NCBI GenBank assembly: GCA_030674185.1
Contig: CM060315.1
Span: forward strand, 85,627,454-85,691,453
DNA length: 64,000 bases
Source: Monoplex corrugatus
Lineage: Eukaryota > Mollusca > Gastropoda > Littorinimorpha > Ranellidae
Direction: 5' to 3'
Shown: in pieces, positions 1 through 64,000 of the stretch
How the letters are laid out: each line of letters starts with the position of its first letter
How positions within the stretch are numbered: position 1 is the first letter of the stretch
Program-made: the position numbers and the translations under genes
Notes under the pieces: model-generated
The model's input: the letters and a program-made list of their open reading frames with translations, nothing else
Database searches by the model: none
Told to the model about the DNA's origin: nothing

Positions 1-2013
1 GTGGGAGTTGCAGTACACTCTGTAAGAGCATAATAGGAAATAGTTCCGATAATGATTAAAATGCATGATAAAAGACATGAAATTATACAGGCATTACAAG
101 AAATAGTTTATAGATATAAAAATTAACATGTATTATATAAAAATAAATAAATAAATGGACAACTGCAATAACAGTAGCAACAACAACAATATTCATTATC
201 ATAATCATAATACACGGCTGTGCAAAATGACCAGAAACAGCATCTATAGTTGCTCAAGAGGCGTGGTGCCTAGCCTGGCCCTTGAACCCCCTGATCACAC
301 GCTTGTGACAGACATTCCAGTGTTTAGGAAGCAACTGACGCAGGTCTTTCCTTTCTTTACATCTGTTAAAAAGTGACTGTTTCTCACCATTTTTGAAAGC
401 GATTTACAAATACAGTCAAGGTTTTGTCAGCATCCATGTTTTGTCAAGTAAAAGTTTTGTCTCTTGACTCTGGATGAAAATTGAAAAATTCTAACCTAAT
501 CATTTGTGATTTATTTGCCTTTAATTTGATACCATCAACACTGTTCAGTGAGAATAAAGTGAAGTAGATGCTATTAAGAGTGGGCCACACAGGGTACTGG
601 TGTGAAGTGGAATTAAGTGAAGTAGATGCTATTAAGAGTGGGACACACAGGGTACTGGTGTGAAGTGGAATTAAGTGAGTTATAATTTGGAAATGACTGT
701 TGAAATGCCTTTGGCATGAAGTGGAATCAGTTATTATATGCATGTTGAAATGACTTGCTCTCTCTCTCTCTCTTCACACTAAAGAAGCAAAAAAAACACA
801 AAAACTCAACACAAGGAACAGTTATTCACTCCACTGGTGATACAAACTTGTCAATATGAAACAGGCTTTTATGTTTTACTGTGTTTTTCCCTATACCAAG
901 AAAACAATAGATGTATTACGCTATGAACTCATAATGTCATCATTTCCAGCATTTGATATTTTGGGTGGTAATACACTTGCCGACAGTTCCATAACCTGTA
1001 CAAATGGCCTGCAAAAGTCTTTCCTTCTTTCCCTAAGGCCCATTGATAGTTTCCTGCAGCTGGGATGCCCACCATGCTAACAAAAAATCTATCCATGTCT
1101 GATCAGTCACCCTGGTGACATCTGTTTATTCACCTGTTGGAATATCCTTGACTAAACCTGTGGTACTGTTTCCAAAAGGAAGCAGCACTGTCCAAGAGCG
1201 GACCCTGTTAATGAAAGGAAGTGGCACAGTCTCAGATCATGCCATGAATAGTGTTGAGGAACAAAACACCTGCTTGACATATTGTTTAGTCATTAAACAT
1301 AGAAGCCATTACAGAATCCTGTAAAGTATACACACTTATGAAGAAAGAGAGAGACAAAGACAGTCGGATAAGAACTATGGGACAAAATGCTACACTCATG
1401 TCAACTTTATGACCCCCTATAGATTCGGTAACACATGTGTGATAATAATGTAGAAACTTGTCTGTATTGTTTCCTTCCGTCAGGCAAGAATACATTTACA
1501 AATATTTTATAGTGACCACAAATGTCGTTCTTATCCCGCTTTATTTAACAATATTTTAAATAATGCTTACCAGGATCAAGCAAGTGAAGTGACTTGCGAG
1601 AATGGGACAACACATTCTGTGATTTGGAATACATTTGGAAGACATCTCTTTGTTAGTACAGACATGTAGGCCCATATTTATTGTGGCACACACAGCTTGG
1701 ATGTTGTCATACATGTATTTATTCTTTGCCTTCTGAAATGTGTGAATTTACCTGTTCTTATACCTGTTTGTCACCAGTATTCTCACAGACTGGGTACAAA
1801 TTGCCAACATACTATTCTGCAATCAATGACAAACATAACAGAGCATAATACATAATGTCAATTACATTTGGCTGCAGTAAAATATCTCCTTGAATTAAAG
1901 ATAGGATTTACTATTTTGGGGGATAAACCTGTTCTTTGTGTTCATCAATACTGATATAACCTTATTAGAAAGGCATTAAAGGTGAACAGAACCGACTGCT
2001 TTTGGGTGCCCCA
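1..2013. repeat. Copy A of a dispersed ~1.8-kb duplication
   Basis: From about 213 to 1990 this stretch matches 35945-38931 in the same order and orientation. Shared landmarks include GCGTGGTGCCTAGCCTGGCC, GTCAAGGTTTTGTCAGCATCC and, near the end, GTTTGTCACCAGTA. Copy B carries an insertion of about 1.6 kb in the middle. No coding sequence was recognised in either copy; the short open frames are not conserved between them. It could be a segmental duplication or two copies of an unclassified non-coding mobile element. Confidence 0.8.
557..672. repeat. 58-bp tandem duplication
   Basis: Two adjacent 58-bp units beginning AAGTGAAGTAGATGCTATTA differ at one base (GGGCCACACA versus GGGACACACA). Copy B at about 36285 has only one unit, so the tandem step happened after the two large copies separated. 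Confidence 0.9.
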
Positions 2014-2282
2014 CTCAGATGTATTGTGTGACTCCAGCAGACTAAAAAAAATTTTTTTAAATAACAATAATAAAATAAAAAAAAATAAAATAAAATAAAA
2101 TAAAATTTTAAAAAAGATGAACGGTGTTCAGTGTGCCCATGCCAAGTTAGTGAAGTCAAGTGACCAACCTCGTGAAAATGGGGTATTTAACTTGCGTCAC
2201 TCTCCTCCTGCCTTCTTCATTGGGTGCATGAAGATTAGGAGAAAATCTGACAAGCAGGTCGTTAATTACTGCACCAGGCAAA

Positions 2283-3080
2283 ATGAAAAATTCAAATTCA
2301 AGAAACGGATCAGGAAAAGGACCAGCAGTGAAACTGGGCTGTTGGAATGTCCGAACAATGATGCCTGGGCTCTCCCAAGATCTGCAAGACATCAGCAACG
2401 CCAGAAAGACCGCCGTCATAAACAGCGAGCTAAAGAGGATCAATGTGGACATTGCCACTCTGCAGGAAACACAGCTGGCTGACTCAGGAACACTAAAGGA
2501 AAGGGACTACACCTTCTTCTGGCAAGGAAAGAGTTCTGATGCCCCAAGAGAGCACGGAGTAAGCTTTGCAGTAAGGAACAGCCTGCTGAACATGATTGAA
2601 CCAGGCAGCAGCGGTTCAGAACGACTCTTTGACTTTCCGCCTCAACACCACCGAAGGCTATGTCACTCTCATCAGCGTTTATGCCCCAACTCTGTCCGCC
2701 TCTCCAGACGCCAAGGATGAGTTCTACGAAAATCTTGCATCAACCATAAGGAACATCCCCAGGACAGAACAACTTGTTCTCCTGGCGACTTCAACGCCAG
2801 AGTGGGTGCAGACAATGACTCATGGCCCTCCTACCTCGGTTCCTTTGGAGTGGGGAAAATGAATGAGAATGGACAGCGACTGCTTGAGCTTTGCGCCTGC
2901 CACGAACTGTGCATCGCCAACTCCTTCTTCAAGACGAAGCCTCAACACAAAGTCTCCTGGAGGCACCCCCGCTCAAAACATTGGCACCAACTGGATTTGA
3001 TCCTAGTAAGACGTGCCGCTATCCAAAAACGTTCTCCACACTCGCTCTTATCACAGCGCAGACTGCGACACAGACCACTC
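2283..3080 (+). pseudogene. LINE endonuclease domain, frameshifted
   Basis: The N-terminal half starts with MKNSNSRNGSGKG and contains the AP-endonuclease signatures CWNVRTM and LQETQL, where the Glu is a metal ligand. SVYAPTLS follows after a frameshift near 2630. The usual Gly-Asp-Phe-Asn-Ala-Arg block survives only partly, around 2785-2805, where another shift occurs. A third segment carries WRHPRSKHWHQLDLILV, matching the end of the fold. The domain would nick target DNA to prime reverse transcription. It cannot be made from this copy. Confidence 0.85.
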
Positions 3081-3089
3081 TCTGGTATG

Positions 3090-5442
3090 TTGCAAGATCA
3101 GGCTGCAACCAAAAAAGTTCCACTGCTCAAAGAAACAAGGGGAACTCTCGCATTGACGTCAGCAAGATGTCTCAGCCAGATCTTGTAGAACAGTTCGCAG
3201 AGGCCTTTCAGAGAGAATACGATGCATTGCAGCCCAAAGACTCTGCCACAGAGAGATGGGAAACGCTACGAGACACCATGCACCGCATTGCTATGGCCAC
3301 CTTTGGGAAGAAAACTGTGAAGTCCCACGACTGGTTTGAGGCCAAGTCATCAGAGATGACTCCCACTGTTGAGGCCAAGCGCGCCGCGCTCACCAAGTAT
3401 AAGCAGTCACCCAGTAAGAAGAACCTGCAAATCCTCAGGGCTGCCAGGAGTAAGGTTCAGCTTAACGCCAGGCGCAGCGCAAACGAGTTCTGGACAGAGC
3501 TCAGCGAAGAGATACAGAGTGCTGCTGAAAGAGGCAACATCCGAGGAATGTATGATGGCATCAAGAAGGCACTGGGTCCAACACAGAGCAAGATCGCTCC
3601 CCTCAAATCCTCCACTGGGGAAGTAATCAGCAATCCTAGCCAACAGATGGAAAGATGGGCGGAACACTACTCCGACCTCTACTCCACACAGAACATGGTG
3701 TCCCCCTCAGCCCTCAATGCCATCAAGTGCATGCCGGTAATGGAAGAACTTGACGCAGAGCCAACTGCAGACAAACTCAGCAAGGCCATTGGTAGCCTGG
3801 CATCAGGCAAAGCACCTGGCAACGACGGAATTCCCCCAGACCTTATCAAGCACTACAAGACTTCTCTTCTGCACCCTTTGCATGCAGTCCTCTGTCAGTG
3901 CTGGAACGAGGGAGCTGTACCACAGGACATGAGGGACGCCAAGATCGTCACCCTGTACAAAAACAAGGGTGAAAGGAATGACTGCAACAACTACAGAGGT
4001 ATCTCGCTCCTCAGCATTGTTGGCAAAGTCTACGCTCGGGTCCTCCTAATCCGCCTGCAGAAACTGGCTGAACGCGTCTACCTGGAATCACTGTGGTTTT
4101 CGAGCAGAGAGATCCACTGTCGACATGGTCTTTTCCCTTCGCTAAATCTAGGAGAAGTGCAGAGAGCAGCAGATGCCCCTGTATGTGGCATTCATTGACC
4201 TTACCAAGGTCTTTGACCTAGTCAGCAGAGATGGCCTTTTCAGGGCTCTCCGAAAAATCGGCTGCCCCCCAAAACTACACAGCTTAATTGAGTCCTTCCA
4301 CTCCAACATGAAAGGGACGGTGCAGTTCAAGGCTGCGTCCTGGCCCCAACCCTCTTTGGAATCTTCTTCGCTCTCCTCCTGAGGCATGCGTTCAGCACAG
4401 CGCAAGAAGGGATCCACCTGCGGACCAGATCAGATGGCAGGCTCTTCAACCTCGCCCGCCTCAGAGCAAGGACAAAAGTCCGTGAAGCCCTCATCAGAGA
4501 CATGCTATTTGCGGACGATGCCGCAGTTGTGACCCATACTCAGCGGGACTTGCAGTCACTAATGGACCGCTTCTCCCAGGCCTGCAAAGATTTTGGTCTG
4601 ACCATCAGTCTTAAGAAGACAAACGTCCTGGGCCAAGACACGCCATCTCCACCAGCCATCACCATTGATGACTACGAGCTTGAAGCCATCCATCAGTTCA
4701 CACATCTTGGGTCCACCATCACAGATAACCTCTCCCTCGACACAGAGATCGACAAGAGGATCGGGAAGGCAGCCACAACACAAGCCCGCCTCACACAAAG
4801 GGTGTGGAGAAATCCTAAGCTGACCACAAAGACAAAGATGGCTGTATACAACGCCTGTGTCCTTAGCACCTTGCTGTATGGCAGCGAGGCGTGGACCATG
4901 CATGCTCATCAGGAGAAAAGGCTCAATACCTTCCACCTGAGAAGCCTACGGCGCATACTCGGCATTTCCTGGCAAGACAAGGTGACCAACACCGAAGTCA
5001 TGACCCACGCTGGCCTCCCAACCATGCATACCATGCTGAGACAGCATCGGCTGCGCTGGTTGGGCCATGTTCGCCGCATGGAAGATGGTCGCATCCCAAA
5101 AGACATCCTTTATGGTGAGCTTGCCACAGGGCAGAGAAACATTGGCCGCGCCACAGCTGATACAAAGACGTTCGCAAGCGTGCCATGAAGGCGCTTGAGA
5201 TCAACACTGAGTCCTGGGAGGACCTCGCAGACGACCGCAACAGCTGGAGAACCACTCTCAAGAAACAGCTGTGGATTGGTGAGGACAAACTGTCAGCTGC
5301 TGCAGCAGAAAAGCGAGTTCGCAGAAAAGGGATGACAGCCCACAGACCAGCATCAGCATACACATGCGACCGCTGCGACAGAGACTGCCTCTCTCGCATT
5401 GGTCTCTACAGTCACAGGCGACGCTGGTCATCTAGACATTAG
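3090..5442 (+). pseudogene. LINE reverse transcriptase with C-terminal zinc cluster, frameshifted
   Basis: The longest open piece (up to 4198) holds GKAPGNDGIPPDLIK and YRGISLLSIVGKVYARVL, conserved RT blocks of LINEs. After a shift near 4180 comes AFIDLTKVFDLVSRDGL, then after another the catalytic box FADDAAVV at about 4508. LGSTITDNLSLDTEIDKRIGK and LLYGSEAWTM mark the thumb region. The last part, in a third frame, ends with CDRCDRDCLSRIGLYSHRRR, a possible CCHH-type finger just before the stop. Frame changes near 4180, 4390 and 5185 make it non-functional. Confidence 0.88.
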
Positions 5443-5568
5443 AACGGATGTACTTTACCATGGTCAGCCATGACCGAGGGAGGCCTACTATACTCTCCTC
5501 AATCGAACTGAGCTGGAAACCATCTTCTAGGATCTGATCAGTGATCATCAGTATGCGTGACAATCTCT

Positions 5569-5935
5569 CTCTGTCTCTCTCTCTCTCTCGCTCTGTCCTG
5601 TGGGTTTCTTTTTCCGTCTTTTGCTCCTCTCTCTCCCCCTCTTCTACAAGATCGTGTGCACAAACTCAAGAAAAGAGAATGAGACAGTCTGTACTAGGTG
5701 AACCATCATGTCAGTTAAGCTGTCACTATACAAGGGGTAATTACATCTCGTCTCCCTCATTATTCCCTGCAGAGGCAGAAATTGTTTAATTAAGTGAAGA
5801 CTTCCTGAAGTGTTAAAGTTTGTGTGACATAATTTTATTAGTGCATGAAAACCTTTGAAGTTTGGCTAGTGGAGCTGAAAGTTACACCACACACACACAC
5901 ACACACACAAGCACACACACAACACAAGACACACA
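5569..5935. repeat. CT-rich and CA-rich simple repeats
   Basis: A (CT)n-type tract lies at 5569-5592 and an interrupted (CA)n tract at 5886-5935. The bases between them are unique sequence with no recognised gene. Confidence 0.9.
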
Positions 5936-6329
5936 CACAGATCTTGAAAAATTGCTGTACTCCATGAAATTAAGCCCGTTTTGTACAGGATGTGGTAGCG
6001 TAGCCTACAGAACTAATCTGGTCATGTTTGGTATCATTTAAAAACTATTTGTACAACATGGTAATTTACATATCAGACTGTTAAAAGGCGCTATAAAACC
6101 TAATGCTATTTAGCACCTCACTCATTTTTCTTCCTTTCACTGCACAACTGCTATCAACAGGCGTAATGTGCATGGCCTGCCGTTTCTGGCTGAAATAAGG
6201 TCAGGTCACAGCTAGGGGCTTCTGCAACTGAAGAGCTGGGTTGGAACAGCCGTAAATAATTATAACATGAAGAGCAACAATAACAGTAATCATAATTAAA
6301 CTACTAGTGCTGCTGCAAATACATGTACT

Positions 6330-6440
6330 ATTACTACTACTACTTTTTACTACCACTACTACTAAACTACTACTACTAATAATAATACTAATAAATGTGA
6401 TGCTGCTGCTGCTGCTGATGATGATGATGATGTTACTAAT
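6330..6440. repeat. Trinucleotide repeats
   Basis: Runs of (ACT)n, (AAT)n, (GCT)n and (GAT)n follow one another just beyond the end of the LINE fragment at 6450. Such tails often grow next to RTE-type LINE ends. Confidence 0.85.
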
Positions 6441-6449
6441 AATATCACT

Positions 6450-6806
6450 TCTACAGTGTAAAACCTTTAATCCAGGGTATTCTTCCAGGTTTCTCATTAT
6501 GTTTTCCCTATAAAGTGAAAACAAATCTGGTGACAAAACCCAACCTTGTCTGACTCCTCTTTTGATATTTTGGAAAGAGCTTATATTGTTTTCTATTCTC
6601 AATGCAGCTGTTTGTTCCCAATACATATTTCTGATTATTCGTAGATCTTGTCCATCAATATTGAGTCTTTCTAGTTGGTTGATCAATTCTTCAGGTCTTA
6701 CCCAAATGGAAGTCTTGGTATAATCAATAAACTAAAGCATAAATATAAATCCTCATTGATCTCGATTCACCTCTCTTTGATAATTCTTAGGATGTATATG
6801 GCAATA
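6450..6806 (-). mobile_element. RTE-like LINE reverse transcriptase fragment
   Basis: The minus strand encodes INQLERLNIDGQDLRIIRN, then SFQNIKRGVRQGWVLSPDLF, which is the RT palm region with the GVRQG-x-LSP block. It is the same family as the copies at 20016-20360 (minus) and 59630-60330 (plus). Upstream, around 6700-6800, the frame breaks. No catalytic YADD box remains in this short piece. Confidence 0.85.
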
Positions 6807-6811
6807 ATAGT

Positions 6812-6837
6812 TCACACACACACACACACACACACAG
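6812..6837. repeat. (CA)n microsatellite
   Basis: A short pure CA tract beside the LINE fragment. Confidence 0.9.
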
Positions 6838-7080
6838 AATACGCAGAATATGCAGAAATCCACAAGTCACTTATCTTGACATGCTGGCATCTTTTAATAA
6901 GAAAACGCCGAACAAGTAGTTCAACATGGGAGTTCTGGCAATGCTGGCAGGTATACAAGTGCCATGCCCACACAGTTATCTGCAGAACTTCTCATATTCT
7001 TTTCTTTTTGTCACAATGGATTAACATGTGAAAGTCTGGTTGCTCTCCCTGTTGAGGGCGCATTGCATTGCCACAGTATA

Positions 7081-7195
7081 GCATCACTCATGTTCATTCA
7101 TTCATTTATTTTTTTTAATTATTTATCTATATATCCTTTTCCTTCTTTTTTTTTTGTTTTTTTGTTTTTGTTTTTTTGTTTCCAAGGCTTTAGAA
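7081..7195. repeat. T-rich low-complexity tract
   Basis: Long runs of T broken by single G or C. No gene was seen between about 6840 and 8570; this stretch holds the T-rich tract, a (CA)n array and otherwise unassigned AT-rich DNA. Confidence 0.8.
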
Positions 7196-7533
7196 AGGCA
7201 TGAAGGTTAATAAGCCTTCAAGGGGAGTGACCTGGCAAATAAATCTATTTTTCCTATATTTTAATGATAATAATAATGATAACAATATAAAAAAAAAATG
7301 CTATGAAAACTGATTTTGTTTGAAAATCTCATTTCAGCAATTTTACCTTCTATTCTGAACAGAAAAGAAGAAGAAACAATGGCTAAAAAATGCAAAAACT
7401 TAGCAGTATCAGCTGCCAGAGAACAAAGCAAAATCATTAATATCAATATAACAATAAAGCAATATAATATCAGCTTCACTGTAACAAATCATTTTGATCA
7501 ACAGCCAGACAAAACTGTAGGCCTACTTATAAC

Positions 7534-7535
<2 letters not shown>

Positions 7536-7565
<30 letters not shown>

Positions 7566-7593
7566 ACCCCCACACACACACACACACACACAC
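7536..7593. repeat. (CA)n microsatellite
   Basis: Two CA runs separated by a short CACCCCCAC interruption. Confidence 0.95.
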
Positions 7594-8803
7594 AGGTTCC
7601 ATTTGATCTACATATTTTGTCAGGTCCTCACCTTCCAAATCATATACAATGTATTCCACTTATTTTGTCTGGTCTATCCTCAACTTCCAAACCTTATACA
7701 ATGTATCATTCATTCAGTCATTTATTTATTTGCTTGATTGATTTTCAACTGATTGACTTTTAGCGTTTTGTTTTTTCCCTTCTGTTTTATTTTTGTGCAT
7801 CAACATATACCATGCTAATATGAAATTAGTAACAAAAGCAGCAAAAGAGTTTTTGATAAACAAATGATCTTCCTTTCTGCAGCTTTATTCACAGTCATTG
7901 TCTCCTCTCCTCTCCTCTGCTATCCATCAGTCATAACTCGCAGAGTTTGTGCTGCTACTATAGCCATGGAACTGTCAGTGTCAAATCCAATATGACAAAA
8001 GCCTGTTCATTTTCCTCAAGGCATTGTTATCATAATAAGAAAATTCCTTATTATGCATTAATGCCACAGACGCCATGTGACTGAAAAGGAACAAACAACA
8101 ACAAAAATCATGGTAAATGACAAAGCCAGCACATAAACTCAACCTGCCACCAAGCACTGGAGAAAGAGGTTCTTGCCTGAAAAGTGAATTCCAGTCAGTC
8201 AAAGCATTCTTTTCTCACTTTTTGGTCTGGTTTTCCTTCCTCTTTATCAAGAGAATGCAGTCCCAAACAAAGGATGAAGGAAAACTCTTGAAATCCAAAT
8301 GAAAATTTTGTTCCTAAATCTACTTCTGCGACCCTAAGAGTGCCAATGCTCAATAGCCATTAGCTATTCCTGCCTTGTAAAGAAAAATAGCAACTGTGCA
8401 GTCACCATCAACCACGTCTGTGGTTGCCTATGCTAACAGTACCACCCCACCCTTACAGCAGTCCAAACAGAGCATTTTGCATTTCTTTTCAGCATTTTTT
8501 TTCAATATTTATCACAAACATGTGTATTGTAATTCAAGCACTGAGAATGAATCCACCATAAAAAGAGGACATTTAACACTTTGACTCCCACTGTAGCCTT
8601 CGCGATATACATGGCCAGACACAAAGGGCAGTGTATATCATGTGACGTCACATATGTAGTCAGTTCACTTTGTTAGAAGCGCCATGTTTAAACAGTGTGC
8701 TTACCATGTGTTTATTGCCGGTCTTCTTGGAGTATTTCTTCTTCTCCTAATGTGCTTTTACTGACAACTGTTGAGAATTATTTCGTGAGTGTACAAAGTG
8801 AAC

Positions 8804-9299
8804 ATGCCTAAAAAGTGCTGTGTGCCTGGATGTAGAGGAAATTATGATAAAAACGAGAAAATTTCTGTTCTCATTTTTGACTGATACAGACAAGCGATGG
8901 CTATGGAAAACTAAAATTCCCCAACATCTCAATCAGTTGTACGTGCAAAGCATTTCAGCGCAGAGTTTATAATCAGATCGGATTCCGTGACGAGACCAGG
9001 CGGTAGTGTTTTGACAGTAGAGAGATCCAGACCAAAGCTGAGTGAAGATGCCTATCCCTCCGGAGATATTCCAAACTGCCCATCTTATTTGTCAGAAGAG
9101 CCACAGGCCAAACGAAAACCCCTGACAATAGACGTGCTGAAATACAGCAAAGAGATGAGCAAGCATTCAATGACTGGATGAATGCTGACAAGACTGCAGA
9201 CTTTTCTGACTTCAGTGCGATGTTTAAAGGGAAAGTGGACAGTAAATTGTGGATGTATAGGTTGTACAGCACTACCAATACTACCAGTGGTGAGAACAC
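8804..9299 (+). pseudogene. THAP domain of the P-like transposase, broken
   Basis: The ATG opens MPKKCCVPGCRGNY, the Cys-x-x-x-Cys start of a THAP zinc-binding DNA-binding domain. A frameshift and stop come after about 26 codons. In the next frames the domain continues: AKHFSAEF carries the His ligand, but the expected Cys three residues before it is Arg. Then SVTRPGGSVLTVERSRPKLS and AYPS follow, as in THAP proteins of this class. In P elements the THAP domain binds the transposon ends. Later codons up to 9299 decay into unassigned sequence before the inserted repeats. Confidence 0.75.
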
Positions 9300-9478
9300 A
9301 GGACAGTCTTCATACTGGAGTTTCTACAGGATGATTGACTGTCCAGGAACCACAACGCCTACCTTGCTGTCATTAGTGCGAGTTTTCACTGACATGAATG
9401 TAGAAATTTTTACCCAAAGAGTTGGTACATATTACATTTCATGGTTATTGCTACATAACACTAGGCCTATACGTAAAC

Positions 9479-9479
<1 letters not shown>

Positions 9480-9529
<50 letters not shown>

Positions 9530-9690
9530 CGTGCGTGCGTGCGTGCGTGTGCGTGCGTGGTGGTGTGTGTGGTGGGTGTGTGGTGCGTGCGCGTGCATTT
9601 ACTGTGTTTGTGTGTATGCGTTTGTATGTGTGAAAGTACATATACATGTATGTGTTTTTGTGTGTGAATATCTATCTGTGTGTGAATATA
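9480..9690. repeat. (GT)n and degenerate GT/GC microsatellite
   Basis: A pure GT run followed by GCGT and GGTGT variants. It marks the left side of the LINE fragment inserted in the P-like element. Confidence 0.9.
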
Positions 9691-10600
9691 TATCTTCGGA
9701 CTCACCATCAGTACAAAGAAGACCGAAGTCATGTTTCAGCCTGCACCACAACAGCGGTACTCAGAACCAAGCATCACTGTCAAGGGAGAAACCCTGAAAG
9801 CTGTGGACAATTTTACATACCTCGGAAGCACGATCTCAAGATCAGTGAACATAGACACTGAGGTAGACACACGCATTGCCAAAGCAAGTTCAGCTTTCGG
9901 ACGCCTCAGGGTATCGGTATGGGACAGGAGAGGTATCAAACTGTCCACCAAGCTGAAGGTATACAAGGCAGCGTTCTGCCAACCCTTCTGTATGCCTGTG
10001 AGACATGGACCGTATACGAGCGCCATGCCAAGAAACTCAACCGATTCCACATCAATTGCCTCAGACAGCTCCTGAAGATCACCTGGAAGGATAGAATACC
10101 TGACACAGATGTCCTCAATCAGGCCGGAATGACTAGCATTCACACCCTGCTCAGAAGAGCCCATCTCAGATGGGCCGGACATATCGTGTGTATGCAAGAC
10201 ACGCGTCTCCCAAAGAGACTGCTCTATGGTGAGCTAGCACACGGCATACGCTCGCGAGGAAGGCCAAAGCTGCGCTTCAAGGACACGCTTAAAGCGTCCC
10301 TGAAAAACTTCGGTATCGACACCAAGACATGGGAGGCCCTTACACAAGACCGCTCATCATGGAGAAGCTGCGTTGGCGAAGGTGCCGCCTCCTACGAACA
10401 AAGCAGGATCAGTGGAGCACGAAAGAAACGAGAGCTGCGTAAATCCCGAGCCAACTCCCAAGTCCATAATCCAGCAGAACACATGTGTCTCATCTGCGGC
10501 CGAGCCTTCCGTGCATGAATCGGCCTCATCAGTCACAGCCGGACACATGAATCATGATGATCCTTGGTCATCGTCGATCACGACGGACGAACAACAACAT
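9690..10600 (+). mobile_element. LINE 3' fragment (zinc-finger family) inside the P-like element
   Basis: The 5'-truncated copy starts just after the RT catalytic box with LTISTKKTEVMFQPAP. It contains NFTYLGSTISRSVNIDTEVD and, after one frameshift near 9990, LPTLLYACETWTVYERHAKK, LRWAGHIVCMQDTRLPKRLL and RGRPKLRFKD. It ends with EHMCLICGRAFRA and a shifted His pair, the same terminal zinc cluster as in the copy at 2.1-5.5 kb. The 3' end has a palindromic GATCCTTGGTCATCGTCGATC. GT repeats flank both sides. Confidence 0.88.
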
Positions 10601-10638
10601 CTATCTCTCTGTCTGTGTGTGTGGGCACGCATATGTTT

Positions 10639-10639
<1 letters not shown>

Positions 10640-10713
<74 letters not shown>

Positions 10714-10720
10714 TGTGTGT
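10640..10720. repeat. (GT)n microsatellite
   Basis: A long nearly pure GT run at the 3' side of the inserted LINE fragment. Confidence 0.95.
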
Positions 10721-11229
10721 GTCTGTGAGATTCCTGGTGCATGTAAAAATTTTACAAGTTTTGCTACTTTCTTTTGTAGGACGGGTACCCAACAGCTCAG
10801 TTAAGTGGATTTTTGGTCAGAAGTCTCCTGTTCTTACATTTTGGTCACAGTCTGACACTTTGCTTTCTCCTTTCCCCCCTGGCAGCATGGATAGCACTGG
10901 CACTAGGCAACAGATGCAGCTCTTCATTGATGCTTTGCAGGACTTGTGCTCACATGAGCAGACTGAAGATGGTGATGAGAGAAGGATTCTCTACCAAAGA
11001 AAACTTAAGTTCTAGTAGAACACTGAAACTACTTATCTCTCCAGTAAATGGGTATTCATGTGAAACCCTGCTTTGGACATTTCAGGTTTTTGCATCAGCT
11101 CCTTAAACATATACCATGCTGAGAAACACCCTTCTGACTCTTCCCCATAGTTTATCTCAAGAGACTTGCGTCTGCATTTACATGTAATATAGGCAGTGGC
11201 TTGAGACATTCAAGTATCCATGAAGAGTA

Positions 11230-13009
11230 CTTAAAGCTAAAATGCCAGTGTATGACATGTAATTCTCATGCTAGATGAAATCCATCTTGCCCACCATATG
11301 TCATACAAAGCAGGCAAACTGGAAGGTACAGCTCACAATTGTTCTGTAGGTGTGAGTGAAGCCAGCACAGCTCAAGTGTTTATGATATCCTCACTATTAT
11401 CTAAATGCAAGGATGTTGTGGCCATTGTACCTGTCAAAAACATCAATGCCAGAACGTTACACGACATGGTGATGAAAGTTCTGGAAATGCTTCATAATAT
11501 CGGATGTATAGTGACATGTGTCATCTCAGACAACAACAGAATAAACAGGAATGCATTCACCTCGATGGGTGGGGGGACACTTCAGCATTCAATTAAACAC
11601 CCCTTCAAGTCTTCTGAAAGACTGCTTTTTCTCTCTTTGATACTGTTCATTTATTTAAATGCATTCGGAACAACTGGCTTGCCCAGAACAATACAGAGAA
11701 AACTTTTTTGTTTCCTCCATTACACAGCCATGAAGACCAACTTTGAAGGCATCATTTTCTCACTTACAGAAACTGTCTTCTGAAGAGAAGCTTCCACTGT
11801 GAAACTTGCCACTGCTTTAAATCAAAAATGTTTGTGTCCTACATCCACTGAAAAACAAAATGTCAAATTGATGCTAAAAATCTTTGACCGAAGAAACATT
11901 ATCGCAATGGTGCATTTTGAGAAAAAATGGCAGACACATACATGTATAAGAGGAACCAGGGCATTTCTGGACAAAATTGTTAAATTGTGGGATATTCTAA
12001 ATGTTAAACATCCCTTCAACAGTATTATACTGAGAAAGGAAGATTGCAGAAGCATCACATCTCCTTCAGATGAAAACCTGCAGTTCATAGCTAAAGTTAT
12101 GAAGTGGCTTCATCACTGGCAGAAACTGAACCTGAGACCAAGAGAAGGGACCCTCTCCACTGAAACAATGACAGCCCTGCTACACACTCTGGCAACATTC
12201 ATTGAACAGATCATCTATCTTCTACAAGAAAAACAGTTCAAATATGTTTTGTTTGGCAAGTTTCAAACTGACAACTTGGAATTCAGATTCAGCCAGTACA
12301 GACAAATAAGTAGGTGTAACTTCCATGTTTCAGTGCAGCAGCTACTAGGAGAGAAACAAATCAAACTGATGAGTGTTCTAAACATGATTTCAGCTTCCAA
12401 AGGTGCACTCTGTCTTAAAAGACATCTTGGAACCACTGGAAGAAGCAAGAAGTCATCTGCTTTCTTCCTCTGGTGAAGACATTCAAACACATTCTACATG
12501 AGTAGTTAAAGGCATTAGCATTTGTCTCTGGTTATTGTGTTCTGTGCCAAACAGACTGTAAAAGTTGTCAGTCATCTTAGAGTAGACTGTAAACTACAGG
12601 TAGAGGCTACAGAGGACTGTTACACCTACCTGTCAGCACTGGACAGGGGAGGATTGACCTGGCCTTCAGATTATGTTGTTGGCATTGCAATCCAGGTATT
12701 CAAGATCTTCAAGCTGTTGACAGGTAGTGCTGAACAGGAACATGAATTTTTAACTTGCAGTAGCCAGAGAAACATTATGAATCTGACCATGCGGCAGCTC
12801 TCAGACGTGGGCATGACTCCCCAAAAATGTGAGAACTGTGGAGTTAATCATGATAGAATGACTGCCAAATGCTGCCAACCAGCAGTGAACATTTCTCTGA
12901 ACAATTATTGCAAATGTTCACAGACAAGGCATCTGCAGCAAGTGATGCGAGAAAAGTTAAGACATTTAACAAAAGAGTTTGATTACTTTCCTCCAACAAG
13001 CTCATGGTA
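11230..13009 (+). pseudogene. P-element-type transposase catalytic region (THAP9-like), decayed
   Basis: The first open piece contains LDEIHL, where the Asp fits the first catalytic residue, then YKAGKLEG, VFMISSLLSK, VVAIVPVKN and ISDNNRINRNAF, all hallmarks of the Tnp_P_element family. A frame change near 11620 leads to LFKCIRNNWLAQN, the GTP-binding-insertion flank in P transposases. Most of 11780-12480 is out of frame. The last part, 12522-13010, is open and contains YLSALDRGGLTWPSDYVV, the conserved C-terminal block. Many breaks make the copy inactive. THAP9-like host genes are the alternative, but the inverted ends favour a transposon. Confidence 0.8.
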
Positions 13010-13051
13010 AGTGAATTATTAAATGTTTGAATCCCTCTATCACTGATTTAC

Positions 13052-13150
13052 AGCGTTCACTGTCTCTGTCTCTGTCTGACTTCCTGTCTGTCTGTCTGTC
13101 TGTCAGTCTCTCTCTCAGTCTGTCTGTCTGTCTATATCTCTCTGTCTCTA
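13052..13150. repeat. (TCTG)n tetranucleotide repeat
   Basis: Interrupted TCTG/TCTC units between the transposase stop codon and the right end of the P-like element. Confidence 0.9.
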
Positions 13151-13691
13151 GTTCTCCATGTTTGTTTGTTTTTTCTATCTTTGTGCATGTATGTCCATCT
13201 GTGTGAACAGCGATTTCAGTAATTGCTGTTTTTGTTTGTGTGCTTCACAATTGACTACCATTTTGTTACTTTTCTTGTTTCTGGTTTCGTCACTGTCAAC
13301 TATATTTTTTTCAAAGAAGACAGTAACTGTGAATATTCAGTTCACAGACTTCGTGGACATGAAGTTTACAAAATTACGTTTGCCTAAAACGCCAACGAGA
13401 TATGTAGATAATGAAATCAAGCCGTCCGTCACACATATACAGCGCGTCTCGCAAGGCAATGGCCCAGTGCCGTGACGTCACACGGTGCGGTGTCAGGCCA
13501 TTATGTCGCGAAGGCCACGCTCCCACACCCTGTCCACCAGCACCCTGCATTGTCTATCATGTTAGTAAAGCAAAGCCTCAACTCTTTGGCTCTCTTACCC
13601 TATCCACCAGTTTTCTACAGGATGAGGGTGAAGGAGTCAAAGGGTTAAGTTTTTACAGTTGGTGGATAGGGTGCAGGAGTCAAAGGATTAA

Positions 13692-14330
13692 AAAGAAATT
13701 ATGATCTCTGCAATGAAACAAAATAATACACAATTCCCACCATACAAAAGAATGCATGTTGATTCTTACTCTACACATGATATGAAGGCTCACTCTCTTC
13801 ACCTTGTTATAATATGACCTTGTAGTGCATGCCATATGTGCATGAGTGCGAGTGCATGTGCTTGCATGCGTGTTTGTGTGTTAAATCTCTTGATATCTAA
13901 GGAATGAGAGTATTTTCAAGATGCTACAAACAACAAGGCAATAACATTTTTAGTGATTCTGCATGTGAAAAACATTCAAAGAAGGGAATAAAAACAAACA
14001 AAGAAGCAATTAATCCCTTCCCTGCGACAACATAAGAGCATTTTGGCATTGCTGAGTACCAGGGCAAAATTTTGCTTTCTTCAATAGAATCTGATTGCTG
14101 CTCATTCATTTACTGAGAGATCTGTTAGCTTTTTGGTGTGTTTTTTCTTTGTACCCTTGGATATGATGTGATATCATATTAATTTGATTTTATTTGTAAA
14201 CAGTATTGTGAAAGTTGATACAATGAACATTCCCACCCACCCACCCCCCTTTCCCCCCAAAAAGTTTCGGGACAATCACACAAAATGCAGCACATAAAAC
14301 CACACAAAAGACTTCTTTGGTTCATATTCC
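13692..14330. other. No gene recognised
   Basis: AT-rich sequence with a short C-rich patch at 14233-14260. No conserved frame, RNA gene or clear repeat was found. Confidence 0.6.
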
Positions 14331-14467
14331 TTATAGCCAAGCCAACTACTACAGTACTACAGCCATATCAAGGCTAACACCATGTCAAAAACGACCACAA
14401 TGTTAAGATAAACAACAAACAAGTCCCAGCAATCAAGGAGGTGTCTGATGTGCTTCTTCATTTTTCA

Positions 14468-17210
14468 AAAGGTATGAATGAGTGTAGGATGTGTGACCTG
14501 TGTCACAGTGTGTAACCTACATAAGTCTTTCTTAAGGTTCCCTGCAGCAGATGGGAGAATTTCTTTCAGGCTTGAGCAGATTTGGAAAAGTTTCTTACCT
14601 ATCTGTTCATTCCAATCCTCCTGCCACAGATTTCTCACGAAACTGTGTACTTTCAATTTTACATCTGCGTAAGGAATCAAGGATTTAGACATCTTTTGCC
14701 TTGTGGCGTTCTTCGCCAGGTAGTCAGCCTTTTCACTGCCTCCAATACCAATATGGCCATGAATCCAGGCAAAAAAAAAATCTGGTAACCTTTATTTGTA
14801 AGAAGCTCAGGGTGACTAATGTTTCAGCAGCAAATGACTGCAAAGCGGAAAGGGACTCAGAAAAAATGAGAAAATCTTTATGCTTGGACTTGGACCCATT
14901 TTTAGTGTAAAAACCAGAGCAGTCAGTTCAGCAGTATAAATGGAACTGTCAGACAGAATATAGTTTGAAAATGCTAGACTGGGAATCACAGAACAGAAGG
15001 CAGCGACAGCAACACCTTCATCAGACTTTGGTCCATTAGTGAAGATTCTGTGGGATGACAGAAATTTCTCACACAGTTCTGCATAAAACGACTTGTACGC
15101 CAGTGACCTGGTACTATCTTTACAGAAGGAAGCAAGATCAAAACAAACCTTCATTGTTAAAGTCCATGGTTGGCTGTCTGGAAATTTCGAGAAGTCGTTA
15201 ACAACTGCTAAATTTATATCTGCCTTTTCCATATGAAGACAGATGCAGATTCTTTTAAAGAGGATGGACTTTCGGATGTTTTTCAAATTCACTTTGAAAT
15301 CTGGGGTAGAAGACACAGTCGTAGGCTGGGTTTTCCCGTTCAGAGAACAGTTTCAAACAGAAATTTAACTTTAAACTCAGTTTCAGTCTACGGTTGGTCA
15401 GAGAAGGCTCCCCTGCCTCTGCATACAAACTATTGACAGGAGTTGTTCTGAATGCACCAAGACAAGAGGCGCAGCCCTTGATGGTGGATGGAACCAGTGC
15501 TTTTAGCTACGATGATCTCCCACAGCCATATACTACGCAGCCATAGTCCAGTTTAGAACAAATTAAAAGCTCTGTACAGGTGAAGTAGCATTTTCTTGTC
15601 GGCACCCTAGTCTGTATGAGCTACAACTCAAAGAATATTCAGTGTTTTCTGGCAAGAGGTTTTAAGATGTTGGATATGACTGGGAAAATTCAACTTTTCA
15701 TCCAAGATCAATACCAGAAATTTAGCTTCTTTTGCAGCTGGAATGATGGACTTTCCTAGATGGATATCTGGATCGGCAAAGAATTGTCGCAGGTTATGAA
15801 AGTGGATACACTGTGTTTTAGTTGACGGCAAAGTAAAAAGCCGCTTGTCTCAGCCCACTTCTGGATCCTATCTATGCTGAACGCCTGCACAGAAGCTTCC
15901 ACTAGCACAAACTGCAAAATTGTCTACAAACAGGGAACAGTTGGAGCCCTGCTGTACAGACTTGACTATATTATTGATACTGAACAGCGCAGCAGAGAGA
16001 ATGCTCCATTGCGGTACATCCAGCTCTTGCTCATGGATGTCGGACAGAAGACTACCAACCTACACTTTAAACTGGCACTCGGCCAAAAAATTCTGAATAA
16101 ACCAGGGTAGATGACCCAAAAAAAAACAAATTCATGTAGATCCATAAGAATTCCTGATTTCCAGGTAGTATCACATGCTTTCTCCAGATCAAATAAGATA
16201 GCCACTACATGCTGCTTGTTCAGAAATGCATAACAGATAGTCGTTTCAAGGCAGATTAAGTGATCTACTGTGGAATGGTGCTTGTGAAAACCGCATTGCT
16301 CTTCAGCCAAGATGCCATCATTCTCCACTTTCCACATCAGTCTGCTGTTGACCATTTTTTCCATCACTTCGCAAAGACAACTGGTTAGGGCTATTGGCTG
16401 ATAATTGGAGGGATCGGATAGATCTTTTCCAGGTTTAGGTACGGGGATGATCAGGGCTTTATACCACAAGGGAGGAAAGAATCCTGTCATCCATATGTAA
16501 TTGAACACTTTCAACAGAATTTCTAAACCCTTTTCCGGGAGATGCTTCACAAGTTTGTAATGGATTTCATCTAGGCCAGGAGAAATGTCAGAGCAAGTCA
16601 CAAGATTACCTTTCAGTTTGCCTAACATCAGTGCAAGATTGTTCTCTTCCGTGTTATCAGAGACCAAAGTTACAGGCTCTCTTTTCTTTCAGGAATTTAT
16701 GTTTATGAAAAAGTGCCAATTTATTGACTGAGGAAGAGTTATTTTCAGGTTAGAAACAGCTTTTTTGTCAGTAATCAGACATTCTGACGGTTTCAAATGG
16801 TTAACAGAGGGACAGATGTTTTTCCTTTAACTTATTTTTGATAATTTCTACACTTTCTTTTTTGGAGTTTGGGATGTCAGTTTGGAGCAGAAGTCTCCAA
16901 GACTGTTGTTTACTTGTTTTGAAGACAAACCTCGACTTCGTTCGCAGTTTTTGATGAGCCTGAACATGGTCCGCTGATGGAGTTTGGAAGACGCGATGTT
17001 GAGCTCTCTTGCGGTCTTTTGTTTTGTTTTGTTTGTTTATGTTCAGAAGTAAACCACAGTGTTTTAGGCATGTGCGGTTTCCTTGACGACGTGGTAATTG
17101 CTTTTATGGCACAATTCAGGATGACTTGTGTTAGAGTGTCTACCGGGTCATCACTCTGCAAGACTCTCTCTTCCTCTGAATCAGTATGGATGGTCCTTGC
17201 GAATAAATCC
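14468..17210 (-). pseudogene. I-type LINE RT and RNase H region, decayed
   Basis: Read on the minus strand, the region opens with SDDPVDTLTQVILNCAIKAI and PKTLWFTSE, the linker after the endonuclease. RT blocks follow: ISPGLDEIHYKLVKHL, NYQPIALTSCLCEVMEKM, EEQCGFHKHHSTVDHL and AILFDLEKACDTTWKSGIL. The catalytic box region near 15900 is out of frame. RNase H is seen as FTNGPKSDEGVAVAAF, with the expected Asp replaced by Asn, and IYTAELTALVFTL. The C-terminus contains LCRLHTVTQVTHPTLIHTF. Several frameshifts and the active-site change make it inactive. Confidence 0.85.
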
Positions 17211-17214
17211 AGTT

Positions 17215-18716
17215 CTCACCTGTCTCACCTGTTGGCGTCACCGGGAACAGTGTTGGCCGCTGCACATGATGTCCTCACAAGTTGCCTCCAGCACTCTCGA
17301 TCTTGGCTAAGTCTGACCACCTCCTGGAGTTTCTTGCCACTGATGTTTGTGATGTTTCTAGCAAGTGATGCAGGTGGCCGTCCTCTGTTTCTCTTTCCTT
17401 CCACTTTACCTTGGAGGACAGTGGACATCAAGTCTGTTCTCTCATTACGGATTGCGTGTCCAACATATTTCAGTTTCCTCCGTTGTATGAGTACTAGAAG
17501 CTTGCGTGTAGTACCCAACTCATTCAGTATGCTTTCATTTGAGCGCCTATCCGTCCATTTGACCCTCAGCAGTCTTCGGTAAAACCACAGCTCTGCTGCT
17601 TCCACTCGTCTTTCATCCTCTTTCTTCATTGTCCATGCCTCGCAGCCGTATAACATCACTGGCCAGACAAGACATTTTAAGAGTTTTATCTTAAGGTCTG
17701 CTGTTATGCTGTGGTCTTTCCAAATATTGTTCAATTGAACCATACTGTTCTTGGCCATTCCAATTCTCATCTTTATGTCTTTTGAGCATGTTCCATCGTG
17801 TGTCTTGACTGAACCTAAATATCTAAAGTCCTTGACATTTTCTAGAGGGACTTGGTTTAGCATGATCTGGTCCTGTCTAGTGTTATATTTGCCTGCAACA
17901 TGCATAACCTTTGTCTTCTTTGAATTTAAGTCCAGCCCAGCTGCCTTTCCAACCCGGTCTACCCTGTACAGGATCCTCCTAGAGCCTGTAATGTTGTCTG
18001 CCAGTAATCCTGTGTCATCTGCGTAGCGTAAATTTGACAGGTTTCTACCACCAATATTTACTCCCATGTCTTCTATGTCTGCTTCTCTCATGATACGTTC
18101 AGTGTATATGCTGAAGAGATGTGGAGACAGGATGCAACCTTGCCTTACCCCTTTAGTGATGTTAAAAAATTTGCAGTTTTGATTATTCCATCTGATTGTT
18201 GCTTTTTGATCATTATATAATGAAGCTATGAGGGAAACCAGATGTCTTGGAAAACCCATTTTGATCATGAAGTGGAAAAGACTTTGGTGAATCACGCTAT
18301 CAAATGCTTTGCTGTAGTCAATGAAAACGATGAACATCTCTTGGTCTGTGTTTCTAATCTTTTCTATCAATATCTGGAGTACAAACAGCATATCTATTGT
18401 TCCCCTGTTTTTCCTATAGCCTGCCTGACAGTCGGATAGCTCTTCCTCTACTTTTGGCTTTAACCTGTTTAAAATTATTATCAGCAGTATTTTACTGGCA
18501 TGACTGATCAGTGCAATTGTTCTATAATTGTTGCAGTCTTTGACATTTCCACTCTTATGTAACATGACAAATTCTTGGAGCTTCCAGTCTGTAGGCCACT
18601 GACAAGTCTTCCATATCTTGCAGCATAAGTGATGCATTACTTTGAGTCCACCATCACCTGAGTGTTTCAACAACTCTCCAGGAATATTGTCAAGACCAGG
18701 AGACTTTCTGCATTTT
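17215..18716 (-). mobile_element. 5'-truncated RTE-type LINE with 4-bp target duplication
   Basis: The insert is flanked by AACT on both sides (17211-17214 and 18717-18720) and interrupts the I-type LINE between its endonuclease and RT. A degraded copy of the same family is at 56240-56800. The single long open frame argues for recent insertion. Confidence 0.85.
17225..18715 (-). CDS. RTE-type reverse transcriptase, open but 5'-truncated
   Basis: About 496 codons stay open from the truncation point. RT blocks in order: KSPGLDNIPGELLK, NNYRTIALISHASKILL, CQAGYRKNRGTIDMLFVLQ, VFIDYSKAFDSVIHQSL with its catalytic Asp, GVRQGCILSPHLFSIYTERI, and the box RYADDTGLLA. The C-terminal part has FRYLGSVKTHDGTCSKDIKM, MLYGCEAWTMKKEDERR and GKRNRGRPPASLARNI, typical of RTE-like elements, and ends before a short GGTGAG repeat. 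The endonuclease half and a start codon are absent, so it would not produce a working protein. No disabling mutation was seen in what remains. Confidence 0.9.
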   Translation of the reverse strand, partial: KCRKSPGLDNIPGELLKHSGDGGLKVMHHLCCKIWKTCQWPTDWKLQEFVMLHKSGNVKDCNNYRTIALISHASKILLIIILNRLKPKVEEELSDCQAGYRKNRGTIDMLFVLQILIEKIRNTDQEMFIVFIDYSKAFDSVIHQSLFHFMIKMGFPRHLVSLIASLYNDQKATIRWNNQNCKFFNITKGVRQGCILSPHLFSIYTERIMREADIEDMGVNIGGRNLSNLRYADDTGLLADNITGSRRILYRVDRVGKAAGLDLNSKKTKVMHVAGKYNTRQDQIMLNQVPLENVKDFRYLGSVKTHDGTCSKDIKMRIGMAKNSMVQLNNIWKDHSITADLKIKLLKCLVWPVMLYGCEAWTMKKEDERRVEAAELWFYRRLLRVKWTDRRSNESILNELGTTRKLLVLIQRRKLKYVGHAIRNERTDLMSTVLQGKVEGKRNRGRPPASLARNITNISGKKLQEVVRLSQDRECWRQLVRTSCAAANTVPGDANR

Positions 18717-18782
18717 AGTTAGCCTTGTGAAAATTCAAGCTTTCTGGCAAGGATTCATGTTCAACATTTGTTTTTGTTAATG

Positions 18783-20736
18783 TTAACTCTCTCGCTACGA
18801 GCATCGGGATTTCCCAATCATGTCGAAACAACGCTTGTCTACGAGCGTCAGAGAAATCCAACTTGAGTTTTGAAAATTCGCAGGGCTTTCAGTATTTCCG
18901 TTAACCAAAACTAATAGCCAGAAATAGATTCTTTGGTCATTCTTAGCTTCGTTTCAGGCCATGAGGTCACTGTATTACGCAGTTGGTGTGTAGACAGTGC
19001 AAAGTTCACAACCCAGCGAAGCAGAAGACGGAAAAGCATATGGCTGAACAGTACTCAACTTCTCAGCACTCTTCAAGACGGATCTCTTCCTTCAGTGCAC
19101 GTGGAGTGTGTGCACGTTAGATTTTATGAAAGGAAATTTAAAATGTGACTGTTGGAACTGATGTATTGACCTGACTGTGTATTTTTATAAGATATTTTTC
19201 ACCTGAAACTTTCTCTAATTTTACTTGTGCCATTACTCTGCAACCATGAGGGTTCATCATCATCATCAGGTGACCTGCTGCATGGCGTTGGCGATCATGG
19301 ACTTCAATTTGTCTCTATTTCTTGCTGCCTCAAGCATCTCCTCCACCCTCCCTGCCCCCAGCCACCCCACAAGTCCATCCAGCATCCCCCCCCTCCCCCC
19401 ACGACCAGGTGCTCCAATTCCCTCTTTCCCGCAAAATGGCCCACAGATGTTGCCTGCCCCTTCCCAATCTTCCCTACGAATGATCCCCCTGTGTCCGCCT
19501 CCATCAAGACTATCTCGGCTGTCCCCCCCCCCCCCCCCAAAGCACTCCCAACACCCCTCCCAGAAACCACATCTTGGCTGCCCCAATCCTGCTCTGGCCC
19601 CGCCTGGCGACCGTCCACGCCCCACAACCGCACAACAGCACTGGCTCCATACAACACTCAAGAACTCTCCTCCTGACGTCAACTGACAGGCACCCATCGA
19701 CAAGAACGCCTCCCATCTTCCCGACTCCGCTGGCCACCTCCGATGCGCACCCGCCATCTGGTGAAATGATTGTTCCCAGGTTTTTAAACTTATCAACCTG
19801 TCTCAAGGTTGTGCTGTTTGCTGTTATTTTGCATGACGGGATTTCATGTTTTTTTTACTGATCACCATGACTTCAGTCTTTCTGCTGTTTAGTTCCAACC
19901 CCTTACCTTTGCTTTCTATTTCTAGTATATTCACAAGGTTCTGTAGGTCCCTTTCATTTTCTGCAATTAGCATGGTGTCATCTGCATATCGAATGTTGTT
20001 TATCATTTTCCCTCCAACCTTTAATCCAGGGTCTTCTTCTAGGTTTCTCATGATGTTTTCGCTCTAAAGTGAAAACAGATCTGGTGACAAAACACAACCC
20101 TGTCTGACTCCTCTTTTGATGTTTTGGAAAGAGCTTATATTGTTTTCTATTCTCATTGAAGCTTTTTGTTCCCAGTACATATTTCTGATTATTCGTAGAT
20201 CTTTTCCATCAATATTGAGTCTTTCTAGTTGGTTGATCAATTCTTCATGTCTTACCGATCGAAAGCCTTGGTATAATCAACAAAGCATAAATATAAATCC
20301 TTATTCATCTCAACTGACTTCTCTCTGATAGTTCTTAGGATGCATATGGCATTAATAGTTCCTTTCCCTTCCACAAATCCACACTGTTCATCTGCTATTT
20401 CTCTTTTGATTCTCTATTCCTTGTCCTCATCATGATTATTCTTAATAGGATTTTTGTTATATGACTCATCAAACTGACTGTGCGATGCAGTTCGCATTCT
20501 ATAGCCCGTCTTCTTTGGAAGTGCAATGAAAATTGATTTTGACATATCTTTGGGGATTTTGGGTTAGACAGTTGAAATTTCAGCATTTTGTACACCAATC
20601 TTTTAATATATGACCTGCCAAATTTCAAAAGTCTCTGTTTTCATTTGTTTGTATGAGAATTTTTCTCATGACCTATACAAATGGTGTGTATCAGGGGAAA
20701 GGCAAGGGGCATAATCGTACGTAGCGAATGAGTTAA
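18783..20736. mobile_element. TTAA-target element (piggyBac-like, non-autonomous) carrying an RTE fragment
   Basis: The ends read TTAACTCTCTCGCTACG and, inverted, TTAACTCATTCGCTACG, 15 of 17 matching. It sits exactly at a TTAA in the I-type LINE; with the element and one TTAA removed, the LINE's codons run on without a break. This confirms a TTAA duplication, the piggyBac hallmark. No transposase was seen; 19250-20640 is an RTE fragment. A related element with the same end motif is at 28894-30982. Confidence 0.8.
19250..20640 (-). pseudogene. RTE-like LINE fragment inside the TTAA element
   Basis: On the minus strand the RT palm appears as INQLERLNIDGKDLRIIRN, SFQNIKRGVRQGCVLSPDLF and IRYADDTMLIAENERDLQNL, with an intact Tyr-Ala-Asp-Asp box. 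RQVDKFKNLGTIISPDGG and LCGCGAWTVARRGQSR follow. The 3' part (19260-19560) has become extremely C-rich on the plus strand. It ends with ARNRDKLKSMIANAMQQVT and a TGATGATGATGATG tail typical of RTE ends. Frame breaks occur at 20060, 20280 and 19800. Same family as 6450-6806 and 59630-60330. Confidence 0.85.
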
Positions 20737-21310
20737 GACAACTTGAAGATGGTCATTTCCATGCAGATCATCCAGAACTCTCCACTCATAGTCTAAAACC
20801 AGTGAAGCATCACAATGATAGATCTAAACAGGAAAGTGTACCATTTGCAGGATGAATATAAGTCGGAGATCCATCGTTTAGACAGCATAAGTCTAATTTG
20901 GAGACGACCCCAAAGCAGGGAATGGCCATCCAAATCGCCCAACAACAGAAAAGGTTTTGGATGTTCCTCAATCAGATCAACCAGTTCTTTTTTTTTAACA
21001 GCAACAGATGGAGATAGGTACTGAGAGCAAATGATTATGGTTTTGTCTAGAGATACTCTTGCTGCTACTGCTTGCAAACAAGTGTTCAGATTAACAGGGC
21101 TAAACAAAACAGACATGTGTGGGAGCAAAGACACTCCACCTGTTACTCCCCCATCTTTAGGATGTGCAGGTTTTGAAATAATGTTGAAATCCTGTAGCGA
21201 AAAACTTTTCCCTCCACGCAATAATGTTTCTTGTAGAGCCAGTACAACAGGCTGCAGGTCCCTGCAAAGTAGAGGGAAAGAATGGCAAGCACTACACAAA
21301 TCACACACCT
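20737..21310 (-). pseudogene. I-type LINE endonuclease domain, truncated
   Basis: The minus strand encodes LQPVVLALQETLL, the endonuclease block with the metal-binding Glu, then GGVSLLPHMS, TIIICSQYLSPS and PFLLLGDLDGHSLLWG, where the usual Asn after Asp is changed. The expected N-terminal block with Trp-Asn-x-Arg is missing. The end, EWRVLDDLHGNDHLQVVL, contains the catalytic Asp-His pair and runs straight into the TTAA where the 1.95-kb element sits. Confidence 0.88.
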
Positions 21311-21320
21311 GATCCTCAGC

Positions 21321-22500
21321 TTCTTTCTACACACCCTGCAGAGTTTTTTCAACTAGTCCTGTTTGGTTTAGGTAGGATATGGAAACAAAAAGTCAGCATT
21401 ACTTCATAATCCAGTTTGTTTGCTTGCTTGTTTTTTCACTATACTTCATAATCCAGTTTGTTTGTTTGTTTCTTGACTATCGAGTGGCCTCAGGAGCTTG
21501 GGAGGTGATTGTCTGGAGAGTGTCCAGGCACTGGTGTTCCAGGTCCCATCCACAACCCTCATGGTGTTTCTCATTAACTTATGCTTGTGGCTTGGCCGCA
21601 GACATCAGGGAACAAGGCCTGATGACTGCAGGGAAAGATCTGCTGGCTGCTTGGAAAGACGGCAAACTTGGGATCCCTTTCAGGGCGTGTCAGACCTTGC
21701 TTAACAGCAAAATGGGCTGTGTCCGGAGATCAAGCACCGGCAGATCAAGAACTGAAAAGTGGCTTAACAGACAAAGACTTGGACGAAAGTGAAGATGGTC
21801 AGCTGAAACATCTGTCTGTAATGATGATGGCTGAAGGAACGAGTAGAGTGGGGCTTGTTACGGATCATGCATGCGCATAATGGACTGGAAGCTACACCAT
21901 GATGCCTTACGTGACCTACTCTGATTCATACCAGAATCAACCACCACCAAAATTAGGCCGAGACAATGCAACCTACTAGTGCCACAAAGCAAACAGTCAG
22001 ACATGGTACAGTATAAGAAGCCAAATTAAAACTTAGAAATGAATTACACTTACAATGCCCCCAAGAATTCTAGAAAGAAGTAAGTCTTTTAAAAATAAAG
22101 TAAAACCAAAACAAAACAAAAAAGAACAAACAAACAAAAAAGTACAAAAGATAACAGCCCTTCTCTCCCTCTCCCCCTCCAAAAAGTCGGGCCATTCTGC
22201 CATTATTCCTTTTCATATAAAAATATTACAGAAAGTCAGGATTTTGTACTTCTCAAGGTCATCCTGACCTTGAAGAATCCTCAGCTAAATTACTTGATGA
22301 ACATTGACAACAGTTGTAGATTATGACAACAGTGAAAGTAATGTTAAATAATGTCAACAGTTCCTGAGAAAGTGCTGTTTATCACTCTTTTAAACAAAGG
22401 ATCTTGAAAAAGTTCATTCATGCATGTTGATTAAAACCAGCCCATAAACAGCCAAACCAAAATGAACAATTCCTTCATTTACATATCACTGTCACCGAAA
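21321..22500. other. No gene recognised
   Basis: Open frames around 21380-21880 show no conserved domain and no similarity to other parts of the window. A T/G-rich internal repeat (ATAATCCAGTTTGTTTG, twice) lies at 21406-21470. The rest is AT-rich and unassigned. Confidence 0.5.
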
Positions 22501-22522
22501 GTGTGCAACTTCAACTTTAATA

Positions 22523-22655
22523 AAATGGTCAAGCTATTACAACAAGATGGTTAAGCCATTATGACAATTTCCCTTTTTTAAGATGGCTAAGCCATTATGA
22601 CAATCTTGTTTCTTTAAGATGGCTAAGCCATTGTGACAATCTCCCGTTTTATACA
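22523..22655. repeat. 36-bp tandem repeat
   Basis: About three and a half units of AAGATGGCTAAGCCATTATG plus a T-rich spacer. Each unit contains a small palindrome (GGCTAAGCC). It lies just left of the hAT element. Confidence 0.85.
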
Positions 22656-23058
22656 AAGGCTATTACAGATTTTGTACATATACAGACCTGCCAACCCCTC
22701 TAAGCCTGCAATAGTACCTTTATAAATTTTTTATAGTATTTTTTCAAAAACAGTAGTATTCCAAGTATACAAAGAATTATATACCTCATTATAAAGTAGA
22801 TTCGTCTCGTTATTTGTGGCTCCAGGAACACATATTTTCACATGTATCACTTCTAATGTCTTTTTTCACATGCATCACAAATTCTGAGTTCAAGTGTCTG
22901 TTTTCCACATATATTGATCACTATGAGTTCCAGTGTCTGTCTCCACTGAGGCACAATCACATATGATTCACTCAAAAAACATAAATTCTAATGTCTGCTT
23001 CGCTACAAACTGCATTGTCAAAATGACAATTTGAAGCCAACAAGGCACACTTTGAAAG

Positions 23059-25149
23059 TTACTGAGTTGTGTCGGTAGAGCTTGTTGCACTGTGCTCAGT
23101 GTGCTGCCTTTTGGTAGCTGACTTGCACTTTTTCAAGAGCTCATCAGAGAACACTGCTTTGTAGCATGGGCCCCCTTTCTTGGACTTCAGAACCATGAGA
23201 GCATCCAATGTCTTTGCCCCTATGGATCCCCGAAAGTCAGTCTTGTTTCTTCGCACTTGACTGAAGATTCTCTCACACCCACAGTTGGACACAGGGATGA
23301 GGAGAATTGACAGCATGAACTGGGACAGATGTTTCAGTCTAGTGGCACCATTGTGATCTTTCATGGCACCAATCTCCTTCCACTGCAGTTCTGCTGATGG
23401 CTGGTTCAACACCACAGGTGGAAGTTCTGCTGCCTGGTACTCCAGAAACTCTCCCTCCAGCTCATCAGGGGTTGTGTTAGGTGGCAGAGTGCATGGGAAC
23501 TTCTTCAAGAAGTATTTCAAAGAAGATGCTTGAACTGACTTCTGCAGGTTCACATCCGCAAGCTCTGCATGTTTCCATAGAGTTTCCTCGGCCGGGTTCA
23601 GCTTCTCTTTCATGTACTTGCATGCCTCCTTGTAGAATGTCTTCACATTCTCCATGAAGATCTGCTGCTGCTTACTTTCCACACAGTCCAGGTGTTCTCG
23701 GGTGGTGCTACCAATGAAGATGTCTTCATCACGCTTCATGTTGTATGAGGATTTGAAGTCCACATCCATCAGGGCCCCATTGTTCAGAGCAGCTGGCTTC
23801 AGATAACTGACAAGCAGGCGTCTGTACAGTCGTTCCATGTCTCTCTTGATCAGATGGATTCTGGCGCTGTCGGTCTGTTCAAGTTTGATGACTTGGTTGA
23901 ACACCTCCAAGACTGTTGCATAGAACAAGACATACAATTTGGTGGTCTTGCGCCGGAAGAAATCCCCGAGTTTTTGCCTCATAGGTGGGTCAGAACTAGA
24001 TGTACTTGAAGCATGTGATGTCTTCACACTGCATTCTTCCTTGAAGAATTTGTCCAAAGCGTTCCACTGCTCAACTGCTCTGTCCAAGGCAGCCCCAAGA
24101 GAGAGCCATCGGGTGGGAACATGCTCAACAACCTTGTGCTCTGGCAAGCCTAGTTCCTTCTGGATCTGCTTCAGGCGTTGCTGTCTGCCAGTGCTCTTGG
24201 AGAAATACCAGGCCAGTTGACGCATTGTGTCATCAAGGTCAAACTTGCTAGACTCCTTCATGGCTTTCTTCACAGTCAGACTAAGGAGATGGCATACACA
24301 TCTGGCCAAGAAGGTCTCTGGATGCTTGTCTCTGATGAACGAGATGACACCTTTGTTGACCCCAATCATGACATTGGCATTGTCGGTTACAAATGCCAGG
24401 CAGTTCCTCCAGTCTATCTGGTAAGCCCTTAGCTCAGAGTCCAACAACTGAAAGATGTGTTCTCCAGTGGCTGACGTCTCACATGAGGGGACACTGAGCA
24501 GTTCAGTTTTGATAGTTCCATGGGGATCCACAGCTCTCACAACAATGGGAAAGAACTTGTCTTCCCCCTCCTGACTACCATCAGTACCTAACACAAAGGG
24601 TCCCTTCATGCACTGCACAAGTTCAGCCTTACTATCTTCAGCACATTCCTTCACAATGGATGTGGTTTTTGTTCTTGCAGAACTGTAGGTATCTGCTATG
24701 TTGCTGTCAGGAAACATCTTCTTAAACAACTGTCCAGCATGGTCAGAGGCTGAAAGTGGCATGTTGTGTTCCACCAAAAACGCCGTGAAATATGCCTCTG
24801 CACGAATGGGCTGGAGATCAGTATCTTCAGTTCTTTGAATATAATCAACAAGAGAAGAGGTGTTTCTTAAGGCTGATGCCTTTGCAATGTGCCTCAATGA
24901 AGTCACGTGCTTTTTTACATCGTCGATCCCGCCATGCGAAACTAGAAAATCGAACTCACAAGCACTGCACCTTGCATATGTGCTTCCCACTTTCGATGCA
25001 GTGATGCATGGGTACTCTTGTGAGTACGACTGGATGAACTTTTGTTCTCTTTTTGCCTTTTTCTGTACACTTTCACTGCCGGTGCCCAAAGCAGCTTCAC
25101 CACCACGTTTTCCTTTGCCACAACCACGCGGTCTACCTCGTGTCGCCAT
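23059..25149 (-). CDS. hAT transposase, intact (696 aa)
   Basis: It should cut and paste its own element by DNA cleavage with hairpin formation. The start ATG has a strong context (A at -3, G at +4). The N-terminus is basic with RGRPRG, an AT-hook-like motif, and KKAKR, a possible nuclear signal. A BED-like zinc finger follows: Cys61, Cys64, His81, His87. Catalytic candidates are Asp190 (in GTDGS) and Asp256 (in VTDNAN). The family's Cys-x-x-His motif fits CVCHLLSL near 284-291, and TRWLSL at 346-351 is the conserved Arg-Trp block. The C-terminal dimerisation domain contains SNCGCERIFSQVRRNK near 625-640, with the last catalytic Glu probably between. Length and lack of stops fit an active enzyme; a domesticated gene is less likely because the inverted repeats are intact. 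Confidence 0.93.
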   Translation of the reverse strand: MATRGRPRGCGKGKRGGEAALGTGSESVQKKAKREQKFIQSYSQEYPCITASKVGSTYARCSACEFDFLVSHGGIDDVKKHVTSLRHIAKASALRNTSSLVDYIQRTEDTDLQPIRAEAYFTAFLVEHNMPLSASDHAGQLFKKMFPDSNIADTYSSARTKTTSIVKECAEDSKAELVQCMKGPFVLGTDGSQEGEDKFFPIVVRAVDPHGTIKTELLSVPSCETSATGEHIFQLLDSELRAYQIDWRNCLAFVTDNANVMIGVNKGVISFIRDKHPETFLARCVCHLLSLTVKKAMKESSKFDLDDTMRQLAWYFSKSTGRQQRLKQIQKELGLPEHKVVEHVPTRWLSLGAALDRAVEQWNALDKFFKEECSVKTSHASSTSSSDPPMRQKLGDFFRRKTTKLYVLFYATVLEVFNQVIKLEQTDSARIHLIKRDMERLYRRLLVSYLKPAALNNGALMDVDFKSSYNMKRDEDIFIGSTTREHLDCVESKQQQIFMENVKTFYKEACKYMKEKLNPAEETLWKHAELADVNLQKSVQASSLKYFLKKFPCTLPPNTTPDELEGEFLEYQAAELPPVVLNQPSAELQWKEIGAMKDHNGATRLKHLSQFMLSILLIPVSNCGCERIFSQVRRNKTDFRGSIGAKTLDALMVLKSKKGGPCYKAVFSDELLKKCKSATKRQHTEHSATSSTDTTQ

Positions 25150-25181
25150 TTTCTTTTTGCAAAAACGGAAGTCTCACAGTC

Positions 25182-25225
25182 GGTACGAGACTTTCGTTTG
25201 ACCCAGTACGAGACTCTCGTTTGAC
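25182..25225. promoter_or_regulatory. Subterminal repeats of the hAT element
   Basis: Two nearly identical 21-bp units (GTACGAGACTTTCGTTTGAC and GTACGAGACTCTCGTTTGAC) lie just upstream of the start codon, followed by a partial third unit (GACGAGATTCTC). Subterminal repeats of this kind bind transposase in other hAT elements. They also overlap the likely promoter. Confidence 0.6.
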
Positions 25226-25463
25226 GAGATTCTCATTTATAATAACAAACATGGCTGCGCCCATAGTCCACTTGTTTACCGATCGTGATTGTCTTCTCAG
25301 TGGCGCTCTCGGCTCAAAGTCACTACTAGACCTATAATCGTTTTTTTTTTTGTTTTTGTTTTTTTGCATCGTATCATTTTTTACTCGATCGTAATTTAGT
25401 ATTATTTAATTATGATCGTAAAATAATACGCCAAAATCGTACTGGTTGGCAGGTCTGCATATA

Positions 25464-26102
25464 TCTCAACGTCACTGCTATCTTGAAGAAGCTTTGGTTA
25501 AATCAAAACTTCTTGTGCACTGAGGACAATGGCAGATTGGCATAACAGTGAAAGCAGATTTCTACATAAGTAAACACTACCAGAAATTTCTGTTTAAGTG
25601 CAATTCATACACCTTCCTCAAAAGTGCTGATTTTAAGCACCTTTTTTTCCGTGTCACCTTGACTTGCAGTTTTATCTTCCAGATTTATGCTTTTGCACAG
25701 TTCTGATCAAAATTTGGTAAAGATCCACCCATGGAGAGTTGAGAAAATCTTGTTCACTCTCATTTGTCTTTTAACAAGGGCAGACTGAAAAACCAACAAA
25801 GCAAAATTGATTTTCGAACAATTATGCATACCACCAAAATGATTTTCAAACTAGGTCTGAATTTGGCTGTACAGACAGATCCATTCCTAGTTGAGAAATC
25901 TTATCCAACATTTTTATAGAGAGAACAATGAAGTAAAACAAAAATGCACAAACCAAGATGTCAAATTAGCAGATATGGTTTGGAAGAAAGAGAAGAAACA
26001 CAAAAAAAGAAGACACACAAGGATGGGAATGTGCTCTGACTGCAGAGATGGAACACAAGATTATTAATGTAGAACTGAACAGTTTTCTTCACTAACTCAC
26101 TG

Positions 26103-26150
<48 letters not shown>

Positions 26151-26241
26151 ACACATAGATGATAAAACTGCAAATGTACACATAAACAATACATACAATA
26201 TACACAGATAAACTTCACATACAGGCGTACACTGTCGATCA
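25464..26241. other. Downstream flank of the SKI7-like exon
   Basis: This would hold the 3' UTR of the short HBS1L isoform. No canonical AATAAA was found on the minus strand with confidence. A (CA)n array is at 26106-26146. Confidence 0.4.
26106..26146. repeat. (CA)n microsatellite
   Basis: A pure CA run about 100 bases past the HBS1L short-isoform stop codon, probably inside its 3' UTR. Confidence 0.95.
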
Positions 26242-28043
26242 TTATGAATGAGGAGACACCCATTTGTGTCCAGTGTGAGTGAAAGCTGCTGACTGACGTT
26301 CTTTCACAATGTCATCTGGAGATGGAGATGAAAAGTCGAAAGGAACCACTTTCTGCAATGGAGCTTCTGCATACACTTGCATATGTCTGATCTGATATTT
26401 GAACTGGAATTTAGGAAAACTCGCGTTCCTCTCGGGTGATTTCTGTACAGAACTTAAATCCATGTTCTCTTTTCCTGCTAAGTGCAAACAGATACACCGT
26501 GCAAACAAAGAAGGTGTCTTTTTTACTGTGAAGTCAACTTTTATAGGGTCAAAACAGTCTGCTTCAAAATTCCCACTCCTCAAAGGCAACGGTGGCGATT
26601 CCTTCTCTTCTACATTGTCACTTACAGCCGGTAGAAGAGCAGGGTCGGAATGTTTGGGGTGGATGGTCGTTTTCTTTTTCAGGCAATCTGCCAGTGACAA
26701 AACAACTTGCCCTTGGCTTCCCACAGCCGCATATTGCACTGCAGTCCTATGGGTATCGTGGGTCTCTTGCTTTCCCTTTAACCCTTCAGACCTGAAGGTC
26801 AGGTCGTGTTTGAATCTGTCTACTAAATTTGAACTCTCCTCAGTCTGCTTGCTGTTGGCATTGATGTCTTGGGTGGGGGAGCTGACCAATGGTGATGATG
26901 AAATGGACCTGTTGCCTTTGCTCTGATGCTGTTTGATAAAGTCTGACAAGGACAGGCCACTACCACTGTACACTGTCTGTGCACTACCAGTTTTCCTATC
27001 ACTTCCCGCATGTCCTGCAGTCATGCCCCGGCTATATGTGGATGACTTGGCCAAACTGCCCAGTGAAAGGCCCAAGTGTGAAGAAGATGGAATGTCACTG
27101 CTTGCTGCCTGAGAGCTGAACTGCTCTTTTGACTCAGATTCATTCATAATGAGCTGTGAAACAGACATATCCTGGACAGATAAACTCTTTTTGCTACTGC
27201 TGGTTTCTGAATCTGTCTGACTTGACTTTCTCCCAAGTGATGTTTCTAGTCTCTGCTGACTACTGTGCAAACTGATCAGTTCAGTTAAAGAGAGCCCTTT
27301 TGATGCCTGAGGTGAAGATGAAACTGCTGAAAATGATGATGAAGGTGTTGATGATGAAGGAGACTGTTTGTTCTGTGCAATTAGTTTACTCAAAGACAGA
27401 CCATCACTTGATTTCTGTTCAAGCTCTCGAGATGCCAATAAGAAGCCTGTTGACGTCTGTGTTGGTGGTGCTTGTGCTGAATGTTCTTGTGCCCTGATCA
27501 GGTCACACAGGGATACATCACTGCTCTTACTTAATTCTTTCTGGGTTAGAGCTGAAGGCAACACTGTGTGGGGTTGACACGAAACTGGTGGTCTCTCCTG
27601 CAGATTTCCAATATTTACCATGATGTGTTTTGAAACCATCCCTCCAGCAGCAGATGATGACTGTTCACAAGCTTGGTACTGCTGTATCGATGTCATTAGA
27701 GATGTCTGTGGAGGGCTAGCTAACTGCAGGGGGGAGGAGGTATCCGACCCAGTATCCACTACCCCACTGTGCCCTTTGCTGTGAGCTGATCCCTTCGCCA
27801 TCTCAGACAAAATCAGACCTCTAAACGACAAACAATTACCATTTCCCACAGAACTGGATGATGATCGCACACCGCATACATTGCCCTGATCTACCTCCCC
27901 TCTTTTTGATAGACTAATTCCTCCAGACGGCAACATTCCCTTCTCAAATCTGAATATACCCCCAGTCCCTTTATAATATAAATTGTCCTGCTGATCTAAA
28001 GCATTAATTTCGGACAGCAAGTCCTCAATGTCTTCGTCATCTC
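26242..28043 (-). CDS. HBS1L: HBS1L-like gene, exon 6: SKI7-like alternative terminal exon
   Basis: This 1802-nt exon supplies residues 152-751 of the spliced protein and ends at a stop codon. It follows exon 5 in phase 1 (split Gly codon), after a 500-nt intron that ends in a weak GTAAG acceptor. The product has no GTPase domain. It begins with an acidic stretch (DDEDIEDLL), then is Ser/Gln-rich and probably disordered. It carries seven copies of a short motif like GLSLS-x-LI-x-Q (protein residues about 327, 366, 401, 443, 476, 514, 598). The C-terminus holds PFDFSSPSPDDIV followed by an Ala-Phe tail. Animal HBS1L genes make a short splice form (HBS1LV3) that replaces the GTPase with such an exon and bridges the exosome and the SKI complex in cytoplasmic mRNA decay. 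That role is inferred from locus and position. The exon assignment is firm; the SKI7 function is likely. Confidence 0.85.
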
Positions 28044-28543
28044 CTTACCTTACAGCAGCCATCATAAGGAGCACAGAGCAAAAGTGTAGCAGAGTTGGCA
28101 GCAGAAAAACAGTGATCACCACCATCATGAAAAAGAAAACACACAGAATGGGCATTTTGTTAGTATAAGGCCACTACACTGGGGTTGATAATATACAAAT
28201 TCGCAAAGCAGTCTGTTGTTTTTGTTATGCATCCATGTATGTACACTTACTGCAGTACATCTGTCATTTATTTAAATAGACTGACATGACAATGACAGCA
28301 GTCATTAATATGATCTTTCATGCTACTTAGTTCTCACTATCCTTTTGATACACTATTACATTTTTACAACAACTGAACAAGTTGCGATAAATGCACACAT
28401 GCATATCCTCTTCAGAATAGCTGCAATTAATACATTACCAATAAAGTAAAAAAAAAAAAAAAGATCATGAATCAATATATTTTGACATTTACACAAGTGA
28501 CAACTGCCACTGACAAGTAAATAAAAAGTTCAGAAAAAAATAC

Positions 28544-28594
28544 CTTGCGTGCGGTCCTTCTTCTTCCGTGGAGTTCTCTGGGGCTTGGGGGTAC
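28544..28594 (-). CDS. HBS1L: HBS1L-like gene, exon 5 (17-codon linker)
   Basis: A 51-nt exon bordered by ATACAG and GTATTT, phase 1 on both sides. It encodes a basic linker, GTPKPQRTPRKKKDRTQ. It joins exon 4 to the SKI7-like exon without breaking the frame. In the full-length isoform it would instead splice to GTPase exons, which are not seen in this window. Its short size and low complexity make it the least secure exon by itself, but the phase and splice sites agree with its neighbours. Confidence 0.7.
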
Positions 28595-28914
28595 CTGTAT
28601 CATGAACAAAAATATAAACATGATATGAACATTTCATGCATGCATCATGATAAAAGTATAATTACATGAAATATTACATAAAATTATCTTTTATCTCAAA
28701 AAAGTTGAACTTCAGCCACATATCTCCAGAGAGGAAAAACAAAAATACAAGGAGAAATCTAAAGGTGGATGGAGAGGCATGCTGAACATTTATTAAAAAA
28801 TGAATTTCATCATATCCACACGCTTTTTCTCAAATAAAAAGTTACAACCCCAGTAATGGAAGCATACTGTGTGATGAACCTAATAAGGCTGTTTTAACTC
28901 ACTCCCTACAGGGC

Positions 28915-29830
28915 GATTTGGAATTGAACATTCCTCTGTGTACTGGGCATTTGTATAGGTTTTTAAAAAAAAATAATTAAAAATTAATGGCCAGACACTA
29001 TTCTTCTAATTTTGATACACGATTATCATCATATTGAACAAGCATTTTACAAAGTTTCAAAGCTGTAACCTTTATGGTACTCTTTTTGTTGCCAGTTGTA
29101 AAACAAGGTATATATTCTTATGGTAATAAAAATGAGGGCGATCGCAAGAGCATATAAGGGAAGTTCTCACTGTTCTTGAAAAGAGGACTGTTTTTCACAT
29201 AAATCACATTGGAAATACCAGTAGAGAGTAAACAATAACTAACTGAGAGTTTCTACTCTCTACAAATAAACTAAAACCAATAACATATTACTGATAACTT
29301 GTCGATTTCTCATTTCACATTCTCCTGTATACAGGCAGTTTGTACTGGTGTTTAAAAAAAATAATAAAAAAATAATGAACAAACACACACTCTTGAAATT
29401 TTCACACATAATTATTGTTTGATTGAATAAGCACATTACAGAGTTTCAAAGCTCTAACATTTATAGTTCTCTTTCTGTAGGTGGTGATGAGAGAAAATAT
29501 GTTTTTGTGACAACAAAATTGAGGGTGGCTGCAATTGGATAGTGGTAAAATTCACACTGCTCCTGAAAAGTTTTCCACATAAATCACATTGAAAATCCCA
29601 GTAGAGAGTGAACACAGGCTACCTGAGATTTCTACTTTATACAATTCAGCTAAAATCAGCAAAATGCTGCTGACTGCTTGGCGATTTGTAGTCAGCTTCA
29701 GTATACCAAGTGCTTGAATAGAGTTGGAAAAATCATGAAAAAATATTAACAAAACACACATTCTTGAAATAGTAACATATGATTACTGTTTAACTAAATA
29801 AGCACAGCATCAGGTTTCAAAACTATAACC
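28915..29830. repeat. Tandem array of about 330-370-bp units
   Basis: Roughly two and a half imperfect units share AGTTTCAAAGCT, TTTTCCACATAAATCACATTG and CCAGTAGAGAGT in the same order. Unit starts are near 28915, 29240 and 29600. No coding potential is conserved between units. Confidence 0.75.
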
Positions 29831-29849
29831 TCAACACACAGACACACAC

Positions 29850-30056
29850 ACACCCAGACATACATACATTCACATCCATACACACACACACCATACAAAC
29901 ACATTCATACATACGATATAAGCACACATACAACACATACACAGAGTGCATACACACAGTACAAACATCCACACACAGTACAAACATCCACATGCACATA
30001 AAAGTGCAGGTGTGTACACACACACACACACACATCACACACTTATCCACATCACA

Positions 30057-30137
<81 letters not shown>

Positions 30138-30165
30138 ACATACACACACACACACACACTAATAC
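29850..30165. repeat. Large (CA)n-rich block
   Basis: Degenerate CA/CATA repeats followed by a pure run of about 75 bases. Confidence 0.95.
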
Positions 30166-30189
30166 ATGCATTTCATTCACTGGTGTACC

Positions 30190-31230
30190 ATTTCCAAATT
30201 ATATTTTGCTAGTTCCCCTTTTGCCTGATGGCTTTGATCACTGCATCTCTTTGTTTCATCAACCAAGCGTTTCATAATCAGGTCACTGAATATTTGGTCA
30301 AAAAATGAACAGGGGTGTGGTCTGTAATGCCATACAACTTTAGCCTATGTGTTTCTCCATCTGTGTATGGAGGAATAACTGAAAGGAAAAAACACACACA
30401 AAAAATCTTCAAGGCAGACATTCATCACGAAACAACAGAACCAACCCCAGTCAGATCAGCTGGTGGGCTATTTGCATAAGTGCCATGCTACCCACACTGT
30501 GTCACTCACCACACCCACCCCTCTCTTCCTTTCACCTTCTCTGTCGGACACACTTTTGTCAATTCCATCCCTTCTGATGGGCTAAAACCACTTTCTTCAT
30601 ACTACTCTCCATCTTCAAAGTCAGACCCCTTAGTAAGAATGACTTTTACTGCCTGACATAAAGTGTAAACACATCTTGTTCAACTGCTGTGAGCGCAACT
30701 TGTTCGCAGTTGAGGCGCCATTGTTCTCACATGGTAAACAGGAATGGGGTCAGCAAAAAAATAGCTCAATGGCTGACCGGTCAAAGGTCACTTGCCACGT
30801 GCAGTGGTCAAAGGTTACTCTGTGGTAATGAGGCTTTAGCATGACCCCCTTCAATTTCCACTAAACAGCATTATGTCACCAGTGGAAATTTTTTAATGTG
30901 CGAGCCGCATATCCAGCCCTCAGAGCAGAAGCGCATAGCTGAGTCCGTCCGCAAATCCGGATGTTAGAGCTGAGTGAGTTAAGATACATTTTGAAACTGG
31001 AAGAGAAACCACATTCTACCAATTTATAGCATCATAAAATAATATTGCCAGTCTTTCAAATTTACTGAACAAGGAAACATTCCCTACCCTTCTATCCAGG
31101 ACCACCAGGCCAGCCTCACTCTAACTCAAGTTCTATGGCTTGTCATGTTTACCATCATCATTCCCAATGCCTTTAGATATTCCATCATCCTGGTCATTCA
31201 TAACAATTATGCAACCTAATTCAATGCTCT
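30190..31230. other. No gene recognised
   Basis: Unassigned intron 4 sequence, partly inside the TTAA-bounded element. A moderately GC-rich patch lies at 30690-30970. No conserved frame was seen. Confidence 0.5.
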
Positions 31231-31287
31231 GTTACCAGAATTCTAGGTAATCATAATACTTAGACTTCAATACTGATATGAACTGAC

Positions 31288-31422
31288 CACTCAGAGACAG
31301 CAACTCATCCAGCGCAGCAGCTGTGTTATACTTGTGTCGCACAACAGTTTCTGTAAGAACTGAGTCAGCAATACTGTCCCCCATCACACTGTGAATCTCT
31401 TCCAGACAGCTCTGCAGTTGAC
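31288..31422 (-). CDS. HBS1L: HBS1L-like gene, exon 4 (HBS1 N-terminal domain, second half)
   Basis: A 135-nt phase-1 exon with acceptor TTTCAG and donor GTCAGT. It encodes residues 90-134, including LQSCLEEIHSVMGD and VVRHKYNTAAALDELLS. This matches the helical part of the HBS1_N domain of animal HBS1L (a UBA-like helical fold; the human counterpart has a Leu-x-Ser-Cys-Leu then Val-Leu-Gly-Asp pattern). In HBS1 this domain contacts the small ribosomal subunit during rescue of stalled ribosomes together with Pelota. Family recognition is strong. Confidence 0.9.
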
Positions 31423-31784
31423 CTGAAATTGATTTTCTTTTAATTAAAAAAAACTCGTTTGTAAGTTTTTCCATTCTAAGTGGTATCCTTGCAGGCTTAC
31501 AATTCAACATTTCTTCAAATTTCATAACAAAATAAATTGCAAAGACATTACCCTCATAGAAAATACTGACATTATGTTTATATAGTGCTAGATTCTAATG
31601 ACATGAATAATCTGAATTCCACTGGATCTTACACATGAATGTATATCTAATCCTAGATTCTAGAAGATATGAATCATCTGAATAATACTAGGTCTTATCA
31701 ATTCATTTTGTTGTGAACAACTTGTGCATAAGCACTTAGTTACACAGTACACAAGTAGGTTATACTGATTTATCATGTGGAGTA

Positions 31785-32075
31785 TATGGTCTAATAGTTA
31801 AAATATTTGCCTAGAATGTGAGAAACACAAATTCCAATCATCCCGAAAGATCTTAAGAACTGATCTAGTGTACTGTCTTTCGGGTGATGCACTAAATTGA
31901 GGTCTCATGTGCAGCACACGCTCAATGCACAACAATAAAATTGTCCCTGGAATGATTAAAAACAAAAAAGGCAGTGCTGCATGCGGCAACACACTCCATC
32001 CAGGAAAAGCAGCCTGAATTTCACATGTTAAAACAACTGTGACAAGTAAAGAAATAAATATATACATAAAAATAT
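31785..32075 (+). repeat. tRNA-derived SINE with mollusc-type body
   Basis: The start, TGGTCTAATAGTTAAAAT, resembles a Pol III A box, and a degenerate B box (AAATTCCAATC) follows about 35 bases later. The body has CTTTCGGGTGATGCACTAAATTGAGGTC, TGTGCAGCACACGCTCAATGCAC and TTGTCCCTGG in two parts, a layout I know from dispersed SINEs of gastropods and bivalves (body with GAGGTCCCGTGTGCAGCA). The tail is A-rich. It is diverged and probably dead. Confidence 0.65.
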
Positions 32076-32299
32076 TCTATAACAAGCTTGCTCCTAAAAC
32101 TCTGGCGACGTCTTAACACCAGGTTCTACCAATCAAGCAAATTGTAATCTGTATTGTCAACTAGTTAATCAATGAATTCTGTTCCGATTATTCTTTATCA
32201 CTTGACAGGGCTCCCCATGATGCACATTCTGCATATTATTCATGCACTAAACCATTATTTCAATCCCTAAGATTTTCTATGCCTGCACTTCAGCATCCA

Positions 32300-32530
32300 A
32301 ATTTAAACTTGAGGTGGGATTATTGTTACTTTTGTTCAAGGTCAAGCCGACTGCGTGGAGCCATATCAAGGCTATAACCATTTCAAAACATACACAATAC
32401 TTAAAACAGGGGGAAAAAAAAGAAAAGAAAAAAAGAAAAGTAAGTACACATATCAATGCATTTGTGCACACGATCTAAGGAGATGTCCCTGGTGTTGACA
32501 ACTTCATCCAATTTATCACACAGGGAATTT
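32300..32530 (-). mobile_element. 3' end of an I-type LINE
   Basis: On the minus strand it ends with AGCCTTGATATGGCTCCACG and GTCGGCTTGACC, matching the 3' UTR of the element that ends near 14330. Only the non-coding tail is present. Confidence 0.7.
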
Positions 32531-32998
32531 AAGAAACATACCTGAATTTAAAAAAACACACCTGAATAGAAATTTAATTATAACTAAGGACACTAAAACA
32601 TATATAAAAACGGGCTTAAATTACCTAAGATCAATGCCGCATATCTCATTTCCCTAGAGCCAAAAATGCACATGATACATATGCACAATTATCAATCCTA
32701 AGAGAAAGTATGAAAGACTTTAATGAACACATACAGGTGAATGGACCAGCAAGGCAGAAAATCGATAGGAAGAAAAGACAGAAAGCAAAGGAACAAGGCA
32801 GAAACAAAGACAGTGACAGAAAAAGAGGAAATTTCTAGCACAGATTTTCAAGGTGGTGGGGATACTATCTACACTAAAAGAACCCCCGGCATCTCCACGG
32901 GGGGATTCTACACGTCAGCTTCTACTCAGTAGGCCTAAAGAGCTATCCATACTGAAAATAGCCTTGCATCATCACTATATTTTGAAAGCAGGTTTTTG

Positions 32999-33061
32999 AT
33001 CGGGCAGATCTATCTTCGATCAGCCACCCATCGGGCAGATCTATCTTCGATCAGCCACCAA
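32999..33061. repeat. 31-bp tandem duplication
   Basis: Two adjacent units of ATCGGGCAGATCTATCTTCG plus ATCAGCCACC differ by one base. Each contains the near-palindrome CAGATCTATCTTCGATC. Confidence 0.9.
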
Positions 33062-33226
33062 TCATCTATCATTTAGTCAAACTGGAAATTGCAGTTCAGA
33101 GCAGCAATAAAATTAGCATATCTGACTGACAAGTGATTGAAATGTGAAGAATGTTCTCATAGCAGTGGTGAAAATGGTAAAACAAAAACTCCATCAGATC
33201 ATTTATATGCCATAAATATACTTTCA

Positions 33227-33227
<1 letters not shown>

Positions 33228-33322
<95 letters not shown>

Positions 33323-33358
33323 CTCTTTGTGTTTCTTTGCATGTGTGTGACTGTGTGT

Positions 33359-33440
<82 letters not shown>
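33228..33440. repeat. (GT)n microsatellite, two blocks
   Basis: Two long GT runs separated by about 40 bases of degenerate sequence, in HBS1L intron 3 upstream of exon 4. Confidence 0.95.
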
Positions 33441-33443
<3 letters not shown>

Positions 33444-33892
33444 TTTTTTTTGTCACTGACGCTCGTTTATATTTAATTCCTTTAGTGCTTCAAGCATTAA
33501 CTAGACTGCATAGGCCTAGATGTAGCTTAATTGACCAAGAGGTCAATCAATAGAAATATAAGAATTATGTTTTAAAGTACTGCCGTATTGTTCCGACTTC
33601 TGGCACAGACTGTCTAAATTAAAAAAACCAGGGGGAAAATATAAAATTTCACTGGCAAGCAAGGGGAAGCCCTCATTTGAACAATAAGCTGTAATCATTA
33701 AATCTGATCAGTTTCATAACACTGAAGGAGAAAAAAGAAGACAAAAACTAAATGAAAAAAATTCAATCCTTTCCGCACTAAGAAGTTCTCAACACAACTG
33801 GAAGCCGGTTTGTATTAAACTCCCCAAACCTTCATAATAATGTCTGTGCATGAGATTACTAAATATGTGGTGAAATGTTTTAATTCCTGAAC

Positions 33893-34048
33893 CTTTGTCA
33901 ATGTCTGAAAGTGCAGCATATGTGGACACAGCAGTGGCTGCCTGTGCTTCTTTTGGTTCCAGGTCTATTTCACTCTCTTCTGGTATCTCCTCCTCCATGT
34001 AGGATGACAGATCAAAGTTCTGCTCACGGTTGTACATGAACTCAGCAG
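33893..34048 (-). CDS. HBS1L: HBS1L-like gene, exon 3
   Basis: A 156-nt phase-1 exon with acceptor TTTCAG and a weaker donor GTTCAG. It starts with AAEFMYNR, the counterpart of the Ala-Ala-Gln-Phe-Ile-Tyr segment of vertebrate HBS1L, and continues into an acidic stretch (YMEEEIPEESEIDLEPKE) and Ala/Ser/Thr-rich residues. It encodes residues 38-89 of the spliced product, the linker between the N-terminal Tyr/Asp-rich peptide and the helical HBS1_N domain. The intron upstream is about 18.7 kb, filled with mobile elements. The open frame reads on past the donor, so the donor was chosen by phase and GT consensus. Confidence 0.85.
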
Positions 34049-34472
34049 CTGAAATACACAATATCAGTTTTCAATTAATCATCAACTAGCAACTAACAGG
34101 TAAGTTGTGATGGGTGAGTTATAATGAGCGAGTTAAAACAACAAACTGTAAAAGCTTATCATTTTTTTAAAATTATATTTTCGCTCTGGTGAGACCAGGT
34201 TGTATAATAATAATAATAATAATATTGGACATTTGTTGAGCGCCTTCCTCCCTCACAAGGAGGGAGCACAAGGCGCTTCACATAATAGACGCACAGAACA
34301 GCCACAAATAGTGTACACATATAACATAAGACATATGGACAGATATGTCACACTTCATACTACAAAACACATCATACCGCACAATACCACATGATAACAT
34401 AATAACACATCTCATACCACATCACTACACACAAATATGGAAAGGAAAACAGAACTATGCATGACAACAAAA

Positions 34473-34473
<1 letters not shown>

Positions 34474-34547
<74 letters not shown>
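34474..34547. repeat. (CA)n microsatellite
   Basis: A pure CA run within the LINE 3' UTR. Confidence 0.95.
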
Positions 34548-34589
34548 CATGCACCCTCTTCAACAATGGGATAAGGAGGAATGATAGAA

Positions 34590-35598
34590 TCAAGAGTGAA
34601 TATGGAGTGTTGTCTCAAAAGCATTTTTGAACAGGTAGGTCTTGAGACCGGTTTTGAAAGATGTGAGAGAAGGAGCATGGCGAAGGTCATATGGGAGACT
34701 GTTCCAAAAGAGAGGAGCTGAGAAAGAGAAAGAGCGTTCACCAAACGACTGAGTTTTTACACGAGGTACAATTAGCAAACGGGTGTCAGAACTTGATCGG
34801 AGCTGTCGTGATGGCAGGTATGTTGAAATCATTTCTGAAACATAAGGGGGAGCTGTGCCTGTAAGAGACGAGAAAGTCAGAGTAGCTATTTTGTATTGTA
34901 TCCGTGCAGATACTGGTAACCAGTGAAGAGACTGCAGAAGTGGTGTAATATGATCTCTCCTTTTAGCCCTACAGACCAGTCTAGCTGCCGCATTTTGGAC
35001 TTTCTGTAGTTTTTGGATCAAGTAGTGTGGACAGCCAACAAGGAGGGAATTACAGTAATCAAGTCTTGACAGTACCAAAGAACAAACCAGGGTTTGTGCT
35101 GCCTGAGTAGTGAGAAGATGCCGAATGGAACTGATTTTCCGGAGTTGGAGATATGCGGCTTTGCAAATATTATTTACATGCTGCTTCATGGAAAGATTGC
35201 AATCAAGAGTGACACCTAGATTTTTCACTGAGGAAATGAAATTGACATCAGATTGTCCAATGCGAAGAGAAGAAGGTAAAGTGCTGTTTACAGATTGTCT
35301 GCCAGAAGAAATGATAATAGCTTCTGTTTTACTGTCGTTTAACTGCAGTTTGTTTTCATTCATCCATATCTTTACATCTTCAGTACAGTTTTGGATAGAA
35401 TCAGTACAAGAATCGATGTCACGAGGATGCGTTTCTTTGTAAAGCTGATTATCATCAGCAAAAGCGTGATGATTGACCGAATGTTTTCTGATCACATCAA
35501 AAAGCGGTTGGGTGTACAAGATGAACAAAACCGGTCCAAGCACAGATCCCTGGGGAACGCCATACTGAATGTTTGAAGGAAGAGAGTGGTTGCCATTT
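34590..35598 (-). CDS. CR1/L2-like reverse transcriptase, C-terminal half, open
   Basis: The frame is open from the truncation to a stop. It starts in the RT palm ([19 protein letters not shown]) and has the catalytic region [12 protein letters not shown] (Phe-Ala-Asp-Asp). [74 protein letters not shown] and [14 protein letters not shown] follow, the order seen in CR1-like pol proteins. The end is [14 protein letters not shown]. The endonuclease and N-terminal RT are missing, so it is an intact fragment, not a working gene. It lies in HBS1L intron 2, just upstream of exon 3. Confidence 0.9.
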
Positions 35599-35723
35599 AT
35601 CTTCCTATTTCACTCCCATGAGACCACGTATCCAATATGGATCCACCCACTTCAGATGGAAATCACGAATGCCTTGAATTCCTAAGAGAAACAAATTTTC
35701 ATGGTGTCCTTTGAACTGAAAGG

Positions 35724-35935
35724 TGTGGCAGCCACAAAGAATCTGAATTTCCAAATTTTAAAAAATCCATTAATGATGCCCTTACATGTGGCAGCCCAAA
35801 AAATCTGAATCCCCAAAGAAAAGAACTACTAGTGGAACCCTTAAAACGAAGGTATAATATTAACAGTTAAAGAATAAGAATCCCCAAACAATGAACCATA
35901 AGATGTGGCAGCCCCAAAGAATCTGGATCCCCAAA
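35724..35935. repeat. Irregular repeat of a GTGGCAGCC...AATCTGAATCCCCAAAG motif
   Basis: Three or four diverged occurrences (near 35726, 35789, 35875 and 35902) of GATGTGGCAGCCCCAAAGAA followed by TCTGGATCCCCAAAG, spaced 30-80 bases. This precedes the conserved part of copy B. Confidence 0.7.
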
Positions 35936-36780
35936 GAAAACAATCTCATGGCTATGCAAAATGGCCAGAAACAGTATTTTTAGTTGTAAGCAGGGCGTGG
36001 TGCCTAGCCTGGCCCTTGATCTCCCTGATCACATGCTGTGATAGACATTCCAGTGTCAGTAAGCAACTGATGCAAGTCTTTCCCTGCTTCACATCTGTTA
36101 AAAAGTAGCGAGTTTTTGCTGTTTATGAAAGCAATTAAAAATAAGTCAAGGTTTTGTCAGCATCCATATTATGTCAAGTATAAGTTCTGTCTCTTGACTG
36201 GACAAAAATTGAAAAATTCTCCCCTAATCATTTCTTATTTATTTACCTTTAATTTGAAGATATCATCAGCACTGCTCAGTGAGATTAACGTGAAGTAGAA
36301 AATGTAAAGAGAGGGACACACAGAATATGGGAGTGAAGTGAAATTAAGTGAGTTATTATCTGGTTATGACTATTCAGTATTGAAATGTCGATGCATTTTG
36401 GGTTATTTCTCTTTTTTTTTTCTTCCCCCCCCCCCCCCCTCTTTGAAACTGTATAGAAAGTGTATGTCTAAGATCTACTAAATTGCAATTCACATGCAAG
36501 ACCAGTCATTGAGACAGCCATAACAGGCACAGAACAGAGCATTCTTAGTCATATGAATTATTTTAGAAAGCACATTCCAAACACTGAAATCATCCCCAAG
36601 CAACACATTTCATGATAACATTATACTGTTTTCATAAAGACCTGGCACATCGGATTGGCAATACACAGAGAACAAGGTGGACAAGAGACACACACTTTTA
36701 TACCCAAGTTAAATGTACTTGTCTGAAGAATAATCAAAGCACAAAACAAAATACGAGTGTTGAAAAAGCATTTTAGTGTT

Positions 36781-37951
36781 TGAAGGACACTTCTACCAAC
36801 AGACCGAGGGTGCAGCCATGGGGTCCCCCGTGAGTCCCATTGTCGCCAACCTCTTTATGGAAAATTTCGAGGAGAAAGCTTTGGCGTCGTTCCACACTCC
36901 TCCACGCTACTGGGCCCCTACATGGATGACACTATGACTGTACTGAAAAGATCAGTGGTAGAAGACTTCACAAACCATCTCAACAACCAACACCCTGCCA
37001 TCAAGCTCACCTATGAGGTAGAAGAGAACGGCAGCATCGCAATGTTGGATACCCGCATCACCCGGATGGAGACAGGCCTCGCCTTCTCCGTCCATAGAAA
37101 GCTGACCCACATGGACCAGTACTTACAATTCGACAGTCACCAGCCACTGGAACACAAGCTTGGAGTAATCCGCACCCTCACCCACCGAGCGAAGACCATC
37201 TGCTCTATCGACACCGCTAGAGAAGAAGAGGTGCAGCACATCAAGAAAGTACTCAAGTGTGTCGGGATACCAGAAGTGGGCCTGGGATATTCTGGGGGGG
37301 GCAAGAAAACCATACCCCACCCCTCCACTGAACGGCCAACCCCTTCGAGAGGGCACATCTCCATGCCATACGTCAGCGGCATCACTGAGGCTCTCAGCAG
37401 GAAGATCAGGAAGTTGGGAGTCAGTGTCCACGCCAAGCCCACCAACACCATCAGAAGCCAGTTAGTCCACCCCAAAGACAAAACAGACAAATTGGACACA
37501 TCAGGGGTGATATACAAGATACTACTGCCAGGACTGTGACCATAGTTACATTGGCGAAACTGAGCGCAACTTGCACAAAAGATTAAAAGAACACAAACGT
37601 GAGTCCTCTCCAGTGGGGGAACATCTGACCCACACCCAACACCACTTTGAAAAGGACAGTGTGCAAGTTCTCAACAAAGAAGCAAGATGGTTCCAGAGGG
37701 GAGTAAAGGAGGCAGTTTACATCGCCGCAAGGAACCCCACCCTCAACCGTGACCGGGGCCGACACAACCTGCCATCGGTGTACTCCTCACTTATTCAGTC
37801 GCACTGTCGTGAGTTCGCTCACAGTGGTGCGCACTGAAGCCAGTTCTCAACCCAGCAGTTGCGCTGAAGAAGTCGGCCGGATCGCCGATGAAAGCTACGC
37901 AGTAAGTAGCCTTTTTCGCACTGAGAGACAGGTTCAGCCAGGTAGCCATTT
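36781..37951 (+). mobile_element. 5'-truncated Penelope-like element with 12-bp target duplication
   Basis: CATTTTAGTGTT occurs directly before (36769-36780) and directly after (37952-37963) the element. The body carries the RT end and a GIY-YIG nuclease domain. The 5' part of the RT is missing. Confidence 0.88.
36785..37837 (+). pseudogene. Penelope-like RT end and GIY-YIG domain, frameshifted
   Basis: The first codons give EGAAMGSPVSPIVANLFMENFE, a Penelope RT signature, then the box around FMDDTMT after a shift near 36915. A 205-codon frame follows with FTNHLNNQHPAIKLTYE, SIAMLDTRITR, RALT-type HRAKTIC and a linker. After another shift near 37535 the GIY-YIG domain appears: HSYIGETERNLHKRLKEH, in which Tyr-Ile-Gly and the catalytic Arg are kept, then HHFEKDSVQVLNKE and REAVYIA-like KEAVYIAARNPTLNRDRG. 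Truncation and two shifts disable it. Confidence 0.87.
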
Positions 37952-38931
37952 CATTTTAGTGTTGTCTCTCCTGTTCTCTGATCGGCCATGCCTTTCACAA
38001 TGAGAAAGCAGAAAATTATAAAAACTCGAACAGAATGGACAGTTATTCACTCTGTTGGTGATACGAACTTGTTAATACAAAACAGACTTTTTTGTTGTAT
38101 TCCCATACCAAGGAAACAATATATAGATATATGTATTACGCCATGAACTTGTAATGGCAATGATTTTTCTTTTCTAATTTCCAGCATCTGACATTTCGGA
38201 TGGTAATACAGTTTCCGACATTTCCATAACCTGTAAAACTGGCCTCCAAAAAATGTTCCTTCCTTCACTACAGCCCAATGATAGCAGACAGTGGTACTGT
38301 TTACAAAAGGAAGCAGTACTGTCCAAATCAGGACCCTGATACTGTTCAAGAAAAGAAGCAGCACTAAGATCATGCCATGGATAGTGTTGAGGAACAAAAC
38401 ATCTGCTTGACATCTTGTTAGTAATTAGAAGCCATCACAAACTCCTGGAAAGTAGACAACGTGAAGAGAGAAAGAAAGAGAGACAAAGACAGTCAGATAA
38501 GAAATACAGGAGAAAGTGCTATATTCATGTCGAACTATGTGACACTTGTAACATAGACTTGGTGAAAAGCCATGTGTAATTTAGTGTACAGACTTGTGTA
38601 TATCGTTTCCTCTAATCAGAACACAAATACAATTGTAAATATCTTATAGTGACAACAAATATTCTTGGATGTTGTCATATTTGTATATATTCTGTGCCTT
38701 CTAAAATGTGTGAATTTAACTGTTCTAACATATGTTTGTCACCAGTAGCCTCAAAGACTGGGTCCAAACCGCCAACATAGTGTTCTGCATTTACTGACAA
38801 ACATAACTGAGCATAATACATAAGGTCAATCATATCTGGCTGCATTAAAACATCTCCTTGAATTAAATATCAGACCTAAGACCTACTGTTTTGAGGGATA
38901 AGCCTGCCGTTTCTATTCATCCATACTGATG

Positions 38932-39506
38932 TTGTGATGGCGGAAGTCTAGCAGACGAGACTGGCCCAGAAGTGACCCCACTGTGTTCACTCAGGTGACA
39001 TCACGTCCTGTGCAGAAAGCTCAGTCGCAGAACAGCCAGCGGCGCCAAAGAGAACGGTCGACCGTAGAAATCTCAAGCAGATCTGTCTGACCTACTGTGA
39101 GTGACGTCCGTGTCCCCTGACGACTTTATCTTGGGATCAAGTGTCCTAAACTAACATTCGTCAGGCGATCCGTAGCTTCCCAACATGGCAACAGGTTGTT
39201 GCTGGTTCGAGATACATTGAATCCTCACGGTGGGCCCACTCAGAACTGCTATCCGCCATCTTGGTACTCGGTGCAACACACCGAACTGGCCATACGGGGT
39301 GTTTCCTGAGCAGACCGGCACCCCCACAAGCGAACGGGACAGCGGCCAGAGCCTGGACAGAAATCCCTAATCTACCAGTAAGTGCTATTTTCTGCTCTGT
39401 GGAATTTATAGCTTAATTAAGTAGAGAACTAGTTCCACACGCCCATAGGCATAGTGCCATACAGAGATTCGGGGCCAGAGCACGCATTCTAAGAGAGGTA
39501 GATACA
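38932..39506 (+). repeat. Probable gypsy 5' LTR
   Basis: It starts TGTTGTGATGGCGG exactly where copy B of the duplication stops matching copy A, and ends in CA at 39505-39506, seven bases before the primer binding site. Without a 3' LTR the borders rest on these two points only. It is GC-richer than its surroundings and contains a CCGCCATCTTGG site at 39249-39260. Confidence 0.6.
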
Positions 39507-39512
39507 CTTTAT

Positions 39513-39527
39513 TGGTGTCAGGAGTAG
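39513..39527 (+). promoter_or_regulatory. Primer binding site
   Basis: TGGTGTCAGGAGTAG resembles sites complementary to a tRNA 3' end (CCA reads as TGG), and it lies where a first-strand primer site is expected. Confidence 0.65.
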
Positions 39528-39601
39528 TTTTTGTTCACGTTTGCTTTATACTCATTCAACACCTATTTATAGACTGTGTTTTCAAATTCTAAAAGAGGAA
39601 A

Positions 39602-41060
39602 ATGCCTCTTAATATTAACACAGCTTCTTTGCAAGAAATGGTGGATCTGTTGCCAGGAATTGGGATGAGGAAGGCGTCAGAAATCATTAGGTTGAGAGAA
39701 AAATATGGGGAGGTGACAGAAGCCATGCTTGAGGCAATAATGCAAGGTGCTTTGAGCCCCCTATTGCTCGATCTAATTGAATTTGGTGGGCTCAGGAGGC
39801 CTCCGGCTGAAACAGTCATTGCTTTGCCTCAACCAACTGTCCAGGAGAGGGAGGCAATGGACGATTTCTGGAGTCCTTTATCCTTACCTCACAGGGGTGA
39901 AGCTGACTCGCATGACAGTCAAGGGCCTGTGTCTGATCAATATTCACAGTTACCCAATTACAGGCACCCAATCGTTGATCCAGGTGTTGGTGGTACAGCC
40001 ACTTGCAGAGAGGAAACTTTGCCTGGCTATCCAGCCACCTACAGAGGATCAAGACGGCTTGGGGTACAGGGAGATACGAAACTGTCTGGGGGGCGGCGGA
40101 TGGAGACAAATTATCAGTTATTGCGGGAACCCAGAGCAAGAGGGCAAATGCCAACAATTTTATTACTCGTCCCATATGATGTGTTCATCTGCACCTTCCA
40201 GAACGCGTGAGAAGAAATTTCTCCGTGGAACAGTTACCGTGGCCCCAATTCAAGAGGGTCAGGATCACCACTAGAATGCAACACCCCTGTGTATAAACCC
40301 CACAGGAAGAGGAGTGACTGCCACTATCACAGTTCCTCGGCGTCACTATCCCCCACCAGACGTGACCGTTTCTCATCATCCAGGCAACACTACCACCCAA
40401 GGTCGTCCAGACATGGCCGGTATGAAGCCGAAGAACAGCATTTCAGCTCCCCTCCTCTTCGTCCCCTCCAAGATCGTCCAGAAGGCACCATTCGAGGTCA
40501 GTTAGGCAGTACCACCACTCTGGTCGGGTTCATGAGCCGGAAAGAGATGGCAATTTCTATTTTGATTCGTCCGAGACGAGGACGAGGAAGCGGCTGCCCA
40601 TCATGCTCATTTTGGACCATGAGGAGACTCCCGGAAACTGCCGAAGAACCTCAGATATGATGGCAAGTCGAACTGGCTTTCTTTCAAACAAAAGTTTGAA
40701 AGCTACCGATCAGTCCTACGTTGGACAGAGCCAGAATGCCGGGATTATCTGGGCTGAAGTCTGGAGGGGAAAGCCTTGGATTTCTACACCATGGCTACTA
40801 GAATGGGCTCTGACTGCTCATTCCGGCAAATAATGAAGAAATTAGAGGTGCGTTTGGAGCCAGGGAACTTGCGGAAACCGCTCGCATCAAATTTCAACAG
40901 GCGCATCAACGACAGGATGAAGCTTTTGATGACTGGGCAGATCGAGTAATGACCCTGGCAACTCCAGCTTTCCGAGACCTCCTGGAAAAATTTTGCCGCC
41001 AAGAACTAATCAACAAGTTCTGTCAAGGATGCGTTGACAAAGAGGAGGGCAAATAATTGA
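39602..41060 (+). pseudogene. gypsy Gag with N-terminal helix-hairpin-helix, frameshifted
   Basis: The ATG frame begins MPLNINTASLQEMVDLLPG and continues IGMRKASEIIRLREKYGEV, a close match to the ComEA-type helix-hairpin-helix motif (Asn-x-Asn-Thr-Ala-Ser ... Leu-Pro-Gly-Ile-Gly). Such motifs bind DNA without sequence preference. The next 400 bases are low-complexity and change frame near 40210. A capsid-like part follows at about 40660-41040, in pieces: SNKSLKATDQSYVGQSQ in one frame, FRQIMKKLEVR in another, with a Trp-rich segment as in Retrotrans_gag domains. At least three frame changes are needed to follow it. HhH similarity is clear; its role is inferred. Confidence 0.7.
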
Positions 41061-41063
41061 AAT

Positions 41064-42244
41064 ATGCCTGTCAGGAAAAGCCCAGATCCATGGAAGAGGC
41101 CCTCAACAGAATATACCAGTTCCAGCATATCTCCATGGCAGTTCACGGCCAGAAGAGGGACCAGTCAAGAACCCCAGATAGGTGCAGTTGGAGTGCCCAA
41201 GGATGCCATGGACAGCCTTAGAGAAGCCATGGAAAAATTGACTGCGAAAGTGGAGGTTCTACAGAATAAAGTAGGCGCAAAAAACACCACTCCAGCAAAC
41301 ACTGGGAGCAGCCAGGTCCAGTGTTTCTTCTGCAAGCAGAGGGGGCACATGAAAAGCGGCTGCTCTCAATATAAGAAATGGCTGGAAAAGAAGTCACAGA
41401 ACAGCCATCCAAAGGAGCTGATCCTCTGCGCAATAATCAGCAATCCAAAGGAGCTGATCCTCTGCGCAATAATCAGCAATCCAAAGGAGCTGATCCTCTG
41501 CGCAATAATCAGCAATCCAAAGGAGCTGATCCACCACGCAATAATCAGCAGTCCAAGGGAGCTGATTTACCATGCAGCAGTCAGGAGTCCAATGGAACTG
41601 ATACACAGCGGAAAAATAAGCCCCAAATAGGAGTGGAGAGGGAAGCAACCGAAGCACTATCAACACAGGGAGGGGTAGACAGTGCATCCAAAACTATCCA
41701 TCATGATAGCAAGGATAACAAAAATAATCCACCTTCGGTTCTGCACCTCAACAAAGTCTGTGCTGGTTCCTCTGGACTCCAAGTGATTGTAGGTGGCATA
41801 CCAGTGGACTCAGGAGCTGAAATAACCATTGTTGCCACATCAGTTTATGATCAATGGAAAGTAAAGCCCAGGAAGATCAAAGATGTGGTCATGCACATGG
41901 CTGACCAGGAATCAGCATTGACGGGCTTTATCACCTCTCCCGTTCAGATCAGGATTGGTCAGTCCTTAATTCAAGAAAGGATTTACGTGGCTCCGATAAG
42001 TGATCCAATGCTCCTGGGGCATGATTTGCTACACCATTGGGGGGCAGTCCATGATATGCAGTCAGACACCTTGGTGATTGGGGCAGAAAGGACTCCTTTG
42101 AAACTGCAGTTTCGAAATACTCCTCCGTCGGTAGCTAAGAGTAATGGCTGCCGAGAAGATAGTGATTCCTCCAAATTCTGTTGCCAGGGTAAGGGGCAAG
42201 GTGGATATAATGCTGCAAGAATACTACATCGAGTCAAGCAATAA
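41064..42244 (+). pseudogene. gypsy nucleocapsid zinc knuckle and aspartic protease
   Basis: The first frame (to 41630) has CFFCKQRGHMKSGC, a CCHC zinc knuckle (Cys-x2-Cys-x4-His-x4-Cys), and a coiled segment before it (LREAMEKLTAKVEVLQNKV). A second frame, one base back, overlaps from 41378 and carries the protease: VGGIPVDSGAEITIVA with the Asp-Ser-Gly active site, and PMLLGHDLLHHWGAVHD, the Leu-Leu-Gly-x-Asp flap end. The overlap of about 250 bases is made of 36-bp repeats open in both frames. A -1 shift here could be programmed or simple decay. A further shift near 42140 leads into the RT frame. Confidence 0.82.
41403..41600 (+). repeat. 36-bp coding tandem repeat between zinc knuckle and protease
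   Basis: Five to six units of CCAAAGGAGCTGATCCTCTG plus CGCAATAATCAGCAAT. They encode a 12-residue repeat in one frame (SKGADPLRNNQQ) and PKELILCAIISN in the other. The last units are diverged. Confidence 0.92.
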
Positions 42245-43830
42245 TCATAATGCCAATGTCTTGATTCCAACAGTATTGCAGAAAGCGCAGTGTAATCCAG
42301 TAATATGCCTGGTCAATCCTGATGACAAATACTACACTATCAAGCAAGGGCAGTACCTGGCTGATGCTTTTGAGGTGGAGGAAATAGTAGAAACTTGCCA
42401 GTCAGGGAAAGAACTTCGCTTCTGCACAGTGACATCATCAAAGAAGCAAAGGAACCCTGATGGTCCCATATATCAGAAATCTAGTCAAGTGCCGGAACAT
42501 CTTCATCAGCTAGCTGATCAGTCAAGCAAGCACCTTTCAAAAGAACAGGAGCAGCAGCTAGAACAACTCTTATGCAGCTATGCGGATGTCTTTGCCAAAA
42601 GTGACCTTGATCTGGGTAACTTTACGGCCATTGAACATGCCATCGACACAAGGGAGGCCAAACCAATCAAGCAGCGTATGCGCCGAACTCCAGCAGTGTT
42701 TGCAGGGGAAGAGGAGGCACACTTGAAAAAGATGCTTGATTCCGGTGTGATTCAGGAGTCAGTTTCTGAATGGGCTTCAGCTCCTGTGTTGATCCGAAAA
42801 AAAGATGGATCTGTTCAGTGGTGTATTGACTACAGGGCTCTCAATGATGTCACTGTGAAGGATACGTTCCCACTCCCGCTGGTTGAGGACTGCATGGATG
42901 CCTTGTCAGGCAGTGTGTGGTTTTCCAAACTGGATGCCAACAGTGCTTACTGGCAAGTGAGGATCAAAGAGGCTGACCGCAAGAAGACTGCATTCCTGAC
43001 AAAGTATGGGCTCTTTGAACATGTCCGGATGGGTTTCGGCCTTACCAATGCGCCTGCGACTTTTGCCCGGGTGGTAAATCTCATCTTGAGGGGTCTCACT
43101 TGGAATACAGTTCTGGCATTCCTGGATGATATTCTGGTGTTGGGCAAAAGTTTTTAGCGACCACTTGCAAAATTTGAAGGAGGTACTTGAGCAGTTCAGG
43201 CAACATGGGATCAAATTAAAGCCAAGGAAATGTTTACTCTTCCAAAAGTAGGTGGAGTTTTTGGGACGTACGGTCAGTAGTAACAAGATGTCAATGTCAG
43301 GTCGTGACATCAAAACAGTTGCTGAGTGGCCTGTACCCATGAGTTCCAAGGACGTCGAATGATTCCTGGGCTTTGTCAACTATCACAGAACATTTGTCCC
43401 AAAGTTTGCAGAACTGGCCCAGCCTTTGTATAGTCTCACAGGAAAAAACAAGTTCAAGTGGGAGAACAACAACAGAAAGCTTTTGAAGCTTTGAAGAAGA
43501 CCTTGACGGAACCACCTGTACTAGCGCTTCCAAATGGAACAGATCCATTTATTCTGGACACTGATGCGAGTGATACAGCAATCGGTGCAGTACTTAGCCA
43601 GGTGCAGGAAGGAGTTGAAAAGGTCATAGCTTACAGCAGTTTTTCCCTCACCCCTGAACAGAGAAGGTATTGCACTACCCGAAAAGAGCTCTTGACTTTT
43701 GAGTATTGTGAGATTTGCAAGGCATTTCAAGTACTATCTGCTCCAGGGGTAGAATTTTCACAGTCAGGACCGACCACTCGAGTCTTATTTGGCTTCTGCG
43801 GTTCAAGGAACCCCAAGGTCAGCTAGCGCG
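42144..43830 (+). pseudogene. gypsy reverse transcriptase and RNase H
   Basis: The open frame to 43157 starts with KIVIPPNSVARVRGKV and ICLVNPDDKYYTIKQG, the region before gypsy RT. RT blocks follow: LIRKKDGSVQWCIDYRALN, DTFPLPLVEDCMDAL, WFSKLDANSAYWQVRI with the first catalytic Asp, MGFGLTNAPATFARVVNLIL and FLDDILVLG with the Asp-Asp pair. A shift at about 43150 and stops near 43250 and 43360 interrupt the thumb. The RNase H is again open from 43458: FILDTDASDTAIGAVLSQ with its Asp, VIAYSSFSLTPEQRRYCTTRKELL with the Glu. It then shifts at about 43735. Not functional. Confidence 0.88.
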
Positions 43831-43834
43831 ATGA

Positions 43835-45068
43835 ATGGAGTTGTCCCAGTACCACATGGTGGTAAAACATCGTCCAGGAGTCAAGCATGGAAATGTGGAC
43901 GCCCTGTCGCGGATTCCGGATGATCTATCCCCATGTCCTACATTCATCGCAGGGATCAAGCCTGAAAATCTGCCTTGTGGGGGTTGCCGTTACTGCCAGA
44001 GAGCTGAGGAGCAATGCGGTGAATTCACTCGAGAAGTGGATGAAGCAAAAACTCTGACCTCAGTACCCCAGTACAATGACGACGGAAGCCAGTCAGATTC
44101 AATCAGAGTGGTAGTTGAGACGGGTTCAGTTGTGAGGACTCAGAAAAGCGAATTTGGGGGAGATTCTTCGGTCCATACCTCATCAAAGGCTGGCTGCAAA
44201 AAGAGCATGCAGGACATTGGGCAAACTTCCAGGGGAAATTTATGCTCCGGATCAGCATCAAAGCTGCAAAAGACAGGAAGGACAGCATTTGCCCAGTGCT
44301 CACCGGACATCCATGGCAGATGGCAGGGTTTCTTGGATGGTCCAGTTCCTGTGAAGGTTCCTGCTGGAGGTTTTCAGGAGTTATTATCAGAGACTCCTGT
44401 CAGTTCGCTTGCACACTCAGGTGTACATGACAGTCCGCTTGTACACTCTGGTGTGCATGACAGTTTTCTTGTACACCCAAGTGTACATGACAGTTCGCTT
44501 GTGCACTCAGGTGTACATGAGTTTTCTTGCGCACTCAGGTGTGCATGACAGTTTTCTTGCGCACTCAGGTGTGCATGACAGTTTTCTTGCGCACTCAAGT
44601 GTGCATGACAGTTTTCTTGCGCACTCAGGTGCGCATGACAGTTTTCTTGTGCGCTCGGGTGCACATGTAAGTTCTCCTGTGCACCCTGGTGTACATGGCA
44701 GTTTTCATGCGCTTTCGGGAAGTACGCATGACAGTTTTCGTGTGTGTATGGGTGACACACACGCCAGGCCACAGTCGGGACACAGTCTTCAGAAAGGTTA
44801 CAGTAGGAATGCTGAGGGACCTCTTGGTTGTTCAGAATTTGAACAAAAGGACCATGACAGGAAGACAAAGGTCAGACAGTGTGCATCGGAGATGGATTCT
44901 CTTGACAGTAAGCCCAAGCAGGCGGCAGAAGGACAGGAAAAAGTTTTTAGTAGGGATGGTCCAAATTACAAAGGAGATTTTGTTCAAGACCATTTTGATG
45001 ATAAGGTGGATCTTGACTGGAATCGCTTCATGGACAACTTCCCTCCTGATGCTTGTGAAGCCGCATAA
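43835..45068 (+). pseudogene. gypsy RNase H-integrase linker with Cys cluster and repeats
   Basis: The first frame begins with MELSQYHMVVKHRPGVKHGN and VDALSR, the conserved end of gypsy RNase H. It then has CGGCRYCQRAEEQCGEF, a four-Cys cluster that may bind zinc. The part from 44390 on is built of 10-residue repeats. A frame change near 44530 joins two open pieces. A long linker here is usual for this gypsy group, but the repeat content is not. Confidence 0.7.
44400..44745 (+). repeat. 30-bp coding minisatellite in pol
   Basis: About eleven units of a 30-bp sequence such as GTGCATGACAGTTTTCTTGC plus GCACTCAGGT encode VHDSFLAHSG. Early units read VHDSPLVHSG, later ones VHDSFLVRSG. One unit near 44530 has a length change that shifts the frame. 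Both strands are open over the array. Confidence 0.92.
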
Positions 45069-45133
45069 AGGATTCTGGTTTTGACATCAGAATCCAGAAT
45101 AATCAAGCGCACATCAAGATCTGTGAGTTAGAA

Positions 45134-46694
45134 TTGGCTCAAGAAGCTATGGCAGAAAATCGTTCTTGCTGGGGGTTCACCCATTGTGAAATCAGAGAGG
45201 CGCAAGAGAGAGATGAAGATCTGCGACTGCTCTTAAATCACTTGCAAGGGAAAATAAACCCGGGAGAGGGAGAGCTTTTTCTAGCTTCACCAAGTGCGAA
45301 ATTCTACTGGGTGAACAGAGACTTGTTTCTGCTTCAAGAGGGCATTCTTTTCAAGCGAAAGAATGATTTCTCATGAACTGCTGTTGGTAGTCCCAAGAGA
45401 CCTGCAAGAAACAGCAATTCAGTGGCATCATGACATTCCCTCAGCAGCCCATCAGGGAGTAGCCAGGACAAAAGCAAAATTGAAGGAGAAATTCTTTTGG
45501 TTTTGCTTGTCTCGAAATGTGGACAACTATGTGCTAACTTGTGAGGTTTGCAGTAGGAACAAAAAGAACAAACGTTATGGAAAGGTTCCACTGACTGAAT
45601 ACCATGCAGGAGCACCTATGGAACGTGTCCACATCGATTTCATTGGACCACTCCCTAAAACAGCAAGGGGTAATGAACACTGTCTCATGATGGTGGATCA
45701 GTTCACAAAGTAGGTTGAGTGTGTTCCATTACCATCACAAAAAGCTGAGCTGACAGCAAAGGCTGCCATTGATGAGTTTTTCTCCAGATTTGGTTGTCCG
45801 CTCCAAATTTTCTCTGATCAAGGATGCAATTTTGAGAGCAGATTGTTTGAGGCTTTGTGCCAAGCGCTTCAAATTCACAAAGCTCGAACTACGCCATACA
45901 GACCGTCCTCAAATGGTCAGGTAGAGCGGTACAATCAGACACTTCTGGATGCTGTTCGTTGTTTTCTTGGAAAAAGCAAAACAGGTGAGACGAACATATT
46001 CAACAAATAGCAGGTGCAATCAGAGCCTCAGTGAACAGATCAACAGGATACACCCCCAACATGCTGATGCTGGGGAGGGAAGTGAATACTCCAGCACAGC
46101 TAATGTTTCCCATCCCAAGGCAAAAATTCAAAAGCCATGAGGAGTATGTGTCCCAGTTGGTGAAAAACATGCAAGAAGCTCACACCTTTGCCAGAGACGT
46201 CCTGAAAACATCCACAAAGAACATGAAGTGCAACTATGATTTGAAAGTGTTGCTAAGACCCTACACAGAGGGTGATGTGGTGTACCTGTTAGATACAGCA
46301 GTTCGGAAGGGCAAATGCAAGAAACTTTGTTCACCATGGAAGGGTCCTGGTGTTATTGTCAAAAAGTTGTCCGCATATCTGTATCAGGTCAAGCTCCACA
46401 ATTCAGTGTTTGTCACAAATCATGACAGAATGGCGCCATGTTGGGATAGGAAAATCCCAGCTTGGATCAACAAATATCTAGCTCATGGACAAAATGACAA
46501 CCTGAATGATTCTCCAGAGGAAGAGGATCGGGGACTGTACTGTATTTGTAGAAAACCATGGGGTGGGCGATTTATGATCCAATGTGATTTTTGTAATGAA
46601 TGGTATCAACTATCATGGCTCATGTGTAAATGTGACAGCAACTGATGCACTAGATATTGATAAATACAAATGTGCAGCTTGTCGTGATTACTAA
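45134..46694 (+). pseudogene. gypsy integrase with C-terminal PHD finger
   Basis: The zinc-binding N-terminus is seen as HHDIPSAAHQGVARTK and TCEVCSRNK (His-His-Cys-Cys). The catalytic core has VHIDFIGPL (Asp), FSDQGCNFES (Asp) and PSSNGQVERYNQTL (Glu). A Trp codon is a TAG stop near 45711, and the frame shifts near 45990. The next frame has GYTPNMLMLGREVNTP and SPWKGPGVIVKKLSAYLYQV, the GPF/Y-type end. After it comes a PHD finger: CIC, QCDFC, NEWY, then, displaced by a 7-base insertion near 46606, His-x2-Cys and a final Cys-x2-Cys before a stop at 46694. All eight zinc ligands of the Cys4-His-Cys3 pattern can be found. PHD fingers read histone H3 tails, so it may have guided integration to certain chromatin. 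Confidence 0.85.
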
Positions 46695-46716
46695 TCAGAT
46701 ATAGCCTGTTGCAGGT

Positions 46717-48157
46717 ATGGCGGGCAAACGTCTCACCCTTGCCCAGATCAACGACCTTATCCGCCGCCAGGAACTGAGCTGGGATTGCTGAGGGTGAGTG
46801 ACGTACAAAAAGATGAGTGCCTGATCCAGATGGCCCAAGTGGCTAGGCAATTGGCAGGGAGTGCTTGTAAGCGGAGCCAACAGCTAGGCAAGAGATGGCT
46901 GCGCGAAGCAGCGCAGTCACTCATGGAGTTGGATCTTCGATCTAAAGGCTGGATCCGAAGGTATATCGGCCCAGTCCAGACCAGAAGAGCCAGCAGGAGG
47001 GCGGAATCGTGGGACCCAACTGGGGGCCGCCAGGATATCAGATACATGCATGTGGACCCTCCGTCTGAGGACATGACTCCAGAAGCCAGAGGGAGTCCAA
47101 AGTACACAGGAGATATCCCGGATGTCCCCAGTTTGAGGTTCCCGCAGGAAGAAACGTCTCTGCAGGACCCTGGGCGCTCCAGCACTCCAGCGCAGCAACC
47201 ATCGGCGCAGCACCATCGGCGACGCACCCACCCCGCCAAGCTCAGGCATCTCAATAACATTTCAGGCGAAGCCTGGGATCCCAACGGGCCCAGGTGATGT
47301 GTCTGACTCAGGCGCACAAGCAAGACCAATGGAGAACCCAACGGGCCCCGCAGTGAAGCCTAAGACGGTGGAACGAGGAAGGCAGTCCAAGTTCAGACAG
47401 AAATCCAAATGGAATCGCCGCCGCGCTTTCAGCAAAAGACGCTGGTCATCTGCACCTCACCCCCGGGAGACCTCAACCACTACGCCTTCAAGGGTGGTCT
47501 ATTCCAGTAAGACCGGTCATCTGATGACGAAAATCTGGAATGTGGAGACCCAACCGGGGACTGTCCCAAGGGAAGAACCGAAGGCCAGCGTCTCCGGGTG
47601 GTGACTGGTTGCTTGGTACCAAAGTGTACCGGAGGTTACACTGATCTGAAGGCGCATGCGTTCCAGCGGCATATTCCCGGGATCTTTAACAAACGCCTGG
47701 ACAGCAAATCAGAGAGAGTGGGGGCGTGCAGGTATCAAGCTCTTCGGGTAGCAGCAGGGTTCCTGTTTTCGCGTCCAGCATCATTGGACGATCTTCTGGA
47801 GATGTCCGAATCCAGATGGGTTTGGAAGATCGAGACAACACGCTCATCTCCGAATCCAACCAAAGAGCGATGGGTGATTTTGCCAGCCATTTGGAGTTGT
47901 CGGTCAGGGACAGGTTCCTGTTGAGCCCAATCAACAGTGAAGCGTGTCTCATTCATTGGAAACCTCTGCTCTACATGGCTGCCAGGATGACCCCTCAGCA
48001 GAACGAATTCTGGATGAGGCATTTTGAAGCTCAAGAGGACATGGAGATGGAGACCCTGGAACCCAAGAAAGTCGGGCCGAGAGCTTTTGACGCCCACTTC
48101 TTGCTATGGTCACTGCACTGCAGCGTTTCTACCCCCTCTGTGATGTTGACCTTTTGA
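46717..48157 (+). pseudogene. gypsy third ORF with C2H2-like finger and possible TatD-like start
   Basis: It begins MAGKRLTLAQINDLIRRQEL, stops after 24 codons, and continues in another frame (46785-47297) with a helical, Arg-rich region. Its later part has CLVPKCTGGYTDLKAHAFQRH, a Cys-x4-Cys ... His-x4-His finger, then a segment with FLFSRPASLDDLLE. The last frame ends with IHWKPLLYMAARMTPQQ and GPRAFDAHF, which resembles the metal-binding start of TatD-type hydrolases (Phe-Asp-x-His-x-His); the second His is not in frame. I associate finger-plus-TatD ORFs with some invertebrate LTR elements, but the TatD part is weak here. Function is unknown. TTGCAG just before the ATG could be a splice acceptor. 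Confidence 0.5.
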
Positions 48158-48311
48158 TCCACAATGGCTGACAAGGATGCTTCGATGCTTCGACTGGGCC
48201 AAGTGCTGTGAGAAAGACAGTGTGCTGCCAAAGATTTTAGCTATTTCCTCACAGCATATATTGAGACATGCTTTAGATGAACTCTGACTGACCCACACAT
48301 CAGACTAGGTA

Positions 48312-48351
48312 CAGGGAGGGGGATGGGGGAGAGTGATGAGGAGATGGAGGT
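48312..48351 (+). other. Polypurine tract candidate
   Basis: A run of almost only A and G (ACAGGGAGGGGGATGGGGGA and onward) follows the third ORF, where a plus-strand primer would be expected. No LTR follows it, so the call is weak. Confidence 0.3.
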
Positions 48352-48574
48352 TTTGTTTACAGCTTTCAGCTATTGTGCTAACACATTTAGTCAGTGAAGC
48401 TCACTTACAGTTACAGCGCCTGTTCCATGGTCAGCTCAAACACGCGAGTCCAGTGGTTATCAAAACTGTAGAGTTTTCTGTCTTCTGTCAGTGTTTCTGG
48501 CGTTTGGGAGGAAATGAAATGAACGTGGTGGGCGTGGAAGTGTGAGAGAGAGTGTGTGTAAATGGGAAAATATT

Positions 48575-49790
48575 TATCAAGAGGTATGGTTATGTACTGG
48601 ATCGTGCCTAGTGCAACGAATCCGGTCTGACCTTGGAATAGAAAGAAAAACATCCTAAACCAACAGCCAAGGGGCTGAAGGGAAAACCAGAGTCCCCAGA
48701 GAAAAAAACTTAGACGCCGCTGGGGCTGTCTTGTGAAAGGAGAATTCAAACAGACTGAATTTAAAATTAAAAATAAAAAGGCATATGTGCAGCCTCAAAC
48801 CCAAGACCTCACTGGGTTGGGAAAATGGTGATAATATGGTCTATTTCAGTAAATCATCATTGAGGTAAAACATACATGGACTCAAGGGCACATTAAAAAA
48901 GGGTGACTCATCCACTGCATGCATAAAATCATCCAAGCAGTATAAACATACATTATACATGAGGAACAAGAATGTTAATACCTAGAGATACATTCGAGTG
49001 AATACACATGCACACACATACACACCAAAGTAAAAGTACATGCACATAGAGCCATGTCCAGATGAAAGTACATGAAGTGGCATGATACTCAATTCTGTTG
49101 AGGAAATCTTTATGGTTATCACTGAGGCCATGTGGCTTGCATGTTCCAGGTTTATCTATAAGATGGGATTCTCTGTCTTTCCTGTCTATGGTGCTGTTAC
49201 TGTATAGAAGACACAGACCTTTCACTTGGATGTTGTTGACTGAGTGGTCCGACTGGTTGAAATGGTTTGAAATAGTTTTAACTCTTTTATGTCAGATATC
49301 AGCCAAGTGTTCTTTGGAATGTGTATCAAGGATACATTCAGTTTCACCAATCATTGTACAGTTGAAAACATTTTGAGCAGCTGAACAAGTAGACAATGTT
49401 AAAGGTTTGACAGTTAAAAAGAATGTTTTGTAATTTTCATGTGCGATTTGGGGCCTCTGACTGGTGGCTGAGCACACGAAAGGACATGTCCTGCATTCAG
49501 GTTTGTTACATGGACCAGCAAGTCACAGAAGTTCATGTCTCTTTTGTGGACAATTAAAGGAAGCCTTTTTTTATTTATATTTCACATTCAATCTGTTTAA
49601 ATTCTCCTTTCACAAGACAGACCCAGCCGCGTCTGACAAAGTTTTTTTTCTGCGGGGGCTCCGGTTTTCCCTTCAGCCCCTTGGCTGTTGGTTTTAAGAT
49701 ATTTTTCTTCCTATTCCAAGGTCAGACCGGATTCATTGCACTAGGCACGATCCATTTACATCAGCCATACCTCTTGATTAAGTATTTTTC
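48575..49790 (-). mobile_element. Penelope-like remnant between 210-bp inverted repeats
   Basis: 48575-48785 and 49570-49790 are inverted copies of each other, both with AGTGCAA(C/T)GAATCCGGTCTG, GGGCTGAAGGGAAAACC and CTTGTGAAAGGAGAATT. Between them, on the minus strand, lies the end of a Penelope-like protein. Inverted or partial terminal copies are typical of Penelope elements. The RT is missing. Confidence 0.75.
48953..49555 (-). pseudogene. Penelope-like GIY-YIG domain, broken
   Basis: The minus strand has NKPECRTCPFV, the Cys-rich linker before the nuclease, then NCTMIGETECILDTHSKEHLAD, corresponding to Tyr-Ile-Gly-Glu-Thr in active copies. After an in-frame stop it continues HFNQSDHSVNNIQVKGLCLL and RKDRESHLIDKPGT, the conserved end with the catalytic Glu. 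The stop and loss of the Tyr and Arg residues show decay. It belongs to a different Penelope group from the copy at 36781. Confidence 0.78.
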
Positions 49791-49799
49791 CATCCAGTC

Positions 49800-50430
49800 G
49801 ATCATGTACTTACATTTTCTCTTATGCATTATCTAATAGTGGGATCCTTTACATTCCAAACACTACTCTTCGCTAGTGCATCATAGTTTTCATTTTAGCC
49901 CTGGACCCTCTTCAGGATACAACAATATTAATATGGCATGACCACTTTTCAGAATTGCAGAATTCATCTCACTATTTACTCAAAAACACATTATGATGTC
50001 ATTTTAGTCAGTTTGTTCCTTTTCTCACACTCGAAGGAGCTGCAGAGAAGTTTCAGTTTTTTCCTCCTAATCTTTGTATCTGGTGTTTGTTTGTTTGTGA
50101 TCTTACGCTTGACAAAGGCCAGTTAGCTGAAAATTTGCGCCTGCCTTGTCTTGTTGTATTAAATACGTGTTCTTATTCTTTTCTCGTGGTTTTTTTTTCT
50201 TCTGGTTCCTGTTTGCTTTAACGCGGGCAGTCACACTTGTTTCGAATTTCATATTATATATTTTCAGTGTTAGCATAAACCAAAACAAATATTCTTGATT
50301 CATTATCGAGCGAATCACAAACCAATCTGCAAGAACGAACAGCGGAGAGACACATTTTAACATCACATTTCTCTTATCGGCATTCATAGTAATCATACTG
50401 AGTTTCTCTTTTTTTTTGTTGAAATGCAAC
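49800..50430. other. No gene recognised
   Basis: AT-rich DNA. GACAAAGGCCAGTTAGCTGA near 50112 resembles the AAAGGCC-type ends of Penelope terminal repeats, but no border was found. Confidence 0.4.
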
Positions 50431-50439
50431 AACAGGACA

Positions 50440-51475
50440 GATGGAGGTATTTTCAATACTCAACGCCTGAAGGCAAAGACGAAAGTCATTAAGTCACTTG
50501 TTTGAGACCTCCTGTATGCTGATGACTGTGCTATCATTGCCCACTTTGAGGATGACCTTCAAAGACTTGCAGATTCTCTGTCTGTGGCCACTAAGCCCTT
50601 TGGACTCAAATAAGCATCAAGAAGGTTGAAGTTATGTTTCAACCTGAAAAGGGATCAACAGCAAACATGCCTGAAATAAAGATTGACAGCAAGGTCCTTA
50701 ACAATGTTGACTCTTTCACCTATCTTGGTAGCAGTCTCTCCTCTTCCAACAAATGAACAATCTCGATAAGGAGGTATCCAACCACATCGCTAAGGCAAGT
50801 GCTTCCTATGGCAGACTCCACATTGGCACACGCGTGCATACATGTAACAAAAGGGGCTTGAAACTGGAGACGAAGTGTGCAGTATACAGAGCAGTAGTCC
50901 TGACTGCATTGCTGTATGGATGCGAGACCTGCACTCTCTACCGTTGGAATGTCAAGCTACTAGATCATTTTCACTAGCACTGCCTCCAACGTATCTTAAA
51001 CATTAAATGGCACAACAGAGTCTCAAACGTGAATGTACGTTTGCAAGCCCAGATGCCAAGCATAGACACACTGCTAACACAGTCTCAGCTAAGATGGTCT
51101 GGACATCTCGTGTGCATGCAGGATAACAGGCTTCCAAAGCAGCTCTTCTACAGTGAACTGACAAAGGGCCATCAACCGAGGACAGCCAAAGCTTCGCTAC
51201 AAAGACATCCTGAAAAAATCCCTCCAAAATGTGACAATGATGAAGAACAATGGGAAATCATGGCCATAAACAGGTCTGAATGGAGGCAAGCTATTCGCAA
51301 AGGAACAAAAGCTTATGAAAATGAAAGACAAAGTGGCCAAGTGAAAAAGTGTGCATCAATAAAAGCCAGAACCAACTCTATACAGAATGTTCCACTGAGT
51401 GTCCAGTATGCGGCCACCTATGTGCATCAGACTCTGGCCTGAGATCCCACATAGAGGTACACAAATAAAGTGCTT
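50440..51475 (+). mobile_element. LINE 3' fragment (zinc-finger family), decayed
   Basis: It starts within the RT (RLKAKTKVIKSLV), keeps LLYADDCAIIAHFEDDLQ, then VEVMFQPEKGS, DSFTYLGSSLSS, LDKEVSNHIAKASASYGRL, ALLYGCETCTLYRWN and LRWSGHLVCMQDNRLPKQLF. The 3' end, out of frame, codes for CPVCGHLCASDSGLRSHIEVH, the terminal zinc cluster of the family. Stops and shifts near 50610, 50750, 50975 and 51180 disable it. Closest relative in the window is the copy at 9690. Confidence 0.87.
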
Positions 51476-51769
51476 GGCTGAACTTTATTGACCGCGATAG
51501 TCAACCATATATAATCCATAATGTATACCAATAAATTGTGTGAAATTTATTTGTGTCAATTTTATGGCCCATTCCTCACTAACCAAGTGTCAACTTAAAA
51601 CTATCATAAATGGACAGCCTTTTCATTTCCCTTTCACAAAAAAAGGGTTATGATTACTTTCATGCATAAATTTGCACGCAAGAATTTTTTGTTAACTATT
51701 ACCCTACTTGTGCAAAAATCACTTGGCAAATAGCATACACTAGCAAAACAATGTACTTGCCACTGAAGC

Positions 51770-52125
51770 CGTAGTGAAGGGGTTAACTACAGTACTGTCT
51801 ATGAATAGTACTATATTAGTAGGATTGTTTGTTTCAAGGAACTGGAAAAGGGAAACAATATACTTGGCACTGAAACCTGTCTATGAATAGTACTATATTA
51901 GTAGGATTGTTTGTTTCAAGGAACTGGAAAAGGGAAACAATATACTTGGCACTGAAGCCTGAAGGGGTTAACTACAGTACTGTCTATGAATAGTAGGATC
52001 GTTTGTTTCATTGAACTGGAAAAGGGAAACAACGTACTTGGCACTGAAGGGGTTAACTACAGTGTTATCTATGAATAGTACATTAGTAGGATCGTTTGTT
52101 TCATTGAACTGGAAAAGGGATAACA
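51770..52125. repeat. Tandem repeat of about 90 bp, four units
   Basis: Units contain CTGTCTATGAATAGTA, TTAGTAGGATTGTTTGTTTCA and GGAACTGGAAAAGGGAAACA, with or without a GAAGGGGTTAACTACAGT block. The GGTTAAC block appears at 51780, 51963 and 52048, giving a higher-order pattern. Confidence 0.88.
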
Positions 52126-52731
52126 AAGAACTATTGTTCTCCTGTTTTTGTATGTATACACAGAACATGGCCTTGGGAATGTGAGCAATATGTGAATATC
52201 AGCACAAGCGAGTTTTGTTATGCAAGTACAGAAAACTGCCTAACAACTGGTGTCTGAGTACAAAATGTTTCATGTAACATATGTAAATATATGTATAACA
52301 TGGATGGATGCCTATGACTGGGATGACTTTTAGAAATTGTCTTTTAATACTGAAAAGTTAATTTCATTAATTTTCATTGTACAAACAGAAGTAAATGATT
52401 GACCAGCCATCACCGACTTGGTTATCTTTGACATTAAGGCTCTTTTCTTCCCAATTCTAAATGCTCAAAACACAACACAGCAACCTCACTTTACCATTCT
52501 ACTACATACATACATACGTACATACATACATGCATATAGATTTTTTTTTTCTTTCTATTCTAATAATCATCCAGAAACTGGCAGTTACAGCAAATTAACT
52601 TATCAAGATAATAACATCATTAGAAAATAAAACTTTTAAAAACCTCATGAGGTTGAAAAAAAAAAAAGCCTTATGAGAGGTCAAAATGGATACAATCGAC
52701 AAACAAATACTTTGAGAAGGGATCAACAAAC
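52126..52731. other. No gene recognised (HBS1L intron 2, near exon 2)
   Basis: AT-rich intron with a short (CATA)n run at 52505-52530 and T/A homopolymers. Confidence 0.6.
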
Positions 52732-52800
52732 CTGTTGATGGGGAAACACAGTATCTGTCTTCATATGACTGGCCATAATCATCGTAATCATCACAGTACT
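52732..52800 (-). CDS. HBS1L: HBS1L-like gene, exon 2
   Basis: A 69-nt phase-1 exon between TTGCAG and GTTTGT. It encodes EYCDDYDDYGQSYEDRYCVSPST in two parts: the acidic Tyr/Asp segment and then YGQSYEDRYCVSPS, which is nearly the same as vertebrate HBS1L (Tyr-Gly-Gln-Ser-x-Glu-Asp-x-Tyr-Cys-x-Ser-Pro-Ser). This is the clearest diagnostic block of the gene. It lies between a 7.9-kb intron 1 and an 18.7-kb intron 2. Confidence 0.92.
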
Positions 52801-53344
52801 CTGCAATAAACAATTGCATCATCAGTATTCAATTTCATTACACACTGCACATAACAGTGACATTGATTAAAAGAACCAGTTTACTAGTAAAACTACACAG
52901 TTACCTATCAACTGAAACAGAAATTTAGGAGAAAAACAAAAGCACAGGTCAACCAAATAATTTCATACTTGTGCCTAAACCCCATTCGTATACGCATGCA
53001 GAATATCAAATGTGTACATTAAAGATCAAGTAAGTCATGTCACAGGCTGGCTTACGGAAACATGAAAACATCTAGTATGCACATCCACCAAAGATACAGT
53101 CTATGCAACAACATAGTGGAATATGGTCAGCATGCCCAACACTACAGCTCGAATTCTGTGCTCCAATAAAATACAGTAAAAAGTCTGCGAGTCCAAAGTG
53201 AGTTTGCAGAATAGCACTATACATTACAAGAATGATTCGTAATTAATCATACCAAAAGTGGACTGCTGAAGGAATGAATAAGCACAAGCCTGGAAGAGAA
53301 TGCTCCAAGGTCAAGTCACAGCAAAAGGTCTTCACAGGTGACCT

Positions 53345-53561
53345 CCCCCCCCCCCCCCCCCACAAATATGTGTTTCTGCCCTAAACTCAAGTTATACTCC
53401 AACAGAACCAGGCAGCATCCAAATCATGACTCTGGGATGCCCTTCTGCTCTCGCTTCCCCCCCCCCCCCCCCTTCTTTTTCTTCTTCTTGTTCTACACCT
53501 GGGTTTACTTGCATCTCCAAGGTGGTCCAGGTATCTCTACTTCACTTATCCCCCCCCCCCC
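53345..53561. repeat. Three poly-C tracts
   Basis: C runs at about 53345-53360, 53459-53472 and 53551-53561, each followed by a T-rich stretch and, in two cases, by ACCTGGGTT. This suggests a triplicated module ending in a SINE-like piece. Confidence 0.8.
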
Positions 53562-53582
53562 ACACCCCTCTCCTTTTTTTTT

Positions 53583-53690
53583 TCACCTGGGTTCGAACTT
53601 GCACCCCTGCTGTCTCAAACCCATGCCACATTTGTGACATGTGTTCACCACTTAGCTATTGGACACTTGCAACATACAGGGGGATTTAAT
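53583..53690 (-). repeat. tRNA-related SINE head
   Basis: Read on the minus strand, TAGCTAAGTGG fits the Pol III A box and GTTCGAACC is a perfect B box, about 50 bases apart, as in a tRNA-derived SINE. A-rich sequence follows. Base pairing of a full tRNA cloverleaf is not kept, so this is not called as a tRNA gene. Confidence 0.55.
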
Positions 53691-53709
53691 TTAAAGCCTT
53701 AAGAAGTTC

Positions 53710-54370
53710 ACATCTAGGGGAATTTTAAGCCTGGCTTATGAAGGTCACTTTTTGCTTCTCCTTGACCATATCCAGCTGGAACTGTTTTCAGTAGCTTCTG
53801 CTATTGCTTTTTGGGCTCTGGCCCTCTCCTTCCCCGAAATTGACAGCTGTTTCATGAGCTTATAAGCAGATGTGCCCCCAATCCCCTTGATCCAATCTCT
53901 ATGGCAAGGAACTAAAAACCAGATTTCCTCAAGTTGCTGGCTAGATTGGCATACTTTTCAGCCATTATGGACATGGGCTCCCTCCATTTTACTTTCACAG
54001 GACACATTGAGTTTGATCAGAATGTTTTTTTGTTTTGTTTTTTAAAGAACAAAAGTGGAGAAATACATCTGGTCTCATGGCACTCTTGCTGCTGAGTTCT
54101 GCCCCTGGTGTGTTTTTTCATTGTGGAAGATCTGCTGTGCACCCACAACTGTCAACTCCATCTAACAGTAACAGACCCTGCTTCCATGCTCCAAATGTCA
54201 TACCTTTCGTGCCACAGTTTGTTGCTTCTTGCCTTCTCAAAGGTTGCAAAAGCTTCTAGTGGCACAATTTTTCCCCTGGCAGTACTGATCGATTGTACAA
54301 TCTCTTTAGGCTTGTGGGCACTTAACTGTGCCTGTTAGCTCTTGCATTTGAAGGCAAGTCATGCACAGAT
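53710..54370 (-). mobile_element. Degenerate LINE pol C-terminal fragment
   Basis: On the minus strand the pieces IVPLEAFATFEKARSNKLWHE, MAEKYANLASNLRKSG, then GIGGTSAYKLMKQLSISGKE and ATENSSSWIWSRR can be followed through several frames. They resemble the end of LINE pol proteins common in aquatic invertebrates (helical block, then a Gly-Cys-Arg-Gly-like turn, ending Trp-Leu-Trp-x-Arg-Arg). The match is weak and the copy very old. Confidence 0.4.
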
Positions 54371-54572
54371 CTGAAGATGAAACCAATTCTGAAAGGGGCC
54401 ATATATATATACATCCCTTTCACTCCCCCATCCTGTTCACCAGCTGCAATTTTTTATTAACTTAACCCTTTCATTCCTTCACTCTGTCTGAACTATTCAG
54501 TGACTATTATTCTTGAAGGCATACACATACACAGATACATTATATAAATATATTCACCATATCATCAATCAT

Positions 54573-54602
54573 CACACACACACACACACACACACACACA
54601 TG
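54573..54602. repeat. (CA)n microsatellite
   Basis: Short pure CA run in HBS1L intron 1. Confidence 0.95.
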
Positions 54603-54681
54603 CGCAACTGCGTGTATCACATTTTACAAGTGAAGAGTACTGCAAATGCAGATCAGGGGTGGAACTGGAAGTCTTACTTAT

Positions 54682-54765
54682 CGAATGCGGAGCAGCTTTA
54701 CCCATAGCGGAGGCCATACATTCAACATTGCCACAAAACAGGGTGGGCATGGCGCATGCAGAACA
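54682..54765 (+). repeat. Dispersed repeat shared with the HBS1L upstream region
   Basis: TGCGGAGCAGCTTTAC, then GCGGA(A/G)GCC and CCACAAAACAGGGTG occur here and at 61091-61165 in the same order. The two copies are about 80 bp each. Confidence 0.7.
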
Positions 54766-54779
54766 TAAATTTCACTGGT

Positions 54780-56230
54780 AAGTTCGACTTAAAGCTACGA
54801 CAGCTCTCTCTCTCACCACCCCTGACGTAAAACTTTACATAGCACATGTGTGTCAAGAAACATGGCAGGCCATGTTTATTTTAGGTTACTACCACGGCAT
54901 AATTTGAGACGTCAAAGGATTCTGCGGGATCATACAAGCCCATTTGATATTTACGATGATATGGAGCTGTTTGCTAGGTAGTAGGTTTCGTTTTCAGAGA
55001 GAAGACATCATTACTCTTGTCGATCTTTTCGAGATGAGCTGGAATACCCCTTTCCGAGAGGGAGATTTGTTGCCTCCATTAACGCAAGTGTTAGCTGCAT
55101 TATGGGTTTTGTTTTCTTTTGTTTTGTTTTCTTTTTTGGTGGTTTTTTTTTTTTTTTTGGTTATCGTTGTTTTTTGTTTTTTGGTTGTTACATTTTTTCA
55201 TCAGTGTCATTTCAGCAAGCATTGACTTATTTCATTATTTTACATTGACCGAAGGACTGTAGGAAGAATTATTGCCCAGTTCTCCTCAGTTTTGTCCTGA
55301 AGGCTAGGGGAATTCAAGCACCTTCTAATCCTACATCACAGAGAGAAGCAGATGCAGTGTCAGTTTTTACCACACTGCACAGTTTCTGACCATGCTGGGC
55401 CACATTGACTGCACATGTATGTATTCAAATCACTGCATCTGTGCTTAACGAATTTGAATACTTAAACAATAAAGGCAAACACACGATTAATGTGCTGCTA
55501 ATCTGCAATGCAGATATGCTTGTCACAAATTGTATTGTCCGTTGGCCAGGATCAGTACATGGCTCTCACATTTTACATGAAAGCAATCTCTGTTAGAACT
55601 TTGATGAATCAACTGCAAAGTGTCATTCATGATTCAAGTGATCTTAATTTGGTTACTGATTGTTGGTCTTTTGTATGAACCCTGAGCATAACACCCTAAT
55701 GTAAATTCTTTTTTTGTTATTTTTTCCTCTGTGCGTCTGTAAGACTGAATTTATCAGATGATTGAAACATTTTTCTTCCTTCATGTATACTGACTGACTA
55801 GTCCACTCCTTACTTCATGTCATGATCTGTTATTTTTTATGAACAATGAGCCTGCTTGTAATTATATACTGCATGGATATTAGTATATATGGCCTGCATA
55901 ACAATATAACAACTCTTCCCCAATAATTCCGCCCTTTTATTCCAGAGTAAAGAGCTATGAGCATTCTTTGATATAGACTGTTTGCATTAGACAGATTATC
56001 ATTTCTCTTCCTTCTGGCCAGCCACTGCAGTGGTTCTAGGAGTGAACTAACTGACCCCGACATGTCACTAATGGTTCTGTTTATCTGCATGCTGTGATGT
56101 TTGGTTAAGGCAAAGCCTTGATAGCTTGCTGAGTGTGAGAAAGTAGAGGCACAACTGACATGCTCTTTCAGTCTTTGTTCTACAAACACTCATAACATCA
56201 TCATCATTATGAAACAATCAGAAACGTGAA
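54780..56230. other. No gene recognised
   Basis: Intron 1 sequence with a T-rich run at 55105-55195. Short open frames show no domain. Confidence 0.5.
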
Positions 56231-56239
56231 TTCTTCAAC

Positions 56240-56800
56240 ATCCACAAGGGGGTCTGAGAAGGTTGTATCCTCTCACCGTATCTCTTTAACATCTACACAG
56301 AACAAGTCATAAAGATGCTGATACAGAAGGCATGGGCATAAAGATGGGAGAAAAAATCTTACAAACTTGCGCAATGCCAATGATAAGGTGCTGCGCTGTT
56401 AGCAGACAACATTACCAGCATAAAAAGAATTCTATACAGGGTAGATGCAGCAGGCAAAAAGGCTGGTCTAAACTTCAATGCCAAGAAAACAAAAGAGCGA
56501 CATGTATATCAAAGGCAAAGACACTGAAAACAATCATGACATCACAATAACAAAGTTCCCTTGGAAAATGTTAAGGATTTCAAATATCTTGGCCTTGTAA
56601 AAACTGATGATGGAACCTACTCCAAAGACATCAAAACAAGAACTGGAACAGCAAAGCAAAAAACGGTCCAATTCAACAACATATGGAAAACAAGGGCATA
56701 CCAAATGGCCTGAAAGTTAGGCGTGTAAAATGTTTGATCTGGCCAGTCATGATTTATGGCTGCGAAGCCTGGACTCTGAGAAAAAGTGATCTCATCATAT
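56240..56800 (+). mobile_element. Degraded RTE-type LINE fragment
   Basis: Pieces such as GCILSPYLFNIYTEQV, ALLADNITSIKRILYRVDAAG, VPLENVKDFKYLGLVKTDDG and YSKDIKTRTGTAK match the open copy at 17225-18715 block by block, with frameshifts and stops in between. The catalytic box is lost. Confidence 0.85.
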
Positions 56801-56859
56801 GATGATTCATCAAAATCAGATCTAGATAATATATCTGTTTGCATGAATTTGTTGTTTAG

Positions 56860-58080
56860 CCCTACTGAAATAATTCATCTATTTTGTATGACATTGTTAC
56901 TTTTTTGACTTTTCAGATAACTAAAAACAAAATGAAAAATTAACTTATTTGTTGTTTTTTCTTTCATTCAGCACTTGATTCAAACAGTGCAAGAGAAACA
57001 TTTAGACCTATTTCTGTTGGCTTTTAAGCAAAATTATTCAGGTTCGTTAAGTTCTAGTTTATTCAGCTTTTTTCTCCACATATTTACTGGCATTATGTCA
57101 TGTTTTATCATCTTTGAAAAGTTGGTTTGGGATTTTTTAAAGTCACAATGATATCTTTAAGTTTTATGTTTGCATGTTTATTTTCTTTGAGGGACTGTTG
57201 TTTCTTATCTCATCCAAAAGACCTGCACTCACACCGTCAGTCAGGATCTGAAGAAGGTGATGAGAATGTAAGCTCAACTGAAAGTTTAAACCTGCATGAT
57301 TGAATCAAATAACTATTGAGTTGCAGACTTCTATCTAAAGGTGAATCTATAGGGAATTTTAAAAGTGAGATCAGGGTTTTCTCAATAAAGTTCTTTAAAT
57401 AATGAATATATGGGCTAATCAACTTGTTCGTGAGTTCTCTTTTCTATAATGACTGCAAATTTTCTAGTGTAGAACCATCATTTGATGCAAAAATAAGTAA
57501 AAAACCACTAAAGAAAAAAGTGTGTGCTCATCTGTGGACTTTTTTACTGATCATATAATGTCAGGTGAGTTTCAGAAAGTCGTCATTTCTTTAAAGAATG
57601 CCCTGCTGAAGAGTCATCACCATCCAAAGAAATCAACTCATCATTTGAGTGTCAGAAAACTCTCATCACTGTCACTGATGATATTATTGCTATTACTATT
57701 GTCCAGTGTTTCTTGAAACAATTTTATCGCCTGCTCAGCAGTCAGTCTCATAGGGCGCCCCCCACCCGAAACCATGACAAATCAAAACACAGCACAAGAT
57801 GCAAAAAAAAACCCAACAACTTCAAACTACTTCACCAGCACAGAAAAGCGTGAAATGAAAGCAGAAATATCTATTGCCGTAAAGCTTGGCTGATGTCGGA
57901 AAAGAGTGACTGTCGCAATCAAGATGTTTGGTAACTGAAAAAGCTGACTCTGTCGGCTTGCCAGACAATAAAAGTTAATGGCATATATACTCCTAATCAT
58001 AATTTAAGGGCCACTTCTTCCTTCCTCTCTAATTTTAAGTTGAAATAATTGACAATGTTTAGAATTGATTCTATGTTTTA
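56860..58080. other. No gene recognised
   Basis: AT-rich intron sequence without recognised repeats or conserved frames. Confidence 0.5.
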
Positions 58081-58212
58081 TTTCATCATTTCCACACCTG
58101 TTTTGGAAAAAAGAAATTAGCACAATGACCCATTAGTGAACAGCACATGCATTTAAAGGAACATCCCCCCCTTTTCAAAAAACAGAAAGTGTCAGATTTG
58201 GCCAATCTGTTT

Positions 58213-59241
58213 TCAATATCGCGTGTGTCCGCCCCGAGCCTGGATGCATGCTTCACAGCGCCGATGCATCGACCCCACAAGGGTACGGAGTGTGTCCTGA
58301 GGGATGGCCGCCCACTCGATCTGCAGGATGTCGACCAGCCTGGCCAGGGTGCCCGGTGGGGGGTGGTTGTCCCTGATGCGCCTCCCGAGCACATCCCAGA
58401 GGTGTTCAATTGGGTTCAGGTCAGGTGAGCACGCTGGCCAGGCCATACGGACGACTTCATGCTGCTCCAGGAAGTCGGTCACAAGGCGTGCTCGATGCGC
58501 AGGTGCATTGTCGTCCTGGAAGATGGCGCCTTGACCAAGGTCCACAAGCGCAGGCAGTGCCACGGCCGCCAGAACCTCGTCCCGGTACCGGACCCCGTTC
58601 AGGATGCCGTCAATGGGGAGCAGGGGGGTCCGGGTACCACGGCTCATGCCACCCCACACCATCACCGACCCGCCGCCGTACCGGTTATGCTCTTGGACAG
58701 TGGCGTCAGCGAACCTCTCCCCTTGACGTCGCCACACCCGAGCCCGGCCATCGTTAAAGGTCAGGGTGAACCTGGACTCATCCGAAAACAAGACCCGGGC
58801 CCACTGTTGCCTTGTCCAGGTCACGTGCTCCCTGGCCCAGGTCATGCGGCGCACTCTGTTGACCGGTGACAGCACGGGTCGGACGGCCGGTCTCCGTGAC
58901 CTCAAGTTTGCCTCATGTAGCCGTCTTCTCACCGTGCTGCAGCTGATGTTAGCACCTGTTGCGTCCCTCAGCTGACCCCTCAAGGTCACCGCAGTGGATG
59001 CCCTTTCCCTCAGGACAGAGAGGGCAAGGTAGCGGTCTTGCTGTCTTGTCGTTACTCTGGGTCGACCCGTGTGACGCCTTTCCTGGACTGCTCCAGTCTC
59101 ATTGAAGCGCTCCAGCAGTCTCTGGATTGTGGAATGCGACACTTCAAGTCGTCTAGCAACTTCCCGCTGCGCTAGGCCTTCATCAAGCAGAGTGAGGGCT
59201 CTCCCCCGCTGCTCATCCGTCATCCGTCGTCTTGCAAGCAT
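58213..59241 (-). CDS. Tc1-type transposase, intact (342 aa)
   Basis: It should excise and insert its own element at TA sites. The N-terminus has two helix-turn-helix parts: LTLLDEGLAQREVARRLEVS at 17-36 and a second after the GRPR motif at 59-62. The catalytic triad is Asp154 (in FSDESRF), Asp244 (in FQDDNAPAH) and Glu279 (in LNPIEHLWD), with 34 residues between the last two, so DD34E. GGGSVMVWGG lies between, as usual. The length is typical for Tc1 and there are no stops. The gene is much richer in G and C than the AT-rich intron around it, with C or G at most third codon positions. Inverted repeats were not located with certainty. It lies in HBS1L intron 1, in the gene's direction. Confidence 0.95.
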   Translation of the reverse strand: MLARRRMTDEQRGRALTLLDEGLAQREVARRLEVSHSTIQRLLERFNETGAVQERRHTGRPRVTTRQQDRYLALSVLRERASTAVTLRGQLRDATGANISCSTVRRRLHEANLRSRRPAVRPVLSPVNRVRRMTWAREHVTWTRQQWARVLFSDESRFTLTFNDGRARVWRRQGERFADATVQEHNRYGGGSVMVWGGMSRGTRTPLLPIDGILNGVRYRDEVLAAVALPALVDLGQGAIFQDDNAPAHRARLVTDFLEQHEVVRMAWPACSPDLNPIEHLWDVLGRRIRDNHPPPGTLARLVDILQIEWAAIPQDTLRTLVGSMHRRCEACIQARGGHTRY

Positions 59242-59629
59242 GGTTAAAACGAACCAAGAACGGGTCCTTTTTATCCTCGTCTGCGGGCAACTTTGGATGG
59301 AGTAGTGTTCAAAAAGGGCTTGCCTTGCACGTGCAAAGCGAATTTTGTCGCTACCTTGCCTGCGTCGTCAGAGAGACCCTGCTGAAGATTCGACAATTTC
59401 GTGTGGAAATTGTCTTCCTTGGGACGCCCATTGCAAATCGGCAAATCCCCAAACACGTGCCAAAAGGAAACTGCAATGTTGTCTGAGCTCTTATCCATTC
59501 AGTTACGGCAACGAATTGGAGAAAAGAGTAAGAGAAAATAGGTTATTTCTCCTTTCAAAAATTGACTCAAAAACGTTCCTGGCCCTTCAATAATGACGTG
59601 TAGTATATATATATAAGTCCTAAGAACTA

Positions 59630-60330
59630 TCACAGAAAGGTCAATCAAGTTGAATAAGGATTTTATAAATTTTTACTTTGATTATACCAAGGCTTTCGAT
59701 TGGGTAAGACATGAAGAACTGATCAACCAACTAGAAAGACTCAATGTTGATGGAAAAGATCTATGAATAATCAGAAATAGGCCTATATTGGGAACAAACA
59801 GCTGCAATGAGAATAGAAAACGATATAAGCTCTTTCCAAAATATCAAAAGAGGAGTCAGGCAAGGTTGTGTCTTGTCACCAGATTTGTTTTCACTTTACA
59901 GCAATACCATCATGAGAAATCTAGAATGCCCTGGATTAAAGGTTGGAGGAAAAATGATAAACAACATCCGTTACACAGATGACACCATGCCAGTTGCAGA
60001 AAATGAAAGTGGCCTACAAAACCTTGTAGATTAGAAATAGAAAGCAAAAATAAAGGGTTGGAGCTAAATAGCAAGAACACGTAAGTCACGTTAATCAGCA
60101 AAAAACAAGAAATCCCGTCATGTAACATAACAGCAAACAGCACAACCTTGAGACATGTTGATAAGTTTAAATATCTGGGAAGTCATCTCGCCAGACAGCA
60201 GATGAACATCAGTAAATAGCCAGCAGAATCAGCCAAGCCAAAACAGCATTCAAGAAGATGAAAAGAATTCTTACCAACAAATGCTTATCAATTAACATCA
60301 GGAAGAGAGTTCTTGAATGTTATATAAAAT
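59630..60330 (+). mobile_element. RTE-like LINE RT fragment, decayed
   Basis: In the plus direction it has YTKAFDW-like DYTKAFDWVRHEELINQLER, then after a stop and a shift ISSFQNIKRGVRQGCVLSPD, LFSLYSNTIMRNLE and KMINNIRYTDDTMPVAENES. The catalytic box is changed from Tyr-Ala-Asp-Asp to Tyr-Thr-Asp-Asp. It ends in a decayed thumb region (FKKMKRILTNKCLSINIRKR). Same family as 6450-6806 and 19250-20640, opposite orientation. Confidence 0.87.
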
Positions 60331-60747
60331 AAACAGCCATCCACTGGCCCTGCTTGGTGAACTGAAGTGGGGCTGCTTCAACATTGTCTTCATTCATGTC
60401 AACGTCAGCAGCAGATACACTGAATAGTAAATAGGCCTAGCCTATCCTTTAACTAAGTGCAATGATTCGAATGAATCATTGAATGTGATACTCTAGTCTA
60501 TGCGTATACATACGAACGGGGTTCAGGCACTGGCAGGTCTGCACACATGTTGATCTGAGAGATCGTAAAGATCTCCATCTCTGAGGCCTAACCACCAGGC
60601 AGAGATGTCTCAGTCTACAGTTTAGAGAGACTTGAACCCCGAAACCTGACTGGAGAGCGCAGAACTCCAACTCGAGAAGTCTCGTTACAAAACATCGACC
60701 GATGTAAATTCTTATTACATAGGCTACGTTTCACACTCTGTACTCAC

Positions 60748-60790
60748 CATCTTCATAGTTCATCCGACGAACTATTCTGTGTCGCGACAT
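60748..60790 (-). CDS. HBS1L: HBS1L-like gene, exon 1 with start codon
   Basis: The 43 coding nucleotides start at an ATG with a purine at -3 and end at a strong donor, GTGAGT. They encode MSRHRIVRRMNYED, matching the conserved HBS1L start (Met-x-Arg-His-Arg-x-Val-Arg, then Asn-Tyr). The split last codon is completed by exon 2. The ATG is chosen because the family's proteins begin at this residue. CpG-rich sequence lies just upstream. HBS1 is the translational GTPase partner of Pelota in no-go and non-stop decay. Confidence 0.9.
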
Positions 60791-61345
60791 TTCCTTCACC
60801 AATGCAAAGATCCTAAAGACAAATAATCTGAAAATGTTGGACACAAAATCTACCACAGTGTAACTTCGGCTTGACGCAACATGCCGGAAATAACAATATG
60901 CAGAGTTATTATTATATACGAAATAAAAATCGTCTTTTTCGATTCATAGTTTAACACTCACGATCCATTTTTGTTTTTGTGTGCTAACAACCTCAATGGT
61001 ACTGATAAAATAGGAAGCTTTAGCAAACTACGCAACTTTGAGAAACTGACTTTGTAAGAATCAGAAAAGAATCAGCTGGGGCCGAGGGATTGCGGAGCAG
61101 CTTTACGCGTAAGCGGAAGCCGTACGTAGGCCTACGACGATAGCCTACCACAAAACAGGGTGTGCACACAGACATCCTATACATAGACTGCGCACGCCTG
61201 TCTGCGAGCATTGAGGCAAAACGGCCCCAACGCGAGCTCCAAGCACAGACATCTAAGATATAGACTGCGCGCGCCTGTCTCTGCGAGCGTTGAGGCGAAA
61301 TGGCCCCACCGCTGGCTGCGATTGGCCGCCATTGTGGGGACCTAC
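60791..61345 (-). promoter_or_regulatory. Probable HBS1L promoter and 5' UTR region
   Basis: The sequence directly upstream of exon 1 turns CpG- and GC-rich between about 61080 and 61340, unlike the AT-rich surroundings. On the minus strand (the gene's direction) 61324-61338 reads CACAATGGCGGCCAATC, which combines a YY1-like core (ATGGCGGC) with an adjoining CCAAT box. YY1 sites in this orientation are common close to the start sites of housekeeping genes. No TATA box was seen. The start site itself cannot be fixed from sequence. Confidence 0.45.
61164..61319. repeat. 79-bp tandem repeat in the HBS1L upstream region
   Basis: Two GC-rich units start GCACA(CA)GACAT and share TAGACTGCGC, CGCCTGTCT, GCGAGC and TTGAGGC in order. 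A third, inverted and partial copy is at 63086-63149, and a short inverted end at 63838-63860. Confidence 0.85.
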
Positions 61346-61950
61346 CACCGCCCAGCAGTCTGTTGCTTACTCTGTGTAAATGAATGACGGACAGAGGAGA
61401 AAGCCGGGCTGTATCGTTTAAATATTTTTTTTAAAGAAATCTCCGATGACCCATTATTAGGGTGCGTGTGTGTGTGCATGCATATGTGTGTCTTTGTGTG
61501 TGTGTGTAAAGTTTGGCTCTCTCTTCCGCATACATACACACACACCACACGCGCACACACACACACGGACAAACACAGAGATTCACGATTCACATAGTAT
61601 GATATTTAATCTGAAAAAGTTCAAAGTCTCTTACTTAAGGGGGAACATGGGCTTAACAGCAAAAGTAAATGAACAAAGAAAAATGGGGTAAGTGTCCAGA
61701 TCCATAAACGAAATACTCTGACAATCATAACAAATCAGATCAAAGAAATTGACCGCAGCAAGCATCAACATTAAACATGTAACACATTTATGATATGTAT
61801 TCTGATCAGTCCTATTTAGGTTTATATGGCCAGATTACAAACAATAGACGCCATACTCTACTACATGAGTAAATTCAGTCTGACAGTAAAAACTGTATGG
61901 ATTAATGTAATATTTTGGCTGAAGATGTTTTTCTCTGCAGTAGTTTATTC
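61324..61950. repeat. Upstream duplication, copy 1
   Basis: It begins at GGCCGCCATTGTGG and matches copy 2 (63158-63837) through TTAAAGAAATCTCCG, the CA/GT microsatellites, CTTACTTAAGGGGGAACATG, ACAGCAAAAGTAAATGAACA and GGCTGAAGATGTTTTTCTCT. Overall similarity is high but with many small differences. Confidence 0.88.
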
Positions 61951-61999
61951 TGAAATTTCTTAAAGCTGGACAACACAACAAGAATTGCACTTTGTCTTT

Positions 62000-62580
62000 C
62001 TGTGATGTTTTCCATAAACGACATAAATATTCACATGAGAGAGAGAGATATGTACATGGGCATATTTAGTTTACTGGTTTGTCATCATTTTATGTGGTGG
62101 AACAACACAGAGCTTTTTTAGTCTATCATCAAACCCATATTCACAGTCTTCATAAAGTCATAATGCTTCTGCAAATCTCTCTCTCTCTCTCTCGCACCGT
62201 CTTGCTCATGATGTGAAATACATACAGAAAAGATCACACTAAACCATTGCTTATAACAGGAAACCTCCACCCCACTGCCAAACAAGCTGAAGAATGTTTC
62301 AATGTGTGCGCACATTAAGAAAATTTAACATAAATGCCTTTAAGAAAATCTAACATAAATGCAAATTGTGTTTGACTGTTACACATGCTGAAAACAGACC
62401 TAGCTAACGCTCTGAACGCAGGGCTTACTGATGCATAAAAAGAATCAGTTTGCTCATCGTTTTACGTACGTACATGTACTTTCCAGTGATCAATTTGCTA
62501 CGACAAGAACAATGCCAGACTCATGCTCACGTCCCAGTGGTAACGGTACTGTGCTGCACTGAAGTTTAAAGTAACCTGTG
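62000..62580. other. No gene recognised between the two upstream copies
   Basis: AT-rich sequence with a (CT)n run at 62178-62193 and no conserved frame. Confidence 0.5.
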
Positions 62581-62587
62581 ACACCTC

Positions 62588-62609
62588 TCTCTCTCTCTCG
62601 CTCTCTCTC

Positions 62610-62645
<36 letters not shown>

Positions 62646-62687
62646 CGAGAAAGAGAGAGAGAGAGTGAGTGAGTGAGTGGGTGTGGG

Positions 62688-62731
<44 letters not shown>
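62588..62731. repeat. Compound (CT)n-(CA)n-(GA)n-(GT)n microsatellite
   Basis: Four dinucleotide blocks in a row. CT with GA, and CA with GT, are complementary, so the array could fold back on itself. Confidence 0.95.
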
Positions 62732-63127
62732 AGTCTATTTAGATGGTAAAGTTTATAATAACTTGTGAATTCCCACGCCTGTTAGGGGCCTACCTAGTAG
62801 ACAGTTTATCAATAAGATAGTGCAGACCTAACACATGACATTGTAATTTCTTGGTCAGGGGGGTCACTTTATTCCGTTATCAGTCAAAGCATCAAGTGTA
62901 GAGCTACACCAACTAAACAGACTCTGTCCCTTAGCTATGACCTTCTGCTAAACAGTACTGGTAGTTGTTCCCGATATTTGTTTTAACAGTGAAACACGTT
63001 TTTCAGTCAAATTAACACGCCGATCATTACTAAATTGTATTACGCCCAGCTGCCGAGAGCGAGCAGACCGCGCCGGTCCTCGGTAAATGGTGGCGCTATG
63101 GGGCCACTCGCAGGCAGGCACGCGCAG

Positions 63128-63874
63128 TCTATATCTTAGATGTCTGTGGCTCCAAGTGGCCGCCATGTTGGAGACCTACCAGCGCTCAGCTGCTAGTTGT
63201 TTACACTGTGAAAATGACAGAGGGGAAAGCCAGGCCGTACCGTTAAAATAATTTTTTTAAAGAAATCTCCGTTGACCCATTATTAGTGTGCATGTGGTGA
63301 GTGTGTGTGTGCGTGCATGCGTACGCCTGTATGTGTGTGTGTGTGTGTAAAGTTTGGCTCTCTTCCTCATACACACACACACAACACACACAGGTGCGCG
63401 CGCACACACACACACACACACACACGCGCGCACACACATACACACACACAACACACGGACAAACACAGAAATTCACGATTGATGTATCATATTTATTCTG
63501 AAAAAGACCAAAGTCTCTTACTTAAGGGGGAACATGGGCTTAACAGCAAAAGTAAATGAACAAAGAAAAGTGGGGCAAGCGTCCTCACCCATAAACGAGA
63601 TACTTTGACAAGTATAACAAATCAGATCAAAGAAATTGATTGCAGCTAGCTCAACATTTAACATGTAAAACATATATGGTATGTATTCTGATCAGTCCTA
63701 TTTAGTTGTATGTGGCCAGATTACAAACAGCAGACGCCATACTCCACGACATGAATTAATTCAATCTGACACTGTAAAATTATATAGATTATTGTAATAT
63801 TTTTGGCTGAAGATGTTTTTCTCTGCAATAGTTTTACTCTATATCTTAGATGTCTGTGGCTCCAAGTGGCCGCC
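63128..63874. repeat. Upstream duplication, copy 2, bounded by 37-bp direct repeats
   Basis: Exact 37-bp direct repeats beginning TCTATATCTTAGATGTCTGT lie at 63128-63164 and 63838-63874. Between them is the second copy of the 61324-61950 block. The arrangement looks like one turn of a tandem duplication of about 710 bp. Confidence 0.85.
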
Positions 63875-64000
63875 CGAGAGTGTAAGGAATTCAGGGCCGA
63901 AACACTTGTCTAAAGGGGGTTACTTCTCTGAAGACCTTCTGTTGTCTAGCTCTCCCTAGAGTTTCTTTCTACCTGCACATGGTCAGTCCATTGACTTCCG

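Follow-up and report, generated by a model that had tools for sequence, protein, structure and literature searches.

Layout of the locus and the HBS1 ending

The window, a stretch of 64,000 nucleotides of contig CM060315.1 from Monoplex corrugatus, holds on its minus strand five short shared exons and a long terminal exon of what is, with high probability, a mollusc HBS1/SKI7 gene having a common start and two alternative endings, for two mRNA-surveillance proteins, like its human counterpart. The preliminary description, made from the letters of the DNA, had taken its source as probably a mollusc, in agreement with the haemocyanin beta-sandwich (PF14830), a domain typical of molluscs, which has 16 matches in the genome, clustered on 2 contigs, and none in the 14 control genomes. 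The shared exons, all placed by exon join, are as follows:

60748 to 60790, minus strand: exon 1 (shared), with the ATG start at 60790, MSRHRIVRRMNYED, phase 1 out
52732 to 52800, minus strand: exon 2 (shared), acidic YCDDYDDYGQSYEDRYCVSPST
33893 to 34048, minus strand: exon 3 (shared)
31288 to 31422, minus strand: exon 4 (shared), carrying the HBS1_N / UBA-like domain core (also from domain scores)
28544 to 28594, minus strand: exon 5, the last of the shared exons, with TPKPQRTPRKKKDRTQ and a phase 1 donor

In the SKI7 form, all five introns start with GT and end with AG and all the junctions are in phase 1, as had been described; the joined protein (exons 1 to 5 plus the terminal exon) stays open over 751 codons up to the TAA. 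The assignment of the five short exons to the HBS1 N-terminal domain was likewise upheld, HBS1_N reaching 34.7 bits on the assembled protein, above its cut-off of 26.4, and 25.4 bits, below it, on the exon-4 ORF alone. A search of the whole genome with PF08938 gave no match here or in the 14 controls and is thus uninformative.

The GTPase half of HBS1 lies beyond the window on the same strand, as 12 further exons in order. The complete HBS1 coding sequence comprises 17 exons and 732 aa without internal stop, spanning 131 kb. Its best match is mammalian HBS1L (5lzw_jj, 692 bits, E 6.8e-207, residues 1-722), followed by the top EF1A and eRF3 chains at 350 bits, with the fungal Hbs1 chains at 328 and 303 bits, below EF1A; the GTP_EFTU domain is found with an E of 1.3e-52. 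The predicted GTPase product is HBS1, with mammalian HBS1L far ahead as nearest relative, and the earlier proposal of an HBS1 locus is strengthened by this continuation past the window. Exon 6, the linker exon, was placed from a weak tblastn match among many, plus the phases, and exon 14 from the phases and the protein match, its own tblastn match being weak (E 0.31). Exon 17 was extended to the first stop; since a donor-like GTGAG lies near its end, a further 3' exon is possible. Four linker-exon candidates from a first scan (at most 420 bases, strict splice cut-offs) were not used.

Exon 6 is entered in phase 1, compatible with exon 5, and left in phase 2. Exons 1 to 5 lead into both reading frames, giving an N-terminus common with HBS1, and exon 5 is in frame with the SKI7 exon and with exon 6; because both acceptors require phase 1, it can be joined in frame to either ending.

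The SKI7-type terminal exon and its acceptor

The terminal exon and the features associated with it are the following:

26242 to 28043, minus strand: SKI7-specific alternative terminal exon, 1802 bases including the stop TAA (homology, exon join)
28041 to 28050, minus strand: three AGs clustered at the SKI7 acceptor (sequence read, matrix scoring)
26485 to 26514, minus strand: SKI7-like motif PSLFARCICL (P0001 511-520), exosome-binding by homology
26305 to 26343, minus strand: Patch 4-like motif PFDFSSPSPDDIV (P0001 568-580), by homology
25405 to 25410, minus strand: ATTAAA, candidate poly(A) signal, the only A[AT]TAAA within 1.5 kb past the SKI7 stop

The product of this exon, P0001, runs for 600 codons without a stop, and no GTPase domain was found in it with Pfam at E <= 1, in line with the preliminary description; the sole match at this level, to a holin model, fell below threshold (13.6 bits, cut-off 28.4). 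The comparison of the 600 residues with SKI7 proteins, which that description had proposed as a check, returned human SKI7 (9g8m_E, HBS1L isoform 2) as the top PDB match (E 8.9e-5). The match falls at the C-terminus, where PSLFARCICL at residue 511, which fits the PS-h-FA pattern of the SKI7-like motif, aligns to human PSAFASTLCL, and with both exosome motifs, which belong to the metazoan consensus published in the 2018 survey (PMC6143672), the SKI7/HBS1LV3 family call stands. An independent protein, P0002, matches the frame with 35% identity over 98% of its length (E 1.3e-60). On these two matches, to human SKI7 and to P0002, the predicted 600-codon frame is a true coding sequence.

A profile search for relatives with A1 recovered P0002 alone, probably because the words were taken from the first 500 residues and 7994 candidates were scored; restricted to residues 500-600, the search recovered P0003 and P0004. 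The latter has repeats of its own, LSSLS or LSSLA seven times and LDLLQ or LNLLQ four times, and its three PDB lines (bacterial toxin B-chains, E 0.5-0.7) were taken as chance. AlphaFold2 on P0001 with P0002 yielded no fold (mean pLDDT 35, very low confidence), with helices at 4-17, 116-126, 179-187, 253-264, 451-455, 513-522 and 576-587. These helices overlap three of the seven motif copies described below and both exosome motifs, at a confidence too low to count.

The acceptor of the terminal exon had been called weak, and this is borne out. With a position-weight matrix derived from the 16 remaining acceptors of the gene, it obtained -6.0, the lowest of the 17 (the other 16, scored leave-one-out, ranging from -3.9 to 17.9), and 43% of the AGs on the gene strand score as high or higher; a good pyrimidine stretch (0.80 over 20 nt), however, finishes 31 nt before the exon and is invisible to the matrix. 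None of the three clustered AGs has a pyrimidine at -3. Joined to exon 5, the first gives a truncated product of 168 aa; either of the other two keeps the frame, the third giving 750 aa. Such crowding, three AGs in ten bases with two of them usable, leaves some room for exon 5 joining the terminal exon at another acceptor, either the AG three bases downstream or via an undetected microexon, which we consider unlikely; the downstream AG costs one residue, so the interpretation is unaffected by it.

The low score of 28043 relative to the 16 other acceptors would also be consistent with a separate SKI7 gene nested in HBS1, having its own promoter or another upstream exon and unspliced to exon 5, as would the deposited P0002, which begins at a Met within the homologous region. 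Against this, the opening residues of the frame suit a phase-1 join to exon 5 and an in-frame stop lies directly upstream, whereas a start at the first in-frame Met (residue 37) would lose LLSEINALDQQ, near-identical in P0002; moreover, the common N-terminus is the vertebrate arrangement. A nested gene is thus very improbable. That both proteins, HBS1 and SKI7, are encoded at the locus appears nearly certain from the reading frames, and alternative terminal-exon splicing at 28043, or at the AG three bases on, is very probable. The exons, their phases, the two protein identities and the motif array are established at the level of the sequence; production of both isoforms is suggested by phase compatibility.

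Repeated LSLSELI-like motifs in the linker

The long linker of the terminal exon contains one more feature:

26680 to 27516, minus strand: row of seven LSLSELI-like motifs that resemble the SKI3-binding helix of human SKI7

The copies start at P0001 residues 177, 216, 251, 293, 326, 364 and 449. SKI3 binding by human SKI7 has been assigned, from cryo-EM and mutation, to the helix at 451-464, which includes L454 and I458 (PMC11540850). This helix was identified by residue numbering, only one of the 17 offsets tried placing L and I at 454 and 458, which gives NLSLSELIAETIDV. Motif windows were scored against the human 9-mer at thresholds of 18 or 14, with 10000 composition-matched shuffles as the null. 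With this query, picked after the likeness to the repeats had been noticed, P0001, P0002 and P0003 each have five windows scoring at least 18, a number reached by 0 of the 10000 shuffles in each case; two of the seven mollusc copies score only 14 and 12. As a control, the HBS1-only part of the mollusc gene has one window of at least 18, reached by 1299 of the 10000 shuffles. Residues 374-632 of human SKI7 have five windows of at least 14, among them the query, and 8 of the 10000 shuffles had as many. P0004 has no window at 18, so the array is not general among SKI7 relatives.

Docking of SKI3 by the mollusc array, judged on motif likeness, has about an even chance of being correct, and mollusc SKI7 may dock SKI3 in a multivalent manner. 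The repeats could instead be a feature of a disordered linker or a site for a partner other than SKI3, a serious possibility that falls somewhat short of even, given that the linker is Ser-rich and modelled at very low confidence and that P0004 lacks the motif and has other repeats. Such a reading must contend with a copy number above that of the shuffles, with a motif core identical to that of the human helix, and with the collinearity of the copies, since the seven copies of P0001 match those of P0002 one to one along the chain, and among the 5040 orders the collinear one ranks first on scores from the flanks only. Human SKI3 binding is credited to a single helix, without a substantial contribution from another that was predicted (PMC11540850), and for this reason the extra mollusc copies need not bind SKI3.

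A probable two-ending gene and the evolution of SKI7

In the mechanism that we propose, exons 1 to 5 would provide a common N-terminus with an acidic stretch and the HBS1_N/UBA-like domain. For one ending, exon 5 would be spliced across a 500-nt intron to the SKI7 exon, where the transcript would stop, the product being a putative GTPase-free bridge from the cytoplasmic exosome to the SKI complex. For the other, exon 5 would be joined across 37 kb to exon 6, at window position -8664, and splicing would continue to exon 17, the product being the ribosome-rescue GTPase HBS1. Which ending is used probably depends on competition between the weak proximal terminal acceptor and the stronger distal one. 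By homology, the last ~90 residues of SKI7 should clamp the exosome in the manner of the human protein, and the long, probably disordered linker would carry about seven equivalents of the human SKI3-docking helix, so that one SKI7 could engage SKI3 via several interchangeable sites.

Human SKI7 (HBS1L isoform 2; HBS1L3, HBS1LV3) has a comparable organization, with an N-terminus common with HBS1 (1-144, against 151 codons in the mollusc), a terminal part without GTPase and the LSLSELI helix. It differs in that its residues 374-632 include a single exact copy along with a few degenerate ones, whereas the mollusc linker has about seven. Zebrafish ski7 is likewise a specific terminal exon of hbs1l with the same two exosome motifs; that exon is numbered 5, whereas the mollusc one comes after five shared coding exons, and it is backed by mutant data and by expression data, with a peak in eggs and embryos, whereas mollusc SKI7 is known here from its sequence. 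Yeast Ski7 and plant HBS1/SKI7 also bridge the exosome and SKI, and both have a Patch 4 element. Yeast Ski7 retains a C-terminal GTPase domain. Plant SKI7 differs from the mollusc form by the same retention (PMC6143672), and conservation of the SKI3 contact does not extend to budding yeast (PMC11540850).

The presence of SKI7 in molluscs is already known, SKI7-like proteins having been listed in mollusks, brachiopods, cnidarians and others in the 2018 survey (Brunkard and Baker 2018, PMC6143672), where the evolution of metazoan HBS1/SKI7 gene structures is left open. Relative to the mollusc proteins listed there, the present locus adds a full mollusc exon map; what is new is that the predicted long linker of the SKI7 exon holds about seven copies of the LSLSELI motif. 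The one-gene, two-ending layout of vertebrates thus appears in a mollusc too and, because the two lineages have the same layout, this suggests that it predates the protostome-deuterostome split. The motif array provides a testable idea for the role of the long linker, namely avidity for the SKI complex. Tentatively, and with more doubt than confidence, one SKI7-exosome may hop along several SKI complexes or capture them, and vertebrate SKI7 would then be a reduced version in which one helix dominates and the other copies have decayed; if true, such hopping or capture would suit runs of collided ribosomes.

Structure of the HBS1L gene and its SKI7-type exon

The preliminary description had proposed a HBS1L locus with a SKI7-like alternative terminal exon in a probable mollusc. 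The positions given for the five short exons and for the terminal exon, all on the minus strand, are confirmed, and once these exons are joined, 5 of the 5 junctions are phase 1 and GT-AG, as claimed. The joined exons encode 751 aa, reading MSRHRIVRRMNYED...RTQ-GDDEDIEDLLSEINALDQQ...SPHS*. The SKI7-type call for the terminal exon is upheld, since the top PDB match of its 600-residue product (P0001) is human HBS1-like isoform 2 (9g8m_E, E 8.9e-5, P0001 residues 511-590); the sole other PDB line at E <= 1, a globin (E 0.33), was taken as chance. As for the organism, the genome (3.02 Gb, 7621 contigs) supports the mollusc assignment: PF14830 (haemocyanin beta-sandwich), a domain typical of molluscs, gave 16 matches, all of them on C10 and C31, and was positive in 0 of 14 control genomes.

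The window stops short of the GTPase exons. To its left and right, 160 kb and 40 kb of the same contig were examined (adding 85627453 to a window position gives the position on contig C11, positions <= 0 lying left of the window). With human HBS1L as the tblastn query, the GTPase exons were found in order and on the same strand; E was < 0.001 for 10 of them and 0.31 for exon 14. The exons at the junction of the two halves are the following:

60790 to 28544, minus strand: E1-E5, shared short exons
28043-26242, minus strand: SKI7 exon
-8664 to -9042, minus strand: E6, linker exon, phase 1 in and phase 2 out
-10245 to -10327, minus strand: E7, downstream of E6 and phase-compatible with it

The phases of E6 suit exon 5 on its upstream side and E7 on its downstream side. 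Exons 1-17 encode a stop-free HBS1 of 732 aa that ends at -70026, the CDS spanning 130,817 bases from start codon to stop codon. Among the best 60 of 91 sequences in the PDB search, this protein scores 692 bits with mammalian HBS1L (residues 1-722), 350 bits with the top EF1A and eRF3 chains, and 328 and 303 bits with fungal Hbs1 chains. HBS1_N, GTP_EFTU and the C-terminal EF domains exceed the Pfam cut-offs, GTP_EFTU_D2 being below its own. The N-terminal domain of HBS1L/SKI7 is described as a ubiquitin-binding UBA in PMC13232801.

Several transposon-like frames lie at this locus, the first beginning about 1.1 kb past the SKI7 stop codon on the same strand:

23059-25173, minus strand: hAT-type transposase, 704 aa (Dimer_Tnp_hAT E 2.9e-7)
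58213-59367, minus strand: Tc1/mariner-type transposase in intron 1, 384 aa (HTH_Tnp_Tc3_2 E 1.2e-18, DDE_3 E 4.2e-15)
17225-18718, minus strand: reverse transcriptase (RVT_1), in an intron
34590-35609, minus strand: reverse transcriptase (RVT_1), in an intron
42135-43157, plus strand: reverse transcriptase (RVT_1), in an intron

Proposed splice choice at exon 5

Exon 5 is separated from the SKI7 exon by 500 nt and from exon 6 by 37,207 nt. With a matrix built from the gene's 16 other acceptors, the SKI7 acceptor is indeed weak: it scores -6.0, under all 16 others (leave-one-out -3.9 to 17.9, E6 reaching 13.2). It would not be findable by the matrix alone, because 43% of all gene-strand AGs equal or exceed its score. 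A pyrimidine-rich stretch (0.80) finishes 31 nt upstream of the exon, and the acceptor itself is a triple AG:

28041-28050, minus strand: three AGs within ten bases

The first AG would lead to a premature stop and a truncated product of 168 aa, the second and third being in frame (751 and 750 aa). This arrangement is similar in kind to what has been reported for plants, where SKI7 undergoes unproductive splicing (PMC6143672). In the 1.5 kb past the SKI7 stop, A[AT]TAAA has a single match, at 25410. A weak, early terminal exon would compete with the strong distal acceptor of E6, and such competition is a plausible isoform switch, as judged from sequence.

Relatives of the SKI7 product and the motif array of its linker

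The database protein P0002 shares 35% identity with P0001 across 98%. When residues 500-600 of P0001 alone were the query, 2 proteins among 19 candidates were found at E <= 1, P0003 (E 1.3e-21) and P0004 (E 0.014). 9g8m_E is also the top PDB match of P0002 (E 1.3e-6), P0003 (E 7.7e-4) and P0004 (E 1.1e-6), and both exosome motifs, searched with two relaxed versions of the published consensus, are present in 4 of 4 proteins, the first motif of P0004 (PSLFGLTLCY) being the most divergent. By their similarity, P0002 and P0003 are probably mollusc-like. SKI7-like proteins have already been found in mollusks, and the evolution of the gene structure in metazoans is left open, in PMC6143672. The present gene is sound and conserved, belongs to an already known type, and comes with a mollusc exon map. 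In P0004, residues 5-300 carry LSSLS or LSSLA seven times and LDLLQ or LNLLQ four times, replacing the LSLSELI-like copies (the array) of the P0001 linker.

According to PMC11540850, SKI3 is bound by the human SKI7 helix 451-464 via L454 and I458, the construct being 369-632. In the PDB chain sequence taken from the alignment, offset 364 alone of 17 numbering offsets yields both L454 and I458, with the helix NLSLSELIAETIDV; this offset appears to agree with the construct plus short tag remnants. Each scan window was scored against the human 9-mer NLSLSELIA, with 10,000 shuffles per sequence.

Scan windows reaching each score (shuffles as high, of 10,000)
P0001: >= 18, 5 (0); >= 14, 8 (0)
P0002: >= 18, 5 (0); >= 14, 6 (0)
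P0003: >= 18, 5 (0); >= 14, 6 (3)
P0004: >= 18, 0; >= 14, 2 (6087)
Human 374-632 part: >= 18, 2, one being the query itself (87); >= 14, 5 (8)
HBS1-only part of the same gene, internal control: >= 18, 1 (1299); >= 16, 2 (512); >= 14, 3 (596)

The control counts therefore show at most a slight motif excess, and the shared N-terminus has 0 windows >= 16 against the human 9-mer. A regular expression finds 7, 8, 5 and 0 copies in P0001 to P0004, counts that serve for description only, because the expression was devised after the repeats were seen; against the human 9-mer, 2 of the 7 P0001 copies score just 14 and 12. The codons differ among the seven P0001 copies. When P0001 and P0002 copies were matched up by order and the motif removed, the flanks of the seven pairs gave the ordered pairing the top score among 5040 permutations. 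Singly, the best match was the ordered partner for 5 of 7 copies (one of these tied), and was another for two additional candidate pairs outside the permutation count. This supports the motif copies being old and individually inherited, in a test that is not independent since the pairing was derived from the same sequences.

In the main text of the open-access papers searched, no paper on a SKI7/SKI3 short linear motif was found, and the only text match to LSLSELI, LSLSDLI and LSLTEL was a fish-virus paper, judged unrelated from its listing. Among those from 2023 onward that touch on SKI7, SKI3 or HBS1L, "multivalent" occurred only in a plant P-body review. Given its resemblance to one human helix, the array would be a candidate for contact with SKI3. 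The motif array is the part of this gene that specialists might not expect, and the SKI7 linker may be expanding different short motifs in different lineages.
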